IMG/VR virus record: IMGVR_UViG_3300036760_000306
Location: 52,458 to 116,457 of that record
DNA: 64,000 nucleotides
Source of the DNA: a virus
Direction: 5' to 3' (one strand)
The stretch's first letter is position 1. Each line of letters starts with the position of its first letter. The notes under the pieces are model-generated. The model saw only the letters and a program-made list of their open reading frames with translations. It was not told where the DNA came from and made no database searches. Both the position numbers and the translations under genes were made by a program. Positions 1-64,000 of this stretch are shown here, piece after piece.

Positions 1-297
1 CAGCAACGAGCCCGTTTGCAAAGAACGGCATCTGGGGGAGTATCGACGGCAACCAACAGCTTCAATACTAAGCCAGGTAAACGGGTGACCCTGAGTGCCT
101 ATCACTCCCTCGCGGGTGACTTTGAAGGTGTAGCGGAATCCGCTGTGCCTTATGTGTACGCCCCCAAGAAGTTCAAAGAACTGGCTCCCACCATCTATGC
201 AGCGGTGGCGAAATGGTTCAAGGGGGCACACGTCCGATATGCTGGGGATTCCTTTGCTAGCAATCCCATAGGGGAAGTCGAGGCGGCGCTGTGGTGA
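1..297 (+). CDS. 3' end of an unrecognised protein
   Basis: The reading frame is open from the first base of the window, so the gene starts upstream; about 98 codons are visible. The sequence is soluble-looking, rich in Ala, Lys and Tyr, with no motif I recognise. Its stop overlaps the start of the polyvalent gene by 7 nt, so the two are probably translated together. Confidence 0.6.
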   Translation, partial: QQRARLQRTASGGVSTATNSFNTKPGKRVTLSAYHSLAGDFEGVAESAVPYVYAPKKFKELAPTIYAAVAKWFKGAHVRYAGDSFASNPIGEVEAALW

Positions 298-3200
298 TCC
301 AAGCACGAGTAGCAGAGCGCTTCGTTAGGGTGTCGGCGTACTCCGAAGACACCCTAGAGGTTGTTGCGGCCGGTCTTGCTCTACTGATCGCACAGAACTA
401 CATCGTCACCAATCCCTTCTTCGATGAGAAGGAGATCCGAACCTACCTGCTGTTGCGCAAGCAGTTCCACGGGGACTTCGTTCAAGCGTGCCTGGACCTG
501 GCGAATGCCTTTGAAGAGGGCCAGTTCGGGCAGAGCGTGCAACCGGCTGTCCCAGCTCTACGGGCTATTGGGCATCTTGGGGTCAAGCAGGATCAGCAAG
601 CGATCCGACAACTCGCGAGAGCATTCCGAGGACTCAAGCACCTCAAGTACAAGGATGTCGAGAACCCGAAGCTCATGCGGCTCATCCTGATGGCCCGCAG
701 ACTTGATGTCACCGCCCCGATCGACGCATGGTCGTCCGGTGGCAGGGATATCAAGGATTTCCTGGAGAACCTGGTCAAGATCCCAGCAGTGCCCACGAGG
801 CTCCGAACACTTCTTCGTAAAGTCATTAAGATGCCTGTGCCCGGCAGTACACTCACCGAGAACGCCAATCCGGGTGCTTGGTTTGAGATGCCTGCTGAGG
901 AGAAGCAGAATCTTCGGGAGTTGACTGAGAAAGTTGAACAAGAGCAGCTTGACATCTGGGAGAAGCACAAAGACTCGGATGCCAATGAGCGCATGGCCGC
1001 TTACCAGAGTGCGGCTCGACGGCTCCAGAAGATTCAGAGCATCGCGGGTGTGAACGTTGGGATCATCAAACGCGAGGATAAGGTCCCGCTCGATGCCTTG
1101 CTGAAGAAAGAGTCGGGGCTCGAAACCGATGGGCCTACCGAGTACACGCGACTCAAGCTTGAGGACTATATCAAGAAGATGGGTACCTACGGTGCCCAAC
1201 GGAAAGAAGGCGACCCCCTTCCTCGTGAGATCAGCAAGCTGCTGACCAGCCTTCGTAAGGCTAAGACGTTCCCAACGATGCAGCGCGTGATCAAAGACGC
1301 GGTGGATCGTCAAGTGCTGGGCCGTGGGGCTGTCGAGGACGTGGACCAAATCCTCAAGCAGGCGAACAAGAACCGGGCGTTGAAAGAGGGCAAGCCCCTT
1401 ACGCCACTTCAGTTCAGCCCACAAACATTGGAGCAGTTCAAGGCAGCGCACGACACGGGACCTGTGGAGTTCGACCCTGACTTCACGGAAGACGAGAAGC
1501 AGCAGTTGCTGGGCCGGGTTTCACGGGCCATCAGTGACTTGGAGGGTGTCTACGGGGAGGGCTTCTGCGGTAAGCATGCCAAGAAACTCGCGTTCCGTTT
1601 CAACAAAGGGTACAGCGGGATGGCATCCGCTCACTACTTCACGTGGGACGATCGCAAAACGTGGCAACCCAGGGTGACGTTCGGTCCGGAGTACGAAGGA
1701 CTCTTGGCTCACGAGCTGTCGCACTACCTTGAGGACTTGCTGGCGTACCAGATCCAGAAGCAGACTGAACCTGAGCGTATCGAGGCCCTCAAGATCAAAG
1801 GGATCGAGGGCGGCCCGGGTGTTCTGTTTTCCAACACAGGCGTACCCTTGAGTCGCTTCGCTGAGGCGGGTTCCCTGGCGAGCTATCGGGACCACCTGGG
1901 CAAGACGATCCCAGAGTTCGTTGATTTCATCGACGCTGTACTGGCCACACCGGACTACAAGCGCTGGGAGGACAAGCTTGGATCGGCTTACGACTCAGCG
2001 CTGCCCAAGGCGATCAAGGCGCTGACCGGCATGAACTATTACGACCTGCCCAAAGATCACCCGTATTACAGTCTGATCGACAAAGCACGGTACCGCTCTG
2101 ATCTACCGCCGGAAGTAAACGCCGAGGCACAGAAGCAGTACAAGGCTATGATGGGCGGCGACGATCGCAAGCTCAGTTACTACAACAGCTCCACCGAGGT
2201 TTGGGCCCGGATGTGCGAGCAGTACGTATACAACCGGCTTATCGACGCGGGGATCTCAAATCCGTGGCTCACTCAGATGAACTACGAGGATGATGTTTTC
2301 ATGGACGAGAAGACCTTCGATACCAAGCTACGTCCTATCATGGACAAGATCTTTGCCAAGCTGAAAGGCCGTAAGCTTATTGCAGGAGTTCCGATGAGCC
2401 CCCTACGTGAACGACTAGCGGACCGCTTCCTACTCGTGGCCCGAGTGGCGGCCCGCTACAAAGAGGCAAAGTACAAGAGCAAAAAAGTAGTGCCCAAAGC
2501 CAGCGGCAAAGGCACTACTGAGGTGTTGGTCTACTCGGATCGGCAGATAGCCCTACGTAAAAGCAAGAAAAGCAAGCGCCTTCAGAAGCTCAGTGGGCAC
2601 ATCGACAAGATGATGGCCAAGGTCAAGAAGGACTTGACCTCTAGTGATCAGAAGACTGCACGTGTTGCGCTCGCCATAATGTTGATTAATGAAACGTACG
2701 AGCGCGTTGGAAATGATACGAGTGCTGCGGGCGAGAACTCAGACACGGATTCCACCCCGCACCTTGGGGTGACCGGGTGGTCAAAAAAGAACATCAAGTT
2801 CACGGGCGGTAAAGCCAAGATCTCCTACCGTGGCAAGAGTTCTGTAGACCATGTGAAAATCGTGGAAGACCCGGCGACGGTCAAGGCACTCAAAAAAGCC
2901 TATGACGAATGTGAAGGGGACAAGGACTGCATCTTCCACTGGGCAGATGGGAAAGTCACGGCCAAAGAAGTCAACGAGGAGTTACGATCCTTTGGGGATT
3001 TGACTGCCAAGGATTTGAGGGGGTGGCACGCCAACAGGCTCATGAAAGAAGAGCTGGCTAAGGTACGAAAAGGCAAGCTACCCGAGGATAAGAAGGAGCG
3101 GGAGAAAAAGCTCAAGGATGAGTGGAAGAAAGCCTTGGAGGTCACGGCGGAGGAAATCCAGCACGAACCTGGCACCCTTCAGGGACAATACCTGGTAGAC

Positions 3201-3476
3201 TCAATGCGTGAACAATACCTGAAGGACGGTACCATAATCGAACGTTTGGATAAGACCGCCATGCTTGACAACTGCGTAATTGACAGCCCCGCATCGGTCT
3301 TTGACCAAGTTGGGATCAAGCGGGGTGACCATTACACGATCACCTGTGATGGTTGCGGAGCTGTGACTCGTTGTCGTTGTGATGGACCTAGAATTGAGGC
3401 TCACGTTCCTTCGTGTCCCGAGTGTGCCCCGAGTGCTCTTTCTGTCCGCTATCAAGTCTCAGAAGGTGCTGGGTAG
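291..3476 (+). CDS. Polyvalent protein: metallopeptidase plus topoisomerase IB
   Basis: A 1061-residue multidomain protein starting GTG. The first ~430 residues are helical and unrecognised. Around residue 473 lies HELSH, a zinc-metallopeptidase HExxH motif. Residues ~800-970 carry a type IB topoisomerase core: ERVGN (Arg), a basic KISYRGKSS strand (Lys), KDLRGW (Arg) and a QHEPGTLQGQY segment with the His and likely nucleophilic Tyr. The C-terminus is a Cys-rich zinc knuckle (CDGCG, CRC, CPEC). Linking unrelated enzymes this way is typical of phage polyvalent proteins that are packaged and injected; I infer that role. RVAERF-type peptides occur at the N-terminus and again at ~702-725, just before the topoisomerase part. 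An AGGAG 5 nt before ATG 2394 could start a separate ~360-residue topoisomerase product. Confidence 0.85.
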   Translation: MVIQARVAERFVRVSAYSEDTLEVVAAGLALLIAQNYIVTNPFFDEKEIRTYLLLRKQFHGDFVQACLDLANAFEEGQFGQSVQPAVPALRAIGHLGVKQDQQAIRQLARAFRGLKHLKYKDVENPKLMRLILMARRLDVTAPIDAWSSGGRDIKDFLENLVKIPAVPTRLRTLLRKVIKMPVPGSTLTENANPGAWFEMPAEEKQNLRELTEKVEQEQLDIWEKHKDSDANERMAAYQSAARRLQKIQSIAGVNVGIIKREDKVPLDALLKKESGLETDGPTEYTRLKLEDYIKKMGTYGAQRKEGDPLPREISKLLTSLRKAKTFPTMQRVIKDAVDRQVLGRGAVEDVDQILKQANKNRALKEGKPLTPLQFSPQTLEQFKAAHDTGPVEFDPDFTEDEKQQLLGRVSRAISDLEGVYGEGFCGKHAKKLAFRFNKGYSGMASAHYFTWDDRKTWQPRVTFGPEYEGLLAHELSHYLEDLLAYQIQKQTEPERIEALKIKGIEGGPGVLFSNTGVPLSRFAEAGSLASYRDHLGKTIPEFVDFIDAVLATPDYKRWEDKLGSAYDSALPKAIKALTGMNYYDLPKDHPYYSLIDKARYRSDLPPEVNAEAQKQYKAMMGGDDRKLSYYNSSTEVWARMCEQYVYNRLIDAGISNPWLTQMNYEDDVFMDEKTFDTKLRPIMDKIFAKLKGRKLIAGVPMSPLRERLADRFLLVARVAARYKEAKYKSKKVVPKASGKGTTEVLVYSDRQIALRKSKKSKRLQKLSGHIDKMMAKVKKDLTSSDQKTARVALAIMLINETYERVGNDTSAAGENSDTDSTPHLGVTGWSKKNIKFTGGKAKISYRGKSSVDHVKIVEDPATVKALKKAYDECEGDKDCIFHWADGKVTAKEVNEELRSFGDLTAKDLRGWHANRLMKEELAKVRKGKLPEDKKEREKKLKDEWKKALEVTAEEIQHEPGTLQGQYLVDSMREQYLKDGTIIERLDKTAMLDNCVIDSPASVFDQVGIKRGDHYTITCDGCGAVTRCRCDGPRIEAHVPSCPECAPSALSVRYQVSEGAG
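2384..2396 (+). promoter_or_regulatory. Internal ribosome-binding site and start inside the polyvalent gene
   Basis: AGGAG at 2384-2388, a 5-nt spacer, then an in-frame ATG at 2394 that begins a second copy of the basic VAxRY-type peptide. This is a textbook Shine-Dalgarno arrangement and decides a possible alternative product containing only the topoisomerase IB and zinc domains. Confidence 0.5.
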
Positions 3477-3499
3477 GGAGGTTAAGGAGATGCTCCTTG

Positions 3500-3679
3500 G
3501 TGAACCGGGGAATGGCGTCCAAAGTCCTGACTCGTTACCTCACGGCCAGGGATGACCAAGGGGTGCATCGTTGGTCCGAAGAGGACCGGCGAAAAGCCAG
3601 TGAAGTTGAAAAAGAACTCAAACAGCTAAAGCAGACTATCGGTAAGCTTGCATCCGACCTTTTGCGGCTAGACCGCTAG
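3500..3679 (+). CDS. Small coiled-coil protein with RYL motif
   Basis: A 59-residue protein. GTG at 3500 is chosen because AAGGAG (3484-3489) is 10 nt upstream; an internal ATG at 3512 is possible. The N-terminus carries KVLTRYLTARDDQG, like the VAxRYL peptide of other proteins here; the rest is a charged Glu/Lys-rich helix likely to form a coiled coil. Function unknown; it follows the polyvalent gene. Confidence 0.6.
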   Translation: MNRGMASKVLTRYLTARDDQGVHRWSEEDRRKASEVEKELKQLKQTIGKLASDLLRLDR

Positions 3680-3712
3680 ACAGTCGTTTTCTAGTTATGC
3701 GCAACCTCAGGC

Positions 3713-3925
3713 ATGACCAACAAAAAGAAGATGCTCTTGGCCGGTGTGTTGCTCCTACTGGGTGGCGCTGCCGCAGCGTACAAGCCCGTGGCCTCTACCG
3801 CGAAGGCAAAGGAAGCCTGCAAAGATCTGCCGTCGTGTCAGGCAAGTTGTAGCAGCCCCTGTTTTTGCAACAGGTCCTGCTTCATCACTTGGTGCTGGGG
3901 GCCGTGGTACTGTCAGTGCGGCTGA
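3713..3925 (+). CDS. Secreted cysteine-rich mini-protein
   Basis: A 70-residue protein with a Sec-type signal (NKKK, a Leu/Val core, Gly-Gly-Ala-Ala-Ala-Ala). The last ~37 residues hold nine cysteines interleaved with Trp and Ser, suggesting an exported disulfide-bonded knot or a metal-binding peptide. I recognise no family. It ends just before a convergent gene. Export through the host membrane and a surface or envelope role are inferred. Confidence 0.6.
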   Translation: MTNKKKMLLAGVLLLLGGAAAAYKPVASTAKAKEACKDLPSCQASCSSPCFCNRSCFITWCWGPWYCQCG

Positions 3926-3935
3926 TCAGTCGCAC

Positions 3936-4253
3936 CTAGAACTCATCGCATTTGATGGGGCAGCTCGGGCCGCGTGGGGAGGCCCCGCAGGTTGGGCACG
4001 GGCTCTGTGGCTTGACGTAATCAGGTACAGTGTGAACCGGGGCTGAGGCTTCGACCCACACGACCCTGGTCTTGTCGTCATGTCCGTGGATCGCCACCAC
4101 GTCATCGATGGTGGCGTACATACCCATGGAGGATCGCTTGGCGAGCCAGTGGATCACGCATTCGCGATTCGTGAACTCAACACCTTCGGCAACAACACCT
4201 GTGCCGCTGACGCCTGAGGAATCTTCGTCACGATGAAGCTGAAAGAGCCGCAT
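3936..4253 (-). CDS. Conserved phage protein with C-terminal zinc knuckle
   Basis: Start taken at the ATG giving MRLFQLHRDED, 5 nt after the methylase stop. The core (SGVSGTGVVAEGVEF, DDVVAIHGHDDKTRVVW) matches a small beta-rich protein I have seen in many phages; its function is not known to me. Unusually it carries a Cys4 tail (CPTCG..CPIKC), probably a zinc site. Likely in one transcript with the upstream Dam gene. Confidence 0.7.
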   Translation of the reverse strand: MRLFQLHRDEDSSGVSGTGVVAEGVEFTNRECVIHWLAKRSSMGMYATIDDVVAIHGHDDKTRVVWVEASAPVHTVPDYVKPQSPCPTCGASPRGPSCPIKCDEF

Positions 4254-4258
4254 TTGGA

Positions 4259-5209
4259 TTACTCCTGGATACGAGTCGAACCGCACCCGCACACAACCTC
4301 AGCATAACTATAGAAGGCTCCGCAATCGGCGCATTCAAGAGGAAACGAGGCAGGCATATAGTTGCGGACCGGGACATCGATCTTCAGGTTCTTTGGCTGC
4401 CCAACTATAACTAGCTCGTTGACCTTCCCTCGCTTGTCTCCCTTCGAGTTGACGTTACGCTTAGCGCCCACGGTGTGCAAAGCAAAGCCTTCATACAATT
4501 CGTGCACAAGAGGAGCATCCGAGTTTGACTGCACGCACATGACCCCGCGATCCACAAGCTTACGGAACAGCTCGGCAAGTTCCCGTTGTTCGTCAGGCCC
4601 AAACTGCCCTGCGTAGGCTGTGAAACTGGCGGTTTCCGAGACGGGTACGTAGGGCGGATCAAAGTACACGAGATCCCCAGCTTGGGCATCATGCACTGCC
4701 TCAGCGAATCCGCCGACCCGTAGGGTGGCAAAGCGTTGAAGGGTCTCTTGGCACGCCTCAATGTTGTGGCGGTCGTAGAGGCTGGGGTTGTCGTACTTAC
4801 CGTAGGGGGCGTTGAACTTCCCCGAGCGGTTGACCCGGTAGAGGCCGTTGAAGCACGTCCGGTTCAGGTAGAGGGTGCGGGCCGCCTTCTCGACTGGATC
4901 CTCGTACTCCACCGCACGGATTCGCTTGAACTGCTGTTCCGTGTTCCAGTCCTGGTCTAGCTTGTATTGGTCAAGACGACGCAGTAGCTCTGGGAGTTGG
5001 TCGCGGACCACTTGATAGCAGTTGATCAGCTCGGGGTTGAAGTCGTTGAGTATGGCTTGGCGGAAACGCCGCCGGTCGGCGAAGTGGAAGAACACTGCTC
5101 CGCCACCTACGAAGGGCTCGTAAAAAGTCAGACTCTTGTGGGTAATGAGCTTGGAGAGCTTACCCAGTAACTGTGTCTTACCGCCAACATATTTAACGAA
5201 TGGCTTCAA
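4259..5209 (-). CDS. dam: DNA adenine methyltransferase (Dam, D12 class)
   Basis: A 316-residue N6-adenine methyltransferase of the D12 class. It has KYVGGK (residues 6-11) and EPFVGGGAVF, which bind AdoMet, and the DPPY catalytic motif at 184-187. D12 enzymes of this type usually methylate GATC; the window is visibly rich in GATC. A C-terminal CADCG..CGCG zinc ribbon extends beyond the usual ~270 residues. The start is TTG, with GGAG 8 nt upstream, overlapping the stop of the preceding helix-turn-helix fragment as TTGA. Confidence 0.93.
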   Translation of the reverse strand: MKPFVKYVGGKTQLLGKLSKLITHKSLTFYEPFVGGGAVFFHFADRRRFRQAILNDFNPELINCYQVVRDQLPELLRRLDQYKLDQDWNTEQQFKRIRAVEYEDPVEKAARTLYLNRTCFNGLYRVNRSGKFNAPYGKYDNPSLYDRHNIEACQETLQRFATLRVGGFAEAVHDAQAGDLVYFDPPYVPVSETASFTAYAGQFGPDEQRELAELFRKLVDRGVMCVQSNSDAPLVHELYEGFALHTVGAKRNVNSKGDKRGKVNELVIVGQPKNLKIDVPVRNYMPASFPLECADCGAFYSYAEVVCGCGSTRIQE

Positions 5210-5489
5210 CGTCTTGCTCCGTGCTTAATCCTACTGATCTGTGAGTCCCGGACGCCGAATCGAATAGCTAGTTCCTTTCCTGGTAGAGTGCTTGCACGGA
5301 TTAGTGCAACATATATTCAGTCTGAAGCAACAAATTCCTATGCTTCCCACCCCTAAGAACTGCGAGATGTGTGTGGTACCGGTTGCGTAAGCGTTTTCCG
5401 TTACCGATGTACCGCCGCCCATTCACATGGTTTACGATCGCGTAAATGCCAGGACTCAACGCGAGATTGTTAGGGACTTCAAATCTCAT
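5206..5489 (-). pseudogene. Decayed GIY-YIG endonuclease with helix-turn-helix tail
   Basis: The first frame (5301-5489) encodes 62 residues with both hallmarks of a GIY-YIG nuclease (GIYAIVNHVNGRRYIGNG) and stops after about half a domain. In another frame at 5206-5290 the same strand encodes ELAIRFGVRDSQISRIKHG, the DNA-binding tail usual in such homing endonucleases, with no start codon and a TGA upstream. The two parts read as one broken gene lying immediately before dam. A frameshift plus partial deletion is inferred. Confidence 0.6.
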
Positions 5490-5867
5490 TCACTCGTCCT
5501 CAGCATCTGCCAACGTCTCGGCCTCAGCGGTCACGGCCTGAAGGAAGTCTTGGAAGAAAGACTGCCAGGCGAGTACCACGGGGATTTCCCCACGCTCTTT
5601 GCTCCACGCCTCGTAGGCACTGATGACCCCTGGGCCCACCGCTTGAAAGAACAGGGCACGTAAGTGGTTGTCGGTAGCAAGGGACCGCTTCAGGACGGTC
5701 TGGGCAGCCGTCAGAAACAACGCCGTGGAGTCACCCCCGACTTCGCAGCCCTTCTCGAAAGCATCCTTCGTGAGGGCCAACAGGGCCTCTTGGGCTTGCG
5801 CTGGTGGGATGCTGGCCGCCACCATGAGCTGGTACGCGGGGTCGAAAGTGGGGAGGTCAGTGTTCAT
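5490..5867 (-). CDS. Hypothetical acidic protein
   Basis: A 125-residue acidic, helical protein (Ala- and Glu-rich, ending TLADAEDE). No motif recognised. The TGA stop is followed directly by the ATG of the GIY-YIG remnant, suggesting that remnant was once part of this operon. Confidence 0.6.
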   Translation of the reverse strand: MNTDLPTFDPAYQLMVAASIPPAQAQEALLALTKDAFEKGCEVGGDSTALFLTAAQTVLKRSLATDNHLRALFFQAVGPGVISAYEAWSKERGEIPVVLAWQSFFQDFLQAVTAEAETLADAEDE

Positions 5868-5934
5868 CGAGGGCCTCGAAAATGGCGAGGTCTTGTGATC
5901 GTCTCAGGGCCAACAGGAGGTAAGGCTAGTACGG

Positions 5935-6561
5935 TTAGCATCTGGACATCTTTCGCATTGGTGCATAGGTCATCCTATGTGCTGGGCTTGGGCCTAAACT
6001 AGTTAGTCCAGTTAGATGCTTAGTTGTACCGTACCCGGCAGAACTTGATAAGTCGTACCCAGGGTATTGACGATCTAGCTCATCCATAATCCTATCATGT
6101 TGGACCTTGGCCACAATTGACGCTGCTCCAACGACTTGAAGTAGTGCATCTGCCTTTGGTAACGTGTAGGAGCCTAAGACGCTGCGTATACCGTCAATAA
6201 TGCACAGAGGCGTTTCTGTTACCCCTTGCTTGGAGTGCTCCGCTAATGCCCCAGTGATTGCCCTGGAATGCGCTTCTACGAATGCTCGACCAGCCCCAAG
6301 TGAATCAAATTCATCCGCATACATGTGTACTACGTGATAGGTAATCGATTTGATGAGCTGCGGGTATAGGTACTCACGAGCTGTGCGGGTCAACTTCTTG
6401 GAATCTGTGACCCCAGGCATGCTCCAACTTCTTGGCGCAATAGCGGCACACACGGAAAGCGGACCTGCCCAGCTCCCCAAACCCACTTCATCACTACCAA
6501 GGATAAATTGATGGGTCTCAATCTTGGCTTGAAGCAATGGTGGGATCAGGGGTGGTGTCAT
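5935..6561 (-). CDS. rnhB: Ribonuclease HII
   Basis: A 208-residue enzyme that nicks RNA-DNA hybrids at ribonucleotides, useful for removing primers or misincorporated rNMPs during phage replication. The family signature GSDEVGLGSWAGPL (catalytic Asp24-Glu25), the DSKKL loop, a central acidic IIDGI segment and GAASIVAK are all present; length is normal. The start is preceded by GGTGTA with 9 nt between the element and ATG, indicating a leaderless transcript. Confidence 0.93.
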   Translation of the reverse strand: MTPPLIPPLLQAKIETHQFILGSDEVGLGSWAGPLSVCAAIAPRSWSMPGVTDSKKLTRTAREYLYPQLIKSITYHVVHMYADEFDSLGAGRAFVEAHSRAITGALAEHSKQGVTETPLCIIDGIRSVLGSYTLPKADALLQVVGAASIVAKVQHDRIMDELDRQYPGYDLSSSAGYGTTKHLTGLTSLGPSPAHRMTYAPMRKMSRC

Positions 6562-6570
6562 ACCTACCTA

Positions 6571-6576
6571 TACACC
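6571..6576 (-). promoter_or_regulatory. GGTGTA start-proximal promoter element for rnhB
   Basis: GGTGTA read on the minus strand, 9 nt before the rnhB ATG. One of about 18 such elements at this spacing in the window. Confidence 0.5.
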
Positions 6577-6592
6577 GAAGCAATCTGGAGTG

Positions 6593-6922
6593 TCACCGGA
6601 GGCCATGGAGTAACCTGTCTACCCGCTCGGGTTCTCGTTTCCTGAGTTCCGCTTCGACTCGGCTGTAGAACGTGGCCCGGTTCAGCATCCGGTGCCGCAC
6701 GGTGGAGATCAGGCCCCCGCCCATCCGGAGGGCGCTGAAGGTGATGGTCAAGAACGAAACCATCGCCAGCGTGCTCAGGCGTTCGACCTGGAGCTTGGCG
6801 AGGATTAGGTCCGCATCGGGCGCGAGTTCCCCAAGCTCAGGGCTCATTCTCTCGTAGATGGCATCGACCAACGAGTCGTCGGACCCTTGCCACGTGTAAA
6901 TCGTCTCAACCCACTCATCCAT
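6593..6922 (-). CDS. Hypothetical protein with one membrane-like segment
   Basis: 109 residues; a hydrophobic stretch around residues 50-65 (LAMVSFLTITFSAL) could be a single membrane segment or buried helix, followed by a very basic C-terminal third. Not recognised. Lies between the tail fibre and rnhB genes, all on the minus strand. Confidence 0.55.
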   Translation of the reverse strand: MDEWVETIYTWQGSDDSLVDAIYERMSPELGELAPDADLILAKLQVERLSTLAMVSFLTITFSALRMGGGLISTVRHRMLNRATFYSRVEAELRKREPERVDRLLHGLR

Positions 6923-6942
6923 GGGGCGAGACTACACCAGAA

Positions 6943-8535
6943 TCAACTGCTCAACGTGTGGTTGTGGCCGTTCTGCGTGTGGTTGTGCCCAGTATCCGTA
7001 ACCCCATGGCTGTGCCCAGAATCGGAGACGGTGACTCCGGTGGCGCTGGACCCTAAAGTATGGGTGTGCTGTGTCTGCGTTAAATTCAATGAATAGACGT
7101 ACCACACATCAATGCCGTGATTACCGTGGTGGTTGCCCGTAACATCGAAAGTACCATTCACCGTATCCGTTGCTGCAAACGTTCTAACCTCACCGTCAAC
7201 GCTGACCTTTAAAAATGCTGTCACGTTGTCATTTGGCACCCCGAAGGACGCGCCTAACTCGATAGTTACGCTAGTCCCACCACCCACCGGGGCGCTATTC
7301 ACGTAGTTGGTGACGAAAAAGAAGGCTTTGGCACCCACGACAACGCCCCCGCCAACCGGCTTGGTGAACACCTCTGCTAGAGCGCTACCGTTACGACCTG
7401 TGCCATTAATCGTGACTGTGCCGCCCGCCCAACCTGCGGGAAACGTTACGTCCATGGTCCGGGGCACGCCGGGCTGTGCAGTGGGCACACTACTGGCGGC
7501 GGGTTGAGCGATGGTACCCTGAGTAAGTCCATCGGCTTCAACAGTGTTCAGGGCATACCACCCCGTCAACGTAACCGCATTGTTTACGGGAGTCGTGGAG
7601 CCCACCGTGTGGGTGTGTCCAGGATCCGTGACAGCGGTAACGGCCGTACCCGAGTTGATCGAGAGTCCGGTGGCACTTGAGTTGTTCGTAGGCGTGGTCG
7701 AGTTGACCGTGAGAGGATCCGAACCGCCTGCATGTGTCGCAGAGTGCGCAGTAGGAGTACGAGCGTTTGAAAGCCTAGGGTCGTTGCCAGCCGTAACTGT
7801 GTTGGCTGCGGAGCCGTAAGGGACTTCTTCCCATGTTGTGTTTGCGGCGTTTCGTTTGAGAAACCCATTTGCAAGCTTTGCAGGGAGTGCGTCTGCTTGT
7901 AAGCCCACAACCGAAGGAGCCGGGTAAACACCCGCTAAATCGCCACTAGCGGGACCAACAGGAGGCCCACCGCCAAAGACTATCGGAGCGTGGGTCCACT
8001 GGTTTAGAAACGAATCGTAAAGTAGGACATCCCCGTTGCTCGGGGGCGGCGCTTCGATTGGAATGCCCTCAAGACCCACGACGGTGGGGTTTGGGTAGGT
8101 TCCGAATAGATCCCCACCAGCAGGCCCAACCGGCGGACTTCCTGCAACCCAGTTAACACCGTCCGACCAATAGGGACCGTTATCGGTTGTGTTCCAGATC
8201 ACGGTTCCGGAGGGGTACCCAGAAGCGGCGGGGAGAGTCAGAGTCGTGTACGCCTCGGGCGTAACGAACATTTGAGCGATGATGACGCCGACCTGGTGGA
8301 ACTTCCGGATCGTGCCTGCCTCAAACGAAAGCAAAGATCGGCTGGATCCAGCGATGTCGATGAAGCCGCCTACAGGGACATAGCAGGCAACTTTGCGGTT
8401 CTGGTTCTCGTACCCAACGTCCAAGTCATTGATCAGGACCGGGTTCGTGTTGGGACGCCCGTCAGCCATCAAACCCGTATGCGTCAACCGAATCAGGAGG
8501 ACGGGACGAGGCGCTGGGTTCGGCGTCGGGGGCAT
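6943..8535 (-). CDS. Tail fibre / receptor-binding protein
   Basis: About 530 residues from the ATG at 8535; the frame is open to 8634, but that would overlap the divergent HNH gene. Two spacer repeats of the GPxxGDLxGxYPxPxVVGL type are common in tail fibres and suggest a trimeric shaft. Ser/Thr/Asn/Gly-rich beta sequence follows. The C-terminus is exceptionally His-rich (HTH, HSHG, GHNHTQNGHNH), like the metal-binding needle of some long and short tail fibres. Host recognition is inferred from this architecture; no chaperone domain is evident. Confidence 0.75.
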   Translation of the reverse strand: MPPTPNPAPRPVLLIRLTHTGLMADGRPNTNPVLINDLDVGYENQNRKVACYVPVGGFIDIAGSSRSLLSFEAGTIRKFHQVGVIIAQMFVTPEAYTTLTLPAASGYPSGTVIWNTTDNGPYWSDGVNWVAGSPPVGPAGGDLFGTYPNPTVVGLEGIPIEAPPPSNGDVLLYDSFLNQWTHAPIVFGGGPPVGPASGDLAGVYPAPSVVGLQADALPAKLANGFLKRNAANTTWEEVPYGSAANTVTAGNDPRLSNARTPTAHSATHAGGSDPLTVNSTTPTNNSSATGLSINSGTAVTAVTDPGHTHTVGSTTPVNNAVTLTGWYALNTVEADGLTQGTIAQPAASSVPTAQPGVPRTMDVTFPAGWAGGTVTINGTGRNGSALAEVFTKPVGGGVVVGAKAFFFVTNYVNSAPVGGGTSVTIELGASFGVPNDNVTAFLKVSVDGEVRTFAATDTVNGTFDVTGNHHGNHGIDVWYVYSLNLTQTQHTHTLGSSATGVTVSDSGHSHGVTDTGHNHTQNGHNHTLSS

Positions 8536-8591
8536 ACCAGGGCTTTTGACAAGAACAAAAACCCCGGATCCCCTAATCGTCCCCGCTAGGC

Positions 8592-8942
8592 ATGGACAAG
8601 GATCTGGACCGCTGGAATCGCAAACAAGCGGCATACCGTCGTAGAAAAGCCCTACAAGAGCGGGCCATCAATCATTTGGGCGGTAAGTGCCAGATTTGCG
8701 GTTACGCCAAGTGCCTGGCAGCCTTGGACATGCACCACACCGATCCTATGGGTAAGGACTTCAACATCTCAGCGGGCTTGACCTCGTGGGAACGTGTTCT
8801 ACCTGAGCTGGAGAAATGCGTGCTTTTGTGCTCAAACTGCCATCGGGAAGTCCATGATGGGCTTCACCCCGGGTATCTCGAACTCGATGGTGTTTGGGGT
8901 TCTAGGTACGACACCGAACTGGAAACCGAGGACCTTCATTAG
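8592..8942 (+). CDS. HNH endonuclease
   Basis: A 116-residue protein with a basic N-terminal helix and a zinc-supported HNH fold: CQICG, the catalytic MHHTDP around residue 48, and CSNCHREVH near residue 80. Such stand-alone phage HNH enzymes act in homing or packaging. Its stop adjoins the ARD start (TAGATG). Confidence 0.85.
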   Translation: MDKDLDRWNRKQAAYRRRKALQERAINHLGGKCQICGYAKCLAALDMHHTDPMGKDFNISAGLTSWERVLPELEKCVLLCSNCHREVHDGLHPGYLELDGVWGSRYDTELETEDLH

Positions 8943-9377
8943 ATGCTTGCCTATTGGTTGAATGCTCAAGAGTGCCTGGATCTCCCGCTTGCTGAACTGC
9001 GGCGGAACGGGATTGTGTACGAGTCGATTCCTGTTCAGGACCCTTGGCCACATTTGAATCGAATCAAAGCGGAGCATGGGTATGTGGCTGAAGACCTGGT
9101 GGACTTGAACGCGACTCGACCGGACTTCGAGAACCTAGGCCGAGCGTTCAAGCGTGAACACTCTCACGAAGAAGATGAGGTCCGCTTCATCGTCTCAGGG
9201 AATGGCACTTTCGACATCCGGTCAAACGACGACTGCTGGATGCGAGTTTGGGTTGAGCCTGGGGACCTGATCATCATCCCGGCTGGCCGTCACCACCTGT
9301 TTCATTTGACCAGCGAAGGCATCGAGGCCATCCGGCTGTTCAAGAACGAGGCGGGTTGGGTGCCTAGCTATCGTTAG
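8943..9377 (+). CDS. mtnD: Acireductone dioxygenase-like cupin (ARD)
   Basis: A 144-residue cupin matching the ARD family of the methionine salvage pathway, which oxidises acireductone to the 2-oxo acid precursor of methionine. The metal ligands are visible: H73, H75 and E79 in EHSHEEDEVRF, and a His at 117-118 in AGRHHLF. Length is slightly short of bacterial ARD (~180), missing part of the C-terminus. Paired with the HNH gene; no other methionine-salvage gene is in the window. Confidence 0.8.
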   Translation: MLAYWLNAQECLDLPLAELRRNGIVYESIPVQDPWPHLNRIKAEHGYVAEDLVDLNATRPDFENLGRAFKREHSHEEDEVRFIVSGNGTFDIRSNDDCWMRVWVEPGDLIIIPAGRHHLFHLTSEGIEAIRLFKNEAGWVPSYR

Positions 9378-9787
9378 CGACCCCAGCTAAGCCTAGCTGA
9401 GTACGACATCGTTACCACTATGTCGTAAGCTTCCGATGGATCTTGAGTTGAACCCATGAAAGAAGCGGTAACGGTAACGTACCAACCGCCTTTTGAGAAC
9501 GGAATTTCAAAGGTCCATTGTTTGCCGCTGGTCAGGCTGGGCGAATTTCTGTTGCTATAGTATTCTGCCCGGTAGTTCTGGATGGGGATCCCAGCAGCAG
9601 AGAGTCTGTCGAAGATCGCTGTAATCGGCTTCCAGTCGCTATCTCTGTGGACCCCGCTTGTCCCCGTCTGGGTAAGCTTCCTCAAGTAGGTTTCTGCCCG
9701 AGCCCTGGTCAAGCCTTCTAGGCCCTGATCTTGAGCTTGCAGGTAACGGAGGGCTACTTTTTGAGTGGTAGGGTCCATGTACACCAC
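9374..9787 (-). CDS. Hypothetical protein with RYL motif
   Basis: 137 residues; the N-terminus KVALRYLQAQDQG resembles the recurring VAxRYL peptide. The middle is mixed alpha/beta and the C-terminal half (WTFEIPFSKGGWYVTVTASF) is beta-rich. It shares 4 bp with the convergent ARD gene. Not recognised. Confidence 0.6.
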   Translation of the reverse strand: MVYMDPTTQKVALRYLQAQDQGLEGLTRARAETYLRKLTQTGTSGVHRDSDWKPITAIFDRLSAAGIPIQNYRAEYYSNRNSPSLTSGKQWTFEIPFSKGGWYVTVTASFMGSTQDPSEAYDIVVTMSYSARLSWGR

Positions 9788-9805
9788 TGTCGGGACAACA
9801 ATGCC

Positions 9806-10648
9806 TTATTTCTGAACAGTGCTGACCATCCCCAGGGGCTCATCCGAAAGCTCGAACCGCATCACCTGCTCGAACCCGACCGGGACTCGCAGGAATGGCC
9901 CATCGAGGTACAGGGTGGCGTCGGTCGTGAGGCTGGTGAACGTGAACTTGTCGCCCAGCCAGACCAAGGAGCCCGTTTCGGTTTCGGAGCAGACCTCACG
10001 TAGGACGGTCTGGAGCTGCTTTGAGAGAAGAGGCAGCACTTTACCGCCCGAGGACCTGATAGCCCCTGTGGAGCCCGCCCCGGTGCCCACCCAGAGCCCT
10101 GAGCAGGCGTAGCGAATCTTCCCCGGGGGTGCAATCCGGGTCATGGCCGCCGGACACGTGTGGCTGAACAGGGCCTCATTGAGCACCCGGCGGCTCACCA
10201 CTTGCTTGCCCACCGTCACGGACATCCTGGGGATCCAGGTGACCTTGCGGTCCTCCGATAGCGCCTTCTTGAGCGCCTTGGTCAGCAGGTGCTTCTTCTC
10301 GAAGATCTGACAGAAGCGGCCCTTGCTGAATACCGGGTCACTGTTGATCGCGAACAGGAAGGCCTTTGGGCCAATGTTGTGGCTCGCCGACAAGACCGTG
10401 CCATCTCCGCCCACGGTAATCACGAGATCCCCGTGACCCGCTTTGAACCTCTGCCCAGCACCTTCCACGACCCAAGGCTTCACCCCGAGTTCAGACAGAA
10501 CCGCGATGGTGAGATTCACGGTACGGACGTGACGGGCGTGGGAGCCCTCCATGCGGATCCTCGATACCTCGCTGAGCTTACCAAATTGGGCACGGTTTAG
10601 GCGGTATTGCTCCCAGGTGGACTGCTTCTTGACGAGGATGACTCTCAC
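9806..10648 (-). CDS. nadK: NAD kinase
   Basis: A 280-residue enzyme that phosphorylates NAD+ to NADP+. It shows the GGDGT motif (residues 80-84), the NEALFSH loop corresponding to the NE motif that binds substrate, and a Gly-rich GTGAGSTGA segment; length is normal. The GTG start overlaps the stop of a 17-residue leader ORF as GTGA. NAD kinase is rare in phages; with the NAD+ salvage operon at ~30 kb it suggests control of the whole pyridine-nucleotide pool. Confidence 0.88.
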   Translation of the reverse strand: MRVILVKKQSTWEQYRLNRAQFGKLSEVSRIRMEGSHARHVRTVNLTIAVLSELGVKPWVVEGAGQRFKAGHGDLVITVGGDGTVLSASHNIGPKAFLFAINSDPVFSKGRFCQIFEKKHLLTKALKKALSEDRKVTWIPRMSVTVGKQVVSRRVLNEALFSHTCPAAMTRIAPPGKIRYACSGLWVGTGAGSTGAIRSSGGKVLPLLSKQLQTVLREVCSETETGSLVWLGDKFTFTSLTTDATLYLDGPFLRVPVGFEQVMRFELSDEPLGMVSTVQK

Positions 10649-10698
10649 CAGAACCGCTTTTCAGGGGCCTTCTCAGCCTTTGCTTCGATTTCGTCCAC
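10645..10698 (-). CDS. 17-residue ORF coupled to NAD kinase
   Basis: GTG preceded by AGGAG at 5 nt, encoding a charged Glu/Lys peptide, with its TGA overlapping the nadK start. The good ribosome-binding site and overlap suggest translational coupling; nadK has no equally good site of its own. Confidence 0.45.
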   Translation of the reverse strand: MDEIEAKAEKAPEKRFW

Positions 10699-10699
10699 T

Positions 10700-10933
10700 T
10701 CAGCTCCTACGTGTAGAACCAAAACCACCCTGGAAGAGCGCGTTGGGGTGCAGTTGAACACCGTCAAGTAGGAGGGGTTTTCGGTCGGGCATGATCTTGT
10801 AGACGGGAAGCCCGAGGTGAGCACGCAGCGAGGTCATCTCGGATGCCGCTTTGCTCACGGTGAAGTGCGTGATTTCAGCGTCCCCTGACTTACCAGGGGA
10901 CAGGATATCGACCATCTTGGGGAACAATGTCAT
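10700..10933 (-). CDS. Hypothetical small protein
   Basis: 77 residues, alpha/beta, not recognised. It is the first gene after a strong phage promoter whose 9-mer lies exactly 5 nt before this ATG, and leads into the coupled leader/nadK genes, so it may head the nadK transcript. Confidence 0.65.
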   Translation of the reverse strand: MTLFPKMVDILSPGKSGDAEITHFTVSKAASEMTSLRAHLGLPVYKIMPDRKPLLLDGVQLHPNALFQGGFGSTRRS

Positions 10934-10938
10934 GCCGA

Positions 10939-10966
10939 TACCACACTTGGACTCGGGAAAACTCTA
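10939..10966 (-). promoter_or_regulatory. Phage promoter, class A
   Basis: Minus strand: TAGAG, 14 nt, AGTGTGGTA, 5 nt, ATG. Same architecture as five other sites in the window; drives the 10700-10933 gene and probably nadK. Confidence 0.7.
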
Positions 10967-11395
10967 GGCTTTGGTGACGATTTCACCAGACGACACCAAG
11001 GTTGCCTTCCCCATCAAGGTCTTGTTGTAGACGACCCGCCGGTCCCCATTCGAGGGGATGTCGAAGAAGAAACTATGCGCGTCCGTGCTACTGCGGAACA
11101 CATCATAGACGATTCGAGGCGTACCCTCGCCGCATCCTAAAGCCTCTGCAACTTTCTGAAGGAGATCCGGTTCCTGCTGTAGAACCGACTTGCGTTCCTC
11201 CAGGCAGAATTGCCACTCGTGGGAGTGGCTAGCCGACCTGAAGGCATACATAATTTCGTAGAGCTGGCCCTCAACTCGGACCAAAGAGCCGGGCTGCCAC
11301 CTAAGCTTAGGCGGTTTGCCCGTTTGCACCGCCATGCGGCCTCTACCTTCGGGACCCCGAAGGGTCATCATAGGGGGCAACTGAATCTTTTTCAT
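10964..11395 (-). CDS. Hypothetical protein
   Basis: 143 residues. The central part (KLRWQPGSLVRVEGQLYEI) looks like a small beta-barrel; the rest is unrecognised. It starts right after the stop of the basic 46-residue protein (TAGGATG). Confidence 0.6.
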   Translation of the reverse strand: MKKIQLPPMMTLRGPEGRGRMAVQTGKPPKLRWQPGSLVRVEGQLYEIMYAFRSASHSHEWQFCLEERKSVLQQEPDLLQKVAEALGCGEGTPRIVYDVFRSSTDAHSFFFDIPSNGDRRVVYNKTLMGKATLVSSGEIVTKA

Positions 11396-11396
11396 C

Positions 11397-11537
11397 CTAC
11401 GAGTGCTCTACCAGCTCTTTACGGAGCCGATCTTTCATTCGGCGCTTGCGCCGGTCACGCATCACTCCAGCCTTACGGCCACGAGCGATCACAGCAACCG
11501 AGTTACGAACCTCATTGCTCTTTACTTTGGTTGCCAT
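11397..11537 (-). CDS. Very basic 46-residue protein
   Basis: A small protein with about 16 Arg/Lys residues (RGRKAGVMRDRRKRRMKDR), predicted to bind nucleic acid. It shares the local motif EVRNS with the zinc protein immediately upstream. ATG follows the upstream stop by 4 nt; the next gene follows immediately, so this is an operon member. Confidence 0.6.
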   Translation of the reverse strand: MATKVKSNEVRNSVAVIARGRKAGVMRDRRKRRMKDRLRKELVEHS

Positions 11538-11541
11538 GCCG

Positions 11542-11913
11542 TTACCACACGTCAGCTGGCGCTTTCGCTGCGTCGCGTGCTGCGATTTCTGCGATGTAGC
11601 GATCTGTATCGCGTGTCCTGATCGCTGCGCAGAGGCGCTCTACCTCGCGACACGCCTTCGACGCCGCGCTCTGACAGGCGTCTCGATATGCCCGCGCATC
11701 CGCGAGCTGCGCCTCAAGCGTCGGCTCATCCACGGTGGGCGCAGTCCGCACATTGCGGCTGTTCCTGACCTCGCCGCTCTTCATACGCCGAAGGCCGAAC
11801 AGCTTCGCGGGCTTCCATTTTCCGCAATCGGTACACTGAAACTTGGCATTGGTCAGCACGACCTTGCCGGTGCGGTGGCGTACCGTTGTGTTCACATCTA
11901 CATCTTTGCTCAT
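11542..11913 (-). CDS. Zinc-finger protein with coiled-coil tail
   Basis: Start at the ATG preceded by AGGAG (5 nt), giving 123 residues. Residues ~30-45 contain CTDCGKWKPAKLFGLR, half of a ribbon common in phage proteins whose second Cys pair is missing here, followed by an Ala/Arg-rich helix likely to coil. Function unknown. Confidence 0.65.
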   Translation of the reverse strand: MSKDVDVNTTVRHRTGKVVLTNAKFQCTDCGKWKPAKLFGLRRMKSGEVRNSRNVRTAPTVDEPTLEAQLADARAYRDACQSAASKACREVERLCAAIRTRDTDRYIAEIAARDAAKAPADVW

Positions 11914-11936
11914 ACTATCTCCTAGAGTCTCGGGGT

Positions 11937-12140
11937 TCAAAGCTTAGGATCTTTGTCCTCATTTCGGATCTTAGCGAGGTCAGCAAGCATCGTTCGGTAC
12001 CCGTGGACCCGACCCAAAAAGTACATGCCCAAAAGCGGCACCAGAAACACAGGCACAAGATGGAAGCCGCCTATTCGTACCCCAGCCGCCACCAACGCTA
12101 CAGCGGGGACACAGTACATAAAGTCAGAGAAGGTTCGCAT
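11937..12140 (-). CDS. Small membrane protein
   Basis: 67 residues with two hydrophobic segments (residues ~8-22 and ~27-43) and a charged C-terminus, so a double-spanning inner-membrane protein is likely. Not recognised. Confidence 0.6.
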   Translation of the reverse strand: MRTFSDFMYCVPAVALVAAGVRIGGFHLVPVFLVPLLGMYFLGRVHGYRTMLADLAKIRNEDKDPKL

Positions 12141-12146
12141 CTCTAT

Positions 12147-12824
12147 TCACGACCCCGGTGGTGGGCTCATACGCTCCAATTCCGTGATCAGCCTCCGGAT
12201 GTTCTGACGAGCCTGGGCCTCGAAGCGGTCCTGGAAGTACGGAGTCAGGAAGATACTTCGCTTGGCCAATAGGCCCTCAAGGAACGCTTTGCGGCCGACC
12301 TTGACTTGCTCCATGGTGTACTTTTGGAGAAATTCCTTGATGATGTTCTGGTCGTTCCAGACCGCGATCTCCCAACGGGGTTCCCCGAAGCTGGCGATGT
12401 CGCAGTCCATGAGCAGAGCTGTTGGGAACGCCACGTCCTCGAATTCTAACTTTCCGTGCTTGGCCGTGGTCAGAATCATCTTCTCGGCCTCCTGGTACTC
12501 TCCGATGTGCGCTATTTGAGATTGCAGAAACCAAACACTGTCTTGCTCGTTCCCCGGCGATCCTTGGGTTGTGTAGATCACATCGTGGAACAAAGCTGCA
12601 ATGCTCATTTCCCGTTTACACTTAGGAGTGAGATAGACCGGCCGATCATTGAACACATCATCGCAACAGTGGTTGACCCAACTCAGAACCGCCAAGGCGT
12701 GGTTCCAGTCGTGGTAATGCCGGTGGGGCTCCTGGTACTTGGCCTTGACCTGATCAAGACACGGGAGGTCGTGGAGACTCGCTCGGGTCAAGATGTGGGT
12801 TTCTTCTGCGGGTGTGAAGTGCAT
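12147..12824 (-). CDS. HD-domain metal-dependent phosphohydrolase
   Basis: A 225-residue HD-superfamily protein. The metal-binding pattern is clear: HYHDWNHA (residues ~35-42), ALFHDVIY (~76-83) and NEQDS. It resembles YpgQ/YedJ-type stand-alone hydrolases acting on nucleotides; the true substrate is unknown. A role in nucleotide pool control is inferred. Confidence 0.8.
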   Translation of the reverse strand: MHFTPAEETHILTRASLHDLPCLDQVKAKYQEPHRHYHDWNHALAVLSWVNHCCDDVFNDRPVYLTPKCKREMSIAALFHDVIYTTQGSPGNEQDSVWFLQSQIAHIGEYQEAEKMILTTAKHGKLEFEDVAFPTALLMDCDIASFGEPRWEIAVWNDQNIIKEFLQKYTMEQVKVGRKAFLEGLLAKRSIFLTPYFQDRFEAQARQNIRRLITELERMSPPPGS

Positions 12825-12826
12825 GG

Positions 12827-13027
12827 CTATTTAGTTACCGCAAGATGTCTGCGATCCTTTAGAGGTTCACGTCGCCAAGAGTTGAGGCTACTAGAGCAAC
12901 CCTCTCCAGCATACTGCGCTTCCCTGTAGCGAGCACCCTCGGCCCCCGGAAGTAACATAAGCTTGCAGACATGCCGAGTCCCGTTCCAATCTAACTCTGG
13001 ACATAGTGGTTGCTTTGGGCGCTTTCT
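12827..13027 (-). CDS. Small Cys-containing protein lacking a start codon
   Basis: This frame, directly after the TGA of the 13028 gene, encodes a protein-like sequence (CPELDWNGTRHVCK, then CSSSLNSWRREPL) of a type I have seen as a separate small phage protein. No ATG, GTG or TTG opens it early. The available ATG (13031, overlapping the upstream stop as ATGA) is in another frame that makes a poor 46-residue peptide. Either one base is wrong near 13015-13030, or the protein is made by frameshift or UGA readthrough. Confidence 0.45.
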   Translation of the reverse strand, partial: RKRPKQPLCPELDWNGTRHVCKLMLLPGAEGARYREAQYAGEGCSSSLNSWRREPLKDRRHLAVTK

Positions 13028-13636
13028 TCATGCTTTTAGCTTCCAATCGTTGTCATCCCACGGGCACTTCCCTGCCAAAATAGCAACCCATTCAGTTTCG
13101 GTTGGAATCCGCCACGTCCCTTCGGGTTCAGAGCTGGTGTCTTGCGGGTTCTCCCAAGATCCTGGACCCCAGACGTACTTGCCTTCCCAGACCAAGATTC
13201 CGGCAGACGGCGGTTTGAGTCCCAGATCGTCAATATGCGAGAACCCTGCCTCCTCCATTTCAAAACGAATGTGACCGCCAACGCCCCACAACACGACCCC
13301 TTCGGATCCGTTGCTAGCCGCGACAACCAGTGATGGCTTGCTGAAGTCGTAGTCGCCCCAAGGCGGTTCCCGTGGTGTGTCGTTGAAGCCGAAAGTCATC
13401 CCTCCTCCGTTCATATTTAGATCTTTTGCCCCGCTTTCTTGTGAGCCCAGCACGCGGGGAGGCGTATGCGCTTTCTTGTGCGCCCAACACGCAGCGATTG
13501 CTTCGGCGCGTGTGGCGTACCAAATACGGAGGTATGGGATGTAGGGGTATTCCACGCTCGGTGTATCCATTGTCCAAGTGTCGATCGCTACGCGGACGAG
13601 GTACCCATCCGGCGGTTCCGACTGTGTTTTGCTCAT
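13028..13636 (-). CDS. Hypothetical protein
   Basis: About 202 residues from MSKTQ. Mixed beta sequence with many Trp, Tyr and Gly, no cysteine motif, and a WRIPTETEWVAILAG C-terminal helix. Not recognised. The stop overlaps an ATG as ATGA. Confidence 0.6.
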   Translation of the reverse strand: MSKTQSEPPDGYLVRVAIDTWTMDTPSVEYPYIPYLRIWYATRAEAIAACWAHKKAHTPPRVLGSQESGAKDLNMNGGGMTFGFNDTPREPPWGDYDFSKPSLVVAASNGSEGVVLWGVGGHIRFEMEEAGFSHIDDLGLKPPSAGILVWEGKYVWGPGSWENPQDTSSEPEGTWRIPTETEWVAILAGKCPWDDNDWKLKA

Positions 13637-13645
13637 GGTTCCCAT

Positions 13646-13996
13646 CTATTCCCCAAACAGAGCCTTCTTGAGGGCCGCCTTGGCCTCGGGGTTGCTGTCG
13701 ATGGCGGGCCCGAATATACACCGGAGCTTCTCTCCAAGATAGGCCATGTCGTGCCCCTCGCAGGGCAACGCTACCCCTGAGTGCTCGTTGATCAGTTTCG
13801 GGTCGATGCCCTGCTTAGCTGCCGCGTCCAACAAGTCCACGTACTTGCCCATGAGCCCGTTGAATTCGATGAAGGCGTGTGCCTCGCTTCCGACCTTGGC
13901 CACGAAGCACATCCAGTAGAACTGCTCGTTCAAAGACCGCAGCGTCTGGATGATCTCCGGCTTGTGCCGGACCACTTCATCGTCAGCGTTTTGCAT
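13646..13996 (-). CDS. Hypothetical helical protein
   Basis: 116 residues from the ATG preceded by GGAG (4 nt). Helical, with the conserved-looking segment AHAFIEFNGLMGKYVDLL that I have seen in phage proteins of unknown function. It overlaps the tail of the upstream gene by 14 bp. Confidence 0.65.
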   Translation of the reverse strand: MQNADDEVVRHKPEIIQTLRSLNEQFYWMCFVAKVGSEAHAFIEFNGLMGKYVDLLDAAAKQGIDPKLINEHSGVALPCEGHDMAYLGEKLRCIFGPAIDSNPEAKAALKKALFGE

Positions 13997-14255
13997 AGGG
14001 CTCCGTGTCTTGTAAATGATCCCATACAGTGCGGGTAACCGGCGTGTTGGGACTGAAAAACCAACATGAAATGGAGTCATCTCGGGTTCCAAACCCATGG
14101 GCTTCCGCGCATAACGCCATATCCATGATCCCGGCGTACAAACAAACCCGTCCAAGAACCCAGCGACTGATTCGAGACTGGGGTCCGAACAGAAGACTCG
14201 ACGCATTCAGGAGAGGCAACCATAGTCGCAGCAAACGTCGAGCTTTAAACAACAT
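13983..14255 (-). CDS. Small protein carrying a WDHL C-terminal peptide
   Basis: 90 residues; TAGGAGT sits 4 nt before the ATG. The N-terminus is basic and hydrophobic (FKARRLLRLWLPLLN) and could insert in a membrane. The C-terminus RTVWDHLQDTEP matches the peptide that ends several unrelated proteins in this window. Not otherwise recognised. Confidence 0.6.
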   Translation of the reverse strand: MLFKARRLLRLWLPLLNASSLLFGPQSRISRWVLGRVCLYAGIMDMALCAEAHGFGTRDDSISCWFFSPNTPVTRTVWDHLQDTEPYAKR

Positions 14256-14276
14256 GGTAACTCCTATGTGAAGCGG

Positions 14277-14558
14277 TCACCCTGAGATGCTCTGCATGAT
14301 GCGGGTGAAGCCTTCGAGACAACGGGCCCTGGTGGCCAGCACCTTCTCGAACAGCGTGGGGCTCTCAGCCTGAGCGATCTCCAACAGCCGCTGACCCGCG
14401 AGATGTGCGATGATCGAGGGCTGCTCCTGTTCCGTGTACTGCAACGCTGCCCGGAGGATGGAATCAACCACAAGCTCGTCAGCTTGAGCTTGCCAGTGGC
14501 TGAAGGGCTTGCCGTTGAATCGCTTACGCTTGCGGATGATCTCGTGAAACTGGTTCAT
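14277..14558 (-). CDS. Hypothetical helical protein
   Basis: 93 residues, all-helical, not recognised. Follows the DUF932 gene; a GC-rich hairpin lies between them. Confidence 0.6.
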   Translation of the reverse strand: MNQFHEIIRKRKRFNGKPFSHWQAQADELVVDSILRAALQYTEQEQPSIIAHLAGQRLLEIAQAESPTLFEKVLATRARCLEGFTRIMQSISG

Positions 14559-14573
14559 AGGACACCTAAACGA

Positions 14574-14598
14574 GGGAGGCCGGAAGTGCCGACCTCCC
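14574..14598 (-). terminator. Possible terminator or processing hairpin after the DUF932 gene
   Basis: Inverted repeat of 10 bp with one mismatch (GGGAGG..CCTCCC) and a short loop, followed on the minus strand by a weak T-rich stretch (TCGTTTAG). Termination may be partial. Confidence 0.35.
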
Positions 14599-14612
14599 CC
14601 GTCGGTTGAAGG

Positions 14613-15335
14613 TCAGTTGGTGAGGCTCACGAAGTAGTCGTGGGCCTTGGCGTGGCGGTCGATGACCGTGGCGGGGCTGCCCTTCTTGAGGCCTTCCGTG
14701 ACCGCGTTGTAGAGGCCCCAGATGTTCCGATCCGAGAACTCCACGTGACGGGGAGTTTCCCAGTCCCCGAAGGCCACCGATGCCTGGTGAGGCGTCAAAA
14801 GGCCCTTGCCCATCGCGACACCCAGCAGGGCGTAACCACGGTCCTTGTGGCAGCTCTTGGCCTTCATGGCCTCGACTTCATGCTGGACCTTCTCGAAGCT
14901 CTGCATTGCCGTGCCGACCTGTTCGAGTACGAGGCGCTGAAAGTCCTCCCAGACGTTCGCAGTGTTGCGGCGGACCACCCGGAAGGCATCGCCCGAGAAG
15001 CAGAGGTTGTCGCACACGAAGACGTTGGCTCCGCCGACCAGACCGAGCGCAAGGCTCTTGTCGTAGGACTGGCGCATGCCGATGCTCAGACCCTTCTCGG
15101 AGTCGCCTGTGTCCAGGGTGATGCGGCCGAACAACTGGCTGCCCGCCTTGTTGAGGCCGTAGGACTCGCTCTTGACCTCCAGGCCAAGGTGCTCCCGTGC
15201 GGTGTCACGCAGGAAGTTGATGGCGTCGCCGTACGAGACAGGCTTCCAGGTGTCGGTCGCCTCGGGGGGCGTCACGGCCATGACCTGGGCCAACGTCGTC
15301 TGTTCCGAACCACAATGCAGGATGAGACCGTTCAT
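14613..15335 (-). CDS. DUF932-family phage protein
   Basis: 240 residues resembling the DUF932 family found in phages and plasmids, with the conserved ALGLVGGANVFVCDNLCFSG segment. Biochemical function is unknown; members often sit near DNA metabolism genes. It is the first minus-strand gene after a divergent intergenic region, so it is probably transcribed from 15.36-15.48 kb. Confidence 0.75.
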   Translation of the reverse strand: MNGLILHCGSEQTTLAQVMAVTPPEATDTWKPVSYGDAINFLRDTAREHLGLEVKSESYGLNKAGSQLFGRITLDTGDSEKGLSIGMRQSYDKSLALGLVGGANVFVCDNLCFSGDAFRVVRRNTANVWEDFQRLVLEQVGTAMQSFEKVQHEVEAMKAKSCHKDRGYALLGVAMGKGLLTPHQASVAFGDWETPRHVEFSDRNIWGLYNAVTEGLKKGSPATVIDRHAKAHDYFVSLTN

Positions 15336-15501
15336 TTCTTGCTCCGTCGTTGTCTAGGGTTGAGTTACCTAACTACTACACCGATGAGAGGCGAAACTCC
15401 AGACCTAATTGCAAAAAAGATGGTCCCGATTACGTGGGATCGGTCAAAACTACGAAATCACAGGCAAAATAGTTGAGAAAGATTTGGTGTAGGTGGGCGG
15501 T
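15336..15501. promoter_or_regulatory. Divergent intergenic region
   Basis: 166 bp, A-rich, between the DUF932 gene (-) and the deoxyribosyltransferase-Nudix gene (+). On the plus strand GGTGTA (15486-15491) lies 10 nt before the ATG. A TACACC copy at ~15378 suits minus-strand transcription. No ORF is apparent. Confidence 0.5.
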
Positions 15502-16668
15502 ATGCTCCCCATCTACGCCCTTGAACCGCTGCCCACAAAGATGACCAAGGCCATTTTTTTGGCCGGTCCTACTCCCCGAAAACCCGAAGTCGAGAGCTGG
15601 CGTCGAGATGCCCTGGGGCTTCTCGAATCACTTGGGTATGACGGTCACGTCTTTATCCCCGAACCTGCCGACGGGGTTTGGGCTTCGGACTACACGTCCC
15701 AAGTTGAATGGGAAGAAGCCGCCCTGAATCAGGCGGACCTGATCGTGTTCTGGCTGCCCCGGGATCTGGAGACGCTCCCCGGGTTCACGACCAACGATGA
15801 GTGGGGCGTGTGGAAGGCTTCGGGGAAGGTCCTGTTTGGCGCTCCCGAGGGGGCCGTCAAGGTCCAGTACCAACAGCACTACGCGGAGAAGCACAGGGTA
15901 CCGCAGTTTGACACCTTGCGGGGGCTGTTGCGGGCTGCCGTGACTCGGTTGGGGCCAGGGCGGCTCCGACAAGGCGGGGAGGTCAAGGTGCCGCTCTACG
16001 TCTGGGAGCAGCCCTCTTTCCAGAGCTGGTACAGCTACCAGCAGCACGCGGGCAACGTGCTCAAGGCCGCAGAGGTGCTGTGGACGTTCCGGGTTGGCCC
16101 GAAGCTCGACAAGCTGTTCTGTTGGGTGCTCCGGGTGTCCGTGTACATCACGTCTGAGGACAGGGTAAAATCAAACGAATTCGTGTTGGGTCGCCCTGAT
16201 CTTTCGTCAGTGATCTTGTGGCACCGAGCCCCAACGCTCGCTGAGACCAAGGTGATCCTGATCAAGGAGTTCAGGAGCCCAGCCAGGACGCTTGACGGCT
16301 TCTTGCGTGAAGCGCCCGGCGGCTCTGCGAAGCTCGGGACCGTCACCACGGATCCCATGCTCGTGGCCATCGAAGAACTCCGGGAAGAAACCGGCTTCAT
16401 GATCGAGCCCAACAGGCTTCGTGATCACTCGTTGCGGCAAACCTTCGGCACCCTGTCTTCGGTCGGGGCTTTCGTGTACTCAGCCGAAATTACAGACCTG
16501 GAACTCAAGTTCTTCGAGGATCAAGTTGGCCAAGTCCACGGGGTAGAGGCGGACTCCGAGCGGACCTTCACTGAGATCCACAAGGTCGGGGACTTGCTGG
16601 CCCAGCCGGTAACGGACTGGGCGGCGCTCGGGATGGTTTTTGCTGCGTTGGCCGATGCGATGCGCTGA
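15502..16668 (+). CDS. Nucleoside deoxyribosyltransferase-like / Nudix hydrolase fusion
   Basis: About 388 residues from ATG 15502. The N-terminal ~130 residues (IFLAGPTPR..ESWRRDALGLL, then EWEEAALNQADLIVFWLPR and NDEWG) look like the nucleoside 2-deoxyribosyltransferase-like fold that cleaves N-glycosidic bonds. After a linker, residues ~225-388 form a Nudix domain with a recognisable box (GG..AIEELREETGF). The combination suggests a nucleotide-sanitising or NAD/ADP-ribose-processing enzyme; substrate unknown. First gene of a two-gene plus-strand unit with a dNMP kinase. Confidence 0.8.
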   Translation: MLPIYALEPLPTKMTKAIFLAGPTPRKPEVESWRRDALGLLESLGYDGHVFIPEPADGVWASDYTSQVEWEEAALNQADLIVFWLPRDLETLPGFTTNDEWGVWKASGKVLFGAPEGAVKVQYQQHYAEKHRVPQFDTLRGLLRAAVTRLGPGRLRQGGEVKVPLYVWEQPSFQSWYSYQQHAGNVLKAAEVLWTFRVGPKLDKLFCWVLRVSVYITSEDRVKSNEFVLGRPDLSSVILWHRAPTLAETKVILIKEFRSPARTLDGFLREAPGGSAKLGTVTTDPMLVAIEELREETGFMIEPNRLRDHSLRQTFGTLSSVGAFVYSAEITDLELKFFEDQVGQVHGVEADSERTFTEIHKVGDLLAQPVTDWAALGMVFAALADAMR

Positions 16669-16670
16669 GT

Positions 16671-16676
16671 GGTGTA
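16671..16676 (+). promoter_or_regulatory. GGTGTA promoter element for the dNMP kinase gene
   Basis: GGTGTA 9 nt before ATG 16686, just after the stop of the preceding gene; no Shine-Dalgarno sequence is visible, so a leaderless message is likely. Confidence 0.5.
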
Positions 16677-16685
16677 GCAGCCCGT

Positions 16686-17393
16686 ATGTTGATCGGGATT
16701 TCGGGTTTAGCGGGCTCAGGCAAGGACGCGGCGGCGAACTTCCTGGTTGAGGACTATGGCTTCACCAAGGTTGCGCTCGCAGACCCTTTGAAGCGCATAG
16801 CCCAGTATGTCTACGCCTTCACGGACGAACAGCTCTGGGGGCCTAGCCATTTCCGCAACGCCCCAGATGAGCGGTACCCACGGCCTTGTAAGACCTGCGG
16901 TGGTGCTGGTGACAAGGTGCCTAGCAGACAGGAGCCCCTGATCCCTTGTCTGGGGTGTCATGGGGCTCGGGTCACCTATCTTGCGCCACGAGAATGTCTC
17001 CAAAAGATCGGCACAGAGTTCGGCCGCGAGTGCTATCCCAACACATGGGTGGACCTCTGCATCCGAACCTCCAAAGAACTACTAGCTGACAAAGAAGCTC
17101 GGTACGATCAAAAGCATGGTCGATACCGTTCTACAGGCGAGTCTCATAGCAGAGTCCTAGGCGTCGCGGTCCCTGACGTGCGGTTCCTCAACGAAGTCCA
17201 GGCCATCAAGCAAGCGGGCGGCAAGGTGATCAGGATCTCGCGCCCTGGGGCTGGGCTCGATGGTGCGGGTGCCCTCCATACGTCCGAGACAGAACAGGCG
17301 GGGTTACCCGACTCGATGTTCGACCAGGTGATCCAGAACACGGGGACTCTCGAAGAACTTAGGGCTGCGGTCCAGGCGTTCCTCAGCGCTTAA
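16686..17393 (+). CDS. Deoxynucleoside monophosphate kinase with zinc insert
   Basis: A 235-residue P-loop kinase: GLAGSGKD Walker A at residues 7-14 and a family-typical PDVRFLNE segment near 170. It resembles phage deoxynucleoside monophosphate kinases (T4 gp1-like), which make dNDPs for DNA synthesis. Unusually, residues ~65-100 contain a DnaJ-like CKTCGGAG..CLGCHGA insertion that should bind zinc in the lid region. Confidence 0.8.
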   Translation: MLIGISGLAGSGKDAAANFLVEDYGFTKVALADPLKRIAQYVYAFTDEQLWGPSHFRNAPDERYPRPCKTCGGAGDKVPSRQEPLIPCLGCHGARVTYLAPRECLQKIGTEFGRECYPNTWVDLCIRTSKELLADKEARYDQKHGRYRSTGESHSRVLGVAVPDVRFLNEVQAIKQAGGKVIRISRPGAGLDGAGALHTSETEQAGLPDSMFDQVIQNTGTLEELRAAVQAFLSA

Positions 17394-17432
17394 AAAACAA
17401 GAGGCCGCTGGGACGAATCCCGCAGCCTCTTG
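17391..17432 (-). terminator. Terminator between convergent genes
   Basis: A GC-rich hairpin (AAGAGGC..GCCTCTT with an internal CGGGA/TCCCG part) followed on the minus strand by GTTTTTT. It ends the 17452 gene and may also act on plus-strand transcripts from the kinase. Confidence 0.75.
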
Positions 17433-17451
17433 CCTGACCGTGAGCCGAACC

Positions 17452-17784
17452 TCAGTCTTCGCTGGGCTCGTCTTCGTCCTCACCAGCGTCCTCGGAATCG
17501 TCGTCCTTCTTGGACTTCTTCTTCTTGGACTTCACCTCTTTGACCGGAGCTGCGGCGGCAGCCGGGGCAGCTTTCTCTTCCCCAGAGCGCACACGCAGCA
17601 CCTTGTCCACGAGGGCAATCAGGTGATCCGCCGAGTGCTTGTCAGCACCCTCCGGAACGGCGACGGGGCCTGCTTCTGCTTCCAGTTCCGCAGCATAACC
17701 GGCCGCATTGGCGATCTGTCGGTCGTATTGCTTGGCCGCTTGGCAGCGAGTTCGGAATTCAGTTAACTCTTGTGTTGTCATCAT
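17452..17784 (-). CDS. Hypothetical protein with Lys-rich/acidic tail
   Basis: 110 residues from the tandem ATG at 17784. A short helical domain is followed by Ala/Pro, a Lys run (KSKKKKSKK) and an acidic tail (DDDSEDAGEDEDEPSED). Disordered charged tails of this kind suggest nucleic-acid or protein recruitment. The start overlaps the upstream lipoprotein gene. Confidence 0.65.
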   Translation of the reverse strand: MMTTQELTEFRTRCQAAKQYDRQIANAAGYAAELEAEAGPVAVPEGADKHSADHLIALVDKVLRVRSGEEKAAPAAAAAPVKEVKSKKKKSKKDDDSEDAGEDEDEPSED

Positions 17785-18634
17785 TCGCCTCTTGCTTCTG
17801 TTGGGGGATAAGAGAATTCTGCAAAAGTTGATCGAGTAGCGGTCGCCGTTTAGCTCGACCACTCGCAAGCTCTGCTGCCATCACCTTGCTTTTGGCAACC
17901 TTTTCCTGATCGATAGGTAGACATGCGCCAGCATTAGCCGGGTCACGTGGATCACCCCAGTAGGTGTTGGCCATCCTATGCCCAACATTCAGCGGGCAGA
18001 ACTTGCGGGCTACCCCATGGTGGTAGTCCATTTCCCCGCCCCACTGAATGGGCTTACCTGGGACGGTCTCTGGGACTATCCCGCTATAGTAGAGTTGCCG
18101 GACTTGCTCTCGAAACGACGTCCACCCTCTAACCGTAGACTTCCACGTACCCGAACAGCCAGTGGGTATTGATCGCTTAGTCACGGGATCCTTTCCCGTA
18201 CACTCAATCCAACCCTGCGGAACGTCGTCTCCTGTCATCGGCAAGTAACTGATCCAAACCTGACGCAAATCCTTGAAGGGCTTGCGGCGGGTGACCCCCG
18301 ACGTTTGAGAGAACAGTGTTTTCAGTAGGGACTTGTCGGAACGCATCTCGCGCATGTTCTCCAGCGTCTGGAGCAACTTCTGGGCTTCACTGAAACTGAA
18401 TCCGCCTTCACTTACACAGACTTTGGTGAGCCACTCGTTTTCTTCTGCACTCTTTCGTACAGATCTTCGAGGCTCACGCACAGGGATCACGGGTTCAAGA
18501 GGAACCACGGGAACCACGGCCACAAGTGCCGCCGGGGGCGTGTGGTTGGGGACAGCGATAGAGGCAACTTGATCTTGTGCCGCTCCGTTTGAACACGCTG
18601 CCATGAAAAGGATGATTGATACTGACTTCCGCAT
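17759..18634 (-). CDS. Putative exported lipoprotein
   Basis: 291 residues beginning with a signal sequence ending FMAAC, a near-consensus lipobox with Cys14 as the acylation site. A Pro/Val-rich linker (~25-55) precedes a globular part with NEWLTKVCVSEGGF and several Cys and Trp. The EWL..SEGGF pattern recalls lysozyme-like or cell-wall hydrolase sequences, but I cannot assign it. Envelope location is inferred; superinfection exclusion or lysis roles are possible. Confidence 0.6.
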   Translation of the reverse strand: MRKSVSIILFMAACSNGAAQDQVASIAVPNHTPPAALVAVVPVVPLEPVIPVREPRRSVRKSAEENEWLTKVCVSEGGFSFSEAQKLLQTLENMREMRSDKSLLKTLFSQTSGVTRRKPFKDLRQVWISYLPMTGDDVPQGWIECTGKDPVTKRSIPTGCSGTWKSTVRGWTSFREQVRQLYYSGIVPETVPGKPIQWGGEMDYHHGVARKFCPLNVGHRMANTYWGDPRDPANAGACLPIDQEKVAKSKVMAAELASGRAKRRPLLDQLLQNSLIPQQKQEANDDNTRVN

Positions 18635-18930
18635 AAACGTCTCCTGGTGATGGCATCCTTTGAGTGCACAAACCCTCCCTACTCCTTGTCTTCGGATTCA
18701 GATCAGCCACGCTAGTAGCGTCGTGATTAACGCCTTGACTGTGTTGACTACGATTCTGAGTCCCTGGGCTCGATGTGCAATCTTACACTCGTCCGGGTGC
18801 TGTAGAGTACCTTGTAATGTTGTAACAAGAGAACTATCGTAAAAGTTGGCACATTTGTTGCATACCCAATGATCTGAGTAGCCTGCCTCTAATACACCAA
18901 CCGCGCACAGTTTTTGGTGTATACACCCCC
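18635..18930. other. Intergenic region with palindromic GGTGTATACACC
   Basis: About 300 bp with no convincing gene. GGTGTATACACC (18916-18927) is a perfect palindrome, giving a promoter element in both directions; its plus copy is 9 nt before ATG 18931. A second GGTGTA on the minus strand lies at ~18892. A 79-residue minus-strand frame with a few Cys (18698-18937) overlaps all this and I do not call it. Confidence 0.5.
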
Positions 18931-19380
18931 ATGACATCGAAAAGCAATTCGACGAATGCTGCGAGCCACCGGATCCTACTCGGTAAAGACCCGACAGAAA
19001 CTCAGATTAGGTTGTATGAGAATTTCCCCGCCTTTCGGGGTTTTTCGGACAAGACCCTAAATCCTGAGGTCTTGGAGGCTACGATCGTTTTGGGGCTAAC
19101 CTTCGGGTTGGCACGGGATCGAGTCTTCGTGTTAGCTCCGGTAGCACACGAGGACTGGGTACTCGCAGAGTTCAACAAAGTCACAGATCTTGTGTTCAAC
19201 GAGTGCAAGAAGAACCCTAACCGAGTCCGAATCGCCGAAGGTTACGGTAGGCTGTTCAAGAAGCTGGCCATCATGGGGCGGTTGTTGCAGTTCAAGGAGG
19301 AGCCGGTCCGTTGGGTTTCGTTCGGCTTCTCCGCAGAGGATCCGATTCCTGAGTGGATGCCGCAACGTCTACTCAAGTAG
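18931..19380 (+). CDS. Hypothetical protein
   Basis: 149 residues, mixed alpha/beta, not recognised. Its start follows the palindromic GGTGTATACACC element. Converges with the next gene, overlapping by 8 bp. Confidence 0.65.
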   Translation: MTSKSNSTNAASHRILLGKDPTETQIRLYENFPAFRGFSDKTLNPEVLEATIVLGLTFGLARDRVFVLAPVAHEDWVLAEFNKVTDLVFNECKKNPNRVRIAEGYGRLFKKLAIMGRLLQFKEEPVRWVSFGFSAEDPIPEWMPQRLLK

Positions 19381-19786
19381 GCTCGTCGTCTTTGGCCAGG
19401 TGGTCGAACAACGTAACCGGCGGTTGAGCGGGAGGTTGAGCGACCGGCGGTTGAACCGGGGCGACTTCGGGTGTGACGGGTGTCCTGGTAACGGTGGTGG
19501 TTCTGGTTTGGAACAGACCACCACCCCACGGCTGACGGCGCGTCACAGGCACACCAAGCCAGCCGTCAAAAACGTCGTCCATCCTGTCGAAGACCTCCCC
19601 CATTCGGTCGAACACTTCATCTTCGTCACGCCGTTGTAAGGCGCGTATACGTTCCACGTCCTGGGGGACAGTCGGAGGTTGAGCAGGTTCCGGAAGAGGT
19701 GCGGGCTTGGGCCGTGTCCAGAGGTAGATCAGGCACGCCCCCAAGAGGATGCCCGTAACCAGCATACCGATTCCGATCAGGATCAT
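19373..19786 (-). CDS. Membrane-anchored Pro-rich protein with FDHL tail
   Basis: 137 residues: an N-terminal membrane helix (residues 1-23), a Pro-rich linker, an acidic repeat (DEDEVFDRMGEVFDRMDDVFD), then a Pro/Val/Thr tail ending TLFDHLAKDDEPT. The last part matches the recurring C-terminal peptide. A membrane-tethered adaptor is one reading; no family recognised. Confidence 0.65.
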   Translation of the reverse strand: MILIGIGMLVTGILLGACLIYLWTRPKPAPLPEPAQPPTVPQDVERIRALQRRDEDEVFDRMGEVFDRMDDVFDGWLGVPVTRRQPWGGGLFQTRTTTVTRTPVTPEVAPVQPPVAQPPAQPPVTLFDHLAKDDEPT

Positions 19787-19833
19787 CCTCTAGGGTACAC
19801 CAGGCGAAAGCTCTTGTGCGCCACGTACAGTAG

Positions 19834-20430
19834 ATGGCCGCCCTCATGCTTCAAGTCCCCGCCGAAACTGCTCGTGTGCTGCACGAGCTTCCGGTCCCGG
19901 GCAATCGAGAACGTCATGACCCTCATGTGACGGTCATGTATTTGGGCAAGAATCTACCGATCGAGCGCATCGGTGAAATGCTGCCCGTGATCTACGACGT
20001 GACCTCCAAGACGCTGCCCTTCTCGGTGTCCACGAGTCACGTCTCCTGCTTCCCTGGGGGTGATGACGGGGTGCCGGTGATTGCTCAGATCGATTCACCG
20101 GAGCTACATCGCTTCCGAAAGAAGTTAACGCAGGCATTCGAGGCGGCCGACATCCCTTACGACCGGAAGCACCCTGAGTACAAGCCGCACACCACCCTCG
20201 CGTACGATCCTGATCCCGACACGGAAGTGGACCTCGACATCCCCGAAGTCTCGTGGGGGGCCCATGAGCTGGTGCTATGGGGCGCTGACCGGGGCACGGG
20301 GCGGTTGGTGGTCAAGTTCCCGCTGAGCCTACCCAATGGGAAGGTGGCGAGTACCTCGTCTCACGCTGCACTCTACCGAGCGGCCGTGCGGCTCTCACTT
20401 TGGGGACACCGCGATAAGCTTGTCGGTTGA
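19834..20430 (+). CDS. 2H phosphoesterase (2'-5' RNA ligase-like)
   Basis: 198 residues with the two HxT signatures of the 2H superfamily: HVTVMYLG (~residue 30) and HTTLAYDP (~118). Family members hydrolyse 2',3'-cyclic phosphates, 2'-5' linkages or, in phages, cyclic oligonucleotide signals (Acb1). The substrate cannot be told from sequence. The C-terminal ~35 residues (HAALYRAAVRLSLW) are a basic extension outside the fold. Confidence 0.82.
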   Translation: MAALMLQVPAETARVLHELPVPGNRERHDPHVTVMYLGKNLPIERIGEMLPVIYDVTSKTLPFSVSTSHVSCFPGGDDGVPVIAQIDSPELHRFRKKLTQAFEAADIPYDRKHPEYKPHTTLAYDPDPDTEVDLDIPEVSWGAHELVLWGADRGTGRLVVKFPLSLPNGKVASTSSHAALYRAAVRLSLWGHRDKLVG

Positions 20431-20640
20431 TTGCTCGCCACGGCGCAGCATGTTCAAGCAATAGGTGCATTTTGGTACGTGCCGGTCATGTGTGGGGTGC
20501 CGCCATGCGAACCCGCCGGGTCGTGGTTTGGGTCTGCCGCACAGTGGTCCGTCCCCACGGTGGAATATCCAATGGGCCGTGGGTGGCTTGGTAGACCCTC
20601 CTCGGTAGAACCAAGCCCCTGTACTGCTGACTTCGTGCAT
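20395..20640 (-). CDS. Small zinc-ribbon protein
   Basis: 81 residues with a single-ribbon pattern: HWIFHRGDGPLCGR, then HDRHVPKCTYCLNML. The LCG..CxxCL layout recurs at 28039 and 45370 and is common in small phage zinc proteins. Overlaps the convergent 2H gene by 36 bp. Start uncertain. Confidence 0.6.
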   Translation of the reverse strand: MHEVSSTGAWFYRGGSTKPPTAHWIFHRGDGPLCGRPKPRPGGFAWRHPTHDRHVPKCTYCLNMLRRGEQSTDKLIAVSPK

Positions 20641-20699
20641 ACCATTGAATTGTCACAAGAAAATCCATTTTACCACACCACCTTACGTTGTGGGTCCCC

Positions 20700-21374
20700 T
20701 TACTCATCATCTGTCATGAGCAGGTGGTCGAACAGCGTGAGGGGTTTGGGGCCGGTGATTTGGGTGGAGGCCTTGGGGACTACGGTGATGCGGTAGTGCA
20801 GAACTTGGCGCATTTCATCGGGGTGGTACACCAAACCCTTGAAAACATAGCCATCGGGGACAGCTTTGATTCCCAGGCCTCTCTCCGTTTCTACCTGTAG
20901 CTGTGTACGATCTCGGACAGCGTAAACCCACCATACGCCGCACTGGGGGCAGGTCCATAATGTCGTGTTGGGCTGGTAGGTTTCGCCCAAGACTTCAATA
21001 GCCTCCGTCTGAGGACAGATGGAGCATCGCTGCCCCTCAAAGAACGTCTCGGTTAACCTCTGTGCAAGCACCTGAGAGTACACACCTCTTGGAACATGTT
21101 GCGGGCACACCACCTCGGGGTCTTCTTTCCGGGGACGCTCGTACTGCAAAAAGGCACGGTTCCGACAACCTCGTCTGGAGCACACCTGCCAACACTCAGG
21201 GGCGGCTCGCTTGAGCTGCCAGGTGGTGTACTGGCGGTTGAACCCGACGGCTGCCCGTACCCCCGTTAAGCTTACAAACGTTACGGTGGTCCTATCTACT
21301 AGGGCCACAATACCATCGACCCCTGAATGGGTATCGGTCCAGGTTTCTCCAACCAGGGGTAAGGTAAGCGGCAT
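20700..21374 (-). CDS. Multi-zinc-ribbon protein with FDHL tail
   Basis: About 224 residues from ATG 21374 (AAGGA 7 nt upstream). It begins with a beta-barrel-like segment, then has a Cys-rich middle (CWQVCSRRGC, CPQH, CSICP, CPQCGVWW) likely to bind two or three zincs, and ends PLTLFDHLLMTDDE, the recurring C-terminal peptide. Nucleic-acid binding is plausible; function unknown. Confidence 0.65.
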   Translation of the reverse strand: MPLTLPLVGETWTDTHSGVDGIVALVDRTTVTFVSLTGVRAAVGFNRQYTTWQLKRAAPECWQVCSRRGCRNRAFLQYERPRKEDPEVVCPQHVPRGVYSQVLAQRLTETFFEGQRCSICPQTEAIEVLGETYQPNTTLWTCPQCGVWWVYAVRDRTQLQVETERGLGIKAVPDGYVFKGLVYHPDEMRQVLHYRITVVPKASTQITGPKPLTLFDHLLMTDDE

Positions 21375-21395
21375 CTTTTTCCTTTTGTTACCTTT

Positions 21396-21424
21396 GGTGT
21401 AGAGGGCCCCTGTAGCTACACCAA
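21396..21424. promoter_or_regulatory. Divergent promoter with inverted GGTGTAG/CTACACC
   Basis: GGTGTAG on the plus strand faces CTACACC about 15 nt away, between divergent genes at 21374 (-) and 21456 (+), so each direction has one start-proximal-type element. Both genes here also have leader sequence, so these messages are not leaderless. Confidence 0.45.
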
Positions 21425-21455
21425 CCTGCTCGCTAAGGCGAGCGTAACCCGTACG

Positions 21456-21878
21456 ATGCCTTCCCCGATTCACCCGCAGGATGTTCAGCGAGCCCTCGTG
21501 GCTCTCGGTGTGTCCCAGCAGGATTTTGAGACCATCCGACGGGTCCCCTTCCCGCAGGCTCAAACGTTGCTGCAAGAGCTAAAGACTAAAGCTCGCCGCA
21601 ATTACAAGAAGTTGGCTTTTGAGCTGCACCCGGACCGGACACAAGGCGATGAAACCAAAGCCCAGTTGTTCGTATTGCTTGGCCACGTGCTGGGTGAACT
21701 TGACAAGACCACGGTACGCCCACCCCAGCCTCAACCGGCATTTGCATTCACCGTCACCGCCACCACCGCCACGTGGCAAGCCTGGCAGCAAGGAGTTCCG
21801 TCGGCCTCTACAGGCAACGCGAACGCGGGGTTTTCCCCAGCACAAGTGATCCGCATTGTAAAGATGCGGCCCAGATAA
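21456..21878 (+). CDS. J-domain protein
   Basis: 140 residues. Residues ~43-75 match helices II-III of a J domain, with KARRNYKKLAFELHPDR containing the HPD triad that stimulates Hsp70 ATPase. A Pro/Ala/Thr-rich C-terminal region follows. Likely recruits host DnaK to a phage process; no zinc domain is present. Confidence 0.7.
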   Translation: MPSPIHPQDVQRALVALGVSQQDFETIRRVPFPQAQTLLQELKTKARRNYKKLAFELHPDRTQGDETKAQLFVLLGHVLGELDKTTVRPPQPQPAFAFTVTATTATWQAWQQGVPSASTGNANAGFSPAQVIRIVKMRPR

Positions 21879-21899
21879 CCAACAATAGGAGAAAGTACG

Positions 21900-22286
21900 T
21901 TGTCAGCACCAGTCGATGAGGAGAAGGTTTGCCGTGATTGCACGCAGCCATTCGTGTTTTACGTCCGTGATCAGGAGTTCTTCCTTAAAATGAACTTCAC
22001 GCCCCCGAACCGCTGCAAGCCTTGCCGTGACAAACGCAAGGCTGAGTCTCGCCGTAACGAGCAATTGAAGCCCCCCAACGGCGCTTCTCCAGGCCGCCCC
22101 CCGGTCAGGGCACCCCTTGGTGTGTCTACTTCAAACCCGGTCACGGAATACAGGCCGCGTTTCGATGGGGCCGCCCCGCAACGTGCCCCTAACCCCACCA
22201 CAGTGCCGTCAAGAGACGACAAGAATGACGGTCGGCGGCGTCGTGGTAAGTGGCGCGAGGATTCGAGGGACGGCGCTGACTGGTGA
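21900..22286 (+). CDS. Zinc-ribbon protein with basic tail
   Basis: 128 residues starting TTG with TAGGAGA upstream. The N-terminal ~50 residues match the small probable zinc-ribbon family: CRDCTQPFVF, DQEFF, PPNRCKPCRDKR. The rest is disordered and basic (GRRRRGKWRED), probably nucleic-acid binding. Confidence 0.75.
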   Translation: MSAPVDEEKVCRDCTQPFVFYVRDQEFFLKMNFTPPNRCKPCRDKRKAESRRNEQLKPPNGASPGRPPVRAPLGVSTSNPVTEYRPRFDGAAPQRAPNPTTVPSRDDKNDGRRRRGKWREDSRDGADW

Positions 22287-22293
22287 GTAACCA

Positions 22294-22485
22294 ATGAGCA
22301 AGAAAGTCTCAGATTTCCCGGATCAGGTTCTCAAAGTGGGTCTCAGTCAGCTAGAGCTACAGGCGCTTGCTAGGCTCAAGATACTGCACGGCAAAAAGAC
22401 GAACTCTGGCCTCATGCGTAAACTCCTTCGGGATTTCGCAAAGCGGGAGGGAATCGTGGGGCCCAAGAAAACGCCACGCACTTAG
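22294..22485 (+). CDS. Small putative DNA-binding protein
   Basis: 63 residues with a short strand followed by two helices (QLELQALARLKILHG, NSGLMRKLLRDFAKREG), the outline of a ribbon-helix-helix regulator. Follows the zinc-ribbon gene by 7 nt. Assignment is tentative. Confidence 0.55.
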   Translation: MSKKVSDFPDQVLKVGLSQLELQALARLKILHGKKTNSGLMRKLLRDFAKREGIVGPKKTPRT

Positions 22486-22515
22486 CACATTGATCTTCCA
22501 ATTTAGGTTGTTAGC

Positions 22516-22521
22516 GGTGTA
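22516..22521 (+). promoter_or_regulatory. GGTGTA element upstream of the membrane-protein cluster
   Basis: GGTGTAGTA about 40 nt before ATG 22562, so here a leader would be present. Probably drives the 22562-25136 cluster. Confidence 0.4.
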
Positions 22522-22561
22522 GTACCAGAGTAGAACCGCAATCAAGACGCGGGCGGGTACT

Positions 22562-23659
22562 ATGGCCTTTTTCTTTCTTCTCGCAATTCCTCTCGTTCTC
22601 GGTATTCTAGGGTTCATCGTCCTAAAGACGATTACCTGGCGGGAGTTCTTGGCCCAAGTCGGGGTACAGCTTCTGATCGCAGGGTTCTCTGCTGGCGTTA
22701 TTTATTCGTCAAATACCTGGGATACCGAGATCTGGAACGGTTACGTCACTGGCAAGAAGAAGGAATGGGTGTCGTGTTCGCACTCGTACCGTTGTCGCTG
22801 CCGTAGCGTCCAGAGCTGCTCGGGATCAGGTAAGGACCGTAGCTGCACCACTCATGAAGAATGCGACACCTGTTATGATCACGCCAATGATTGGGACTGG
22901 GAGGTCTACACCTCGCTCAACGAAACCATAGACATTCGCCGAATCGATCGTCGTGGATCCAACGAGCCCCCACGTTGGACTGCCGTGCAGTTGAATGAAC
23001 CTACGTCAAGCGAACACAGCTATACTAACTACATCAAAGCAGCGCCAGACACCTTGTTCAGGCATCAAGGGCTGACCAATAAGTACCGCAAGATTCTGCC
23101 ACAGTACCCAGATCAGGTTTACGACTACTACCGGATCAACCGCCTTGTGCTCGTGAACGGGGCTCGGGTTGAGGATCCGGCGGCTTGGAACCTGAAGCTC
23201 TCGGAGATCAACGCGAAGCTTGGGCACCTCAAGCAAGCGAACATGGTTGTGGTACTGGTCAAGAACGTGCCGGACGACTTCTACTACGCCCTCGAAGAAG
23301 CGTGGGTTGGCGGTAAGAAAAACGACATTGTGCTCGTGGTCGGGGTTGATGGTCAGCTCGCCCCAAAGTGGTCTGCGGTGATGGCTTGGACCACGCGAGA
23401 GCTGTTCAAGATTCAGCTTCGGGACGGCATCATGGACCTCCCCAAATTGACTCCGGAGGCTGTGATCGGGGTTATGGGTAAGACGGTCCAGCAAGCATAC
23501 AAGCGTAAGCCGATGGCGGAGTTCGAGTATCTTCAGGCCAGCATCACGCCCACCACCACACAGTGGGTTGTGTCGATGATCTTCGGGCTCATGGTAGCGT
23601 TTGGGCTCATTTACGCCCTGCACAAGCATGACCTGTTCCAGGGGGAACGAAGGTGGTAA
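22562..23659 (+). CDS. Phage membrane protein with Cys-rich exposed loop
   Basis: 365 residues: two hydrophobic segments at the N-terminus (~2-24, ~33-50) and one near the C-terminus (~338-355). The loop after the second has YVTGKKKEWVSCSHSYRC and many cysteines (CRCRSVQSC, CTTHEECDTCYDH), then DWDWEVYTS. I have seen this family, with the DTEIxNGxVTxK motif, in many large phages; its function is unknown. The exposed Cys cluster implies metal or disulfides in the envelope. Followed by lemA. Confidence 0.7.
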   Translation: MAFFFLLAIPLVLGILGFIVLKTITWREFLAQVGVQLLIAGFSAGVIYSSNTWDTEIWNGYVTGKKKEWVSCSHSYRCRCRSVQSCSGSGKDRSCTTHEECDTCYDHANDWDWEVYTSLNETIDIRRIDRRGSNEPPRWTAVQLNEPTSSEHSYTNYIKAAPDTLFRHQGLTNKYRKILPQYPDQVYDYYRINRLVLVNGARVEDPAAWNLKLSEINAKLGHLKQANMVVVLVKNVPDDFYYALEEAWVGGKKNDIVLVVGVDGQLAPKWSAVMAWTTRELFKIQLRDGIMDLPKLTPEAVIGVMGKTVQQAYKRKPMAEFEYLQASITPTTTQWVVSMIFGLMVAFGLIYALHKHDLFQGERRW

Positions 23660-23678
23660 CCAAGGAAAGCGGAGTGAT

Positions 23679-24242
23679 ATGAGCACTGGATTGAAAATTC
23701 TATTGGGGTTGTGTGTGGCGTTCTTCCTGATCGGCGGCTCGTTCGTCATGTTCATCTTCGGGGTGAAGAACACGTGCGTGGCTAACGAGAAGGGGATTGA
23801 GGCTCAGTACGAGCAGAATCAGGCCAACCTAGCGGGGTACACGAACAAGATCATGGACATGGTGCAGGTCCCAGCGATGGCCAAGAACGCCATCAAAGAG
23901 ATCGCTCAGGCAGCGATCCAAGGCAGGTATGGCGAAAAGGGCTCACAGGCTTTGTTCCAAGCCATCCAGGAGCAGAACCCGACGGTGGATCCTGGGCTCT
24001 ACCGGCAGCTCATGCAGGCCATGGAGGCTGGGCGTAACTCGTTCGACGCCGACCAGAAGACCGTGATCGACAAGTGCCGGGTCTATGAGACTTACGTGGA
24101 GTCAGCTCCACAATCGTTCTTCACGGGGTTCTTCGGTTACCCGAAGTACGACAAGACCAAGTGCAAGCCCGTGATCACCGAGCAGACCGCCCAGGACTTC
24201 AAGACCAAGCGTACCGGCCCGCTTCAGCTTCAAACGCAATGA
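23679..24242 (+). CDS. lemA: LemA-family membrane protein
   Basis: 187 residues from ATG 23679 (GGAG upstream). A single N-terminal membrane helix is followed by a long helical domain (YEQNQANLAGYTNKIMDM..QVPAM) typical of LemA proteins, whose role is not well defined. Pairs with the preceding membrane protein, a pairing I recall from other phages. Confidence 0.75.
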   Translation: MSTGLKILLGLCVAFFLIGGSFVMFIFGVKNTCVANEKGIEAQYEQNQANLAGYTNKIMDMVQVPAMAKNAIKEIAQAAIQGRYGEKGSQALFQAIQEQNPTVDPGLYRQLMQAMEAGRNSFDADQKTVIDKCRVYETYVESAPQSFFTGFFGYPKYDKTKCKPVITEQTAQDFKTKRTGPLQLQTQ

Positions 24243-24281
24243 AGGGGTCTCCGACCATGCCACCAAAGAAAGAGGAATCCG

Positions 24282-25136
24282 ATGACTGACGAGACGCCAA
24301 ACCCGCAGGAAGCTTCCGTTGTTCTAGCCACACATGACCCTCAAGCGGTGGTCATGGAGCCCACGGAGCTGCCCACAGAGGCTCCCTTACCCGTGTCTGA
24401 GCACATCGTGGTGGTGGCCAAGACTCGCGAGGAAATGGAGGTCGCTCAACGCGGTCTGATTGGCTGGATTGGACCCAAGATTGCGGGTCTGGAGCAAGAC
24501 GTTGTGGAGGCCCAGACCAACCTGGACACAGCCACGAAGCGCAAGTGGGCCACTACTTCGTTCAAGAAGGCGTTGGGTTTGGCCCAAGGCCGTTTGGGCT
24601 ACTACAAGCGTATCGAAGCAGCGCTGGAGGCTGGCTACGTGATCATGCCGGACCTGCCCGGGACCACGGTCGCGGTGCGGACCTCTCAAGGCAGCCCTCG
24701 AAGGACCAGGCACAAGAGTACCTGGGGCCGCCGGGCTTTGCCTCAGGCTCTTTCTGACGGCAGTGATGTCGGCAAAGGGAAGTACGTTGATCCGAACATG
24801 CGGTACACTCATTGGACCGAAACCGGAAAAGACGCCCGAGGAAACGATCAGACCACGCATATTGCACGGGCGCATTCGTTCGACAGCGAGTTCGCATTCC
24901 CTGTGGCGCTGGTGAAGCCGCAGATCCTGGACGCAGCCAGCCAAGCCATGTTGCTCAAGGTGTTCGATGAGATCGGCATCATCGGGGCAGGGTCAGCTAG
25001 GCCTGGGCAACGGCTTCAAGCGACGCAAGTTCATGGCGATCCGATTTTACTTGGTCGTGTGGTTCGTTACGAAGGAATCAAGCGCTTCACTTGCGCCTTC
25101 TTGATCACGTGGTGGCTCGACACCCGGACGATCTGA
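24282..25136 (+). CDS. Conserved phage protein of unknown function
   Basis: 284 residues. An N-terminal Pro/Glu-rich region, a helical pair (residues ~45-110), a basic segment (SPRRTRHKSTWGRR), then an alpha/beta domain ending with ILLGRVVRYEGIKRFTCAFLITWWLDTRTI. Sits in the LemA cluster, 40 nt after lemA; GAGGAA precedes the ATG. Not recognised by name. Confidence 0.65.
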   Translation: MTDETPNPQEASVVLATHDPQAVVMEPTELPTEAPLPVSEHIVVVAKTREEMEVAQRGLIGWIGPKIAGLEQDVVEAQTNLDTATKRKWATTSFKKALGLAQGRLGYYKRIEAALEAGYVIMPDLPGTTVAVRTSQGSPRRTRHKSTWGRRALPQALSDGSDVGKGKYVDPNMRYTHWTETGKDARGNDQTTHIARAHSFDSEFAFPVALVKPQILDAASQAMLLKVFDEIGIIGAGSARPGQRLQATQVHGDPILLGRVVRYEGIKRFTCAFLITWWLDTRTI

Positions 25137-25137
25137 C

Positions 25138-25671
25138 ATGGGTACCATGCAAGCAGACACCCTCGCTTGGTTGAAGCGGGGTAAGAAGGAAAAGGCCACG
25201 CACCTGATCGTTGTGTGTGACACTTTCGATCACGACGACTACCCGGTCTTCGTGAAAGCTGGGCAGAACGTCCGAGAGGTGTACACGGAGTACAGCTCAA
25301 ATAACATGCAACGGGTCATGGAAGTCTACGCGATCCACGCGGATTGGGACCAACAACTGAAAACGGGTCGAGTCCTCAACTTCGATCCCCCGCCGTTACG
25401 AGTGCCCGTAGCGAAACCCAAGTCAAAGAAGCGGGTGACCAAGCCCCGCACTCAGTCCAAGCTCACCAAAGCGTTTCTTGCTGACATCCAGAAAGCCATG
25501 AAGAAGCAAGCGGTGACCCGGGCGGAGCTGGCTACGAGACTCGGGTGCAGTCGAGCGCACGTCACGCAACTGCTCAAGGGCAACTCGGACATGACGACCC
25601 TCAGCATGGTGCAGCTTGCCGATGCTCTGGGGTTAGCAGTGGTCGTCACAGTCAAGAAAGCGAGGCGCTAA
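25138..25671 (+). CDS. Phage protein with C-terminal XRE-type helix-turn-helix
   Basis: 177 residues. The N-terminal ~85 residues form an alpha/beta domain (HLIVVCDTFDHDDYPVFV) seen in small phage proteins; the C-terminal ~65 residues are a Cro/C1-type HTH (ELATRLGCSRAHVTQLLKG). Could act as a regulator or a two-part antitoxin-like protein. Starts 2 nt after the previous stop. Confidence 0.75.
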   Translation: MGTMQADTLAWLKRGKKEKATHLIVVCDTFDHDDYPVFVKAGQNVREVYTEYSSNNMQRVMEVYAIHADWDQQLKTGRVLNFDPPPLRVPVAKPKSKKRVTKPRTQSKLTKAFLADIQKAMKKQAVTRAELATRLGCSRAHVTQLLKGNSDMTTLSMVQLADALGLAVVVTVKKARR

Positions 25672-25672
25672 G

Positions 25673-25798
25673 GTGCCCAAGTATCGACTTGAGGTGGCGG
25701 CCGGAAGTTACGAGGCCGATACGATCTTTGGGTTGGTTCTGCTGGTGTATAAGCACCGACTCTGGCATTGGCGGCGTGGCGAAGGATGGACGGACTAG
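25673..25798 (+). CDS. 41-residue protein
   Basis: Starts GTG 1 nt after the upstream TAA and ends TAG directly against the next ATG, so it fits the operon exactly. Contains SYEADTIFGLVLLVYKHRLWHWRRGEGW; a short amphipathic or membrane-associated protein. Not recognised. Confidence 0.5.
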   Translation: MPKYRLEVAAGSYEADTIFGLVLLVYKHRLWHWRRGEGWTD

Positions 25799-26290
25799 AT
25801 GACCCAGCCCTGCATCGGACTCTTTGGTACCTGCGACAAGCACCGTTGGCGGGATCCGTTCATAGCTCGGTATCGGGAACTCGGGATCGAGTTCTTCAAC
25901 CCGATGGTGGACGACTGGCACCCGGGCATGGTCCCGCTCGAAGCCCAGCACTTGGCTGAGGACGAGATCATCCTGTTTCCGATCCTCGGGTGGAGCTACG
26001 GTCATGGCTCACTTTCTGAGCTGGGTTTCGGGCCGCTCAAGGCGCTGCGTCAGAACATGAACCGAAGCTTCGTGTACTTGGTCGAGACCGAGCTTCACGA
26101 ACGCCTTACGGACCCTGACAGTCGCAAGCACTCCTTGAATGCCCGCAAGCTCGTGCTGGGCCACCTAAAGGAGCTAGGGGCACCCAACATCTACATGGTG
26201 GACTCTCTGGACCGGATGCTCGCAACGAGCCTGGAACTGCATCGGGTCCACACGACCCTGCGTGATCTCAGGACAGGTACGCACTCGTGA
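25799..26290 (+). CDS. Nucleoside 2-deoxyribosyltransferase-like protein
   Basis: 163 residues with the family pattern: CIGLFGTCDKHRWRDPFI at the N-terminus, FFNPMVDDWHPG, a catalytic-type Glu in HLAEDEIILFPIL, and GHGSLSELGF. Such enzymes exchange or hydrolyse bases on deoxynucleosides; related folds also act on NAD-like or defence nucleotides. A second, Nudix-fused member is at 15502. Confidence 0.78.
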   Translation: MTQPCIGLFGTCDKHRWRDPFIARYRELGIEFFNPMVDDWHPGMVPLEAQHLAEDEIILFPILGWSYGHGSLSELGFGPLKALRQNMNRSFVYLVETELHERLTDPDSRKHSLNARKLVLGHLKELGAPNIYMVDSLDRMLATSLELHRVHTTLRDLRTGTHS

Positions 26291-26312
26291 CAGCCCGAAA
26301 GACGAGCATCGA

Positions 26313-26804
26313 ATGGCGTTTATAACAGCAGATCAACTGGTGGCTCACGCGATTGGTGACTACGTTACTCAGTCTGATTGGATGGCCACCGAAAAGACCA
26401 AGCGATCGGTGGCCGCATTGGTCCATTCGCTTGTTTATTCGTTGGGATTCTTGGTCTTCAGTCCTTCGGCTACGGCTTTTGCATTCATTGCTGTCACGCA
26501 CTTCGTGATCGACCGTTGGCGATTAGCTCGGTACGTCGTGTGGGCCAAGAACTGGCTGGCACCGTGGTCTGTGTGCCCCGGTCGCGACTACGAGATCATA
26601 GTGGTTGGTGTAACACCAACACTTGGGTGCCAAAACCTGCAAAGGCATTCTGCACATCCTGTTGCGCCAACCCCGCCGTGGGCAGAGTGTCAGGCCACCG
26701 GCTACCCGCCTGATCGTCCTATATGGCTCGCGTTCTGGCTGATGATCATCGTAGACAACATGATGCACGTCGCTTGTAACGCTGCGGCTCTGAGGTGGTT
26801 ATGA
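26313..26804 (+). CDS. DUF3307-family membrane protein
   Basis: 163 residues from MAFITADQL. The N-terminal part matches DUF3307 (ADQLVAHAIGDYVTQSDWM.. KT.. ALVHSLVYSLGFL), a small membrane family in phages and bacteria, with three or four hydrophobic segments. Function unknown. The stop overlaps the next ATG as ATGA. Confidence 0.75.
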   Translation: MAFITADQLVAHAIGDYVTQSDWMATEKTKRSVAALVHSLVYSLGFLVFSPSATAFAFIAVTHFVIDRWRLARYVVWAKNWLAPWSVCPGRDYEIIVVGVTPTLGCQNLQRHSAHPVAPTPPWAECQATGYPPDRPIWLAFWLMIIVDNMMHVACNAAALRWL

Positions 26805-27001
26805 AAGAGAACCTGGCTGACATGCTGTCGAAGACCGCTGACGTGCTGCATTGGCTCGGGAAGTACGACTCGGCCAACGCCTTGATCCTACTGTCCCGGC
26901 TGCTGCGGGCGCACAAGATCGAGAACCTGGATCAGCTTGAGAAGCTGGTCGTGGATCAAGAGGATACGATCCACTCCCGTTCCACGTCTGACCCCAAGTA
27001 G
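26801..27001 (+). CDS. Small helical protein
   Basis: 66 residues, helical (MLSKTADVLHWLGKYDSANA..LSRLLRAH), resembling small phage proteins predicted to pair into a helical hairpin. Overlaps the preceding gene by 4 bp and the convergent ART gene by 46 bp. Confidence 0.65.
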   Translation: MKENLADMLSKTADVLHWLGKYDSANALILLSRLLRAHKIENLDQLEKLVVDQEDTIHSRSTSDPK

Positions 27002-27273
27002 TCAGCGATACGCAAACCCTTGGTGCCCGCAGGCAACGTGAAGATTTGCCCGTGGTTTTTGGCAGCCCAGATTTTGGCCACTTTCTCAGAGGTAGACCAA
27101 GGCTCCTCCCCGTCAGGCTTTTCATGCGAACCTCGATACAGCGGGTAACGGCTGGCTTTGCTCTTGTGCTCTAGTTCCCAGAGAAGGGCAGCGGCTTTGG
27201 CTCTGAGCTGCTTACCACTACCCGAGCCTGGTAGGGGTGCGCCCTGCCTCTCATCTGCCATGAGGAGTCTCAT
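26956..27273 (-). CDS. Minimal ADP-ribosyltransferase (ART) domain
   Basis: 105 residues with the three marks of an R-S-E class ART in order: YRGS (Arg47), WSTS (60-62) and EREW (Glu98-x-Glu100), with TLPAGTKGLRIADY between. Such enzymes transfer ADP-ribose from NAD+ to protein (usually Arg) or nucleic acid; phage examples (Alt, ModA) modify host RNA polymerase and ribosomal proteins. It is much shorter than those. The frame stays open and protein-like upstream without a start (NLVTEALREWKGFPS), so the natural N-terminus may be longer. Confidence 0.68.
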   Translation of the reverse strand: MRLLMADERQGAPLPGSGSGKQLRAKAAALLWELEHKSKASRYPLYRGSHEKPDGEEPWSTSEKVAKIWAAKNHGQIFTLPAGTKGLRIADYLGSDVEREWIVSS

Positions 27274-27311
27274 AGCAGACGGAAAACCCTTCCACTCACG
27301 CAGCGCTTCGG

Positions 27312-27473
27312 TTACGAGGTTCCGGTGCGCGCTTGTCGCCAGCGTGGCTCATCCCCAGAGCGATCCCACTCACCTTGATCAGGTGCTGTGGGATCCGGAG
27401 TGTAGGTGGCTTTTTTAGTCCCCTGCACAAAGCGTCGGGCCACCCGAAGGGCTATGGGGTCGCTACTCGGCAT
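27312..27473 (-). CDS. Small protein with RVARRF motif, possible N-terminus of the ART
   Basis: 53 residues (ALRVARRFVQGTKKATYTPDP then charged sequence) ending in TAA. The RVARRF peptide matches the tag on polyvalent-type proteins. It lies just upstream of the ART, whose open frame starts where this one fades, so the two may be one gene split by an indel. Another frame here is also open, which lowers confidence. Confidence 0.4.
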   Translation of the reverse strand: MPSSDPIALRVARRFVQGTKKATYTPDPTAPDQGEWDRSGDEPRWRQARTGTS

Positions 27474-27496
27474 ACAGTAGCCCGGGTACAAAAGCC

Positions 27497-28042
27497 TCAG
27501 GGTGTCAGGAACTTATCCCGCAGGGCCCTGAGCACAGCCTTCGTGACGTACTTGTCCAGGCTGTCCCAGCCCGTGGGGCTCGGGTGCCGGGCAATCTCCC
27601 GGACCGTGGAGCTGGACACGAACGAGAACTTGGGCTTCGTGGGCAGGAAGAAGGTGTCGAGGTTGGGGGCGAGGCTCGCGTTGGCGTGGGCGATCCCCAG
27701 CTCGGCCTCGAAGTCAGTGACGGCCCGCAGACCACGGACAATGACGGTCGCGTGTTCCCGCTTGCAGAAGTCCACCAGCAAGTCATCAAAGCTCGTGACC
27801 GTGATGGCCCCTGGGTCGATCACGTTCTTGGTTCCCCAGGCTTCGTGGGCCTCTTGCCACTGTTCATCGATGCTCGCCTGGATCATCGCGATCCGTTCAT
27901 CGAGCGTGAACAGCGGCTTCTTGGCCGAGTTGATACCCACCGCTACGACAAGCCGCTCGAAGGTCTTGGTGGAACGGTAGATCAGATCCAGGTGACCCTT
28001 GGTGATGGGGTCGAAGCTGCCTGCGTAGACGGCTGTGGTCAT
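27497..28042 (-). CDS. coaD: Phosphopantetheine adenylyltransferase (CoaD)
   Basis: 181 residues. Signature AVYAGSFDPITKGH (residues 4-17), RGLRAVTDFEAELGIAHAN in the middle, and FVSSSTVREIA near 146-156: all hallmarks of CoaD, which makes dephospho-CoA from 4'-phosphopantetheine and ATP. Length is normal to slightly long. CoA biosynthesis in a phage is uncommon. The start overlaps the stop of the zinc protein at 28039. Confidence 0.9.
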   Translation of the reverse strand: MTTAVYAGSFDPITKGHLDLIYRSTKTFERLVVAVGINSAKKPLFTLDERIAMIQASIDEQWQEAHEAWGTKNVIDPGAITVTSFDDLLVDFCKREHATVIVRGLRAVTDFEAELGIAHANASLAPNLDTFFLPTKPKFSFVSSSTVREIARHPSPTGWDSLDKYVTKAVLRALRDKFLTP

Positions 28043-28317
28043 GCCCTACCCTGAGCGAGGTACAACTCCAGGCACTTCTTGCACGTGCCGTTGCCCAAGT
28101 GGTGCTTGGTGATCCTAACCTCCAGGTCCCACCCCTGGCCCACGGGCACACGTCCGCAAAGCGACGGCGTATCCACGCCCCCGCCAAACTTAGGACCCAC
28201 GGGGCTCGGCTTACGTATACACCACGGGCTCGGCCCCGTGACCCAGACGGGCTCACAAAACGTGAACTCGGGTCGTTCACCGGGAAGGAGAGACAGGGAC
28301 GGGAGAGCGCTGGACAT
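28039..28317 (-). CDS. Small zinc-ribbon protein
   Basis: 92 residues with SLCGR ... GTCKKCLELY, the same LCG..CxxCL ribbon seen elsewhere here, after a Pro-rich N-terminus. GGTGTA lies 10 nt before the ATG. Leads the two-gene unit with coaD. Confidence 0.65.
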   Translation of the reverse strand: MSSALPSLSLLPGERPEFTFCEPVWVTGPSPWCIRKPSPVGPKFGGGVDTPSLCGRVPVGQGWDLEVRITKHHLGNGTCKKCLELYLAQGRA

Positions 28318-28327
28318 GCAGCGACAT

Positions 28328-28360
28328 TACACCGACCGGAATCTAAGTTCAAGTGGTGTA
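28328..28360. promoter_or_regulatory. Divergent pair of GGTGTA promoter elements
   Basis: Minus-strand GGTGTA at 28328-28333 is 10 nt before ATG 28317; plus-strand GGTGTA at 28355-28360 is 9 nt before ATG 28370. The two leaderless-type promoters lie back to back. Confidence 0.55.
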
Positions 28361-28369
28361 GACGCTGCA

Positions 28370-28561
28370 ATGCCGGTCAAGAAGGTCCCACCCCACAAGA
28401 CGCTTGTGCGGAATTTGATTGCCTCGAAGAAGCTCAAACCAGCGGAACAGACAGCCTTTGAAAAGCTGGCGGACAAATTCACGCCCACCTACGAACTCAA
28501 TACCCACGAAAAGCTGTGGGTAGAGGCCCTGAACACCAAGTACCTAGCGAAGAAGAACTAG
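28370..28561 (+). CDS. Small basic protein
   Basis: 63 residues, Lys-rich, helical (VRNLIASKKLKPAEQTAFEKLADKF). Probably nucleic-acid or protein binding; unrecognised. Overlaps the convergent endolysin stop by 4 bp. Confidence 0.65.
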   Translation: MPVKKVPPHKTLVRNLIASKKLKPAEQTAFEKLADKFTPTYELNTHEKLWVEALNTKYLAKKN

Positions 28562-29265
28562 ACGTTCCCTACCGCTTCCGTTTCGAGGAGCTTGCCGGTC
28601 TTCATGAACTCGGCCAAATGCCCCATAAAGCGGGTCCCGGGGTCAATCTTCTCATTCGTGATGTTGTAGTGCCCGATGGCACCCCGGACCAGCGCCAAAG
28701 CCACAACGCCTGGGGTGGTGCAGACATCCTTGGCGTACCCCTGGAGGGCCTCAGTCATGGCCTTGTTGAGCGCACAGGCTGTTGCGGTCTGAGCCGGGTA
28801 AAAGTCGTAGCACTTCAATTTCTTACCGTGCAGCACCGTGTCGTAGGCTGGCCGGGGGCCAAGCGGCGGCTTCCGCTGCTTGGGCTCCATCCACAGGGTA
28901 CCCATGCGTCGGATCCCAGCGTTGACGATTTCCACGCCCCAAGACCGGGAATTGGCGATACCCGCGTCGGCGGTATCGACCACGGTGGGGTCGCAGAACT
29001 GGTACAGCACGCCGAACGGGGAGATTGCGAACTCCACCCCGAGCTTCCGGGTTCGCAGCGTTTCCACCATGGTTTCAACGGAGTTCTCGGATCCGGTCCA
29101 GTGGAACACCCCGAGATCAATCGGTTTTACCCTCTTTTTGTTGTACCCGTCGCCCGCCTTGAATTCGACCTTGTGGTCTTGCGGTCCCAGCACGGGGATG
29201 GGGTGTCCGGTTACAGGGTGCAACAGGGGGTAGACTTTTCCGCCAATCAGTATGCCTTGAGCCAT
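28558..29265 (-). CDS. N-acetylmuramoyl-L-alanine amidase (endolysin)
   Basis: 235 residues of the Amidase_2/PGRP type, cleaving the bond between MurNAc and L-Ala in peptidoglycan. Zinc ligand His55 is in VFHWTG and a second His in RGAIGHYNI; SWGVEIVN and KIDPG are also typical. No signal peptide, so it would need a holin or another release route; none is recognisable beside it. Confidence 0.82.
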   Translation of the reverse strand: MAQGILIGGKVYPLLHPVTGHPIPVLGPQDHKVEFKAGDGYNKKRVKPIDLGVFHWTGSENSVETMVETLRTRKLGVEFAISPFGVLYQFCDPTVVDTADAGIANSRSWGVEIVNAGIRRMGTLWMEPKQRKPPLGPRPAYDTVLHGKKLKCYDFYPAQTATACALNKAMTEALQGYAKDVCTTPGVVALALVRGAIGHYNITNEKIDPGTRFMGHLAEFMKTGKLLETEAVGNV

Positions 29266-29381
29266 GCATGTGCTGGCTCATCAAAAGAAACCGTCGTCCG
29301 GCGGTGTAACTGAGGCCCAGGCCCGACCGACGTACAGACCACAACCGTTGGCCAGTGTTGGATGCAGCGTTACGGCTTCAC

Positions 29382-29561
29382 ATGGCTACCACGGGTGCTG
29401 GCGATCCTGTGCTTGAGCAAGCGGAAATGGTCGAATGGCTCCAATACCGCGTACTTAGTTGGACCCCAGGCAGCCTGTTATCAGCACCGTTTGACAACGC
29501 GGTCCTAGCTTTACTGCTAGCGACTATTCAAGAAGCACGATTATCTGCCGATAAAATCTAG
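29382..29561 (+). CDS. Small hypothetical protein
   Basis: 59 residues from ATG 29382, helical (AEMVEWLQYRVLSW.. DN AVLALLLATIQEARL). The 29266-29381 gap before it holds one GGTGTA element (~29303) and no other gene. Not recognised. Confidence 0.5.
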   Translation: MATTGAGDPVLEQAEMVEWLQYRVLSWTPGSLLSAPFDNAVLALLLATIQEARLSADKI

Positions 29562-29598
29562 TCTTTTCGGGTAGTTACAAAATAGTTTCAGAGGGCGC

Positions 29599-29655
29599 TT
29601 GACAATGGTGTGTTTTGGACACAATTTACCCGTACAGATGGTGTCCAAAGCACAC
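29599..29655 (+). promoter_or_regulatory. NAD operon promoter with inverted-repeat operator
   Basis: A sigma70-like TTGACA (29599-29604) with a weak -10 16-17 nt on. A 15-bp half-site GTGTGTTTTGGACAC (29608-29622) overlaps the promoter; its inverted partner, GTGTCCAAAGCACAC, is at 29641-29655, differing at one position. Each half is itself partly palindromic (GTGT..ACAC). This is the only classical -35 I noticed; an NrtR-like repressor starts just downstream at 29673, so autoregulation is likely. Confidence 0.7.
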
Positions 29656-29672
29656 TATCAAAAGAAAGCAGC

Positions 29673-30431
29673 ATGGCCTACACGTACGAATACCCGAAAG
29701 CAGACATCACGGTTGATTGCGTCCTGTTTGGGTTCAACCCTGAAGGTCTTACGTTTGACGGGACTGTCGGGCAACGGGAACTGCATCGAGGACGGCTCGA
29801 AGTGGTCCTGATCCGGCGGGGCGAAGACCCGTATCAGGGACGGTGGGCACTGCCCGGTGGCTTCATCGAGTTCCTCAAGGGCGAGACAGCCTACGAAGCG
29901 GCTCGCCGTGAGATGCAGGAGGAAACGGGCGTCACGGTTGACTACTACCTGGAACAGCTAGGGACGTTTGATGCCCCTGACAGGGATCCCCGGGGCCGCG
30001 TCTTCTCAGTGGCCCACTACGCTTTGGTCCGGTCCCAGGACCACACCACAACCAGCGGTTCGGATGCGATGGAGGCCAAGTGGGTTCCGGTTCAGGAGGC
30101 TCTAAGGGTCCCCGCCAACCAAATGGCCTTTGATCACAAGTTGATCCTAAAGACCGCTATGGATCGGCTGCAAACCAAGATCAGGTACGCGCCCGTGGGT
30201 TTCAACCTGCTGCCCAAGAAGTTCACGCTCGGTCAACTCCAAAAGCTGTACGAGGCGATTCTCTTTCGCGAGTTGGACAAGCGCAACTTCCGCAAGCGAA
30301 TCCTCGCAATGGGTGTTCTGACCGACCTTGAGTCCAGCACCACGACGAGAGGCAGACCCGCAGCGCTCTACCGCTTCAACAAAACAGCGTACGACCGAGC
30401 AGTCAAAACCGGCTTTAACTTCGAGATCTGA
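29673..30431 (+). CDS. nrtR: NrtR-like Nudix transcriptional regulator of NAD metabolism
   Basis: About 252 residues from ATG 29673. The N-terminal ~165 residues are a Nudix fold with box-like GGFIEFLKGETAYEAARREM plus QEETG; the C-terminal ~75 residues form a winged helix (FTLGQLQKLYEAIL, RKRILAMGVL, GRPAALYRF), the NrtR layout. NrtR repressors sense ADP-ribose or NAD intermediates and control nadV/nadD-type genes. Here it sits upstream of nadV and downstream of a palindromic operator. Confidence 0.85.
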   Translation: MAYTYEYPKADITVDCVLFGFNPEGLTFDGTVGQRELHRGRLEVVLIRRGEDPYQGRWALPGGFIEFLKGETAYEAARREMQEETGVTVDYYLEQLGTFDAPDRDPRGRVFSVAHYALVRSQDHTTTSGSDAMEAKWVPVQEALRVPANQMAFDHKLILKTAMDRLQTKIRYAPVGFNLLPKKFTLGQLQKLYEAILFRELDKRNFRKRILAMGVLTDLESSTTTRGRPAALYRFNKTAYDRAVKTGFNFEI

Positions 30432-30435
30432 GAAA

Positions 30436-30634
30436 ATGCCCTACCCACGTTTTAAAGGTCGGTCGCACCCCGGCTGGGGATCTTAGGTATAACGGAATTG
30501 ATCGTAAGGATAGCAGTCTAGGTTACATCTTAGATAACTGCGTCACAGCATGCCGGAACTGTAACTACGCCAAAAGGAAACTGTCCTACGAAGCGTTCAT
30601 TGAACTAGCGAAGTTGATCGCTAGTAGGTTTTAG
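30436..30634 (+). pseudogene. HNH endonuclease remnant in the NAD operon
   Basis: An ATG frame encodes PYPRFKGRSHPGWGS and stops. The next frame continues at once with YNGIDRKDSSLGYILDN and CRNCNYAKRKLSYEAFIELA, the C-terminal half of a phage HNH homing endonuclease. About 60 residues, including the first Cys pair, are missing, so this is a deletion derivative rather than a simple sequencing slip. It separates nrtR from nadV. Confidence 0.7.
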
Positions 30635-30652
30635 TAGGTTTTAGGAGAGAAA
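30622..30652 (+). promoter_or_regulatory. Tandem AGTAGGTTTT repeat and ribosome-binding site of nadV
   Basis: Two direct copies of AGTAGGTTTT run into AGGAG, 6 nt before the nadV ATG. Probably a small duplication around the translation start. Confidence 0.45.
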
Positions 30653-32044
30653 ATGCAATTCCGAATCAATCCAATCCTACGCACTGACAGCTATAAGTCA
30701 GGGCACTGGCTCATGTACCCCGAAGGCACGGACGGTATGTTCGACCACTTTTTATCGAGAGGTGGTCGGTACGGTATGAGTCAGTGGGTCGGGATGCAAT
30801 ACATCCTGTTGACCTCGTTCACGGAGCGGGTAACAAAGAAAGATGTCGAACACGCTGCGGCTTGGCACGCCAAGCGTAATGAGCCGTTCAACTTCACAGG
30901 TTGGATGCGAGTCGTGGAAAAGCACAATGGTTACTTGCCGTTGGTAATCCGTGCAGTACCTGAAGGCATGCTGATTCCGGTTCAAAATATCCTCATGTCA
31001 GTTGAGGCAACTGACAAAGAACTATTCTGGCTGGCTTCATGGGCTGAAACTCAATTGACCCGGGTATGGTACCCAATGACAGTTTCGACCCAGGGTTGGC
31101 ACATCAAGAAGAACGTCTTGGAAGCCCTCGTTGCTTCTTCAGATGACCCTCTCGCGGAGCTGCCGTACAAATACCACGACTTCGGTGGTCGCGGTGCCGC
31201 TTGTGCAGAGGCTGCGATGATCGGTGGTATGGCGCACTGTGTGAACTGGCATGGCTCAGATACCTGTGAAGGTGTAGAGCTGGCCAATCAGTGCTATAGC
31301 ACCGACATGGCTGCTGGCAGCATTGTGGCCAGCGAGCACTCAGTTGTTGGTAGTTGGGGTCGTGGTGGAGAGCTGGATTTCTACCAGCACTACCTGGATC
31401 TCTTTGCCAAACCTGGTGCCCTCATGGCTTGCGTCTCAGATACCTGGGATGTCTTCAACGCAACGGAGAACTATTGGTGTGGTGAGTTGCTTGAGCAAAT
31501 CAAGAACTCAGGGGCAACTCTCGTAGTTCGTCCTGACTCGGGTGACCCGATCACGGTCATCATGAAGCTCTTGGAGATCTTTGAGCGTAAGGTTGGGATG
31601 AAAAAGAACATGAAGGGCTTCAAGGTCCTTCCCAAGTTCTTGCGCATGATCCAAGGCGATGGCGTTAATCATGAAGCAGTGCGTGCCATCTTGCATGAGA
31701 TGCTGTCGCACGGCTACTCGGCAAGTAACCTGGCCTTCGGGTCGGGCGGAGCAAATCTTCAGAAGGTTGATCGAGACACCATGAAGTGCGCTTACAAGTG
31801 TTCGGAAATCACCATCAACGGAGCACCCCGCAAGGTCTACAAAGATCCTGTGACTGATCCTGGTAAGCGTAGTTTCAAGGGTCGTTTAGATCTTGTTCTT
31901 CGGGATGGCGTGTTTCAAACCGTGGAAGGTAATCAACCGGACAGCCAACTCGTTGAAGTTTTCCGGGATGGGAAAGTTACCCGCCTGTTTACCTTTGAAG
32001 AGATCCGTAAGAACGCCGTTCAAGCGCTCATGGGGGCAGTCTGA
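30653..32044 (+). CDS. nadV: Nicotinamide phosphoribosyltransferase (NAMPT)
   Basis: 463 residues making NMN from nicotinamide and PRPP, the first step of two-step NAD+ salvage. Family motifs: TDSYKSGH near residue 11, HDFGGRG (~177), ASEHSVVGSWGRGGE with the phosphorylatable catalytic-type His (~225), VRPDSGDP (~290) and IQGDG. Full length. The stop overlaps the next start (TGATG), so NMN production and adenylylation are translationally coupled. Confidence 0.95.
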   Translation: MQFRINPILRTDSYKSGHWLMYPEGTDGMFDHFLSRGGRYGMSQWVGMQYILLTSFTERVTKKDVEHAAAWHAKRNEPFNFTGWMRVVEKHNGYLPLVIRAVPEGMLIPVQNILMSVEATDKELFWLASWAETQLTRVWYPMTVSTQGWHIKKNVLEALVASSDDPLAELPYKYHDFGGRGAACAEAAMIGGMAHCVNWHGSDTCEGVELANQCYSTDMAAGSIVASEHSVVGSWGRGGELDFYQHYLDLFAKPGALMACVSDTWDVFNATENYWCGELLEQIKNSGATLVVRPDSGDPITVIMKLLEIFERKVGMKKNMKGFKVLPKFLRMIQGDGVNHEAVRAILHEMLSHGYSASNLAFGSGGANLQKVDRDTMKCAYKCSEITINGAPRKVYKDPVTDPGKRSFKGRLDLVLRDGVFQTVEGNQPDSQLVEVFRDGKVTRLFTFEEIRKNAVQALMGAV

Positions 32045-33258
32045 TGACCTGGAGTGACAAAGAACTTGAAAACGAGAGGCCAAAAACCTACGGGGATATT
32101 TCAAAATCCATATCTGACGATGAACTGTTGATACAGCAAGCTATCCAAGACCTTCGACCAAGGTTGGTGGATCTTCCAGTCCGGGTTTATGTGGCGGCAT
32201 CCGGGGCTGGTGCGGGGATTCAACAACTTCTGTGGCAAACACCTGGAGCGTCGGCGTATCTTGTGGGGGCTACGTTCCCGTATTCCCCACAAGATACAGA
32301 AGATTTCCTCGGGTTCCGTCCACGACACTTTGTTTGTCTTGAGACTGCTATTGATTTAGCGATCTCGGCCTATCTTAAAGCCGATAACGGGGATTCAAAC
32401 CGTACCCCTATTGGGCTTGGGCTCACAGCTTCGGTTGCCACGACAGTAGAACACCGGGGAGATCACCGTATTTACGCGGTGGTGATCTCAAAGGATCGGG
32501 TTCTAGCCTCTGAACTGACATTACTCAAACAAGGCAGCATGGCTCGGGCCTATGATGGTCGTACTGCCGATGCAATCGGCCTAGAGCTTCTGAACGCCGC
32601 CGCCTATGTGACAAGCGAGGCCGAACGTCTTGTTTACCGTGAAACCACAAAGAACTGTACGGGTGGTAGTTTGCTCAAAGACATCACCCAAGAAGCTCGT
32701 GCTCACTTCTTGAGGAGGCCGTTGTTCACCCGTTACGGTAAACGGCTCGAAATCCCCGTAGGTAATCACACCTCGCTCGACCCCGTTAAAAATCATCTTA
32801 CGTTATTCCCTGGTAACTTCGATCCACCCCATGAAGGGCACTTCGCCAGTGCAGGGGAAGACGTATTGTTTCAGATCACCGCGAATCCGCCACACAAGCC
32901 AGGTTTGAGCCTCCCCGACATGCTGGGTCGGGTTCGCCACTTCCGGAACAAACGGGACGTGTTGTTTCTGGAAGGTGGGGCGCTCTACCTTGACAAGGCC
33001 CGGCGGTTCCCTGGCTCAACCATCATTCTGGGGACCGACGCCCTAGAACGGATGCTCGACCCCAAGTGGGGCGTGGAAGTTCTGCCCTTGTTGACCGAGT
33101 TTCGGGAGCTGGGGACTAGGTTCAGGGTTGGGGTACGAGAGGGAGCTGATTTCGGACAACTCCAGATCCCGGCAGACTTCCGGGCCATGTTCACCGAGCT
33201 ACCAAAAACCCCCTACGCGGGCTTGAGTTCGACGCAGATCCGGGCATCCGCCGATTAG
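32044..33258 (+). CDS. CinA-like / NMN adenylyltransferase fusion
   Basis: 404 residues. Residues ~45-220 resemble the CinA C-terminal (NMN deamidase, PncC) fold: VYVAASGAGAG, PGASAYLVGATFPYS, then PIGLGLTA. The Ser of the usual AESCTGG is kept, but the catalytic Lys of the YSNEAK-type segment is replaced (PYSPQDT), so amidase activity is doubtful. Residues ~255-404 are a nucleotidylyltransferase with FPGNFDPPHEGH and the closing SSTQIRAS, as in NMN/NaMN adenylyltransferases. Coupled to nadV; would convert NMN to NAD+. Confidence 0.82.
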   Translation: MTWSDKELENERPKTYGDISKSISDDELLIQQAIQDLRPRLVDLPVRVYVAASGAGAGIQQLLWQTPGASAYLVGATFPYSPQDTEDFLGFRPRHFVCLETAIDLAISAYLKADNGDSNRTPIGLGLTASVATTVEHRGDHRIYAVVISKDRVLASELTLLKQGSMARAYDGRTADAIGLELLNAAAYVTSEAERLVYRETTKNCTGGSLLKDITQEARAHFLRRPLFTRYGKRLEIPVGNHTSLDPVKNHLTLFPGNFDPPHEGHFASAGEDVLFQITANPPHKPGLSLPDMLGRVRHFRNKRDVLFLEGGALYLDKARRFPGSTIILGTDALERMLDPKWGVEVLPLLTEFRELGTRFRVGVREGADFGQLQIPADFRAMFTELPKTPYAGLSSTQIRASAD

Positions 33259-33905
33259 GCCTCGTCATCTGCGTCATCTAGGGCAGCCCACAAGCCACCT
33301 CCGCTGCCTCTGAACTGATTCTTCGTCATACGTTGAAGGGGTGTGATGGTCTTGAACATGTCTTCACGACCAACATCGTCTGGCACGGTCAGTGTAAAAA
33401 GCATTACGGAATGAGTTTCATCCAGTAGGGTCAGCAGGCGGAGGCCTTCTTTGGGGGCTGGATCGAGGATGAAGCTGAGCCGCCAAACCCCTCCGCCCGC
33501 ACCCTGCTGGTTTTGAAACCCGGTCGCCACGTGGTAAGGCTCGTTCGGAAATGGCTGCTGCGGCTCCTCATCATCAAGGTATGAGTAAGACACATCAATG
33601 AAAGGGCGTGCCCTTCCGATCCTTGTGTAGTCCCGCTCTCTAAGCGCTTGTGCTGCCCGTTCTCTAGCTTCTGCAAGCCGCTCGAAGGTCCGCTTCCCGG
33701 GCAGGATTGTCTCCATGTACTCGTGGGTACCCTGGGCCACTTTCGCTTTTGGGCTAGCCGTGTAGCTGACTTTTCGATTCTGGGGGTGCTCTTGGTGTAG
33801 TAACCCATTAACCTTCCCCTGAATCCCCATGGTCCGGATCACAACAACCGTCGGGCATTCTTCGGGATGTAGTCGGACAGGCCTGCGTGTGACATCAATG
33901 AGCAT
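33255..33905 (-). CDS. Hypothetical protein with LWAAL..DDE tail
   Basis: 216 residues, unrecognised; basic coiled helix around 70-95 and a beta-rich C-terminal half. It ends GGGLWAALDDADDEA, a looser version of the recurring C-terminal peptide. Overlaps the NMNAT gene by 4 bp convergently. GGTGTAGTA lies 6 nt before the ATG. Confidence 0.65.
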   Translation of the reverse strand: MLIDVTRRPVRLHPEECPTVVVIRTMGIQGKVNGLLHQEHPQNRKVSYTASPKAKVAQGTHEYMETILPGKRTFERLAEARERAAQALRERDYTRIGRARPFIDVSYSYLDDEEPQQPFPNEPYHVATGFQNQQGAGGGVWRLSFILDPAPKEGLRLLTLLDETHSVMLFTLTVPDDVGREDMFKTITPLQRMTKNQFRGSGGGLWAALDDADDEA

Positions 33906-33914
33906 CCCCTGTAC

Positions 33915-33920
33915 TACACC
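33915..33920 (-). promoter_or_regulatory. GGTGTA promoter element
   Basis: GGTGTAGTA on the minus strand, 6 nt between its end and ATG 33905; no ribosome-binding site, leaderless type. Confidence 0.5.
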
Positions 33921-33929
33921 GAGCGGCCT

Positions 33930-34490
33930 ATGACTAAACCCAAAGACCTACGGACAAACGAATTTATACGAGCTTGGGGCGTCAAAGAGGTACCCACAGC
34001 ATCGGTGTCCCACGGGACGGTACGGCCGGGCGTTTACCCGGCGTTCGCAATGCTGGCCTGGGTAGAGCAGCGGAAGGTCGGCTGGCCCGTTGTTGGGGTC
34101 CGCCTAACCCTGCTTCAACACGGGCTAGACAAGCCCGCTGGCGGGCTCACGATGGGGCTACCTCTCACGCCAAAGAGCGAGCGGCACGTCTGCTGCTTCC
34201 TGCAAGATCTGGGCTGGGACGGGCGTTGTTGGCCCTACAAGGACCACGGGTGGCCAGAGGGCACACCCGATGAAGACGGTCTGCTACGCCTGCTCAAGGC
34301 GGCCAAGCTTGGGGCTACCCTGACGTTCCCATCGGATCCCGAGAAAGGGACCCCGACGGTCCGGATCCCGGTGCTGCAACGGAGCGGCACGTTCTCGGTA
34401 GCGCCCTTTGGGGAAGTGATACCCCGGCATCTTGACGCCCTCCGGACTCTTGCGGCGAATCCCACCCCTTTCAAATCGGACTGGGTATGA
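33930..34490 (+). CDS. Hypothetical protein
   Basis: 186 residues, Gly/Leu/Pro-rich alpha/beta, not recognised. Its stop overlaps the NADAR start by 4 bp (ATGA), so the two are coupled and may act together. Confidence 0.6.
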   Translation: MTKPKDLRTNEFIRAWGVKEVPTASVSHGTVRPGVYPAFAMLAWVEQRKVGWPVVGVRLTLLQHGLDKPAGGLTMGLPLTPKSERHVCCFLQDLGWDGRCWPYKDHGWPEGTPDEDGLLRLLKAAKLGATLTFPSDPEKGTPTVRIPVLQRSGTFSVAPFGEVIPRHLDALRTLAANPTPFKSDWV

Positions 34491-35008
34491 CCATCAAATT
34501 TTACGGCAAGACCAACCCCCAGTACAGTTGGCTCTCGAACTTCCATGTGGCGATCTTCACGCTCCAGGGGCACCAATGGGGTTCGACGGAACACTGGTAT
34601 CAGGCGATGAAGTCTGAGGACCCCGAGGTTCAGCTCCAGATCCGAAGTGCCGCGACTCCAGGACAGGCTAAGCGCCTGGGTTCCAAGTGCGAGCGGCGTG
34701 CCGATTGGGAAGAACCTGTCGGTACCCCACAGTTGCACGACATGTTCCGAGACCCGCAGGGTATCGTGGTGGAACTCGTGAAGGACCACTTCATGTACAC
34801 GGCATTGATCGCGAAGTTCACGCAACGCCCAGAGCTGCGCGATGCCTTGATCCAAACAGGCACCGAGGAACTGCAAGAGGTATCGCCCAAAGACCACTAC
34901 TGGGGCCTGGGGGCCGATGGCTCGGGTCAGAACAAGCTCGGGCGGATGCTCCAGCTCGTGCGGGCCAAACTTCCGAATCGCTTGGTCAGCGCAAACGCTG
35001 AGCCGTGA
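34487..35008 (+). CDS. NADAR-family (YbiA-like) N-glycosidase
   Basis: 173 residues with the family pattern WLSNFH (~15), GSTEHWYQAMK (~32-42), then TGTEELQEVSPKDHYWGLGADGSGQNKLG near the C-terminus. NADAR enzymes cleave N-glycosidic bonds of ADP-ribosylated bases or riboflavin intermediates; some reverse DNA ADP-ribosylation. Position just after the NAD+ salvage operon supports an ADP-ribose role, but the target is unknown. Confidence 0.88.
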   Translation: MTIKFYGKTNPQYSWLSNFHVAIFTLQGHQWGSTEHWYQAMKSEDPEVQLQIRSAATPGQAKRLGSKCERRADWEEPVGTPQLHDMFRDPQGIVVELVKDHFMYTALIAKFTQRPELRDALIQTGTEELQEVSPKDHYWGLGADGSGQNKLGRMLQLVRAKLPNRLVSANAEP

Positions 35009-35261
35009 AGCCGTTCAGGTAGACCTTCGCCTGGGCCCCGCCGAGTGTCCCAACTTGGATGTACGCCTTGCTGCAAGGGACCGAGACGATCTCTGTGTCT
35101 CGAAGAACCCCGCGAGACGCTAGATCGATCAAGACATCCACGGGTTGTGTGAATCCGGAGGGCCATCGAATGTACAGGCGATCCCCGGGCATGAGCGCTG
35201 CCCCATCGAGGCTGTCATAATACCCGTCGTCTGACTGAACAGTCACTACCTTGCTCGCCAA
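34986..35261 (-). CDS. Small beta-rich protein
   Basis: 91 residues, mostly predicted strands (VVTVQSDDGYYD, GDRLYIRWPSG, YIQVGTLGGAQAKVYLNG). Possibly structural; not recognised. Overlaps NADAR convergently by 23 bp. Confidence 0.6.
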   Translation of the reverse strand: MASKVVTVQSDDGYYDSLDGAALMPGDRLYIRWPSGFTQPVDVLIDLASRGVLRDTEIVSVPCSKAYIQVGTLGGAQAKVYLNGFTAQRLR

Positions 35262-35278
35262 AAGTAACCCTCAAAGAC

Positions 35279-35725
35279 TCAGGACAGCATACTCTTGCTT
35301 ACGTAGGTACGGTACAATTTAGCTTCCCACAGAGGTATGACCGACGACGTCGCACTCTCACTGTTATCGACGTGCATGGCTACAAAGTCGGCCCAGAAAG
35401 CAGGCCAGTTAGTCTGGTACTCTTTGATCACCCAAGGGGTCAAGAACCCCCGCACCTCATTAAGTCTCTCCATGGACTCTTCAAGCATTGGAGGGAAAGC
35501 CAGTTCTTGGAATCGCAACACCCAGGCCGAACAGACCAGCAGCCGAAACAGCACGAACACGGGATCTGCGACCATCCGAGACCGGCTAATCTGGCGTTCG
35601 GTTTCAAGATCACTACGCACCCGATCGTCACACCCGTAGGGGCATTCACCATCGGACATGCAAAAACCGTCCAACGATAAGGGGCACTCCCCGAACGCCG
35701 TTTTCGAGGTTCCTTTCGCGTCCAT
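35279..35725 (-). CDS. Hypothetical protein with N-terminal Cys cluster
   Basis: 148 residues; the first 35 hold CPLSLDGFC and CPYGC, a possible metal site, followed by a mainly helical domain rich in Trp. Not recognised. Confidence 0.6.
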   Translation of the reverse strand: MDAKGTSKTAFGECPLSLDGFCMSDGECPYGCDDRVRSDLETERQISRSRMVADPVFVLFRLLVCSAWVLRFQELAFPPMLEESMERLNEVRGFLTPWVIKEYQTNWPAFWADFVAMHVDNSESATSSVIPLWEAKLYRTYVSKSMLS

Positions 35726-35728
35726 TGC

Positions 35729-36001
35729 CTATTCCTTCGGGGTGCGTGGTGGTTTGACAACCGGCATAGGTCCAGCCGGAGTTGGGATCCGGACTGCGGG
35801 TATACCACGGGGCGGTGTTAGTGGGCGTAACGTAGCACGATCATGCTCATTCTCGCCCCCACGTTTGAACGCTTCGAGCAGACCTCGGGTCACCACGGAC
35901 TCGACTTCAACCGATAGGTATTCCTGCGTTACACGGGCTTCTTGAGCCACAGCGTGGAGCACAATCTCAATGATGTCAGCAATTTGATTATGCGCAGTCA
36001 T
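35729..36001 (-). CDS. Hypothetical protein with Pro-rich tail
   Basis: 90 residues from the ATG giving MTAHNQIAD. An N-terminal helical half (IEIVLHAVAQEARV) and a Pro/Arg-rich tail. Gap 36002-36091 downstream of cca holds nothing I recognise. Confidence 0.55.
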   Translation of the reverse strand: MTAHNQIADIIEIVLHAVAQEARVTQEYLSVEVESVVTRGLLEAFKRGGENEHDRATLRPLTPPRGIPAVRIPTPAGPMPVVKPPRTPKE

Positions 36002-36091
36002 GGCCGGTCTTTCCCGGCAGTCATGCACGGACTTGAGTCGTCGGGATGGCCGCTCGACACACCAGACGCGACCGTGCAAAGGGCGTGCTGG

Positions 36092-37276
36092 CTAAGCTTG
36101 TTGCCCCCATCGTGCTTTGGCTTGTGCTTCAACTTGCGACTCCAATTCACGAGGGTTGTTGGCTAGTTCAGGATCCTGCAACAGAAGCGCCCTAGCCATA
36201 GGCATCAGCGCCCCCCGATCCTGCCCTTTGATCCCGTACGTCTCGAACAGGCGCACCTGATCTAACTCTGGCTTCTTCAGCATTTCAAGAAAACGCTTCT
36301 CAAAGGCGGGGTCATCTGCATGGGATAATAGAATTTCTCTGAGTCGCACAAGCCCACTCGGCGACAAGAACGACACGGGGGTGCGAACCGTCCACCCCAG
36401 ATCCAGAAGGTCTAGTAGTAAGTGGATCTCTTGTTCTGGGAGCCCACGGCTGAGTGCTGTGGCGAACCCTGGTTCTGCTGCAAGCATTTCCTTGAGCACT
36501 TCTCCGAGCCCCAGATCATGCAGCAGCTCCACTGACCGGCGGGGCTGCGGGGACTCCAAGATATCTTCGACCAGGATCTTGCGAACCGCGTCCCAAGGCA
36601 TCTGCTTTAGTTTGTGAGCGTTCTGCTGGATGCTCGTCCGCACATCGGGCGAGATTTTGAACCCGTACTTCGCCACGAACTTAACGGCGCGAAGCATTCT
36701 GGTAGGGTCGTCTGAGAACGTCTTGTCGGGATCCACCGGAGTGGTGAGCAGGCGGTCCTCAAGGTGTTGTCGGCCTGAGCCGAGCAGATCCAAGACCTCA
36801 GCGCGATCCGGCCCGTGTTCCAGGTCCAGAAGACGCCAGAGCAGCGTGTTAAACGTGAATTCACGACGCTGCAAGTCCTCTTGGATGGTCGCGGGTTCGA
36901 CCATGTGCGGCTTGTAGCCTTTGCCCGAAGGGTCGCCGTAGCTCTCCTTACGAGCGTTGGCGATCTCCAGGACTTCGCCCTTCATCTCGTGCCCGTCAAG
37001 AAGCCACGTGTCCGCGACCGTGAGGATCGCCACCCCATATTGGTTAGTCGTCAGGTTCGTGCGAGCCGGAATGACCCGTTGAAGCTGTTCCGCGAACCAC
37101 GCCGAGTCCTTCTTGCCGCCGAGTGCTACGGAATCGACCACCACGTCCACATCTTTGGGCGCAAGCCCCATCAGGTGGTTCCGCACAGCTCCGCCTACGA
37201 CGTAGACGTGTTCGCCAACCCCAAGGCGTTTGGTGGCCAGGGACAGGAAGCGTAAGAGTGCCGTTATTTTTGTCAT
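36092..37276 (-). CDS. cca: CCA-adding tRNA nucleotidyltransferase, HD domain absent
   Basis: 394 residues of the class II CCA/poly(A) polymerase family: VYVVGGAVRNHLMG with the downstream catalytic DVDVVVD (residues ~24-48), RREFTFNTLL (~138) and DDPTRMLRAVKFVAKYGF (~188-205). It adds or repairs the tRNA 3' CCA. No HD motif is present; a CCA-type HD protein is encoded separately at 52610. The N-terminus starts KITALLRFLSLA. Confidence 0.92.
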   Translation of the reverse strand: MTKITALLRFLSLATKRLGVGEHVYVVGGAVRNHLMGLAPKDVDVVVDSVALGGKKDSAWFAEQLQRVIPARTNLTTNQYGVAILTVADTWLLDGHEMKGEVLEIANARKESYGDPSGKGYKPHMVEPATIQEDLQRREFTFNTLLWRLLDLEHGPDRAEVLDLLGSGRQHLEDRLLTTPVDPDKTFSDDPTRMLRAVKFVAKYGFKISPDVRTSIQQNAHKLKQMPWDAVRKILVEDILESPQPRRSVELLHDLGLGEVLKEMLAAEPGFATALSRGLPEQEIHLLLDLLDLGWTVRTPVSFLSPSGLVRLREILLSHADDPAFEKRFLEMLKKPELDQVRLFETYGIKGQDRGALMPMARALLLQDPELANNPRELESQVEAQAKARWGQQA

Positions 37277-37304
37277 GTGCCTACTCTATTGAAAAGGAAA
37301 AACC

Positions 37305-37505
37305 ATGCCCCCCAAACCGCCACCTACGCCACCTCAAGCTCTTTGGCCCGCTTGGGAGTACAAAGCGATGACCCTGGACCCTAAGTATGTTGCGGATGCT
37401 GAGCGTGTCCTTAATAACCTGGGTGAACAAGGCTGGGAGTTAGTGTCTATGGTCACGGACTCAGGTAAGGCAATCGCGACCATGAAGCGTAAGAAGCGGG
37501 CTTGA
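37305..37505 (+). CDS. DUF4177-like small protein
   Basis: 66 residues: WEYKAMTL.. RVLNNLGEQGWELVSMV matches DUF4177, a tiny phage/bacterial family of unknown role, here with a Pro-rich N-terminus and Lys/Arg tail. Confidence 0.75.
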   Translation: MPPKPPPTPPQALWPAWEYKAMTLDPKYVADAERVLNNLGEQGWELVSMVTDSGKAIATMKRKKRA

Positions 37506-37594
37506 TCCCGCACTTGTACTACACCGGCTGCCATAAGACCAGCGGAAATGCGCAAAATGATTTTCTGGACACTAAGGGGGGGTTCGGTGTAAGC

Positions 37595-38032
37595 ATGGTT
37601 GTGGCACGACCCAGATCCCAAAAGTTAACGACTAAGATGACCGTTAGGACAACGCTACCATTAGGTCGGAGTGAGACACTCGGGTCAGCGCAGAACAAGC
37701 AGGCCCGACGTCCCGATGCCCCTGGCTACATCACGGGGATGTTGGGCAAGTGGTTCCTCGTGCTGCATGAGGGGGAAACGAACCCCGCCATCTACAACCA
37801 GGAAGAACTGAAGCTTGAGCCTGCGGCATACTGGCGGGTCACCCACACCCTAGTGGGGCAGCCCTACTTCAAGGAATTCAAAACTCACCGTGAAATCGAT
37901 AAGCATTTGAAAGAGCTTGGTAAGTTGGGCGGTGTATCTATTGCTATCGAAGGCCCATTCTACGCCGCAAAGGCGTTGGAAGAAGGCCCCGTCCCCACCC
38001 GAAACCTTTTTGATCACTTGAACGACGCATGA
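37595..38032 (+). CDS. Hypothetical protein with LFDHL tail
   Basis: About 145 residues. GGTGTA (37586-37591) is 3 nt before ATG 37595 and 9 nt before GTG 37601; the second fits the spacing of other genes. The body (GKWFLVLHEGE.. AAYWRVTHTLVG) is alpha/beta and unrecognised. It ends RNLFDHLNDA. The stop overlaps the next start. Confidence 0.6.
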   Translation: MVVARPRSQKLTTKMTVRTTLPLGRSETLGSAQNKQARRPDAPGYITGMLGKWFLVLHEGETNPAIYNQEELKLEPAAYWRVTHTLVGQPYFKEFKTHREIDKHLKELGKLGGVSIAIEGPFYAAKALEEGPVPTRNLFDHLNDA

Positions 38033-38400
38033 CCCAACCAGTAAACTGCGCTTTTCACTGCGGACGCCCCACTTACCGAGGAAAACGTCTGTGTAAGACC
38101 CACCTGGAGCACCAGCGTCAAAAAATGGCGGCGTACCGGGTTGAACGAAAGCAAAATGGGCTCTGTTCCAGATGCGACAACCCGGCTCGCATCATGCCCA
38201 ATGGTAACATCAGCACGCTGTGTGAGAGATGCCGGACTCGTGTCCGTACGTTAGAGCAGCTTGAGCGTAACCGGATAGGGCGGCTGGTACGTTCCATCCT
38301 CAAGGCTAAGGCTGCGGGTAAGACCCTCAAAGAAATAGGAGTCCGCAAGAAGCTCACCGTAGATCAAATTCGGCAACTACTCGCAGACGCAAAAACCTAA
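38029..38400 (+). CDS. Zinc protein with C-terminal helix-turn-helix
   Basis: 123 residues: N-terminal CAFHCGRPTYRGKRLCKTH and CSRCD..CERCRTR, two zinc sites, then a helical region ending KLTVDQIRQLLADA that resembles an HTH. Likely DNA-binding. Coupled to its upstream neighbour by a 4-bp overlap. Confidence 0.7.
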   Translation: MTQPVNCAFHCGRPTYRGKRLCKTHLEHQRQKMAAYRVERKQNGLCSRCDNPARIMPNGNISTLCERCRTRVRTLEQLERNRIGRLVRSILKAKAAGKTLKEIGVRKKLTVDQIRQLLADAKT

Positions 38401-38425
38401 TACCGCCTGATTCCTTTACACTCCT

Positions 38426-38431
38426 GGTGTA
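38426..38431 (+). promoter_or_regulatory. GGTGTA promoter element for the HNH gene
   Basis: GGTGTA 9 nt before the GTG start at 38441; leaderless type. Confidence 0.45.
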
Positions 38432-38440
38432 TCTGCCCGG

Positions 38441-38836
38441 GTGCCGCACAATAAAGGGATGGACTGGCTGAGGTTGCCGAAAAGAATGGCAATTTACTTT
38501 CGTGACTCCTTTGACTGTGTTTGGTGCCGCTGCGTATTCCCTATAGACCCTCTCGGTTACGGTTTAACCGTAGACCATATAGACCCCTCCAGGGGTCATG
38601 AACTCAGTAATCTCGTGACATGCTGCGGGCCCTGCAATAGTGCCAAGAAAGTATTGACCCCGGACGAGTGGTACGAACGGTTAGAAGAACGTGGCTACAA
38701 CATTCGGCGGGTCAAAGAACGTGTGGCCCGCCAGACGCGCAAGCCACTGAACATGCACGCGGGGAACTGGCTCGCTGGGCTCCGACGCCCCAATTACAAA
38801 AACTACGCTACCTATAAGAAGGCCCGTAAACCATGA
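38441..38836 (+). CDS. HNH endonuclease
   Basis: 131 residues. CVWCRC, TVDHIDPSRGHELSNLVTCC and CNSAK form a complete HNH/zinc site; the helical C-terminus is basic. GTG start. Stop overlaps the KH-protein start by 4 bp. Confidence 0.88.
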   Translation: MPHNKGMDWLRLPKRMAIYFRDSFDCVWCRCVFPIDPLGYGLTVDHIDPSRGHELSNLVTCCGPCNSAKKVLTPDEWYERLEERGYNIRRVKERVARQTRKPLNMHAGNWLAGLRRPNYKNYATYKKARKP

Positions 38837-39231
38837 CCGACGATCTCGTTGACGACCCTGAAAGTGTTCTGGATGAATCGGATCTGCTGCTTGAGATAGT
38901 TCGATCCATCGTCCGCAACCCTCAAAAAGTGGAAGTGGTGGCCGAACGCGGACCCACCACCACGGTGCTCACCATCACTGTGGATCCTTCGGATCGAGGG
39001 CATGTGATTGGCCGCGAACGTAAAACTATGGAAGCGCTGATTCACCTCTTTGCAAAGTCTGCTACACTTGAGGACCGTCGAGTCATCATACGTTTGGCTG
39101 GGGTAGATCTTCGCCCTCAGCAACGCCCACGGGGACCTCAGCAAGGCCCTCAGCACGCCCACGGGGACCTCAGCAAAGGGGCCCGCAACGTGACGGACAA
39201 ACCGGGCCACGTCGATAAGAGATCCCGATGA
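38833..39231 (+). CDS. KH-domain RNA-binding protein (KhpA-like)
   Basis: 132 residues. Residues ~20-95 match a single KH domain of the KhpA/YlqC type: LLLEIVRSIV, RGHVIGRERKTMEALIHLF with the GxxG loop as GRER. The tail (~96-125) is encoded by two imperfect 29/30-bp DNA repeats, read in different frames because one copy is 1 nt shorter. An RNA chaperone role is inferred. Confidence 0.8.
   Translation: MTDDLVDDPESVLDESDLLLEIVRSIVRNPQKVEVVAERGPTTTVLTITVDPSDRGHVIGRERKTMEALIHLFAKSATLEDRRVIIRLAGVDLRPQQRPRGPQQGPQHAHGDLSKGARNVTDKPGHVDKRSR
39118..39177 (+). repeat. Imperfect tandem repeat (29/30 bp x2) in the KH gene
   Basis: Two copies sharing CGCCCACGGGGACCTCAGCA; the second lacks one base, so the same DNA is translated in two frames (QQRPRGPQQG, then QHAHGDLSKG). 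Confidence 0.7.
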
Positions 39232-40205
39232 GATTGCTCTGGGTAACCGATTGCCATCTTGATCATTTGCGTACCCCTAAGGCAGCGCAGACCTTTGGGG
39301 AGTACCTTAGGGTTGAGCAAGAGTTCGATGCCGTGGTGGTCACTGGGGATATCGCGGAAGCCCCTTCGGTCCGGGGGCTCCTGGAGAGCTTCGCTCAGGG
39401 GGTCGGAAAACAGATCTATTTTGTCCTGGGTAACCACGACCATTACCGGGGCAGTATCGCAGGTGTCGAAAAAGAGATGAGCAAGATCCTGGATCCCAAC
39501 CTCGTGTGGTTGGACCAGGCCCATGACCCCATTTTGCTCGACCCCGACACTGCCCTCGTGGGGCAGGGCGGATGGTACGACGGCCTTCTGGGTAATGCCG
39601 AGAAGTCTCGTGTCCTGCTGTCGGACTTCGCGCTGATCCAGGATCTCAGCCCGTTGTATCACGAACTGACCTGGCTCTTTGAGCACGGGGCCCGTGTGGC
39701 CCTTCTGGACAAGATCAGGACGCTGAGCAGGCAACACGCTGAGGCAGCCAAGACCAAGCTGCTTGAGGCTGTGAAGCTCCGCAAACACGTCATTTTCGCG
39801 ACCCACTACCCACCGTTCGCGGGGGCGTGCTGGCACGAGGGTGATATCTCGGATCAGCAATGGATGCCCTGGTTCACCTCGGGGGCAATGGGGGCAATGC
39901 TCGGGGAGTTGGCGGCAGAGCACCCGGACAACCGCTTCCTGGTGCTCTGCGGGCACACGCACAGCTCAGGGGTCTACGAGCACCTGCCCAACCTGCTCGT
40001 GCTGACTGGCCAAGCGGTCTACGGGGCTCCCGATGTGGCGGGGCTCTTGGCGTTACCGTTGCAGCACTGGGTGGGTAACCCAGACCGCTGTGACCGCTGT
40101 GACGACCAGGACTTCGAGGCTACCGCGATTCGTATCACCTGCAAGATATGTCAGCGAACGTGGGATCGAGGCAACGGTCCTTGGGTTCTCAACTCGGAGT
40201 CATGA
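39228..40205 (+). CDS. Calcineurin-like metallophosphoesterase
   Basis: 325 residues. Motifs in order: TDCHLDH (~7), TGDIAE (~41), LGNHDH (~65), ATHYPP (~185) and CGHTHSSG (~243), the dimetal site of the family. The C-terminus adds a CDRCDDQ..CKICQRTW zinc ribbon. Substrate unknown; nucleic-acid or nucleotide 3'/cyclic phosphate are possibilities. Confidence 0.88.
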   Translation: MRLLWVTDCHLDHLRTPKAAQTFGEYLRVEQEFDAVVVTGDIAEAPSVRGLLESFAQGVGKQIYFVLGNHDHYRGSIAGVEKEMSKILDPNLVWLDQAHDPILLDPDTALVGQGGWYDGLLGNAEKSRVLLSDFALIQDLSPLYHELTWLFEHGARVALLDKIRTLSRQHAEAAKTKLLEAVKLRKHVIFATHYPPFAGACWHEGDISDQQWMPWFTSGAMGAMLGELAAEHPDNRFLVLCGHTHSSGVYEHLPNLLVLTGQAVYGAPDVAGLLALPLQHWVGNPDRCDRCDDQDFEATAIRITCKICQRTWDRGNGPWVLNSES

Positions 40206-40368
40206 GCTACCAGGCACAGTACCGCTGTGTCCAGTGCCAGCATCGGTTCGAGATCACTCAGGGCGCTTTTGGGTGCCCACCGGGACACCCAAAAGCGGAC
40301 CCAGATACTCCGTGTGGGCGAAGCATCTCTGGGTAGAGTGGCTCAACTACCGGACCCTGTTCCCTTGA
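40202..40368 (+). CDS. Zinc-ribbon protein interrupted by a frameshift
   Basis: The ATG frame encodes CVQCQHRF..GCPPGHPK and then stops early at 40336. The next frame continues with a clearly protein-like end (RYSVWAKHLWVEWLNYRTLFP) to a TGA at 40368. One extra A in the AAAA run at 40291-40294 would join the two. I read it as one ~55-residue zinc protein broken by a homopolymer error. Confidence 0.6.
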
Positions 40369-40373
40369 AACAA

Positions 40374-40401
40374 AAGGGGCCCTGGTTGCCCAAGGCCCCT
40401 T
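40374..40401 (-). terminator. Terminator
   Basis: AAGGGGCC..GGCCCCTT hairpin followed on the minus strand by TTTTG. Ends the 40408-41406 minus-strand unit; the hairpin may also act on the plus strand. Confidence 0.65.
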
Positions 40402-40407
40402 GCTCAC

Positions 40408-40575
40408 TCAGTTCTTAGGACGCTTGTTTTCGAGCGCTACAAGATAGCGTTCATTGCGTTCAACGAGCCCCGGGAGCTTCTGGATTACGGCCAGCACTAC
40501 AGCTAGCTGGCCGTTCAAGGCGTGGTTGTGCTTGACCCAAGTCTGGGCCAAGCCGTTCGATTTTGCTCCAGGCAT
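40408..40575 (-). CDS. Small helical protein
   Basis: 55 residues (NGLAQTWVKHNHALNGQLAV.. LVERNERYLVALENK), helical. Starts 4 nt after the upstream stop and is followed by a terminator. Not recognised. Confidence 0.6.
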   Translation of the reverse strand: MPGAKSNGLAQTWVKHNHALNGQLAVVLAVIQKLPGLVERNERYLVALENKRPKN

Positions 40576-40578
40576 GGG

Positions 40579-41406
40579 TCACCTGGAAATCGTGCAACCA
40601 TGAGGTACCGAGGCGTCGAGCGTAACACGCCGATCGTTGAACTGCGTCCAAGCCTTTGTGGTCTGGTTTTGCTCAGAGATCCAGAGACGAACCACAGAGC
40701 CCGTGCGGATGTGGAAGGCTCGAACGTAGTACGTGCGACCGTCAATGTGATCGTAGCTCTCTACGACAGCGTTGTCATTCTCGAAGACCAGATGATCAAC
40801 GCCAAGGTTGTTGACTTTGGTGTTGCCAACTGCGCAGTGAAGGTTGGTCTTTTCGCCTGTGGCCTTATCAGTTCCCACGCTCGTGGGGATTAGCAAGACC
40901 ATAGGGTTGACGATGCACCGATGAACGAAGAAAGGTTTGTCCTTAGACCACTTAGAGGCGATATCCCGCACGTAAGCATGCATTTCTGCCCGAAGCTGGG
41001 AAGGGGAGCCCTTTGCCGTTGACGACAGCAAGGGCTCATTGAGATCCAGGTCTTCTAAGAACCCGTCTATCTCATCGGGCTCAGACGGCGGGGCAGCAAC
41101 AGGCTCAGACGCAACAGGTGCTGAATCACCACTCAAAGAGCCTTGAACCAGCTTTTCCACGAACTGCTTAGCAGAAGCGATTACTTCCGGCTTGGCTCCG
41201 GTCAGCGGAAGTGCCTGGAACATGGTTGCTCGGAACTCCGACATTCCAACCGCCAGCTTATCGCAATACTGCAAGCTGAAAGCCCCGTGTGTACGAGTGA
41301 ACTCAACGGGCCACTCATCGGGCGGCAACAACGAGAAGAGTCGCGCCTGACCTGGCAGGACACTCTGAGCGTACTTCGATCGCACCCCTACTGGTTCTCT
41401 AGACAT
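40579..41406 (-). CDS. Hypothetical protein behind a structured leader
   Basis: 275 residues. N-terminal globular part, an acidic Pro-rich linker (~95-130), then a beta-rich C-terminal domain (YDHIDGRTYYVRAFHI, RLWISEQNQTTKAW). Not recognised. AAGGA precedes the ATG. The 200-nt untranslated leader with three hairpins suggests tight or high-level post-transcriptional control. Confidence 0.6.
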   Translation of the reverse strand: MSREPVGVRSKYAQSVLPGQARLFSLLPPDEWPVEFTRTHGAFSLQYCDKLAVGMSEFRATMFQALPLTGAKPEVIASAKQFVEKLVQGSLSGDSAPVASEPVAAPPSEPDEIDGFLEDLDLNEPLLSSTAKGSPSQLRAEMHAYVRDIASKWSKDKPFFVHRCIVNPMVLLIPTSVGTDKATGEKTNLHCAVGNTKVNNLGVDHLVFENDNAVVESYDHIDGRTYYVRAFHIRTGSVVRLWISEQNQTTKAWTQFNDRRVTLDASVPHGCTISR

Positions 41407-41429
41407 AACGGTATCCTTTCACGCCCACG

Positions 41430-41609
41430 CTTAAGCGCAGAGCATTGGTTGACGATCACGAACGAGGCATTGGGAATTCGATCCGGTAGGCAAACAACAC
41501 CTACGTTTCACGAGCGGGCACTGAGAATTCGATTCGTTAAGTGTAGGCAAAACTGCACCCACACTTTATCGCAAGAGGGAACACCACTTGCGATAAGCCC
41601 CTGTACACC
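41430..41609 (-). ncRNA. Structured 5' leader with three hairpins and direct repeats
   Basis: Between a GGTGTA element (41604-41609, minus) and the 41406 start. Hairpins: perfect 10-bp stem TTATCGCAAG/CTTGCGATAA (41566-41596); AAGTGT..ACACTT with inner GG/CC (41539-41566); GTAGG..CCTAC (41486-41504). Two direct repeats of ~27 bp (ACGA-CG-GGCA-TG-GAATTCGAT-CG) start at 41458 and 41510, and a weaker third lies near 41611. It could be a cis-regulatory RNA or, alternatively, a DNA site such as an origin. Confidence 0.55.
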
Positions 41610-41680
41610 AACGAAATGCGAATCTCGAACGAAAACGACCAGGCCCGGTACGAATTCGGAAAGCCTTTGTACCGGCTGGT

Positions 41681-41887
41681 TCAGGCCTTCACGGTTGTCG
41701 GGAATCCGTTGACGGTGATCCGAAAAGCCGCTGTCAGGATGGCGGCTTGCACCGCCGGGGGAACCGCGATATCCAGTTCCCGCATGGCTTGGTTCAAGGC
41801 ATCCCCGTAGCGAAGCCCGGCGTCTTTCAAGACCAAATTGACCACTCGCTCCAAGACGGGAGCGTACTGCGTCAGGACTTCACACAT
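41681..41887 (-). CDS. Small helical protein
   Basis: 68 residues, all helix (ERVVNLVLKDAGLRYGDALNQAMREL.. PPAVQAAILTAAF). Not recognised. Divergent from the next gene. Confidence 0.6.
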   Translation of the reverse strand: MCEVLTQYAPVLERVVNLVLKDAGLRYGDALNQAMRELDIAVPPAVQAAILTAAFRITVNGFPTTVKA

Positions 41888-41898
41888 TAGGGCTCTCC

Positions 41899-42156
41899 AT
41901 GGGTAATGTGAAAATTACAGGCCGCATCCCGGCACTTCAAACTTGCGTAACCCAGCAGTGGTCCGCCGGTCAACAACTGGGTAGCAAGAGCTGGAAGACT
42001 CATCGCAGACTAATGGGGACCGTAGCATTCGATGCACAGGCCGCCAAAGGGACCACGCAAGCCGTGCGTGTCATGGTGTTAAAACCTGACGGGACGATGC
42101 TGCGTGACGAACTCCTCCACACCTTCCCTTCTGATATCTACGCAATAGGCTCTTGA
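41899..42156 (+). CDS. Small hypothetical protein
   Basis: 85 residues, beta-rich second half (GTVAFDAQ.. AVRVMVLKPDGTMLRDEL). Not recognised. Confidence 0.6.
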   Translation: MGNVKITGRIPALQTCVTQQWSAGQQLGSKSWKTHRRLMGTVAFDAQAAKGTTQAVRVMVLKPDGTMLRDELLHTFPSDIYAIGS

Positions 42157-42223
42157 CGTTTCGTGGTACGCGGTGTACTGGTCGGTGTAGCTGGTACTTC
42201 AACCCAAACATCAGGAACCGCCC

Positions 42224-42709
42224 GTGAGCGAAAAAACCCTTGCCTCGAAGCTGAGAGAAATTCGTGCCCTCAAGTCCAAAGGATCGGACTTCGAGGTGCA
42301 GACCATGTACGAGATCCTTGCCTTGGAGAAGGCATCGGTTCTCTGGCGTGTTGACGGTACCGAGACGTTTACCTCGGTGCTCAAGCAAGAAGCTGGGATC
42401 TGCACCCCGACTCGATTCAAGGCATTCAAGAAGGCCGTCGCGTGCTTTTCGCAGGCCACGATCGAAAGGCTCGGTGTGCCGTGCGTGTGCCTGCTTGCGG
42501 TCCAGAACCAGAGCGTCCGAGCAAAGCTGCTGAAGGCAGCACTCGCGTTCCGGACAGAGAAGGGGACCGAGCCGACCTACCAGTACATCTCGCGCTTCTT
42601 GGCCAAGCCTAAGAATGACCTGCCTTCACGGGCTCGCCTGCTCAAATACGTCGATGTGCTCAGAGCTGAGATCAAAAGTCTCGGTGGGCGCGTCCCGATG
42701 ATGGAATAA
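42224..42709 (+). CDS. Hypothetical helical protein
   Basis: 161 residues, GTG start with AGGA 7 nt upstream. Helical; ALEKASVLWRVDGTETFTSVL and two Cys. Two GGTGTA elements lie in the preceding gap (~42172, ~42183). Leads into the winged-helix gene. Confidence 0.6.
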   Translation: MSEKTLASKLREIRALKSKGSDFEVQTMYEILALEKASVLWRVDGTETFTSVLKQEAGICTPTRFKAFKKAVACFSQATIERLGVPCVCLLAVQNQSVRAKLLKAALAFRTEKGTEPTYQYISRFLAKPKNDLPSRARLLKYVDVLRAEIKSLGGRVPMME

Positions 42710-42729
42710 CCTCAAGGAGATCAGATCAG

Positions 42730-43491
42730 ATGAAAAGCAACGAACTCAAGTTCCTACTGGGCCTGCACACTGGAATCAACAAAGGGTGCGAGGTCCTCGG
42801 TGTCGATCGCTCAGCCTTCATGGCCACCCTGACACGGTTTATCGAGACCGTCAGTCTCGGGATTGAAATGGGGCTCAAAATGAAGGGCAAGCCTACCCCT
42901 CTGATCACCAAGGTTGCCAAGGGCACGGTTGCCAAGAAGGGCAAGACCACTTTCTCAGATCGTATGGTGCAGATCATGGGTTCTGCGACCATGACGTCTG
43001 AGGAGATCGCGGCAGCGGTCCTCAAGAGGGGCGACGCCCCTAAGAGCGAAAACCTTCGCGCCTACATCAGCACCACGCTGTCCGCCTCGAAGACGAACGG
43101 CAAGAAGACGTTTACGGCCGCCAAGCGTGGCCATTACTTCGTGACCGCCACGAAGAAGAAAAACGCGAAGGGTGCAGCCCCCAAGGCCCCCAAGGCCCCC
43201 AAGACCAAGGGTAAATCGGCGGACTTGCACCGGGCTGACAAGGTCCGCACAAGCATCAATGCGGTTCTGGCCAAGGGCGGCGTGATGGGCCTCGGAGAGA
43301 TCACCAAGGCAGCGAAAGCAAGCCTCATTGGACTCAATGACCCAAGCAAAACGGTGTGGACCATCATCTCCAAGAGCCCTGACATCGAAAAGGTGAAGCC
43401 CGGCTTCTACCGCTTGAAGGGCAAGAAGAAGGCCGTGACGAACGGTAAGACCAAGAGCCAGGCCACCCCTGTACTGACGACCCTGAACTAG
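42730..43491 (+). CDS. Histone-like protein with two winged-helix repeats
   Basis: 253 residues, very Lys-rich. An N-terminal helical domain, then two winged-helix units (MVQIMGSATMTSEEIAAAVL.. GHYFVT and VRTSINAVLAKGGVMGLGEI.. GFYRLKG) joined by an APKAPKAPK basic linker. Looks like a DNA-packaging or nucleoid protein reminiscent of linker histones. GGAGA lies upstream. Not assignable to a named family. Confidence 0.65.
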   Translation: MKSNELKFLLGLHTGINKGCEVLGVDRSAFMATLTRFIETVSLGIEMGLKMKGKPTPLITKVAKGTVAKKGKTTFSDRMVQIMGSATMTSEEIAAAVLKRGDAPKSENLRAYISTTLSASKTNGKKTFTAAKRGHYFVTATKKKNAKGAAPKAPKAPKTKGKSADLHRADKVRTSINAVLAKGGVMGLGEITKAAKASLIGLNDPSKTVWTIISKSPDIEKVKPGFYRLKGKKKAVTNGKTKSQATPVLTTLN

Positions 43492-44554
43492 CGGGCCGCA
43501 GTGGTGGCGAGAAAGCGTTCCAGCACCGTGTGGGCAGTCTTGTCCTTTACGGTGGGCTCTTTCATCGAATTGAGGACCTCTGCGAAGTCCTCATCGGTGA
43601 GCTGATCAATCTCTTTGGCCACAGCAGCCATCACGAGCTGGGCCATCGCTTCATCAGCGGCACCATCGTCTTTCTTCTCGGAGGCAATGATCTCAATCAA
43701 GTGAGCTATGCCGTGCCCAACGTGTCCCATCTCATTCAGTAGGTGCAGGTTACCAAGGGACTTCTTCACGGATTTCAGCGCTACGTGCTGAGCCAAGCCC
43801 TTGGTGAACAACCCGGCGGCGACCAAAGGGCCAGAAGCGGCGAAGGCAGCGGCGGCAGCGCCGATCGCCATATGGGTAGCTACCTCTTTGAAAGCAGCCT
43901 TTTGCTTCTTGGTCATCTTGCCGCCAGACAGTACGGCCTTAACGCCCTGCGATGCAGTCTTGTATTCGTGGACCTCATGTTTGGCGGTATCCACGAGGCT
44001 TGAGAGCACCTTCTTGGGGGCCTTCACCAGAGCGTCCTTAGCCTCACCCAGCGCCCTTTTCCGGAATTCACGTTCCCGAAGAAGTGCTTGACCGCTTTCG
44101 GGGCCGCTTCCACGAACTTTGTGGCGGACTCTGAGAGCCCTTTGAACCTAGCCTTCCACGAGTCGAACTTGCCAGCAGGCTTCGCCTGTGGGGCCTCTGG
44201 AGCCTTTGCTTTGGCTGGCGGGGGCGGTGGGGCCTTTGGCTGAGCCTTCGCCTCTGGCTTGGCTTCGGGCTTCTTCTTGGCCTTGTCCGGGATGGGTGGC
44301 GGAGTGCTCTTGGCACCAGCGGGCGGCGGCTGCTGCTTTGGCGTCGTCTTCCCAGCAGGCGGCGGGGGCGGAGCCTTGGGCTGCTTCTTGCCCCCGGGCT
44401 TCTCATCCGGACCGCCTTTGGCCTTGTCCTCGTTGACCGAGTGCTGGGTCTTATCAGCATCCGGGTGAGCCTTAAGGTACTCGTTCAAGGCCTTGTCGGA
44501 GGGGAACTCCTTGGCTTCACGATACCTGTACGCGACTCGTGCTGCGAGACCCAT
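43488..44554 (-). CDS. Polyvalent-type internal protein interrupted by a frameshift
   Basis: Two overlapping frames read as one protein. The first (44554 to ~44070) starts GLAARVAYRYREA, has YLKAHPDADKTQHSV and a long Pro/Lys/Ala linker. The second (~44070 to 43488) is open upstream of its nominal start (RALGEAKDALVKAPKKV) and continues into a membrane-like IGAAAAAFAASGPLVAAGLF and GHVGHGIAHL, ending VLERFLATTAAR. One missing base near 44068-44076 joins them. The make-up matches polyvalent virion proteins; function inferred. Confidence 0.65.
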
Positions 44555-44601
44555 GCAGACACAAAAGCATCGAAGGAATTTCCTTGTACTCCCACAAGGG
44601 T

Positions 44602-44937
44602 ATGACGACCAAGGTTGCCAGGACCGTAGAACGGGACATGCAATACCTCCCGGACATCCGTGAGCTGGAGGGCTTGATTGGAGACTACCGCAGCCTTCGA
44701 CAAGACACCCAACGGGTGGTCCAGCGGCTCAAGTCCAAGGGTCAAGTCGGTGAAGCGGTCTACGAGGCTTTGAACGGAGCTGAGGGCGATGTATCGGTCT
44801 TCGATCTACTGTCCGCTGCGGTAGAGGGCACGCAACGCCTGGATTCGTTTTCACTCAAGGACGCTGTGGATGCTCTGAATGAAGGCGAGATCCACACGGC
44901 AGCCACGCGGCGGCGGTACAGCTACGACCGCCGCTGA
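44602..44937 (+). CDS. Hypothetical protein with KVART start
   Basis: 111 residues from ATG 44602; helical, ending in basic TRRRYSYDRR. The start TTKVARTVERDMQYL loosely resembles the VAxR peptide. Not recognised. Confidence 0.6.
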   Translation: MTTKVARTVERDMQYLPDIRELEGLIGDYRSLRQDTQRVVQRLKSKGQVGEAVYEALNGAEGDVSVFDLLSAAVEGTQRLDSFSLKDAVDALNEGEIHTAATRRRYSYDRR

Positions 44938-44945
44938 AGCAATCC

Positions 44946-45377
44946 TTACGCGGATACCTGGTTGGGGGCTTGTGCCAGAAGCCAGCGCTCGATCTCTTCC
45001 CCGGTCAGCTCCCACCCCTCGTAAGGCAGCCGAGCCACCACACGGGACTTGAACTTCTGAAAGTACCGAACAGCAAGGTACTCGTGAAGTTGTAATCCAA
45101 GGCGTTCTTCTTCGGGCGGAAGCACGCTGATCCCCAACGCTGCCAGTACCGCCACATGGTTCTCGGGGTCGATCAAGTGCGAGACCAAGATGGCCAACGC
45201 TGTCTGCGCTGGACCTGATCCGCTAAAACCCCACTCGAAACCCGAGGGACTCTTGTTCGCCAGGTCAAGCCGGGGATCCAACGCCCAAACCCCCGTGTTC
45301 AAGTCCTCTACAGAAATCGTGCAGACCTGCGTCATAGGGTTCCGACGACCCGTGTACTTAAAGTAAGCTCTAGACAT
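44946..45377 (-). CDS. DUF6166-like protein
   Basis: 143 residues. GFEWGFSGSGPAQTALAILVSHL followed by YFQKFKSRVVARL and W.LT.EEIERWL is a pattern I associate with DUF6166, a small family in phages and plasmids of unknown function. Overlaps the preceding zinc-protein end by 8 bp. Confidence 0.7.
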   Translation of the reverse strand: MSRAYFKYTGRRNPMTQVCTISVEDLNTGVWALDPRLDLANKSPSGFEWGFSGSGPAQTALAILVSHLIDPENHVAVLAALGISVLPPEEERLGLQLHEYLAVRYFQKFKSRVVARLPYEGWELTGEEIERWLLAQAPNQVSA

Positions 45378-45718
45378 TCTTCAACGCTCCCTCGATCAGC
45401 TTGAGGCACCGCTTGCAGTTAACCTCGTCTTCGTTGGTGGTCAAATTTTTGTACGATCTTCCTCGGGAGAATCGAGAGCTTGCGTCATCGGCTTCACAAG
45501 ACCGGTTCGCATGTAGAGCTTGAACCCCTCTTTCTCAAACCGCTTACCCAAGTCCTCGACCGCCCGCCCCAAGACCTTCTCCAGGAGTTCCGTGTCCGAG
45601 ATCTTGGCGCTTGTGGCAAAAACGACAGTTCAACGGACATCGGGACCTGCAAGTCCTGGATGCCTTCGTCAGCCTCAAACCGTTTCAAGAGCGGCCGTTT
45701 TCGATCCCCGTTCTTCAT
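45370..45718 (-). CDS. Zinc protein split over three frames
   Basis: The ATG frame gives KNGDRKRPLLKRFEADEG..PMSVELSF. After a 5-base A/T run (45618-45622) the good sequence moves to another frame (FATSAKISDTELLEKVLG.. FEKEGFKLYMRTGLVKPM). After a second 5-base run (45446-45450) it moves again to LTTNEDEVNCKRCLKLIEG and a TAG at 45370. Adding one base to each run restores a single ~115-residue protein with a CxxCL ribbon. Alternatively the last part is a separate zinc protein. Confidence 0.6.
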
Positions 45719-45894
45719 CGGCCGTACTTGCGGTCCAGGTAGTCCCCGTCGTCATCGGGCTCAGGGATCGGTTCTTCCGCCACCTTGGGCATCCGTTGCT
45801 GGAGCCAATCGGCAGCGTCGTAAAGGCCGTTCTGGTTTGCCAACCCAAGAAGCGTTTGGAGTTGGTCCGTGACTGAGCGTTGATCTGGCATCAT
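45715..45894 (-). CDS. Small acidic protein
   Basis: 59 residues (QLQTLLGLANQNGLYDAADWLQQRMPKV, then acidic PEPDDDGDYLD). Starts exactly 5 nt after the class A promoter 9-mer, and its stop overlaps the next ATG. This helical type is common in phages; function unknown. Confidence 0.7.
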   Translation of the reverse strand: MMPDQRSVTDQLQTLLGLANQNGLYDAADWLQQRMPKVAEEPIPEPDDDGDYLDRKYGR

Positions 45895-45899
45895 GGTGT

Positions 45900-45927
45900 T
45901 ACTACACCGTGGCTCAGGGAAACTCTA
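45900..45927 (-). promoter_or_regulatory. Phage promoter, class A (minus)
   Basis: TAGAG, 14 nt, GGTGTAGTA, 5 nt, ATG 45894. Forms a near-perfect inverted repeat with the divergent copy at 45968-45995. Confidence 0.75.
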
Positions 45928-45967
45928 GTGTTCCGGTGGAATTCAGCCTGGGAGGTTGAAAGCAGAC

Positions 45968-45995
45968 TAGAGTTTCCCGACGCTCCGGTGTAGTA
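45968..45995 (+). promoter_or_regulatory. Phage promoter, class A (plus)
   Basis: TAGAG (45968-45972), 14 nt, GGTGTAGTA (45987-45995), 5 nt, ATG 46001. Mirror image of the minus-strand copy. Confidence 0.75.
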
Positions 45996-46000
45996 CCAAC

Positions 46001-46279
46001 ATGTACCGCACCACCGAAGAACTGGCAACGGACCTCGTGGACGACGATCGCACCTCGTTCACGTTCACGGAAGCAGACGAGTTGGCTAAGACGCTTCAGG
46101 TTTCAACCGCCAAGGTGATCCGTGATCTCAAGGCGTACGGGTTGACCTACTGTGGTCGTCCGAACGAAAAGTCGGTTCGCGGGTTCACCTCGAACTCGCA
46201 TGATCGCTGGAGCGGCAATCCGTGCAGCGGTGGATCAGGGTGGGAACAAGTTACGGGGTTTGCGGGTCAGGAAGGCTAA
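46001..46279 (+). CDS. Small HTH-type phage protein
   Basis: 92 residues. TFTEADELAKTLQVSTAKVIRDLKAYG is a helix-turn-helix; the second half (SVRGFTSNSHDRW..GGSG..GFAG) is a Gly/Ser-rich tail I recognise from small phage proteins of unknown role. Leaderless start after the class A promoter. Confidence 0.72.
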   Translation: MYRTTEELATDLVDDDRTSFTFTEADELAKTLQVSTAKVIRDLKAYGLTYCGRPNEKSVRGFTSNSHDRWSGNPCSGGSGWEQVTGFAGQEG

Positions 46280-46280
46280 T

Positions 46281-46406
46281 ATGACGGCCGAAGTGTCCAA
46301 CGTGTGGTCGCTCTGGAGCCCCATGCCCTGGGTCTGCGCAAATGGTCTTGGCTTTGGTGCTGTTATGCGCTACAAAGCGAAAAAGGGTGGGTTTGAGGCG
46401 AGGTAG
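46281..46406 (+). CDS. Possible 41-residue ORF
   Basis: Starts 1 nt after the preceding stop and encodes a Trp-rich peptide (NVWSLWSPMPWVC) ending inside the left arm of the long hairpin. The sequence may be constrained mainly by the RNA; low confidence as a protein. Confidence 0.3.
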   Translation: MTAEVSNVWSLWSPMPWVCANGLGFGAVMRYKAKKGGFEAR

Positions 46407-46468
46407 TGACCCAGGGTTGAGACACCCCCCGTCTTGGCCGGTCGCTATCTCGCCTCAAACCTACCCTT
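46383..46468 (+). ncRNA. Very long RNA hairpin
   Basis: Outer stem of 29 bp (46383-46411 with 46440-46468) and inner stem of 9 bp (46415-46423 with 46431-46439), separated only by a 3-nt bulge (46412-46414), closed by a 7-nt C-rich loop. All six departures from Watson-Crick pairing are G-U wobbles when read as plus-strand RNA and would be A-C clashes on the other strand, so RNA pairing on this strand appears selected. No T-run follows. Could be a stable small RNA, processing site or decoy. Confidence 0.7.
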
Positions 46469-46524
46469 GACACACGCCGTCAAACAAGTACGCGCCATGT
46501 GACCGTGAAAGCGTAGGGCTGAAG

Positions 46525-46713
46525 ATGGACGACCCAAACCAAATATGCGTTCGATGCAAAGAGCCTCTCAGCGCACACGATGAAGCCATGAGAAGTACGT
46601 ATCTTCGTTCTTGGGGGCCACTCCACATGGTCCGCCGCGAAACGATTCTGATCTGTCCAACCGCGCAGTTTTTGGCGGAACCCGTTGAGGACGCCGCAGC
46701 AAAGAACACATGA
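46525..46713 (+). CDS. Small Cys-containing protein
   Basis: 62 residues: ICVRCKEPLSAHDEAM at the start, with a further Cys later; probable half zinc ribbon. Weak GAAG precedes the ATG. Confidence 0.6.
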   Translation: MDDPNQICVRCKEPLSAHDEAMRSTYLRSWGPLHMVRRETILICPTAQFLAEPVEDAAAKNT

Positions 46714-46801
46714 TATTCGCCCCAAGCCGATCAAACCCGAAGTCAAGATCGTCTTGACAACCTCCGGTCCCATACCTTGGGATTTAGACGACGGGGACTG
46801 A
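46685..46801 (+). CDS. Possible small protein ending PWDLDDGD
   Basis: A TTG start gives 38 residues with protein-like IRPKPIKPEVKIVLTTSG and an acidic end similar to the recurring C-terminal peptide. It could also be a frameshifted continuation of the 46525 protein. Confidence 0.35.
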   Translation: MRTPQQRTHDIRPKPIKPEVKIVLTTSGPIPWDLDDGD

Positions 46802-46804
46802 AGC

Positions 46805-47002
46805 ATGATCACTATAAAACCACGGCCGCCAGTCGTTCTACCCACACCCTCTGAAAACCGCGAAATTATGTTCCGCGACCACGATGACAAGATCAAGATC
46901 AAGAACCATTTAGGTGAGGTTCGGGAAGCCACTGCGGAAGAAATAGCCGACGTTGAACGAGCGCTAAAGCTGAAAATACTTAAGCCGCACGTCGGCCCAT
47001 AA
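46805..47002 (+). CDS. Small charged protein
   Basis: 65 residues, Pro-rich start then charged helix (ATAEEIADVERALKLK). Not recognised; operon member before pth2. Confidence 0.6.
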   Translation: MITIKPRPPVVLPTPSENREIMFRDHDDKIKIKNHLGEVREATAEEIADVERALKLKILKPHVGP

Positions 47003-47029
47003 AGCCGCTCTCCGAAAGCCGAAACGATT

Positions 47030-47413
47030 ATGAGTAATGCGCCCAAGATGATAATTTGCGTACGTAAAGATCTCAACATGCGAAAGGGCAAGATCGCGGC
47101 CCAAACGGCGCACGCATCCATGTCCTTCCTGGTCAAAGGAAACCTCGCGGGTGCTGTGCTGCACAAGGAGCTGACCGAGGTTGAAGCCGCGTGGCTTTCG
47201 GGTTCGTTCACAAAGATCGTCGTGTACGTTAATTCTGAGGCCGAGCTTCTGGCCCGCATCCAAGCAGGGGAGGCCGCTGGGGTCACGGTACACCCCACCC
47301 ACGATAACGGACTCACCGAGTTCCATGGGGTCAAGACGCTCACGTGCGCTGCATTCGGACCTGATCTGCCTGAGGTGTTGGATCCCCTAACAGGGGGCCT
47401 ACCCCTGTTATGA
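47030..47413 (+). CDS. pth2: Peptidyl-tRNA hydrolase, PTH2 family
   Basis: 127 residues. KMIICVRKDLNMRKGKIAAQTAHA at the N-terminus and THDNGLTEFHGVKTLTCAA near 95-113 match PTH2, which frees tRNA from stalled peptidyl-tRNA. This family is normal in archaea and eukaryotes, and occurs sporadically in bacteria and phages. Links to cca as a tRNA-recycling function. Confidence 0.88.
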   Translation: MSNAPKMIICVRKDLNMRKGKIAAQTAHASMSFLVKGNLAGAVLHKELTEVEAAWLSGSFTKIVVYVNSEAELLARIQAGEAAGVTVHPTHDNGLTEFHGVKTLTCAAFGPDLPEVLDPLTGGLPLL

Positions 47414-47811
47414 ACCTGATGAGCGAGCTTCAGAAAGCCCAGGACAACCTTCACGAGATCTTGGCGGGCATTGAAGATCAACTCACCAAAATCTCCCCCT
47501 ACCCCGCGACCCTACCGATTTACGAGTGGCACGGTCGGGACACGTCTAGCGGTCGTAGGAGCAAGACCCCGGTGGCCTACCTGCACTTCGAGGCCGGGGA
47601 CCTGAGCTTCTCCCAGGTCCCCCGGCCCTACGTCCCAGCAGCGACCTGTTGCTCGCGCTGTCGTACTCCCTGCAAGACCTGCATGGAACAAAACAAGGCC
47701 GCACGTAAACGTTGGGACGCCCGTGAAGCCCTCAAAGCTACCCGGGTCGATGTCCTGGAAGTTGACGACGGGGGTATTCTAGGGGCATCATCCAAGCGTT
47801 GCCTGCCATGA
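47410..47811 (+). CDS. Hypothetical protein with Cys cluster
   Basis: 133 residues; central CCSRCRTPCKTC is a compact zinc or Fe-S-like cluster, flanked by helices. 4-bp overlaps at both ends place it in an operon with pth2. Confidence 0.65.
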   Translation: MNLMSELQKAQDNLHEILAGIEDQLTKISPYPATLPIYEWHGRDTSSGRRSKTPVAYLHFEAGDLSFSQVPRPYVPAATCCSRCRTPCKTCMEQNKAARKRWDAREALKATRVDVLEVDDGGILGASSKRCLP

Positions 47812-47909
47812 AGAAGCGGCTTGAATCCGATTCCAAAGTGACCCCTGAGGCAATCGAAAAAGCGGTTCAGGCTGGCCGCCGCTTCCTTTCCGAATTACAC
47901 CTAGAGTAA
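47808..47909 (+). CDS. 33-residue basic protein
   Basis: KKRLESDSKVTPEAIEKAVQAGRRFLSEL, one long helix. ATGA overlap with the upstream stop; its end overlaps the TAGAG of the next promoter. Confidence 0.5.
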   Translation: MKKRLESDSKVTPEAIEKAVQAGRRFLSELHLE

Positions 47910-47929
47910 TTCATCTCTTCGGTGTAGTA
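47902..47929 (+). promoter_or_regulatory. Phage promoter, class A
   Basis: TAGAG (47902-47906), 14 nt, GGTGTAGTA (47921-47929), 5 nt, ATG 47935. Heads a run of coupled genes to 49206. Confidence 0.7.
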
Positions 47930-47934
47930 GTGCT

Positions 47935-48141
47935 ATGCCCCTACCGCAACGAAAGGAGTGCTGCTTCTGCTTCAAGACCACGCGCTTCTGGACCGCATTA
48001 CCGGACCGCAAGGGCGGAGAGCAGGTGGCGTGCTGCCCACCGTGTTCCAAGCTCCGCACCCCATCGCAGGTGCCATCAAAGTCTGCCTGGTGCGAGGAAG
48101 CGCGTAAGAGGCGTCCCAGCCTCTACCCGGGGCAACCATGA
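47935..48141 (+). CDS. Small zinc-finger protein
   Basis: 68 residues with CCFCFK and CCPPCSK, a CxxC/CxxC site, and a basic tail. Leaderless after the class A promoter; stop overlaps the next ATG. Confidence 0.65.
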   Translation: MPLPQRKECCFCFKTTRFWTALPDRKGGEQVACCPPCSKLRTPSQVPSKSAWCEEARKRRPSLYPGQP

Positions 48142-48431
48142 CCCGCCGTTCCGCAGTCATGCAACTCAGCTCGCAAGAGGTCTTCTGGGTTCCTGAGTCC
48201 AAGTGCGTAGACCTACCGGGGAAGCCGCTTAGGGTGTGGACCCTGGCGGCCCACTCGGATCCCAACACGAAGCCGGTGTTGCCCATCATCCCACAACACG
48301 GGTTCAACGCCTTCCTCGAAGATGAGCGGCATGACTGGACCTACCACATGCTCGGGGGAGAGCCCTGGCTCAAGTACAACAGCCGGATGCGAGATCACTC
48401 GGTCTGGATTCTCTGCGAGTTCAAGCCGTGA
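48138..48431 (+). CDS. Hypothetical protein
   Basis: 97 residues, beta-rich with several Trp (VFWVPESKC.. HDWTYHMLGGEPWLKYN). Not recognised. Coupled on both sides by 4-bp overlaps. Confidence 0.6.
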   Translation: MTRRSAVMQLSSQEVFWVPESKCVDLPGKPLRVWTLAAHSDPNTKPVLPIIPQHGFNAFLEDERHDWTYHMLGGEPWLKYNSRMRDHSVWILCEFKP

Positions 48432-48856
48432 CTCCCCAAGCCGTCGATCAGGAACTCCGCTATCTTCGGTTGAAGTTCGAGCGGGAGCCATCGGATTTTC
48501 TCAAGGGGCGCATCGCCCTCATGGGGACGGTTCAAGCGGCATGCCAAGCGGTTCAACCCGCTTCGGTCACAGATGGCAATTTGAACGAGTGCCGTGATTG
48601 CAAGGGAGCCGTGCATGGTTTCATGGTCCACGATTGGGTGTGGTTGGAGGCGTGGCCATCATACCCGGCCGAGAAGGAGGCGTTGGAAGAACGCTTTGGG
48701 GATTGGGATACCAGGACGCTTCTGCTTCTGTGCGTGCCTTGCCTAGAAACCCGCTTGAAGCGGACCCTCAAGACACAGGATATCGTGGCGATCTCTTTCA
48801 ACGCTTGGCTTCTTGCTGACCACGCCCTTCAGGCGATCCTTGAAGGCAAGCCGTGA
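48428..48856 (+). CDS. Hypothetical zinc protein
   Basis: 142 residues; ECRDCKGA and LLLCVPCLETRL about 50 residues apart form a likely zinc site around a Trp-rich middle (HDWVWLEAW). GTG start overlapping the previous stop. Confidence 0.65.
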   Translation: MTPQAVDQELRYLRLKFEREPSDFLKGRIALMGTVQAACQAVQPASVTDGNLNECRDCKGAVHGFMVHDWVWLEAWPSYPAEKEALEERFGDWDTRTLLLLCVPCLETRLKRTLKTQDIVAISFNAWLLADHALQAILEGKP

Positions 48857-49206
48857 CGGATCACGTCTACCCCGAGCTACCCCCGTGCAATGAATGCGGC
48901 ATGTGTTGCACCACGCACCTGGAGTTCGGTCGCGGGGGCTTTGTACGGCTCACCGACGCCGACTACGAACGGCTGCCCGAGAAGTACCGGCTCAAGGTCG
49001 TCACCGAGTCTGAGTTGAACGTAGACCGGCTTGGGGTCAAAGGGTCCCCTGGGGTCGGCTACCGTTGTGTAGCGCTCAAGGGCGTTGCTGGGCACAAGAC
49101 CTCGTGCGAAATCTACCAGGACCGCCCAACCCTGTGTCGCACGTTTGAACGTGGATCCAAAGATTGCCGCAAAGACCGAGCCCTATGGTTCGCCAACCAG
49201 CGTTAG
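48853..49206 (+). CDS. YkgJ-like Cys-cluster protein
   Basis: 117 residues. CNECGMCC near the N-terminus, then TSCEIYQDRPTLCRTFERGS and a last Cys match the CxxCxxCC zinc/iron-chelating family (YkgJ). The metal and role are unresolved in the family. Ends the class A operon; overlaps the convergent gene by 4 bp. Confidence 0.8.
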   Translation: MTDHVYPELPPCNECGMCCTTHLEFGRGGFVRLTDADYERLPEKYRLKVVTESELNVDRLGVKGSPGVGYRCVALKGVAGHKTSCEIYQDRPTLCRTFERGSKDCRKDRALWFANQR

Positions 49207-49679
49207 TCGTTCTCAAGGTGATCCCAAAGGGTCACCGGGTCTGGTTGGTTGGGGCGTGCCGGTAGATTACGCATTCTGGAAAACGGCGGGGGCGGGGGTT
49301 GCTGGTCATCCTCAGAGCGTTCCCCGAACCGCGTGAGTGCTTCGATCACTTCACGTGACACCGTGGCATTTGGGACCACACGGATCCTAGTCCCAGACGG
49401 GTGAACCCGCACATCGTTAAACCCGATCTCAGCGGCTAGCGCGAGGATCAGATGTACGAGCCTCTGGTCACAATCCCGGGAACCCGCTACGTGATCCTCG
49501 ACATCAAGCCACCCGTCACGGTCATAACGCGGTGGGTTCACCAGGAGCCGACGCAGGTAGCTTAGCGCCAAGACATGGGAACGTCCCGTACGACGGTAGT
49601 TCTCTGTCCCATCGTAGAGCCAGTCCAGGGCCTCCAGGGCCCTGCGTTGAGGCGGAGTGAGCGAGAAGGGTGGCGGCAT
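49203..49679 (-). CDS. Hypothetical protein with LWDHL tail
   Basis: 158 residues. Helical N-terminal half (RRALEALDWLYDG.. LSYLRRLL), alpha/beta second half, Pro run, and the end DPVTLWDHLEND. GGTGTA precedes the ATG by 9 nt. Unrecognised apart from the tail. Confidence 0.65.
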   Translation of the reverse strand: MPPPFSLTPPQRRALEALDWLYDGTENYRRTGRSHVLALSYLRRLLVNPPRYDRDGWLDVEDHVAGSRDCDQRLVHLILALAAEIGFNDVRVHPSGTRIRVVPNATVSREVIEALTRFGERSEDDQQPPPPPFSRMRNLPARPNQPDPVTLWDHLEND

Positions 49680-49688
49680 CCTGGGTTT

Positions 49689-49694
49689 TACACC
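49689..49694 (-). promoter_or_regulatory. GGTGTA promoter element
   Basis: 9 nt before ATG 49679, overlapping the end of the upstream gene. Confidence 0.5.
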
Positions 49695-49698
49695 GAAT

Positions 49699-49917
49699 TC
49701 AATCGAGCAGCCGGTGGGCGCTCAGCACGGAATCATCAGGCTTAAACACAATGAGCACCGGAGTCCCCAGCACAATCGCCCGTTTGGAGTGCCCGTTTTC
49801 ATACACAGACAACGGAAAGCGGACCAAAGTGTCGTTGTCCAGCCGTACCTGCATCGAGAGTGACCTCGGGTAGACGTTGTGGATCACGCCCCGTTGTGTC
49901 TTGGGCTCAGGAGTCAC
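49699..49917 (-). CDS. Small beta-barrel-like protein
   Basis: 72 residues, mainly strands (GVIHNVYPRSLSMQVRLDNDTLVRF.. VLGTPVLIVFK), possibly an OB-type fold. Overlaps the end of the AAA+ gene by 11 bp. Confidence 0.6.
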   Translation of the reverse strand: MTPEPKTQRGVIHNVYPRSLSMQVRLDNDTLVRFPLSVYENGHSKRAIVLGTPVLIVFKPDDSVLSAHRLLD

Positions 49918-51175
49918 GCCCGACCTTCAGGTTAGATGCAGCCACGGCTGAGTCACGGTTGGTCAACAAGTGCTCTTGCAGAGCAGCCATCGAGAACTCG
50001 TCCGCAGCCTCTCGAACTTGATTCCCGAAGTGCTTGGCCAAGTGCCCCACCCCAGGGAAGAACTGCTCGAACAACCGTTCCGCCATATCAGGGTCTGCGT
50101 TCTTGAACTCGAAGCGACGATCTACACGACTGGGACGAATTAACGCTGGATCCAGTAACTCTAGATGATTAGTCGTCATGAACAGCACATGCCCGGGAGC
50201 CGATGACACACCATCGATCGCGTTGAGGAACCCAGAGAACGTCAAAGGTTCCATACCGCCTTGGCGTTCTCTTTTTTGAAACAAGCAATCTACATCTTCA
50301 ATGAGCACCAAAGCATGCTCCGGAAGCTCTGCCATAACACTCATGAGGGAGGTATCGCACATCGTGGCGAGCGACATAATGTAGATGTCACGCTTAAAGT
50401 AGCTCGCAAGAGCTACCACGCTCGAAGTTTTACCGTTGCCCGGAGATCCCAATAAAAGATAGCCACGTTGGTACGGGATCCCGTGCTCCATGTACCAGTT
50501 CTTCGAGGCAAAGAACTTTGTCATGTCCTGTTGGATCTCGGTAAGCATCCCACTTGGCAGGATCACGGACTCAAATGCACGTGGTAACCGTCTTTGAACA
50601 ATGCGCCAGTTACTGTACGTAGGGCGCAAGATGGATATACGATTGTCTTCAGGTGGGAACGCCGTCTCACGAGCTGCGTAGATAAGGTCATGAACCACCT
50701 TACGGGAGAATGTCTGAAAAATAAATGACTCGTGGTACGCAACTTCCCCCATCATGGACTCACCTTCGTGGCGAACCCTGGTGATCAGGATGTGGTGCCC
50801 TTGGAAAAGAATTAGGTGCCGTCCGGGAGCTGGGCTGAACACCACCTCAGTGAGTTGTCGCCTGGTCCTTAATTCTGGGGACTCATCGATCTTCTGGCTT
50901 TGCACGGGCATCGTGCGGGTAGATGCCGTGAGTAAGCGAGCACGATTTTTTGTGTATGGCTGTTCTCCAAGCCACTTCTGGACCCAAAAGAATGCAGGGT
51001 CGTGGTCCGAGATGTCAATGGTCGTTACGAAGCTCCGCAGACTCCACGTCCACAAGTGCTTGGGCACGTTCCGTAGCAGGGCTAAGAGCCCTGTAAACAC
51101 TACGAGAACTGCACCCCCAGTCAGGAATTGGTTTTCGAGCTGCTTCTGAATTAGGGGTAGAAGATTATCCATCAC
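49907..51175 (-). CDS. BCS1-like membrane AAA+ ATPase
   Basis: 422 residues. An N-terminal membrane helix (~18-35), a BCS1-type beta domain (~50-230), then an AAA+ module: GSPGNGKT Walker A, LVLIEDVDC Walker B, TTNHLELLDPALIRPSRVDR arginine-finger region. BCS1 moves folded proteins across mitochondrial membranes; bacterial and phage relatives are of unknown function, some in defence. GTG/ATG start after GGTGTA. Confidence 0.85.
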   Translation of the reverse strand: MMDNLLPLIQKQLENQFLTGGAVLVVFTGLLALLRNVPKHLWTWSLRSFVTTIDISDHDPAFFWVQKWLGEQPYTKNRARLLTASTRTMPVQSQKIDESPELRTRRQLTEVVFSPAPGRHLILFQGHHILITRVRHEGESMMGEVAYHESFIFQTFSRKVVHDLIYAARETAFPPEDNRISILRPTYSNWRIVQRRLPRAFESVILPSGMLTEIQQDMTKFFASKNWYMEHGIPYQRGYLLLGSPGNGKTSSVVALASYFKRDIYIMSLATMCDTSLMSVMAELPEHALVLIEDVDCLFQKRERQGGMEPLTFSGFLNAIDGVSSAPGHVLFMTTNHLELLDPALIRPSRVDRRFEFKNADPDMAERLFEQFFPGVGHLAKHFGNQVREAADEFSMAALQEHLLTNRDSAVAASNLKVGRDS

Positions 51176-51181
51176 AAGGGC

Positions 51182-51601
51182 TTACACCGCGTTCGGAGTC
51201 GCCACCCACGAAAGGCTATTGAAACGGATCACTAAGGTCGCAAGGTGGAGAGCATGGGGGAAAGCATGGAGTTCATGCTCTCCCGGAAGAAGCTCAGCTC
51301 TCCTGTACTCAAAAGACTGGCCGGTCGAGTCCAGGATCTGGATCAGACGCCCTGCTAGATCAGGGTCCTCGGGCAAGTCCACCGTGACCTCACCGTGCGT
51401 CATCGTATAGAGCCCCTGATTGACCGGAGCCTTCGCAGAAACCTGCCAGATCTTTCGACGGGGCACCATGAGGCCCGTGGCTTGATCAACAACCAAGCCA
51501 GCCGCTCCGGCGCTCACCAAGACGGTCGAGGGGCCGGAGCAAATGAGGGCTCCAGAGCCTTCAAAGCTTGTACCCACCGGCTTGGCGAGGTTGAGTTGCA
51601 C
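51182..51601 (-). CDS. Hypothetical beta-rich protein
   Basis: 139 residues (GALICSGPSTVLVSAGAAG.. LDSTGQSFEYRRAELL); strand-rich, not recognised, perhaps structural. Confidence 0.6.
   Translation of the reverse strand: MQLNLAKPVGTSFEGSGALICSGPSTVLVSAGAAGLVVDQATGLMVPRRKIWQVSAKAPVNQGLYTMTHGEVTVDLPEDPDLAGRLIQILDSTGQSFEYRRAELLPGEHELHAFPHALHLATLVIRFNSLSWVATPNAV
51184..51189 (-). promoter_or_regulatory. GGTGTA promoter element for the AAA+ gene
   Basis: GGTGTA 8-11 nt before the GTG/ATG start at 51175, inside the end of the upstream gene. Confidence 0.45.
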
Positions 51602-51622
51602 CTGAGCCTACGTGTGGAAGCT

Positions 51623-52033
51623 TTAGCGTTTGCGGAACTTCTGGAACTTCCCATCCAACGCATCAAGCGTTGCTCGGGCCCGCTTGCCGGGCTTGAGTCC
51701 CAGCTCAGTATCGGCGAAGTCTTCAATGAAATCCCCGCAGGGGCGATCAGGAAAGAATCCGATCGCCCTATACGACTCCGGGTCACCGTAGAACTGGACC
51801 GTTTGGACCAGCAGTTCTTGGGTATCAGCCACGATCAGGTGGGCCATCGCGGCATCCAGGGCTCGGATCTCGCTCAGCAGGCCTCTGCAAAGGTCTCGGA
51901 GTCCAGCAGCCTGTGTCCCCCGCACCCCGGCTTGGCGTAGCTCCAGGGCTTCCGAGAGGGCCTTGTGCCGCCGTTCTCGAAACGACTGAAGCACCAGGGC
52001 ATGCTTCATTTGCGGACCAGCAGTGTACCCCAT
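51623..52033 (-). CDS. Hypothetical helical protein
   Basis: 136 residues (possible start at 52009), helical first half rich in Arg and Leu, then GFFPDRPCGDFIEDFADTELG. Not recognised. Confidence 0.6.
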   Translation of the reverse strand: MGYTAGPQMKHALVLQSFRERRHKALSEALELRQAGVRGTQAAGLRDLCRGLLSEIRALDAAMAHLIVADTQELLVQTVQFYGDPESYRAIGFFPDRPCGDFIEDFADTELGLKPGKRARATLDALDGKFQKFRKR

Positions 52034-52048
52034 GAAGTACCTCGTTAG

Positions 52049-52339
52049 CTAAGCTTTCGGAAAGAAGCTTTCTACGTCGAGCATTTGGATGTCCTCCAAC
52101 GAGGCCAAACCGAGCTGAACCAGCGAACCTTCAATGAAGCCGAGCCAACGTGAGGCCCGCTCCAAACGGCCTTGCTCCAGAACGCTTCGCGTTTCCTCGA
52201 TCATCCACCGTAGATGGCACACTTCCCCCAAGATAGGGATCACGGCATCGGGTTTCCGAGAAACTGTCGCGCTAGGGAATGTCGCGACCAACCGTGAATC
52301 GTAGTGGTCCAGAAGGCGGCGGATATGGGGAGAGTTCAT
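52049..52339 (-). CDS. Conserved small phage protein
   Basis: 96 residues with CHLRWMIEETRSVLEQGR..ASRWLGFIEGSLVQLG, a helical pattern I have seen in several phages as a protein of unknown function. Confidence 0.7.
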   Translation of the reverse strand: MNSPHIRRLLDHYDSRLVATFPSATVSRKPDAVIPILGEVCHLRWMIEETRSVLEQGRLERASRWLGFIEGSLVQLGLASLEDIQMLDVESFFPKA

Positions 52340-52381
52340 GGTTTACCTGATACACGGGATGCGGCATTTCCCGACGCTTTC

Positions 52382-52435
52382 TCAATCGATGTCGATGTCC
52401 ACGCCAATACCGAGAAGCCACCACACCCAAGTCAT
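52382..52435 (-). CDS. 17-residue ORF
   Basis: TWVWWLLGIGVDIDID, a Trp-rich hydrophobic peptide; ATG overlaps the upstream stop as ATGA. Could be a membrane micropeptide. Low confidence. Confidence 0.35.
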   Translation of the reverse strand: MTWVWWLLGIGVDIDID

Positions 52436-52548
52436 ACGGCCTCCTTGGGCGGTACCAGCGTCGTGATGGTGCTAAGTCCGAGGAAGTCCTGCACGCTGGT
52501 GACTGAACCGCCCACCGCCTTCAGCTTCTTCAATTTCTTGGCGTCCAT
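52432..52548 (-). CDS. 38-residue basic protein
   Basis: DAKKLKKLKAVGGSVTSVQDFLGLST..; GGTGTA is 9 nt before the ATG. A small phage protein type I have seen before; function unknown. Confidence 0.6.
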   Translation of the reverse strand: MDAKKLKKLKAVGGSVTSVQDFLGLSTITTLVPPKEAV

Positions 52549-52557
52549 CGTTCTTTA

Positions 52558-52563
52558 TACACC
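52558..52563 (-). promoter_or_regulatory. GGTGTA promoter element
   Basis: 9 nt before ATG 52548; leaderless type. Confidence 0.5.
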
Positions 52564-52609
52564 GGCCGGGGCTGGTTTGCTTTCACAGTTGATGTAATGT
52601 TCACGAGTC

Positions 52610-53362
52610 ATGCTTTTGACTCGCCACGACTGGGACAAGCTTCTGATTTCTCAGGATGCCGACGTGCGTCTTGAGGCTATCCAGCAAGAGGGCATCCTCC
52701 AGGCCACCTTCCCGGCGTTGCAGAAGCTCGTGGGCTTTGGTGGCGGCGACTCAGGACATAAATGCTTGTGGACCCACACCAAGCAGGTCGTGGTCCAGAC
52801 GGTCCCGCAAGTTCTGTACCGCTGGATGGCCCTGTTCCATGATATGGGCAAGCCCCAGTCGTTTACTCGTGTGGACGGTAAAATCGCCTTCCACCATCAC
52901 GAGGAAGCGTCGGCCAACATTTTCAAGCGGGTTGCACGTGAAGCCGGGCTGTTTCAGCCTACCGAAGTGGACGAGATCGCGTTCGTGATCCGGCACTTGG
53001 GGCACGTGGAAGCGTATGAGTCGGACTGGACCGACTCAGCGGTCCGGAGGCTCACCCGGGAACTCGGGGTCCACCTGGACGCTGTGTTTGCGGTGGCGAG
53101 GGCGGACTGCACGACTGCCCGCCCCGAGAAGCGGCAGCGGCAGCTCAAGCGGACTCACGAGATCAGGACCCGCATCGACACTCTTGCGGCCTTTGTGCCA
53201 CCAGCGCTCCCCGCTGGGCTTGGAGACGTGTTGATGCAGCGCTTGGGCATGCGGCCCGGGCCAGAGTTTGGGGTCATCATGCGAGGGCTCAAGGCCCGTG
53301 TTGAGGCCGGTGAGCTACCCCGCAACGCAGACTTTGAGGTCTACCTCGCTACCTTGGGCTAG
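52610..53362 (+). CDS. Stand-alone HD domain of the CCA-adding type
   Basis: 250 residues. LWTHTKQVV (~55), RWMALFHDMGKP (~72-83) and HHHEEASANIFKRV (~95-108) match the HD domain that bacterial CCA-adding enzymes carry at the C-terminus, with phosphatase and 2',3'-cyclic phosphodiesterase activities. Because cca at 36092 lacks HD, this looks like the missing half, acting on damaged tRNA ends. Confidence 0.82.
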   Translation: MLLTRHDWDKLLISQDADVRLEAIQQEGILQATFPALQKLVGFGGGDSGHKCLWTHTKQVVVQTVPQVLYRWMALFHDMGKPQSFTRVDGKIAFHHHEEASANIFKRVAREAGLFQPTEVDEIAFVIRHLGHVEAYESDWTDSAVRRLTRELGVHLDAVFAVARADCTTARPEKRQRQLKRTHEIRTRIDTLAAFVPPALPAGLGDVLMQRLGMRPGPEFGVIMRGLKARVEAGELPRNADFEVYLATLG

Positions 53363-53418
53363 GCAGAACCAAGACAAGCCACGGGGCAGTGAGCTGTTGT
53401 GGTGGGAAAAGGGTTATT

Positions 53419-53979
53419 TCAAGTAGCCCTAGACTCCCGCAACATGTTGCAGAAGAGCTGCCCCTGACCGATCGCATCGTCCAGCGCGACATGGTTGTGC
53501 GGTGTTTTGCCGAACCAGCGCTTGGGCATGTTCCGCTTGGTGGCCTCTCGGAAGTCGCTCTTGAGCATGCACATCGCGAAGGTCTTGACATCAAGGGCTG
53601 AGAACGAGAAGGGGCTCTCGCCCGTGAACTGGATCAGGTACCAGTACACGAAAAGGAAGTCGTATGTCGCGGGGTACCCGACAAACACAGGCTTGCCTGG
53701 AAGCCCCTTAAGCCACTTCACATAATCACGCATGGCGGGCTGAATCTCGGAGAGGTCCTTCCGACATGCCGCCCATGCTTCGGGCTGGGTCAACCACCAG
53801 GCGGCGGTATCGGGTTCCGCCTGGGCCCCTTCAAGGGTTTTCAGGTTCCGAGAGAAGGTGCTGATCATGGTGCCATCTGCCAAGAAGGCGGCGGAACCAA
53901 AGCTCAGCATCGAGTTAGGGCCGGGGATCGGCCCGTCCGCTTCAATATCTGTGGATACGTAAATTTCTTTCATTTTCAT
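53419..53979 (-). CDS. DnaQ-like 3'-5' exonuclease
   Basis: About 186 residues from MKMKEIYV. Exo motifs: STDIEADG (I), [13 protein letters not shown] (II), [11 protein letters not shown] (III), the DEDDh type, so RNase T/exonuclease-like trimming of RNA or single-stranded DNA. No polymerase is fused. Confidence 0.85.
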
Positions 53980-54035
53980 TTTGGTGGAGCGTAACACTTG
54001 GCCGGTGTACTTGCCAAGGGTGCTCATGTCTCGCC

Positions 54036-54491
54036 TTGGCGAGCAATTATGGAAGAAGATACACCAAGGTGCTCATCAACCTACTCGGCCCGATCATCCT
54101 GCATCCGTACGCGGACCGGGATGAACTCAGCTTCTTGACCAAGGACACGAGACCCAAGAGCCTCGTGACAGCGATCCACGACGGCCTTGTGTACGAGCAA
54201 CAAGGGGGATCAAGGCACGTCTTGATCGAATCGTATTGGCAAGCCCAAGAAGGGGTGATCCGTACGGCTGTACCGCTCAGTCAAGCTCGGGGTCGCAAAT
54301 ACCACTGCGGGCACGTTTGGGATTCCGAACACGGGGGTTTCAACGTCAACAACCGCATTGTCTCAGTGCGGCTCGATCAAGACATCCTGATCGTCGCCCC
54401 TACTGGCGGGCAACCACTGATGCTTGACCTCGGGCTAGAAATGGAACTCACGCAAGAAAAGCGGACGCTCTGGGATCTTTTGGCTGACTAG
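54036..54491 (+). CDS. Hypothetical protein with LWDLL tail
   Basis: 151 residues from a TTG (an in-frame GTG at about codon 12 is possible). Beta-rich ([18 protein letters not shown].. [16 protein letters not shown]) and ends [10 protein letters not shown]. Not recognised apart from the tail. Confidence 0.6.
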
Positions 54492-54498
54492 GGCGGCT

Positions 54499-54504
54499 GG
54501 TGTA
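54499..54504 (+). promoter_or_regulatory. GGTGTA promoter element
   Basis: 9 nt before ATG 54514. Confidence 0.5.
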
Positions 54505-54513
54505 TAGAGCCCC

Positions 54514-54873
54514 ATGCCAGACATTAATCCAGGGATCCGCCTCACCGTCGGGATGCTGAACGCAGCGGGGCACAAGACCACCGACTCAGGTGACGGCGAG
54601 ACCCGCAGCTTCATGTGCGATCGTGAAGAAGCCTACGTGGTGGTGGTTTCGACCCCCGAGCGTCTCACCCAAGAAGCCCAAGAGATCGCCCAGCTCTTGA
54701 AGGCCAACGGGGTCTTGGTTTCGTCAATCGGAAACGACGAAGTCGGTGGCGTGCAAATCCAGGCTACCTACGATCCGGCCATGGGACAGGAACACGGCTC
54801 AGCCCTGATCGATCTTTCCGGAATTCACGACCGACTGTTGCCCCCGGTCATCATTTTTAGCCTGGCTAAGTAG
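54514..54873 (+). CDS. Conserved phage protein
   Basis: 119 residues. NAAGHKTTDSGDGE near the N-terminus and a Glu/Gln-rich helix then VSSIGNDEVGG; an alpha/beta phage protein type of unknown function. GGTGTA-driven. Confidence 0.7.
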   Translation: MPDINPGIRLTVGMLNAAGHKTTDSGDGETRSFMCDREEAYVVVVSTPERLTQEAQEIAQLLKANGVLVSSIGNDEVGGVQIQATYDPAMGQEHGSALIDLSGIHDRLLPPVIIFSLAK

Positions 54874-54889
54874 ACCTCTCTTAGCGATC

Positions 54890-54898
54890 GGTGTAGTA
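54890..54898 (+). promoter_or_regulatory. GGTGTAGTA promoter
   Basis: The full 9-mer, but 18 nt before ATG 54917, so this message would have a short leader. Confidence 0.45.
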
Positions 54899-54916
54899 AA
54901 CAGGACTCTAGCCCTT

Positions 54917-55399
54917 ATGGATTCGACGCTTGTCCTTTGCGCCGCTTGCCGCAAACCCGCTAATGATGCGTTCGTGATCAGCGGTGAAGGGGCTTTCTTT
55001 TGCTCTGACTGCGTGCGAATTATCGAACTTCAGGAGATAGACATGCCCTCTCGTATCGTTAAACAACCTGACGGCTTGTTGGCCAGATTCTCCACGGTGG
55101 TGGATAACTTCACGCACTTCGGGATGACCAAAGAGCAAGCGATCGAAGTCTGTCGCGAGGATATGGGACGAACTGACGCTGAGGCGAAAGTTCAACGCGG
55201 TCTAGACGATGATCTGCTGGGTCTGGGGGATCAAAGCCGAAAGAACGACGGGTTGAATCGCTGGCGCGATGCGTTAAAGACCATCGAGGCCATTCACGGT
55301 AAAGACATGTTAGCTGAGGTGATCAAATACGCTCAAGCCCCAGAGGAGACGTCCCCGCCCCCAACGGATCCGATCACCCGCCAGTTTGAAGCGGAGTAA
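54917..55399 (+). CDS. ClpX-type zinc finger fused to a conserved phage domain
   Basis: 160 residues. The first 40 form a Cys4 zinc finger like that of ClpX (CAACRKPANDAFVIS..FFCSDC). From residue 43, RIVKQPDGLLARFSTVVDNF and FGMTKEQAIEVCREDMG match a common small phage protein. AGGAG followed by an in-frame ATG at 55042 could start that second part alone, so one frame may yield two proteins. Confidence 0.72.
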   Translation: MDSTLVLCAACRKPANDAFVISGEGAFFCSDCVRIIELQEIDMPSRIVKQPDGLLARFSTVVDNFTHFGMTKEQAIEVCREDMGRTDAEAKVQRGLDDDLLGLGDQSRKNDGLNRWRDALKTIEAIHGKDMLAEVIKYAQAPEETSPPPTDPITRQFEAE

Positions 55400-55403
55400 G
55401 GCC

Positions 55404-55823
55404 ATGTTCCCACGCCGACGCAAAGTGACCACTAAGTGCAAGTCCTGTGAACTCCCGGGAGAGTATCGCGGAGTTCTGTACCGGGTGCTGCAACAACACG
55501 AGTCAGCACAAGCACTCAGGGTGTTCCTCAAGAAGAACCCCTCGGAGGATCGCCGTAACCACATGGTCAAAGGACCACACCTAACCCGGCGGATCACCGA
55601 GCCCATGTGCCAGCGGCACTACATGGAAAACACCTTCGGGCTCTGGCCTTACGCTTGCACCAAGAAATGCCGAGCCGAGACGCAGAAGAAGTCAAGCATC
55701 GTGCTACGGGAAGAACACTTGATCGTCTGGCTCGACATGGGGCCGATCTTCGGGGACGTGAAACCGCTTTGCCCGTGGTGCGGGAAGCGACGCCTCAAGA
55801 GCTACGGGGGTCAGATCACGTGA
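55404..55823 (+). CDS. Multi-Cys hypothetical protein
   Basis: 139 residues from ATG 55404. CKSCELPGEY, CQRHYMENTFGLWPYACTKKC and CPWCGKRRLKS suggest two zinc sites. Not recognised. Confidence 0.65.
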   Translation: MFPRRRKVTTKCKSCELPGEYRGVLYRVLQQHESAQALRVFLKKNPSEDRRNHMVKGPHLTRRITEPMCQRHYMENTFGLWPYACTKKCRAETQKKSSIVLREEHLIVWLDMGPIFGDVKPLCPWCGKRRLKSYGGQIT

Positions 55824-56139
55824 TTAGACTCTTGTCAGGCTCATCTTCTTTCAAGTGATCCCAAAGCGTTCTAGGGGTCGGGGCCGGAGGCTCCAACAGC
55901 TTGGGTGGTTCGACCGGCGGCTCAAGCACTGGCGGGGTGGGGGTCGCAACCAAGTAGGTGATGGTACCTCTAGAGTCCATCAAGCAGAGACGGCCCAGCT
56001 CGTCTAGGAACATGGACGACTGCCCGGTGGGCGGGGTCCGGATGCTGTTTGGCAGGATACGTTGTAATCGGAAGCGGTAAACGGACCAGTGGTGGCCGCA
56101 CGCCATCACATCGAAAGCGATGTCTTTCTCAAATAGCAT
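55816..56139 (-). CDS. Hypothetical protein with LWDHL tail
   Basis: 107 residues. A beta-rich N-terminal domain (~1-70), Pro linker, then PRTLWDHLKEDEP and seven more residues. Convergent overlap of 8 bp. Confidence 0.65.
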   Translation of the reverse strand: MLFEKDIAFDVMACGHHWSVYRFRLQRILPNSIRTPPTGQSSMFLDELGRLCLMDSRGTITYLVATPTPPVLEPPVEPPKLLEPPAPTPRTLWDHLKEDEPDKSLIT

Positions 56140-56179
56140 TATTTGTGCCTGCCTATACTGAATCTAGCGGAGCGTCAAC

Positions 56180-56185
56180 GGTGTA
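56180..56185 (+). promoter_or_regulatory. GGTGTA promoter element
   Basis: 10 nt before ATG 56196. Confidence 0.5.
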
Positions 56186-56195
56186 ACCCCCTGGT

Positions 56196-56387
56196 ATGCC
56201 GGTCGTCGTGAAGGACGGCAAACGGGGCATGCTGGCCTTCACTAGGTCAGAGGAGCCTTCGCCTGAGCACCCCGAGGGGCAGTGGATCATCGGCATGCTC
56301 AAAGAGGGTGAGCTGACCCCCGAGCAGGTGATCCTAGAGCTACAGCACGGGCAAGCCGTGGAGGATCGCTTGCGGGAGTCTCGCTAG
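56196..56387 (+). CDS. Small hypothetical protein
   Basis: 63 residues, acidic, strands then a helix (ELTPEQVILELQHGQAVEDRL). Not recognised. Confidence 0.6.
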   Translation: MPVVVKDGKRGMLAFTRSEEPSPEHPEGQWIIGMLKEGELTPEQVILELQHGQAVEDRLRESR

Positions 56388-56767
56388 TTCACATCCGAAG
56401 GCGGCGTCTTACGCAGCGGGTCCAACTCACAACCGTGGCCCGTATGATTGTCAGCGTCTTCATCACTCTCGCGGTGAGCCGCAGTGGCTAGCAAACGTAA
56501 CGCAGCGGCCTGTAGGCGGCCCCCCATCTCGTACAGGACAGACGCCGGTACAGCGGGGTGCACGATGTCCTCCATTATGAACACACCCTCACTCATCGTC
56601 ACAAGCACAGAACACACGGGAGCATCTGAGGTAATTGCCAACAACGTGGTGGTCATGCCTCCGACAATCCCAACAACATCCTCGTGCAAAGGTTGGGATT
56701 GGATCGCTTTCACCACCTCTTTGAGGTGATGCACCAACGCTTGCTCAAGCTCGTCGTTTTCAGACAT
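56384..56767 (-). CDS. Hypothetical protein
   Basis: 127 residues; helix, then a hydrophobic beta segment (VVGIVGGMTTTLLAITS), helix, and a His-rich acidic tail. Not recognised. Confidence 0.6.
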   Translation of the reverse strand: MSENDELEQALVHHLKEVVKAIQSQPLHEDVVGIVGGMTTTLLAITSDAPVCSVLVTMSEGVFIMEDIVHPAVPASVLYEMGGRLQAAALRLLATAAHRESDEDADNHTGHGCELDPLRKTPPSDVN

Positions 56768-56769
56768 AT

Positions 56770-57096
56770 TTACCCTACCAACTGAACCGAAAACAAAGAG
56801 TTACGGACCATCTCTCGTCCGAATTCCATCACAATCTGCTCATGTGCAGCGTGCCGCTCCCCAAACGTGACTGCTCGGTTGTGTGCCCAGATCGTCACTG
56901 TCAACACTGTCCCGACCAACGGCACCCCCGGCCCGAACGACGCGCCCCGATTCACCCATTTCAGACCAACTGCGGCATGGTCTGGGACTTGGACTTGACT
57001 CACACGAACCTCGCACTCAAGCCCAGCCCCGTGTACTTGAGGAGAGAAAGCCTGGATCGCTGTCGAAAGACGCATGGCTCGAACTGTCCAATCCAT
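56770..57096 (-). CDS. Hypothetical protein
   Basis: 108 residues (possible start at 57075), alpha/beta (GLECEVRVSQVQVP.. LVGTVLTVTIWAHN). Not recognised. Confidence 0.6.
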   Translation of the reverse strand: MDWTVRAMRLSTAIQAFSPQVHGAGLECEVRVSQVQVPDHAAVGLKWVNRGASFGPGVPLVGTVLTVTIWAHNRAVTFGERHAAHEQIVMEFGREMVRNSLFSVQLVG

Positions 57097-57101
57097 AGTT
57101 T

Positions 57102-57224
57102 TTACCCCTTAGTCACCAGGTCAGCCAGAGAAGCCCGTAGCGCTCGCTGAGCAGCCATGACAGCCCCGTCCGGAGTCGTCAAGTCCTCAACGTACGGGCT
57201 CGGGCTCTCTTGATCTTGGCTCAC
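57102..57224 (-). CDS. 40-residue protein downstream of HU
   Basis: GTG start overlapping the HU stop (GTGA). SQDQESPSPYVEDLTTPDG then helix AAQRALRASLADLVTKG. Not recognised. Confidence 0.55.
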   Translation of the reverse strand: MSQDQESPSPYVEDLTTPDGAVMAAQRALRASLADLVTKG

Positions 57225-57514
57225 CCTACCGCGTCCTTGATGGCCTTGACGGGCGAGGTCTTGACCTTTGTGGACTCAGGTTTGGCGGCGATCGTCACCG
57301 CTTGCTTGGTGAACGGGTTGATCCCTTGGCGTTCTGCCGTCGCAGCCTTCTTGACGGCCTTGAGCTTCACGACACCAGGGATCGTTACCTCGCCTGAGGT
57401 CTTGAGGGCTTCCGCCACGACCTCCGACATAGAGTTGATCAAACCCACAACGTCGCTCTTGGCGATATGCGGGTTCTTGGCGTGAACTGCGGAAATGAAT
57501 TCAGTCTTGCTCAT
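57221..57514 (-). CDS. HU-like DNA-binding protein
   Basis: 97 residues of the HU/IHF family: SKTEFISAVHAKN, GEVTIPGVVKLK arm region and RQGINPFTKQ, then a Lys-rich tail. Bends and compacts DNA. GGTGTA is 32 nt upstream and GAGGA precedes the ATG, so this message has a leader. Confidence 0.88.
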   Translation of the reverse strand: MSKTEFISAVHAKNPHIAKSDVVGLINSMSEVVAEALKTSGEVTIPGVVKLKAVKKAATAERQGINPFTKQAVTIAAKPESTKVKTSPVKAIKDAVG

Positions 57515-57546
57515 TAGGTTCCTCGTAGTTTGAGACGACGTTCTTA

Positions 57547-57552
57547 TACACC
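57547..57552 (-). promoter_or_regulatory. GGTGTA promoter of the HU gene
   Basis: GGTGTATAA 32 nt upstream of ATG 57514, with a normal ribosome-binding site in between. Confidence 0.45.
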
Positions 57553-57575
57553 AAAATCAGAGCTTCGGTCCACCA

Positions 57576-57707
57576 CTAAGCAGCCGAGCAAAGAATTCTG
57601 CCCCCTGGAGGGCCTTCATGTCTCGCATAGGTACGCAGGCGATCCAGAGACAAGACGATCCTACCTGGTTCTTTACAGAACGGACAAGGCTTAAGATTCA
57701 GACTCAC
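57576..57707 (-). CDS. Lar-like zinc-ribbon protein
   Basis: 43 residues starting GTG, overlapping the previous stop as GTGA. NLKPCPFCKEPGRI is the start of Lar-family ribbons (restriction alleviation in Rac prophage); a single Cys near the end may complete the site. Shorter than Lar (~60); the restriction role is inferred from similarity only. Confidence 0.55.
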   Translation of the reverse strand: MSLNLKPCPFCKEPGRIVLSLDRLRTYARHEGPPGGRILCSAA

Positions 57708-58345
57708 CGCCCGGCCAACCACTCTTGGAAGCGTTCCTCGACCCGCTTCTTGGCCACGGCCATCGTGTGCTGCCCTGAGAGGTGCTCTAGCCTTGTGTCA
57801 GGCTGCGATCCGAAGGTGGCGTCGTAGAGCCTGTCATCGCCATCATCGGACACCCGCACGACCGCTACAGTACCGATCACAATTGGACCTACCCAGCACT
57901 CTTCCAACATAGGGCTGCGTGCCACCCACGAGAATCTGGAGCCCTTCACAGGCTTAGAGGGCTTGAGCAGCGCTGGGGACTTGGCCGAAAGTTTGACAAC
58001 GATCAATTCCTCGATCGCGTGTACGACCTGATCTGCTGCCTCGTGAAGGCTACCAGGCTCTCCCGATGCAACGAGGGTACGTAGCCGCATGGCCAAGAGA
58101 TCATGAGCGTGGGACTCCGGGGGCCCGGACATCGAGGCCATCCGATTCAAGACCCCCTCGACTCGGGTCAACCGAGCACTCTGCCGCAGCTTTCGGAACT
58201 TCCTCAGCGCCTCTTCGGCAGCGGTACCGTATTCGGGTCCTCGGTAATTCTCGCACGAAAGAGAATCGGTAACCACGTGGGCCGAATCACTCCCCACCTC
58301 TCGGGCTTTACGCCGGATCAGCTCATCGACGGTCCAGTTTGCCAT
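57704..58345 (-). CDS. Hypothetical protein
   Basis: 213 residues from ANWTVDELIRRK. Helical first half with a basic heptad-like segment, strand-rich middle, and end RVEERFQEWLAGR. GGTGTAGTA 6 nt before the ATG. Not recognised. Confidence 0.65.
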   Translation of the reverse strand: MANWTVDELIRRKAREVGSDSAHVVTDSLSCENYRGPEYGTAAEEALRKFRKLRQSARLTRVEGVLNRMASMSGPPESHAHDLLAMRLRTLVASGEPGSLHEAADQVVHAIEELIVVKLSAKSPALLKPSKPVKGSRFSWVARSPMLEECWVGPIVIGTVAVVRVSDDGDDRLYDATFGSQPDTRLEHLSGQHTMAVAKKRVEERFQEWLAGR

Positions 58346-58354
58346 GCCCTCTAC

Positions 58355-58360
58355 TACACC
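58355..58360 (-). promoter_or_regulatory. GGTGTA promoter element
   Basis: GGTGTAGTA ending 6 nt before ATG 58345. Confidence 0.5.
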
Positions 58361-58376
58361 GAAAACCGGGGTCAAT

Positions 58377-58868
58377 TCAAGAGTCGTTCAATTTGTCCCA
58401 CAGGGAAGTTGGCGGCGGTTCTTCCTTGGGCTCGTCAAACATTGCCTCATCGCTCAACTGGACCAGCACCGGGGCGTTCCGTAGGGGGCACCAGTCAGGG
58501 GTTCCGCTCTGGGGCACCGGCCTTTCCATGAGTCTAGCGCACCTCTGAATAGAGCAGAACGGGCAGCTCTGGCACCCGTCCACCGACTGAGACCCGACTT
58601 GCAGTGTTCGCAAGCGAGGGATCTCAGTGGCCCAACACGTAGGGCACGCTGACTGCATCCGGCCATCCGCCGAGATGCTCGCCTGGAACCGTTCCCCGCA
58701 GGACACGCAAGCGTGCGTCCACAGAGGGCCGTCTTCCTCCGGGGTCGGAGGGGCCGCTTCGTTTTGAAGATGTTCAGTCGCGGCGTACTCGCGGCAGTCC
58801 GAGCACTCCCCTCGTCTCAGCCGCAACTCATCCTCGACTTCGACGCCACAGCCAGTACAGAAGGGCAT
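58377..58868 (-). CDS. Multi-zinc-ribbon protein with LWDKL tail
   Basis: 163 residues with at least four CxxC pairs (CTGCGVEV, CSDC, CVSCGERF, CPTC, CQSCPFC) and the end TSLWDKLNDS. Resembles the 20700 protein in design: zinc ribbons plus the recurring tail. Confidence 0.7.
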   Translation of the reverse strand: MPFCTGCGVEVEDELRLRRGECSDCREYAATEHLQNEAAPPTPEEDGPLWTHACVSCGERFQASISADGRMQSACPTCWATEIPRLRTLQVGSQSVDGCQSCPFCSIQRCARLMERPVPQSGTPDWCPLRNAPVLVQLSDEAMFDEPKEEPPPTSLWDKLNDS

Positions 58869-59135
58869 TCAGCACTCGCCATTGGCGTTAGGGGGCTCGG
58901 ATCGACGAGGCTTGAAACCGTGGAAGCCGGTTCGTTTGGCGTTTCGGACCGCACATTTGCGGCACTGCCCTGGAGCGTTGTGACGCCAACGAGTCAGAGG
59001 TATGGAGAAACGGAAGGTGCAGGCACACAAGATCTTCGCCATCTTTTGAACCTGAGGCTTGCCGCCTCGGATCACGTTACTATCGTAGATCTCAAGTAAC
59101 GTGAGCGTGCCAGAATGTGAACGGGTAGGAAGCAT
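58869..59135 (-). CDS. Small basic Cys protein
   Basis: 88 residues from LPTRSHSG. Basic, with CACTFRF, CRKCAVRNAKRTGF. Possible zinc-dependent nucleic-acid binder. Abuts the multi-ribbon gene. Confidence 0.6.
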   Translation of the reverse strand: MLPTRSHSGTLTLLEIYDSNVIRGGKPQVQKMAKILCACTFRFSIPLTRWRHNAPGQCRKCAVRNAKRTGFHGFKPRRSEPPNANGEC

Positions 59136-59137
59136 GG

Positions 59138-59530
59138 TCAAGCGTTCTCCAGCAGGGTCCAAAACAAACCTGAAGTCCTAGGGTAATGCATGAACGATTC
59201 AAGTATCGAACCGTGGCGGTTCTTGTGACACACCATCCTGATTCCTTGACCCGTCACGAAACCCGTGGTGATCAGGTCCGCTAGCTTGGCATCGGGGACA
59301 TTCAGGATATCAAAATACCCGCCGTTACGTTGAGCAGTCCTAAGCGCATACCCGTTAGCCCGGATCTCCAACAGCATCACGATCTGCTCATCCACAGCCC
59401 GCTGTTTGGCCGCCCCCGCACTCCCCTTAGCCACCACCAGGTCCGGAGGGAACAGCTCTACAGGCCGTGGCCCCATGTGGATCCAAAGATCTCCTGGCAG
59501 TAGTTTTAGCGTGGCCCACTCGTGGATCAC
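59138..59530 (-). CDS. Hypothetical protein
   Basis: 130 residues, alpha/beta, GTG start. KQRAVDEQIVMLLEIRANGYALRTAQRNG looks like a coiled helix. A GGTGTA element lies ~20 nt upstream. The gap 59531-59670 holds only a doubtful 28-residue frame. Confidence 0.55.
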   Translation of the reverse strand: MIHEWATLKLLPGDLWIHMGPRPVELFPPDLVVAKGSAGAAKQRAVDEQIVMLLEIRANGYALRTAQRNGGYFDILNVPDAKLADLITTGFVTGQGIRMVCHKNRHGSILESFMHYPRTSGLFWTLLENA

Positions 59531-59670
59531 AGGATGCCCTTTTGTAACCCTACACCGTCGTACCGAGCAATTTGGATCCCTTTCAGGTGCCAGCGCACGG
59601 ATCTGGGACCCTGAGGCGTTGGGGTCTCAACCACAGGCCTTTAGCATTCAGGAATTCGAGTTGGAGCATT

Positions 59671-60051
59671 TCAAGCAATCTCCCGCAGACCCATCAAGAT
59701 CAAGTCTTGGCGATCCTTGATCCCACGCAACAACAAACCCAAGCCGCCCAAAGCCGCAAGCCGAACCACCCGGGGAGCCTTCAGCAAACGTATGGCAGTC
59801 TCAGCCCGATCGTCATCCCGTCGCTTGGCGATCGAGATCCCCCAGTCCTTATCGAACTTGCGGTAGCCGATCAGCCACTCGGCATCCTCCGCCTCGATGA
59901 GGACGCTTTCCGGTAGCGATATCCCCACATTCACCCGCGTGAGGGCATCCTCTACTTCTTCGATCCGGGCATTGACCCCGTCCGACAACCTGCTTATTTC
60001 CTCAGCCCGTACCGAGATCAGCTCCAAAAGCTTCGTCAACTTGGCGTCCAT
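59671..60051 (-). CDS. Coiled-coil protein with membrane-like end
   Basis: 126 residues from ATG 60051, overlapping the previous stop. N-terminal coiled coil (LLELISVRAEEISRLSD..RIEEVEDAL), then a domain and a hydrophobic AALGGLGLLLRG near the C-terminus. A phage protein type of unknown role. Confidence 0.65.
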   Translation of the reverse strand: MDAKLTKLLELISVRAEEISRLSDGVNARIEEVEDALTRVNVGISLPESVLIEAEDAEWLIGYRKFDKDWGISIAKRRDDDRAETAIRLLKAPRVVRLAALGGLGLLLRGIKDRQDLILMGLREIA

Positions 60052-60365
60052 CACGGCCACCTGATCGTGCAGCCCTTGAGGATGCCGCAGCACAGGGTGC
60101 CTTCAACCAAGACTCGGGTTAGAGGCTTTCCAGCCTCCACAACCTCCGGCCGTTTCGCTCGAAACGACTCGACCCAAACGTCCCCGTAACCACACTCGAA
60201 GAAGTCGTAACCCTTCCTCGACACGTCCTGAAAGCCTTCGGAACGCATAGCCCCTTGGAGCCTCTCGTCACTTGGGCTGCACCCTCCGGACTTGGCTACC
60301 GTAACGTAGAGGAACAGGAAAACCAGCGCCCACAAAAGTCTGCCACCCTCATCAGATTTCGTCAT
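60051..60365 (-). CDS. Small exported or membrane protein
   Basis: 104 residues from ATG 60365 (GTG 60377 also possible). A hydrophobic segment at ~8-24 (LLWALVFLFLYVTVA) is a signal or anchor; the rest has five Cys and is probably outside the cytoplasm. Confidence 0.6.
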   Translation of the reverse strand: MTKSDEGGRLLWALVFLFLYVTVAKSGGCSPSDERLQGAMRSEGFQDVSRKGYDFFECGYGDVWVESFRAKRPEVVEAGKPLTRVLVEGTLCCGILKGCTIRWP

Positions 60366-60386
60366 ATATTCCCTCACTACACCGGG

Positions 60387-60761
60387 TCAGAGGTCCACCT
60401 CGATCAAATCATGGGGCTCCACTTTATGGCTAGATTTACCGTTCTTCTCTTCCCCTGTCTCGGTGAGAGGGCGGATAGTTAATCCGCCGCCCGCACTGTA
60501 AGCCACTCGCCACAGCGAATCCAAGAGCCTTGGTGGTGGAGCTGGTGCCTCCGCCAGCTCCACGTCAGCCCAGTGGTCCCGGGTCAACCTGAGCACTTCC
60601 TGGAGCTTAGGCGCAAACCCGCCCTTCTGGAGCCACCCTGCGAGGTTCTGGAGCCCCTCGATCGCTTCCTCACGGTGACGAGCCTTGGCTTCCTGCGAAT
60701 CCTGGCCATGACAGCCGTCGATCGAATTCAAGATGTCAATCAAGCACTGGGTCGGGTCCAT
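60387..60761 (-). CDS. Small conserved phage protein
   Basis: 124 residues from DPTQCLIDIL, a helical protein (EAIEGLQNLAGWLQKGGFAP) of a type I have seen in phages; C-terminal extension rich in charged residues. Overlaps the upstream zinc gene by 26 bp. Confidence 0.65.
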   Translation of the reverse strand: MDPTQCLIDILNSIDGCHGQDSQEAKARHREEAIEGLQNLAGWLQKGGFAPKLQEVLRLTRDHWADVELAEAPAPPPRLLDSLWRVAYSAGGGLTIRPLTETGEEKNGKSSHKVEPHDLIEVDL

Positions 60762-60891
60762 CCAAGTCTCTCTTTTCTTCGGGCTCAACCCGACGACTGA
60801 AATCGATCCCGCACTGGCGGCATCGAAAGTGTAAACGGAGCCCCAGGAATCCAAACTGGACCCCCTCGCCACCGCAGATAGGGCAACTCAT
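60736..60891 (-). CDS. 51-residue zinc ribbon
   Basis: CPICGGEG and CRQCGIDF form a clear Cys4 ribbon. ATGA overlap with the stop of the 60888 gene. Confidence 0.65.
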   Translation of the reverse strand: MSCPICGGEGVQFGFLGLRLHFRCRQCGIDFSRRVEPEEKRDLDGPDPVLD

Positions 60892-61343
60892 GACGCCCTC
60901 AGCTCCTGCTCAAGAGCCCGCAGGCGGCGATTCAAGGCCCGGCCAGCCGCCAAGGCTTGGCCACGGGGACGCTCACCATCCCAGAACAGGTTCTCGGGAC
61001 TGAGCTGGCTCTCCACCGAGTCAATCTCCGCCTGGATCTCTTGAGCGGAGCGCTTCTGCACGGGAGGCACAAACCCTTGCAAGGGGTGCTGAGGGGGCTT
61101 GCCCAGGGCGTCTGACTCAATCAGCACCCCACCCACACAGTGCTGGTGCGGGTCAGCGTGGCGAACCAGCGACACCGCAACCCGCCACTTCGCACCCTTC
61201 TCCCGGATCCGCTCCTGCCCGCGAGCCTCAGTTTGCTCGATCAAGATGGTCTTGCCGTTGACCTTGAGCACGATCCCGTGGGTCTGCTCCCCTGAGGGGC
61301 GGCCAAACACTACCTGATCACCGATTTTGAATGAGTTGTTCAT
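60888..61343 (-). CDS. Conserved phage protein
   Basis: 151 residues. IGDQVVFGRPSGEQTHGIVLKVNGKTI is a small beta-barrel found in many phage proteins of unknown role; a helical C-terminus (QEIQAEIDSVESQL.. ALNRRLRALEQEL) follows. Starts 5 nt after a class A promoter. Confidence 0.72.
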   Translation of the reverse strand: MNNSFKIGDQVVFGRPSGEQTHGIVLKVNGKTILIEQTEARGQERIREKGAKWRVAVSLVRHADPHQHCVGGVLIESDALGKPPQHPLQGFVPPVQKRSAQEIQAEIDSVESQLSPENLFWDGERPRGQALAAGRALNRRLRALEQELRAS

Positions 61344-61515
61344 GCCTGTACCACACCGGGGCTCGGGAAAACTCTACTGAGCCCTCCGCTTCCAACGCAA
61401 GAAGGGTACGTCGAATCGTCGGCAACGAGCACTTGGCGATCTCTCGTGTAGTCTTGTAGTCCCAGGCAGCAGTCGAGGCACACAAGGCCCGCTTCAATAG
61501 GGTGGCGTTGGTCAT
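61318..61515 (-). CDS. Small winged-helix protein
   Basis: 65 residues (LLKRALCAST.. TTREIAKCSLPTIRRTLLALEAEGSVEFS), a DNA-binding winged helix. Its 3' end contains the class A promoter and runs into the next gene. Confidence 0.65.
   Translation of the reverse strand: MTNATLLKRALCASTAAWDYKTTREIAKCSLPTIRRTLLALEAEGSVEFSRAPVWYRHEQLIQNR
61349..61376 (-). promoter_or_regulatory. Phage promoter, class A
   Basis: TAGAG, 14 nt, GGTGTGGTA, 5 nt, ATG 61343. Lies inside the upstream winged-helix gene. Confidence 0.75.
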
Positions 61516-61527
61516 CGGAATTGCCTA

Positions 61528-61836
61528 TCAAGTTGCCTTGGACCCGATCATAACCTTTGCCTGATTGAGTTGGTCCTGAACCGCTCTGTCAGCGTACCCG
61601 CCTGTGAGTGCAGGATCGCGATAGCTCACCCCACAGTTGCAGCGACCCGCAGAGATGCTCCAGTGTTTGCAGGCGAGGCATACCCCGTGAACTGCCCATG
61701 TCCTAGCCGCCGCGTCTTCAGAGCCGGGTTTGACTTCGTAGGTGACTGGGCCACCCTCTGTAATGAACAGGTGGTCATTACGAGTAAATAGGCGGTCCCT
61801 TAGAGCATTACCGAGTTGGATTGAATAGGTGATCAT
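61528..61836 (-). CDS. Hypothetical Cys protein
   Basis: 102 residues; CLACKHWSISAGRCNCG is a compact metal-binding cluster in the middle. Not recognised. Confidence 0.65.
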   Translation of the reverse strand: MITYSIQLGNALRDRLFTRNDHLFITEGGPVTYEVKPGSEDAAARTWAVHGVCLACKHWSISAGRCNCGVSYRDPALTGGYADRAVQDQLNQAKVMIGSKAT

Positions 61837-61889
61837 GGTGCCTCAGCTCGCTAGTGGTGTGGAAACACCTCAACTCAGGAAAACGCCAG

Positions 61890-62540
61890 TCAAACCCACC
61901 CGGAAGCGAAAGCCCGAGCAAACTCTCGCTGGTAATCTTCCACCGGAGTCTCGCCGGTACTCCGGTAAAACTCCCGTACAGGGCGTACCACCGGGGCCAG
62001 ATAGCTGGGCCGTTCGCTCCGCTGGCCCAGTAGGGTGGCTTCGGCGGGTGTCGCCAAGCGGGCGTAGTAGTTCCAGCGTGGGTTGGTGGTTAGGAACAGA
62101 GCGTGGGCCATTTCACCCACCACGTCCACAACGACCGCCATGTGATGGCTCGTACCGTCATTGTGCGTACAGATAGACCCTGCACCGAGTGTCACCGGGG
62201 TGCTCAGTAGTAGACCCTCGACTACAGGCACCAGCACAGGGTCAGCGTCGTCAACGAGGCTGAAAGGAGGTGGATCTGCGAGGTAACTTTGCAACATGTC
62301 TTCGGCAGTCTGGCGGACTGCTTTCGAGTTGTTCTGACGAGTCACGACGATCGTCGAAGCCACCACGAACTCGTTGAGCAAGCTTGTACGAGTCCAGAAC
62401 GCCCTGAACGTGCCCCCTCTCCCACGCAAGACACCACAGGTCCAAGTGACCATTGGGATGGGCTTTACCTCAACGGGTAGCTCTTTCCCATTGAGGTAAT
62501 CTTGCAGTGTGTACTCAGGGTCTTCGCCGGTTTGTTCCAT
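61890..62540 (-). CDS. Hypothetical protein
   Basis: 216 residues, alpha/beta, with HHMAVVVDVVGEMAHALFLTTNP, which looks like a small-barrel (PemK/SH3-like) strand set. Not recognised. Confidence 0.6.
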   Translation of the reverse strand: MEQTGEDPEYTLQDYLNGKELPVEVKPIPMVTWTCGVLRGRGGTFRAFWTRTSLLNEFVVASTIVVTRQNNSKAVRQTAEDMLQSYLADPPPFSLVDDADPVLVPVVEGLLLSTPVTLGAGSICTHNDGTSHHMAVVVDVVGEMAHALFLTTNPRWNYYARLATPAEATLLGQRSERPSYLAPVVRPVREFYRSTGETPVEDYQREFARAFASGWV

Positions 62541-62712
62541 TGCTGTCAGCGATCAGTTTAGCGACAATTTGGGCTTGTGTACGGCCACGCAACCTCGCTT
62601 CAATAAATTGAGATTGGCGAAATGGGCTCCGTACCCCAACCGCAATAGCTTCCTTGCGATACTCGTTTCGCAAAGCATTTTCAGTTTGGACCTTAGCACG
62701 TTGAGGTTTCAA
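62515..62712 (-). CDS. Small basic protein
   Basis: 65 residues from a TTG overlapping the previous TGA (TTGA), the same arrangement as dam. AKVQTENALRNEYRKEA.. GRTQAQIVAKLIADS; basic, helical. Function unknown. Confidence 0.55.
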   Translation of the reverse strand: MKPQRAKVQTENALRNEYRKEAIAVGVRSPFRQSQFIEARLRGRTQAQIVAKLIADSNGTNRRRP

Positions 62713-63560
62713 ACCGCCACCCCCACGACCGTCCCGGCCGGGCGAGTCATAAACGCGAAGTGGGCATCCTGCCCGTGCTTGAGGGTCGCCTTGATCGTCA
62801 CGGTCTTGCCCTTGGGGCCGCCGTCCCGGGTCGCGTCCAGGATAGCCTTGGGACACGTTCCCCAGGCCAGCCAGGAGCCCTCAGGAGTCTCGACCTTGAC
62901 CGTAACCTTGGTCTGGGTCCCGTACTGCCCGTCAACCTCTTTCACGGACACCACGACGCCTTGAAACGTCACGCAACCCTCGGGGGCCGGGACATGTGCC
63001 TCGGTGTCCACGGGCTTCGGCTTGTTCGCTTGATCCGCGATCTTCAGCACCAGGGCAATCTGCTTGTCTGAGATATCGCCCCACTTCTCAAAGCGATCCC
63101 GGATGTCCTGTACGACGGTGTGCGGGCACTCAAAGGCCGCTTCCAACCCCGGGTACGCGCCGAAAAAGTTGGCACGGTTCTCAGCCTTCTCAGCCTTGGC
63201 GATTTCAATCGCACGAGCCGCCTTGAAGTTCCCCACTTCCAGCTCAAAGGCCGAACGGTCAGCCATCAGGCTGTACTTGTCCGCACAGTCATGGCCGACC
63301 GTGATCAACTCGCCGGTCAGCTCGTGCTTCCACAAGTCGCCGTAGTTGAAGTTTGCGCCGCAGACGCTGCACTTACCCAGCCCGAAGCCCCACGAAGGGT
63401 GACGGAACACGGGGTGCTCTTGCGTGTACGCACGAGCACGGTCCAGGTTGATCGAGGGCATAAACGCATGCCCGAAAACGTAGCTCACAAGGTAGGTGTA
63501 GTGAGCCGGGATCAGCAGTGACGGTGTGTGCGGGTCCAAACGTGCTTTATGGTTGGTCAT
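62709..63560 (-). CDS. Conserved phage zinc/OB-type protein
   Basis: 283 residues. CSVCGANFNYGDLWKHELTG and VGHDCADKY near residues 63-95 form a zinc site; the C-terminal ~110 residues are strand-rich (VTFQGVVVSVKEVDGQYGTQTKVTVKV.. FMTRPA), like an OB fold. I recognise the type from many phages; single-strand or RNA binding is a guess. Class A promoter. Confidence 0.7.
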   Translation of the reverse strand: MTNHKARLDPHTPSLLIPAHYTYLVSYVFGHAFMPSINLDRARAYTQEHPVFRHPSWGFGLGKCSVCGANFNYGDLWKHELTGELITVGHDCADKYSLMADRSAFELEVGNFKAARAIEIAKAEKAENRANFFGAYPGLEAAFECPHTVVQDIRDRFEKWGDISDKQIALVLKIADQANKPKPVDTEAHVPAPEGCVTFQGVVVSVKEVDGQYGTQTKVTVKVETPEGSWLAWGTCPKAILDATRDGGPKGKTVTIKATLKHGQDAHFAFMTRPAGTVVGVAV

Positions 63561-63565
63561 GCCTG

Positions 63566-63593
63566 TACCACACCTCAGTCACGGGAAACTCTA
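63566..63593 (-). promoter_or_regulatory. Phage promoter, class A
   Basis: TAGAG, 14 nt, AGGTGTGGTA (9-mer shared part AGTGT/GGTGT), 5 nt, ATG 63560. The rest of the gap to 63707 holds a weak CGGGGC..GCCCCG inverted repeat and nothing else I can support. Confidence 0.75.
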
Positions 63594-63707
63594 TCCTTGA
63601 TTTCAATTTCGCTGCTTTCCCCGTCTGAGCAGCACTCGGGGCGCTCAAGAGTGCCCCGTTAGCGAGCGTACACTTTACGACAACGGGTTGAGCTGGTTCG
63701 GTTATAA

Positions 63708-64000
63708 CTACATCAGGGCGTCGAGGTCAGTGATGAGAGGATAGCTGCCCTCAAGCACCTGGGTAGGCTGGTCGAACGTTTCGGACTTGAGTTCGTTGAA
63801 CCCGTGGCTCAGGACGGGCCCCATGACCCTAAGCGTGTTCATCACCTGTCTGGTAGGCATGCCCATCGTGCCGCTGCACCGAACCGCGTCTGCACCCAAT
63901 TCTTCTGTTGCGTCGTCATCCAGGCCTTCTGTCATGCTTTCCTGCAATCTGGATATACCCAGATCCTCAATGTCCGCAGCCAGCACCCCTTCAATATGGG
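63708..64000 (-). CDS. Hypothetical acidic protein, partial at window end
   Basis: At least 97 codons; the frame stays open to the window edge with natural-looking sequence (HIEGVLAADIEDLGISRLQ), so the start lies outside. Acidic and helical; ends VLEGSYPLITDLDALM. Not recognised. Confidence 0.6.
   Translation of the reverse strand, partial: HIEGVLAADIEDLGISRLQESMTEGLDDDATEELGADAVRCSGTMGMPTRQVMNTLRVMGPVLSHGFNELKSETFDQPTQVLEGSYPLITDLDALM

Follow-up and report, generated by a model that had tools for sequence, protein, structure and literature searches.

At least eight unrelated proteins encoded in a 64-kb stretch of viral DNA (hereafter the window) end in a common short peptide, which is very probably a docking motif for one common partner. 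The contig to which the window belongs is 116 kb long and represents a family of huge phages; its relatives reach 300–529 kb. The shared tail had originally been noticed in the window alone, and all eight main examples (8/8) were found to be encoded where they had been placed. Across these eight proteins the consensus is [TSN][LV][FW]D[HLK]L, followed by a short, mostly acidic tail. The genes, including one with a looser form of the tail, are as follows:

13983..14255, minus strand: 90-aa ORF, tail ...TRTVWDHLQDTEPYAKR; tag TVWDHL at ~14013–14030
19373..19786, minus strand: membrane-anchored (N-terminal) protein with a Pro-rich linker and TLFDHLAKDDEPT; tag at ~19397–19414
20700..21377, minus strand: zinc-finger protein, tail TLFDHLLMTDDE; tag at ~20721–20738
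33255..33905, minus strand: looser tail GLWAALDDADDEA, at ~33279–33296
37502..38032, plus strand: tail NLFDHLNDA; tag at ~38003–38020; the start may be 37502 or 37739
49203..49679, minus strand: tail VTLWDHLEND; tag at ~49215–49232
54036..54491, plus strand: beta-rich protein, tail RTLWDLLAD; tag at ~54465–54482
55816..56139, minus strand: small protein with a Pro-rich linker and TLWDHLKEDEPDKSLIT; tag at ~55852–55869
58377..58868, minus strand: zinc-ribbon protein, tail TSLWDKLNDS; tag at ~58389–58406

The tag is retained in orthologues of most of these genes. In the orthologue of the 19373 gene (G001:126023), TLFDHL is kept, yet of the 20 residues ahead of it just 5 have been retained. Orthologues of the 20700 gene, which probably starts near 21377 rather than 21575, occur in seven genomes and carry TLFDHL, TLFDYL, TLYDYL or NLFDHL in the H lineage and SVYDRL or TAYDRL in the R lineage, while those of the 37502 gene (five genomes) carry NLFDHL, TLFDHL, TIFEHL or DLFAHL. 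For the 49203 gene, the tag is kept and the linker has diverged in G001, G002, G020, G023 and G014 (TAWEHLLDEG in the last). The tails corresponding to that of the 54036 gene are TLWDLLAD (G001), TLWDHLKL (G002) and DLWDHLVS (G023); the 55816 protein, which runs on past its tag to ...EPDKSLIT, has relatives (G002:92998, G023:387014) that retain TLW[DE]HL; and the tag of the 58377 protein is identical in its G001 orthologue. The weakest of the eight is the ORF at 13983, because a homologue sought in six other genomes was not found. It sits between genes ending at 13996 and starting at 14277, and it ends in TVWDHLQDTEPYAKR, with the tag nine residues before the C-terminus. Four of the genes (13983, 20700, 49203 and 58377) escaped the second version of our gene caller, but each occupies an otherwise empty gap, and orthologues with the same tail exist for the last three.

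Two looser forms had also been proposed. The one at 33255 is real, since four genomes share the conserved pattern GLW[AG]A[LV]..DD (orthologue tails GLWAALEDEDDL, GLWGAVLDDDF and GLWAALTEDDV). The other, PWDLDDGD near 46685, was dropped because it lies in a frame of just 49 codons without an ATG. Outside the window, a further tagged gene at positions 43510–44016 of the contig ends in VSLFGRLLADGDDE, and its family is present in 9/9 contigs analysed.

Two relatives, G002 and G023, were left out when the motif was defined and so serve as an independent test set. Comparison with shuffled proteomes bore out a C-terminal excess over the last 20 residues, with 45 occurrences vs 1.7 expected in G002 and 31 vs 1.75 in G023. 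The tag is found on 45 of 618 genes in G002 and on 49 of 524 in a second near-complete relative, and its core is 50–100 times commoner at C-termini than inside proteins in two near-complete relatives (P ~1e-50), which disposes of the concern that the motif might be no commoner at C-termini than internally. On the contig of the window, six called genes have [LVIM][FWY]D.[LMI] in their last 20 residues, where shuffled proteins give 0.3 (maximum 2 of 200) and the rate inside proteins would give 0.6. De novo searches for three-residue C-terminal patterns returned the tag at the top in G002 (LWD, 39 vs 0.78, P 2e-51) and G023 (W.HL, 34 vs 0.34, P 3e-55), and it was also the top pattern in G003, G005 and G014. 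When G002 was translated in all six frames, [LIVM][FWY]DH[LIM] occurred 45 times, in 38 cases no more than 14 residues from a stop. The distance to the C-terminus is not fixed (0–15 residues follow the tag), and a few proteins carry it N-terminally or internally, as for a linear motif. In searches of IMG/VR, a stringent LWDHL DNA pattern matched only G002 and one close relative, and a stringent pattern for the R dialect gave no match.

The proteins that carry the tag are not homologous over their full length: the 152 examples collected from eight contigs sort by their bodies into 103 unrelated families, as had been anticipated from the window, and the 45 tagged proteins of G002 alone represent 43. 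Among 120 tagged proteins, Pfam searches found scattered zinc ribbons, one KOW domain, two NinG-like domains and one RNase HII, and no domain common to all; coiled coils, membrane anchors and KOW-like barrels are also among the bodies. The expected Pro-rich linker before the peptide was evident as well (Pro 12% vs 5.6%). The universal tagged family, modelled with AF2 (pLDDT 82), has a folded body, with linker and tag at low confidence. The fold had no significant match in the PDB, with local resemblance to KOW/Tudor-like barrels only, NusG among them.

Selection acts on the peptide. Between G000 and G001 orthologues, 36 of 36 tag residues are identical vs 77 of 120 in the 20 residues preceding the tag. 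The DNA flanking the tags is effectively random (identity 0.26–0.30), conservation beyond the tag codons was looked for and is absent, and synonymous codons vary freely (19 different 15-mers among 28 LWDHL tags in G002, 16 among 20 in G023) while the reading frame is strictly kept; the random flanks and synonymous variation thus indicate that the peptide, not a DNA repeat, is selected. A mobile or structured DNA element, such as a repeat or terminator lying over gene ends, would need no peptide function, and the clustering of tags in tandem arrays of small genes (one array of very small accessory genes has 26 of 61 tagged) is in its favour. This explanation is nevertheless extremely improbable: it is already contradicted by the flank, codon and frame data, and moreover orthologues retain the peptide despite linker turnover and amino acids change in concert between dialects.

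These dialects follow lineage, taking the forms LWDHL, T[AVL]W[DE]RL and T[AFV]W[DE]QL; the Q dialect belongs to the lineage of G018, G022 and G025, and the lineage of G015 has T[VI]WDHL. At the fifth residue of the tag, H occurs in 92 tails and R in 2 in the H lineage, compared with 8 and 31, respectively, in the R lineage, and orthologues adopt the dialect of their own genome (SVYDRL and TAYDRL vs TLFDHL). Such lineage-specific dialects are as one shared partner would produce. Since they coincide with clades, most alignment columns would covary with the H/R dialect.

The original idea, a tag for docking at a hub or sorting to it, is therefore strongly supported as regards docking, by the unrelated bodies, divergent Pro-rich linkers, conserved core and dialects, and less secure as to which hub. 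We infer binding to one hub from features that can be read directly in the genomes, namely the tag, its linkers and unrelated bodies, its conservation and its dialects. The peptide would be a motif rather than a domain, [TSN]-[LVIA]-[WFY]-[DE]-[HRQ]-[LI], in most cases with acidic residues after it. Carried terminally on a flexible linker, it would allow a single socket to receive many small, unrelated accessory proteins. If this is right, a six-residue code marks those among a huge phage's hundreds of uncharacterised small proteins that act at one place, giving function by association for 7–9% of genes in some genomes; for a virus, such a short-motif network would have unusually many clients. 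A short tail would be a means of wiring orphan phage genes into one system, and comparison of the dialects would offer a direct way to the socket by genetics and biochemistry.

In the literature searched, neither an LWDHL/LFDHL tag nor such a tag in huge phages was found. The original statement that no tag of this form had been described thus stands for the sequence, but the architecture has a close precedent in T4-type clamp-binding tails, which in T4 and RB69 are interchangeable on divergent linkers (PMC2988020). There too, functionally different carriers (gp43, gp55 and gp33) have a hydrophobic-acidic segment at the C-terminus, borne on a flexible linker of divergent sequence; RB69 gp43 ends in KKASLFDMFDF, in which SLFDMFDF resembles the phage tag TLFDHL, and T4/RB69 gp55 has SPSLDFLYE near its end. 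However, the T4 clamp serves a handful of clients that include the DNA polymerase, whereas the tag described here has up to ~50 carriers with the polymerase excluded; the T4 clamp is gp45, whereas the clamp here, a candidate partner, is beta-type and not gp45-like. In the clamp 'tool-belt', a short peptide plug likewise brings many clients to one pocket (PMC9690074). The QL(S/D)LF motif for the bacterial beta clamp and the PIP box for PCNA (Qxx[IL]xxFF) are plugs of this kind, but the tag has neither FF nor the L.LF pattern nor a conserved Gln, position 1 being T/N/S/D, and its core is W/F-[DE]-[HRQ]-L.

By this analogy, the phage's own beta-type sliding clamp is the leading, if still tentative, candidate for the common partner. 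The clamp was among the hubs first named, and in its favour it is encoded in the more complete relatives; against it, the polymerase and ligase lack the tag. The contig of the window is a fragment from which the clamp gene is absent, and both clamp and loader (DnaX/delta'-like in the more complete relatives) were found in G002, G005, G013, G014, G020 and G023. Searches with the profiles PF02767 (beta clamp) and PF09116 (gp45) gave no match, and the clamp was located by reading the core genes and then confirmed via profile and fold: the 418-aa protein matches beta clamps only (best E 6e-4), with a Foldseek E of 4e-18 and sliding clamps as all of its 50 best matches, and is diverged (10–15% identity). 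A 390-aa neighbour of an AAA protein was also considered as the clamp and rejected, having no PDB match. With the clamp as hub, tagged proteins would be held at replicating phage DNA, like T4 gp55, gp33 and gp43 on gp45. FEN nuclease is a classical clamp client, and its tail in the relatives, S[IL]L.AFF, lies in the same register as the tag (SLLDAFFP in G020); this tail is the same in both dialects, so FEN does not follow the H/R change. The tag is absent from the Family-A DNA polymerase, ligase, RecA, primase and helicase of these phages, and from PolA C-termini in all contigs examined. Instead, a different acidic motif, [DE]..[FML]L[DE], is common to the polymerase, an SSB-like protein and a coiled-coil protein, and this could be the one that the clamp really recognises. 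RNase HII tails resemble the tag sporadically (PDLFDLLAEVD in G020 and a few others) and were not counted as tagged clamp clients.

It is possible, if less likely than not, that a single phage-encoded socket that is not a classical clamp receives ~50 unrelated small proteins via an interchangeable C-terminal plug, plug and socket having co-diverged into the dialects of the lineages (H, R, Q); under such a virus-wide addressing code, new accessory genes would join the system by gaining six codons. That the hub is some other phage protein, be it a scaffold, compartment or factory component or a protein of the head core through which tagged proteins enter the capsid for injection, seems somewhat unlikely. 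A short tag on a linker is typical of cargo signals, and the tagged proteins are small, accessory, mutually unrelated and cargo-like, with 0 of 161 genes tagged in the regions of G002 for core replication and structure vs 45 of 457 elsewhere, but no hub gene was found and the membrane anchors of some tagged proteins would be odd for head cargo. The T4 capsid-targeting sequence, a short common signal on unrelated small internal proteins, is N-terminal and proteolytically removed, whereas the tag is mostly C-terminal and sometimes internal, with no cleavage motif noticed at its border. An import signal like that of the nucleus-forming Chimalliviridae was also considered; multisubunit RNA polymerases of their own mark that lineage, and a search for such a polymerase (PF04997) gave no match in our ten contigs, several of them incomplete.

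For this reason host RNA polymerase is probably used, which lends something to the unlikely alternative of a host hub (RNA polymerase, host clamp or a ribosome-associated factor) with dialects that mirror different hosts. Zinc ribbons and KOW-like barrels would suit transcription factors, and lineage differences in dialect are as expected if hosts differ; however, with the motif in up to 49 proteins and dialects that track phage phylogeny, a co-inherited phage hub is simpler. Very unlikely, finally, is a handle by which a ClpX-like unfoldase of the phage, or a protease of the host, would engage the tagged proteins as adaptors or timed substrates. A ClpX-like AAA+ protein is encoded in 9/9 contigs, mostly with an N-terminal zinc finger, and ClpX adaptors such as SspB have tails on flexible linkers. 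In ssrA and SspB, as proposed here, a terminal peptide is read by an AAA+ hub, but the tag differs from them in sequence, and a degron at the C-terminus must stand at a set distance from the carboxyl end, whereas this distance varies among the tagged proteins and the tag is N-terminal or internal in some of them.

All eight tails named in the original prediction, which held that unrelated proteins share a C-terminal peptide, are present in the window sequence. The significance of this six-residue tag (e.g., TLWDHL) was settled by relatives, which had no part in defining the motif. The virus contig itself (G000, from IMG/VR) is 116,457 bp long, with the window at positions 52458-116457; a nucleotide search with one region of it matched no close isolate phage, and its family-A DNA polymerase gave distant matches only. 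A conserved AAA protein used as query retrieved about 33 loci on contigs of up to 529 kb, which points to one family of huge phages. Eight further contigs were read whole.

Contigs of related huge phages
G001: 208 kb; polymerase 86% identical to that of G000
G002: 416 kb
G003: 107 kb
G023: 398 kb
G020: 411 kb
G013: 323 kb
G005: 252 kb
G014: 529 kb

Gene and tag counts are approximate, since gene calling relied on a home-made hexamer caller that missed some real small genes. G000 is a fragment and the other contigs may also be incomplete, which limits statements of absence.

The tag is real and family-wide. LWD was found in 39 C-termini of G002, compared to 0.78 expected from protein interiors, and W.HL in 34 C-termini of G023, compared to 0.34. 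Shuffled G002 proteomes yielded at most 7 matches against 45 in the real proteome, and six-frame translation placed 38 of 45 occurrences of [LIVM][FWY]DH[LIM] in G002 no more than 14 residues from a stop codon. Tags were carried by 45 of 618 called genes in G002, 49 of 524 in G023 and 26 of 61 in one 20-kb array. The novelty of the system is this extent.

With the tail removed, the 152 tagged proteins fell into 103 unrelated groups, and Pfam found no domain shared among them. Zinc ribbons made up 18% of tagged bodies versus 7% of small proteins, while N-terminal membrane anchors occurred at their background frequency (5%); other bodies were coiled coils or beta-rich folds. Proline content is doubled in the linker preceding the tag, and 0-15 residues, 37% acidic, follow it. 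The largest body cluster (n = 18) is a tandem family of diverged helical paralogues at 53-73 kb of G023 (L084-L085), which have individual N-terminal parts and a common C-terminal tag. One G003 protein (L021:5377-6441), tagged TMWDRLG, shares 47% identity over ∼58 residues with the relatives' putative major capsid protein.

Between G000 and G001 orthologues, tag positions were identical in 36 of 36 cases versus 77 of 120 for the 20 preceding residues; linkers turn over while the tag is kept. The DNA flanking tags is as dissimilar as random sequence, and 19 different 15-mers encode the 28 LWDHL tags of G002. The conserved entity is therefore the peptide. The tag also stands N-terminally in the protein at G002:177858, which has two copies, and a conserved G002 protein carries it as an internal insertion missing from its orthologues, which is the behaviour of linear motifs.

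The tag also has lineage-specific dialects. Its fifth residue is His in the window lineage (G000, G001, G002, G020 and G023; 92 H, 2 R) and Arg in G003, G005 and G014 (31 R, 8 H), a split with a Fisher P of 1e-20 that overstates independence, the sequences being related by descent. Position 2 is Leu in G002 and G023, Ala in G005 and Ile or Val in G003. The window protein at 20700 has orthologues that match the dialect of their own genome (TLFDHL, TLFDYL and NLFDHL versus SVYDRL in G014 and TAYDRL in G005). A DNA-pattern search of 28 contigs further found T[AFV]W[DE][QH]L in G018, G022 and G025, TVWERL in G007 and T[IV]WDHL in G015; 20 of 23 matches in the retrieved loci lay within 14 residues of a stop. 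Because some of these frames are very short and certain loci overlap, the result serves as a survey, not as a test. Concerted change of the tag across unrelated proteins of one genome is the effect to be expected of a single common partner.

The tag behaves as a clamp-binding or cargo motif would. A beta-type sliding clamp of 418-440 aa is encoded by the more complete relatives: a profile search of the PDB returned beta clamps only (best E 6e-4), and its AF2 model (pLDDT 80) matches bacterial clamps (E 4e-18). A clamp gene is also carried by IMGVR_UViG_3300009149_000012 (L196), which shares its metagenome with G003 and may represent a further portion of the same phage genome. In the more complete relatives the clamp gene is adjoined by genes for a DnaX/delta'-like loader and for a FEN nuclease, a classical clamp client. 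Nearly all FEN members end in [SP][IVL][LIM]..FF, and the G020 FEN end, SLLDAFF, is close to the tags of that genome (NLFDHL, TLFDHL). In the G002 FEN/5′-3′ exonuclease (L028:13771-15555, minus strand) and its clamp-adjoining orthologues, the C-terminus is PIP-like (S[IL]L.AFFP in nearly all), and a ∼300-residue N-terminal extension looks NusG-like (NGN/KOW) by eye, which Pfam did not confirm.

RB69 gp43 ends in SLFDMFDF and gp55 in SLDFLYEDDN. In T4, gp45 is bound by interchangeable hydrophobic-acidic C-termini on divergent linkers (PMC2988020; PMC7892883), exactly the architecture of the tag, and for this reason the phage's own clamp is the leading candidate partner. We nevertheless propose it only tentatively, for the following reasons. 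The polymerase, expected to need a clamp most, has no such tail, although a motif-bearing polymerase is one defining feature of the clamp-binding class; the tag's membership in that class is unproven. The polymerase, SSB-like and coiled-coil proteins instead have a different acidic motif in common (DDLSAFLAL, DNFQDMLDQV, LNEEELANMLDE), and the FEN tail is unchanged across the dialect switch. The hub could instead be another phage protein, a head-packaging device included, which we consider somewhat less likely than the clamp; a host protein is improbable in this role and a ClpX-type partner more improbable still.

In the contigs examined, which may be incomplete, ligase, RecA, primase, helicase and ClpX-like proteins, like the polymerase, were without the tag. 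The G002 core regions (0-65 and 315-417 kb), with replication and presumed structural genes, had it on 0 of 161 genes versus 45 of 457 elsewhere.

This other acidic linear motif has the approximate form [DE][DE]...[FML]L[DE]. It lies at the C-end of the SSB-like protein, is repeated within the coiled-coil protein's acidic tail and, in the DNA polymerase, stands at the N-end:
G002 46493-47383 and 47558-48385 (L029): second acidic motif
PolA N-termini of most contigs: second acidic motif

Left of the window, G000 has inteins with LAGLIDADG endonucleases in an SNF2 helicase and a ClpX-like protein, and a DnaB-like helicase ∼900 residues longer than its orthologues. The positions of these loci in the contig, and of other genes noticed within the window, are:
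G000 12709-15900, 16780-21072, 35195-37516: intein and long-helicase loci (SNF2 helicase, ClpX-like, DnaB-like helicase)
Window 291-3476: protein whose catalytic core is that of a eukaryote-type topoisomerase I (IB)
Window 4259-5209: D12 adenine methylase
Window 36092-37276: tRNA nucleotidyltransferase-like gene

What the first reader, a model, noticed from the sequence alone, without database searches (positions are those of the whole stretch)
46383..46468. 86-nt, 38-bp hairpin whose mismatches are all G-U on one strand
Reading plus-strand RNA, 29 outer and 9 inner base pairs form with one 3-nt bulge and a 7-nt loop; three outer and three inner positions are G-U wobbles, none are clashes. On the complementary strand these would be A-C mismatches. 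This bias is what selection for an RNA (not DNA) stem produces. It is far longer than a terminator and lacks a T-run. Candidates: a stable phage small RNA, an RNase III processing site, a double-stranded-RNA decoy, or an end-protected transcript.
Basis: seen in the sequence. Interest (0 to 1): 0.78.

Follow-up and report, generated by a model that had tools for sequence, protein, structure and literature searches.

The report
Conserved strand-specific phage RNA hairpin
A large bacterial virus carries a long, almost perfect RNA hairpin between its genes, and a related virus keeps the hairpin by matching changes on both sides of the stem, which suggests that the folded RNA itself does a job, probably as a site where the host's RNA-cutting enzyme acts.

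Summary
The hairpin is real and exactly as described: window 46383-46468, 29+9 pairs, 3-nt bulge, 7-nt loop, -66.3 kcal/mol, z -10.7, six G-U and no A-C on the plus strand. It is the strongest palindrome in the 116-kb phage record. One related phage contig (208 kb) has a homologous hairpin, also that record's strongest palindrome. Between the two, 8 of 9 changed core pairs remain standard pairs (two compensatory, six G-U swaps, one broken). All eight wobble positions found are G-U on the plus strand. Stem letters are 83% identical, against 56% at fourfold-degenerate sites of nearby genes. The conserved unit is a ~44-nt 5' box plus the hairpin. It is single-copy and ends where the hairpin ends, and the immediate gene neighbours differ in the two phages. 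It is non-coding, has no T-run and matches no Rfam family. I read it as a functional plus-strand RNA element, most likely an RNase III-type processing or stability site in a phage operon. A small-RNA gene of its own is the main rival. The RNA-level claim is about 0.85 likely; the specific mechanism only about 0.42. Only two sequences exist and no expression data were available. It is a new, lineage-restricted member of a known kind.

The parts
46383..46411 (+). 5' outer arm of the hairpin (29 nt)
46412..46414 (+). 3-nt bulge CAG on the 5' side
46415..46423 (+). 5' inner arm (9 nt, GGTTGAGAC)
46424..46430 (+). 7-nt loop
46431..46439 (+). 3' inner arm (9 nt, GTCTTGGCC)
46440..46468 (+). 3' outer arm (29 nt); no T-run follows and sequence conservation with the relative stops here
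46339..46382 (+). conserved 5' box (33 of 44 letters identical in the relative), found only in front of this hairpin. Function unknown: a small hairpin (46352-46378), or a weak promoter-like TTGGCT-17-TACAAA that would start transcription at the hairpin base
45966..46003 (+). phage promoter-like motif and start of the upstream plus-strand gene; candidate source of a transcript running through the hairpin (inferred)
46001..46279 (+). 92-aa upstream gene (82% identical in the relative)
47030..47413 (+). peptidyl-tRNA hydrolase 2 gene, the nearest conserved plus-strand gene found downstream of the hairpin in both phages

Best explanation
A plus-strand RNA element of a large tailed phage. Shown by sequence comparison: the plus-strand transcript would form a 38-bp hairpin, and this fold has been kept by selection in two diverged phages. 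Inferred: the hairpin is transcribed within a plus-strand gene row that starts at the phage promoter-like motif at 45966. As a double-stranded stem well above the RNase III minimum, it is bound and cut by the host's RNase III. The cut works as punctuation between variable cargo genes, separating upstream and downstream messages and setting their stability, as phage T7's early-RNA sites do. The conserved 5' box is either part of the folded RNA or a promoter giving a second transcript that begins at the hairpin base.
For: Fold strength and strand difference. Homolog with 8 of 9 changed core pairs kept and two fully compensatory; random placement of the same substitutions keeps as many pairs in 0.045% of trials; structure register clear against slid controls, 100% of cells paired against 35-51%. 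Eight wobble positions, all G-U on plus, two-sided sign P 0.008. Stem identity 60/72 against fourfold-site identity 335/597, P 6e-6. The G-U strand is the coding strand of the surrounding gene row in both phages, downstream of a plus-strand promoter-like motif. The stem exceeds the 22-nt RNase III target minimum quoted in PMC5371410, which also lists T7, T3 and lambda as RNase III targets. The phages have no detected RNase III of their own, so the host's would act.
Against: Only two sequences. No transcript, cleavage or host data. The tool's 3'-letter shuffle has little power with two rows and is not significant (63 of 500). A plain RNase III site would not obviously need a conserved 5' box. 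One pair (number 27) is broken in the relative. In the relative the gene just upstream of the hairpin might lie on the minus strand (77-aa ORF).
Confidence: 0.42

Rival explanations
1. An autonomous small noncoding RNA gene: the 5' box is its promoter (TTGGMT-17-TACARA) and the RNA starts at the hairpin base and consists mainly of the hairpin, acting in trans as a stable double-stranded RNA (regulator or decoy).
For: The conserved block is exactly box plus hairpin and stops at the hairpin's 3' base. Its immediate neighbours differ in the two phages, so it behaves as an independent unit. A promoter-like 17-nt spacing is kept in both phages and would place the start at 46382-46384 (sequence). 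The box occurs nowhere else in either genome.
Against: The hexamers are poor sigma-70 matches and the consensus scan does not report them. No terminator with a T-run follows. No trans target or partner protein is known.
Confidence: 0.33
2. An unusual transcription terminator or 3'-end stabiliser without a T-run for the upstream transcript.
For: It sits 104 nt after the stop codon of the upstream gene in this phage; a strong hairpin at a 3' end blocks exonucleases (general knowledge).
Against: No T-run; 38 bp is far longer than intrinsic terminators; in the relative different genes lie upstream; a terminator does not need the conserved 5' box.
Confidence: 0.12
3. A single-stranded-DNA structure on the plus strand (replication, recombination or packaging site) or a dyad for a dimeric DNA-binding protein.
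For: G-T wobble is also tolerated in single-stranded DNA, and the palindrome is the strongest in each record.
Against: The one-strand wobble bias speaks against a double-stranded dyad. No reverse transcriptase was detected. It lies inside a gene row rather than in a recognisable origin region.
Confidence: 0.1

Closest known systems
RNase III processing sites in early transcripts of phages T7 and T3, and RNase III targets of lambda (named in PMC5371410)
   Same: Long, mostly paired RNA hairpin between co-directional phage genes, on the coding strand, above the 22-nt RNase III target minimum.
   Different: 38 nearly continuous pairs; a conserved 5' box; no cleavage data; no sequence relation tested or seen.
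Intrinsic (Rho-independent) terminators
   Same: Hairpin after a coding sequence.
   Different: No T-run, stem several times longer, gene neighbours not conserved.
microRNA precursors and adenovirus VA RNA (Rfam)
   Same: Generic long-hairpin shape gives weak covariance-model scores.
   Different: All scores lie far below curated cut-offs; a shape match only, in a bacterial virus.

Membership tests
Phage RNase III processing site | Double-stranded RNA stem longer than about 22 nt | tested here: met
   38 pairs in the window, about 35 in the relative
Phage RNase III processing site | Lies within a co-transcribed phage mRNA | tested here: inconclusive
   Co-directional genes and upstream plus-strand promoter-like motif in both phages; no transcript data; possible minus-strand ORF beside it in the relative
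Phage RNase III processing site | RNase III-dependent cleavage in the stem | not testable with these tools
   Needs RNA from infected cells
Intrinsic terminator | Short G+C-rich stem followed by a T-run | tested here: not met
Retron msr-msd RNA | Adjacent reverse transcriptase gene | tested here: not met
   RVT_1 not found in either record; controls rang
MITE or dispersed palindromic insertion | Several copies in the genome | tested here: not met
   One copy in each of the two records; old enough for 17% stem divergence
Any Rfam 15 family | Score at or above the curated gathering cut-off | tested here: not met
   No match in the window; only shape-driven sub-threshold miRNA hits

The most novel reading that the evidence does not exclude
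A phage-encoded small RNA that consists essentially of one sealed 38-bp hairpin, made from its own promoter at the hairpin base, and that acts in trans by occupying a host dsRNA-binding enzyme or an RNA-sensing defence protein.
Probability: 0.1. Interest if true: 0.75.

Novelty: new member of a known kind. Interest (0 to 1): 0.45.

Why it matters
Long regulatory RNA hairpins are documented in few phages, mostly T7-like and lambda-like ones. A single-copy hairpin kept by compensatory change in an uncultured large-phage lineage would be a clean case of RNA-level selection in phages with no known functional RNAs of this type. It also gives a precise target for infection RNA-seq. If it proved to act in trans it would be a new phage tool against host RNA enzymes.

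Tried and rejected
Dispersed repeat or MITE: single copy in both records. Coding explanation: the reading frame across the box and hairpin is frameshifted and stops in one phage but not the other, and substitutions in the box do not favour third positions. Retron: no reverse transcriptase. Phage-encoded RNase III as partner: none found. A relation to the neighbouring 45892-46003 inverted repeat: that is a pair of promoter-like motifs. More homologs: pattern scans of viral contigs, covariance searches of 79 PTH2-bearing viral loci plus part of phage Mx1, and of ten fuller records including phage Mx1 and the 485-kb LR745208.1, found no third member. Small hairpin in the 5' box: strong in the window (z -3.8) but not the preferred fold in the relative (z -0.4), so left open. 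My first hand-typed structure for pair counting was out of register and was replaced. Literature searches with narrow terms returned nothing closer.

Full report
Observation. The hairpin at window 46383-46468 is exactly as described: 29 outer pairs, a CAG bulge, 9 inner pairs and a 7-nt loop, with six G-U pairs and no A-C or other clash on the plus strand. Its energy, -66.3 kcal/mol, lies 10.7 standard deviations below dinucleotide shuffles. The minus strand reaches only -50.9. A scan for ungapped palindromes over the whole record put this locus first.

Where it is. The window is part of a 116,457-base IMG/VR virus record (G000). Its genes (topoisomerase IB, nicotinamide phosphoribosyltransferase, tRNA nucleotidyltransferase, peptidyl-tRNA hydrolase 2, tail-type proteins) and its genome-wide relation to a 208-kb contig (81 best protein matches, mean 76% identity) point to a fragment of a roughly 200-kb tailed phage. 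The host is unknown. The nearest named records are distant: Myxococcus phage Mx1 for one enzyme (46%) and the uncultured 485-kb LR745208.1 for two large proteins (43 and 46%).

The homolog. The related contig IMGVR_UViG_3300022744_000022 carries the same element at L002:11598-11684. It too is that record's strongest palindrome, folds to -60.3 on plus and -49.8 on minus, and is single-copy. In both phages it lies between the same conserved genes, a 92-aa gene upstream and peptidyl-tRNA hydrolase 2 downstream, but the immediate neighbours are different cargo genes. So the element is not attached to one gene.

Covariation. Leaving out the two outermost pairs, which are not paired in the relative, 36 pairs can be compared. 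Nine differ. Two are full compensatory changes (G-C to A-U, A-U to G-C), six are one-sided changes between a Watson-Crick pair and G-U, and one is broken. Putting the same substitutions at random on matching letters keeps as many standard pairs in 0.045% of 20,000 trials. On the aligner's own alignment all 82 paired cells are standard, against 35-51% when the partner strand is slid by one to three columns. The shuffle offered by that tool has little power with two rows and is not significant (63 of 500). Eight pair positions hold a wobble in at least one phage, and all eight are G-U on plus (two-sided sign P 0.008). A double-stranded DNA dyad would not show such a direction. Single-stranded DNA could.

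Constraint. Fourfold-degenerate sites of neighbouring genes are 56% identical between the phages. Stem letters are 83% identical (60 of 72; P 6e-6). The 44 nt directly upstream are also conserved (33 of 44), while 100 nt on either side of the unit align no better than shuffled sequence. This box occurs only here in both genomes. It can be read as a small hairpin (one compensatory change, but not the preferred fold in the relative) or as a weak promoter TTGGMT-17-TACARA with its start at the hairpin base (not reported by the consensus scans). I could not decide between these.

What it does. Both phages have a plus-strand promoter-like motif upstream of the gene row, and the G-U strand is the coding strand of that row. 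RNase III needs about 22 nt of double-stranded RNA, and T7, T3 and lambda RNAs are known targets (PMC5371410). A 38-bp stem in a bacterial cell is thus a likely RNase III substrate, and the phages encode no RNase III that the Pfam model detects. My leading reading is therefore a processing or stability site between variable cargo genes (0.42). A small-RNA gene with its own promoter follows at 0.33, a terminator without T-run at 0.12 and a DNA site at 0.10. The claim common to the first two, and to part of the third, that the plus-strand RNA fold is under selection, I hold at about 0.85.

What is shown and what is inferred. Shown by computation: the fold, its excess over chance, the homolog, the pair-preserving changes, the wobble direction, the conservation excess, the single copy number, and the absence of a T-run, Rfam family, reverse transcriptase and phage RNase III. 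Inferred: transcription, RNase III action, punctuation, and the role of the 5' box. Depth is the main weakness: no third member was found in viral contigs by pattern, in PTH2-bearing phage loci by covariance model, in ten fuller records, in the phage collection by blastn or in plasmids.

Novelty. No family in Rfam 15 reaches its cut-off; the weak microRNA-precursor hits reflect shape only. I rate it a new, lineage-restricted member of a known kind (phage regulatory RNA hairpins).

Noticed in passing
window 45903-45927 (-), 45968-45992 (+), 61352-61376 (-), 63569-63593 (-); G001 115511, 116450, 163051, 163379, 169131 and others: A recurrent motif, cTAGAGTTTyCC-n7-CCGGTGTAGTAC, ends a few bases before an ATG in both phages. 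It looks like a phage promoter giving nearly leaderless mRNAs; the inverted repeat 45892-46003 is two of these head to head between divergent genes.
   Followed up: partly
L233, L271, L274, L283, L288, L293, L295 and others (Streptomyces): Streptomyces genomes carry several copies of a ~100-nt near-perfect palindrome beginning CTCGCCGGCGTTTGAGGCGCGGG with folding energies near -95 kcal/mol. Probably a known intergenic repeat; unrelated to the phage hairpin.
   Followed up: no
L251, L276, L279, L290 (Galactobacter), L294 (Arthrobacter): Nested double palindromes of TTTGAGGCG/CGCCTCAAA in Galactobacter and Arthrobacter contigs, several per genome in one MAG.
   Followed up: no
window 291-3476 (+): 1061-aa protein with a eukaryote-type topoisomerase IB core and an LPD1 domain and no PHROG match; a 46% relative lies in the 485-kb LR745208.1.
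   Followed up: no
LR745208.1 11061-11163 and 464636-464732: Two imperfect 42-nt inverted repeats in a distant relative share pieces such as ACCGATAGGG; possibly head-to-head promoters of that phage.
   Followed up: no
window 46281-46345 and L002:10888-11316: The short ORF after the 92-aa gene (VWSLWSP) resembles the start of a larger gene in the relative (LWSLWNP); perhaps the remnant of a deleted cargo gene.
   Followed up: no
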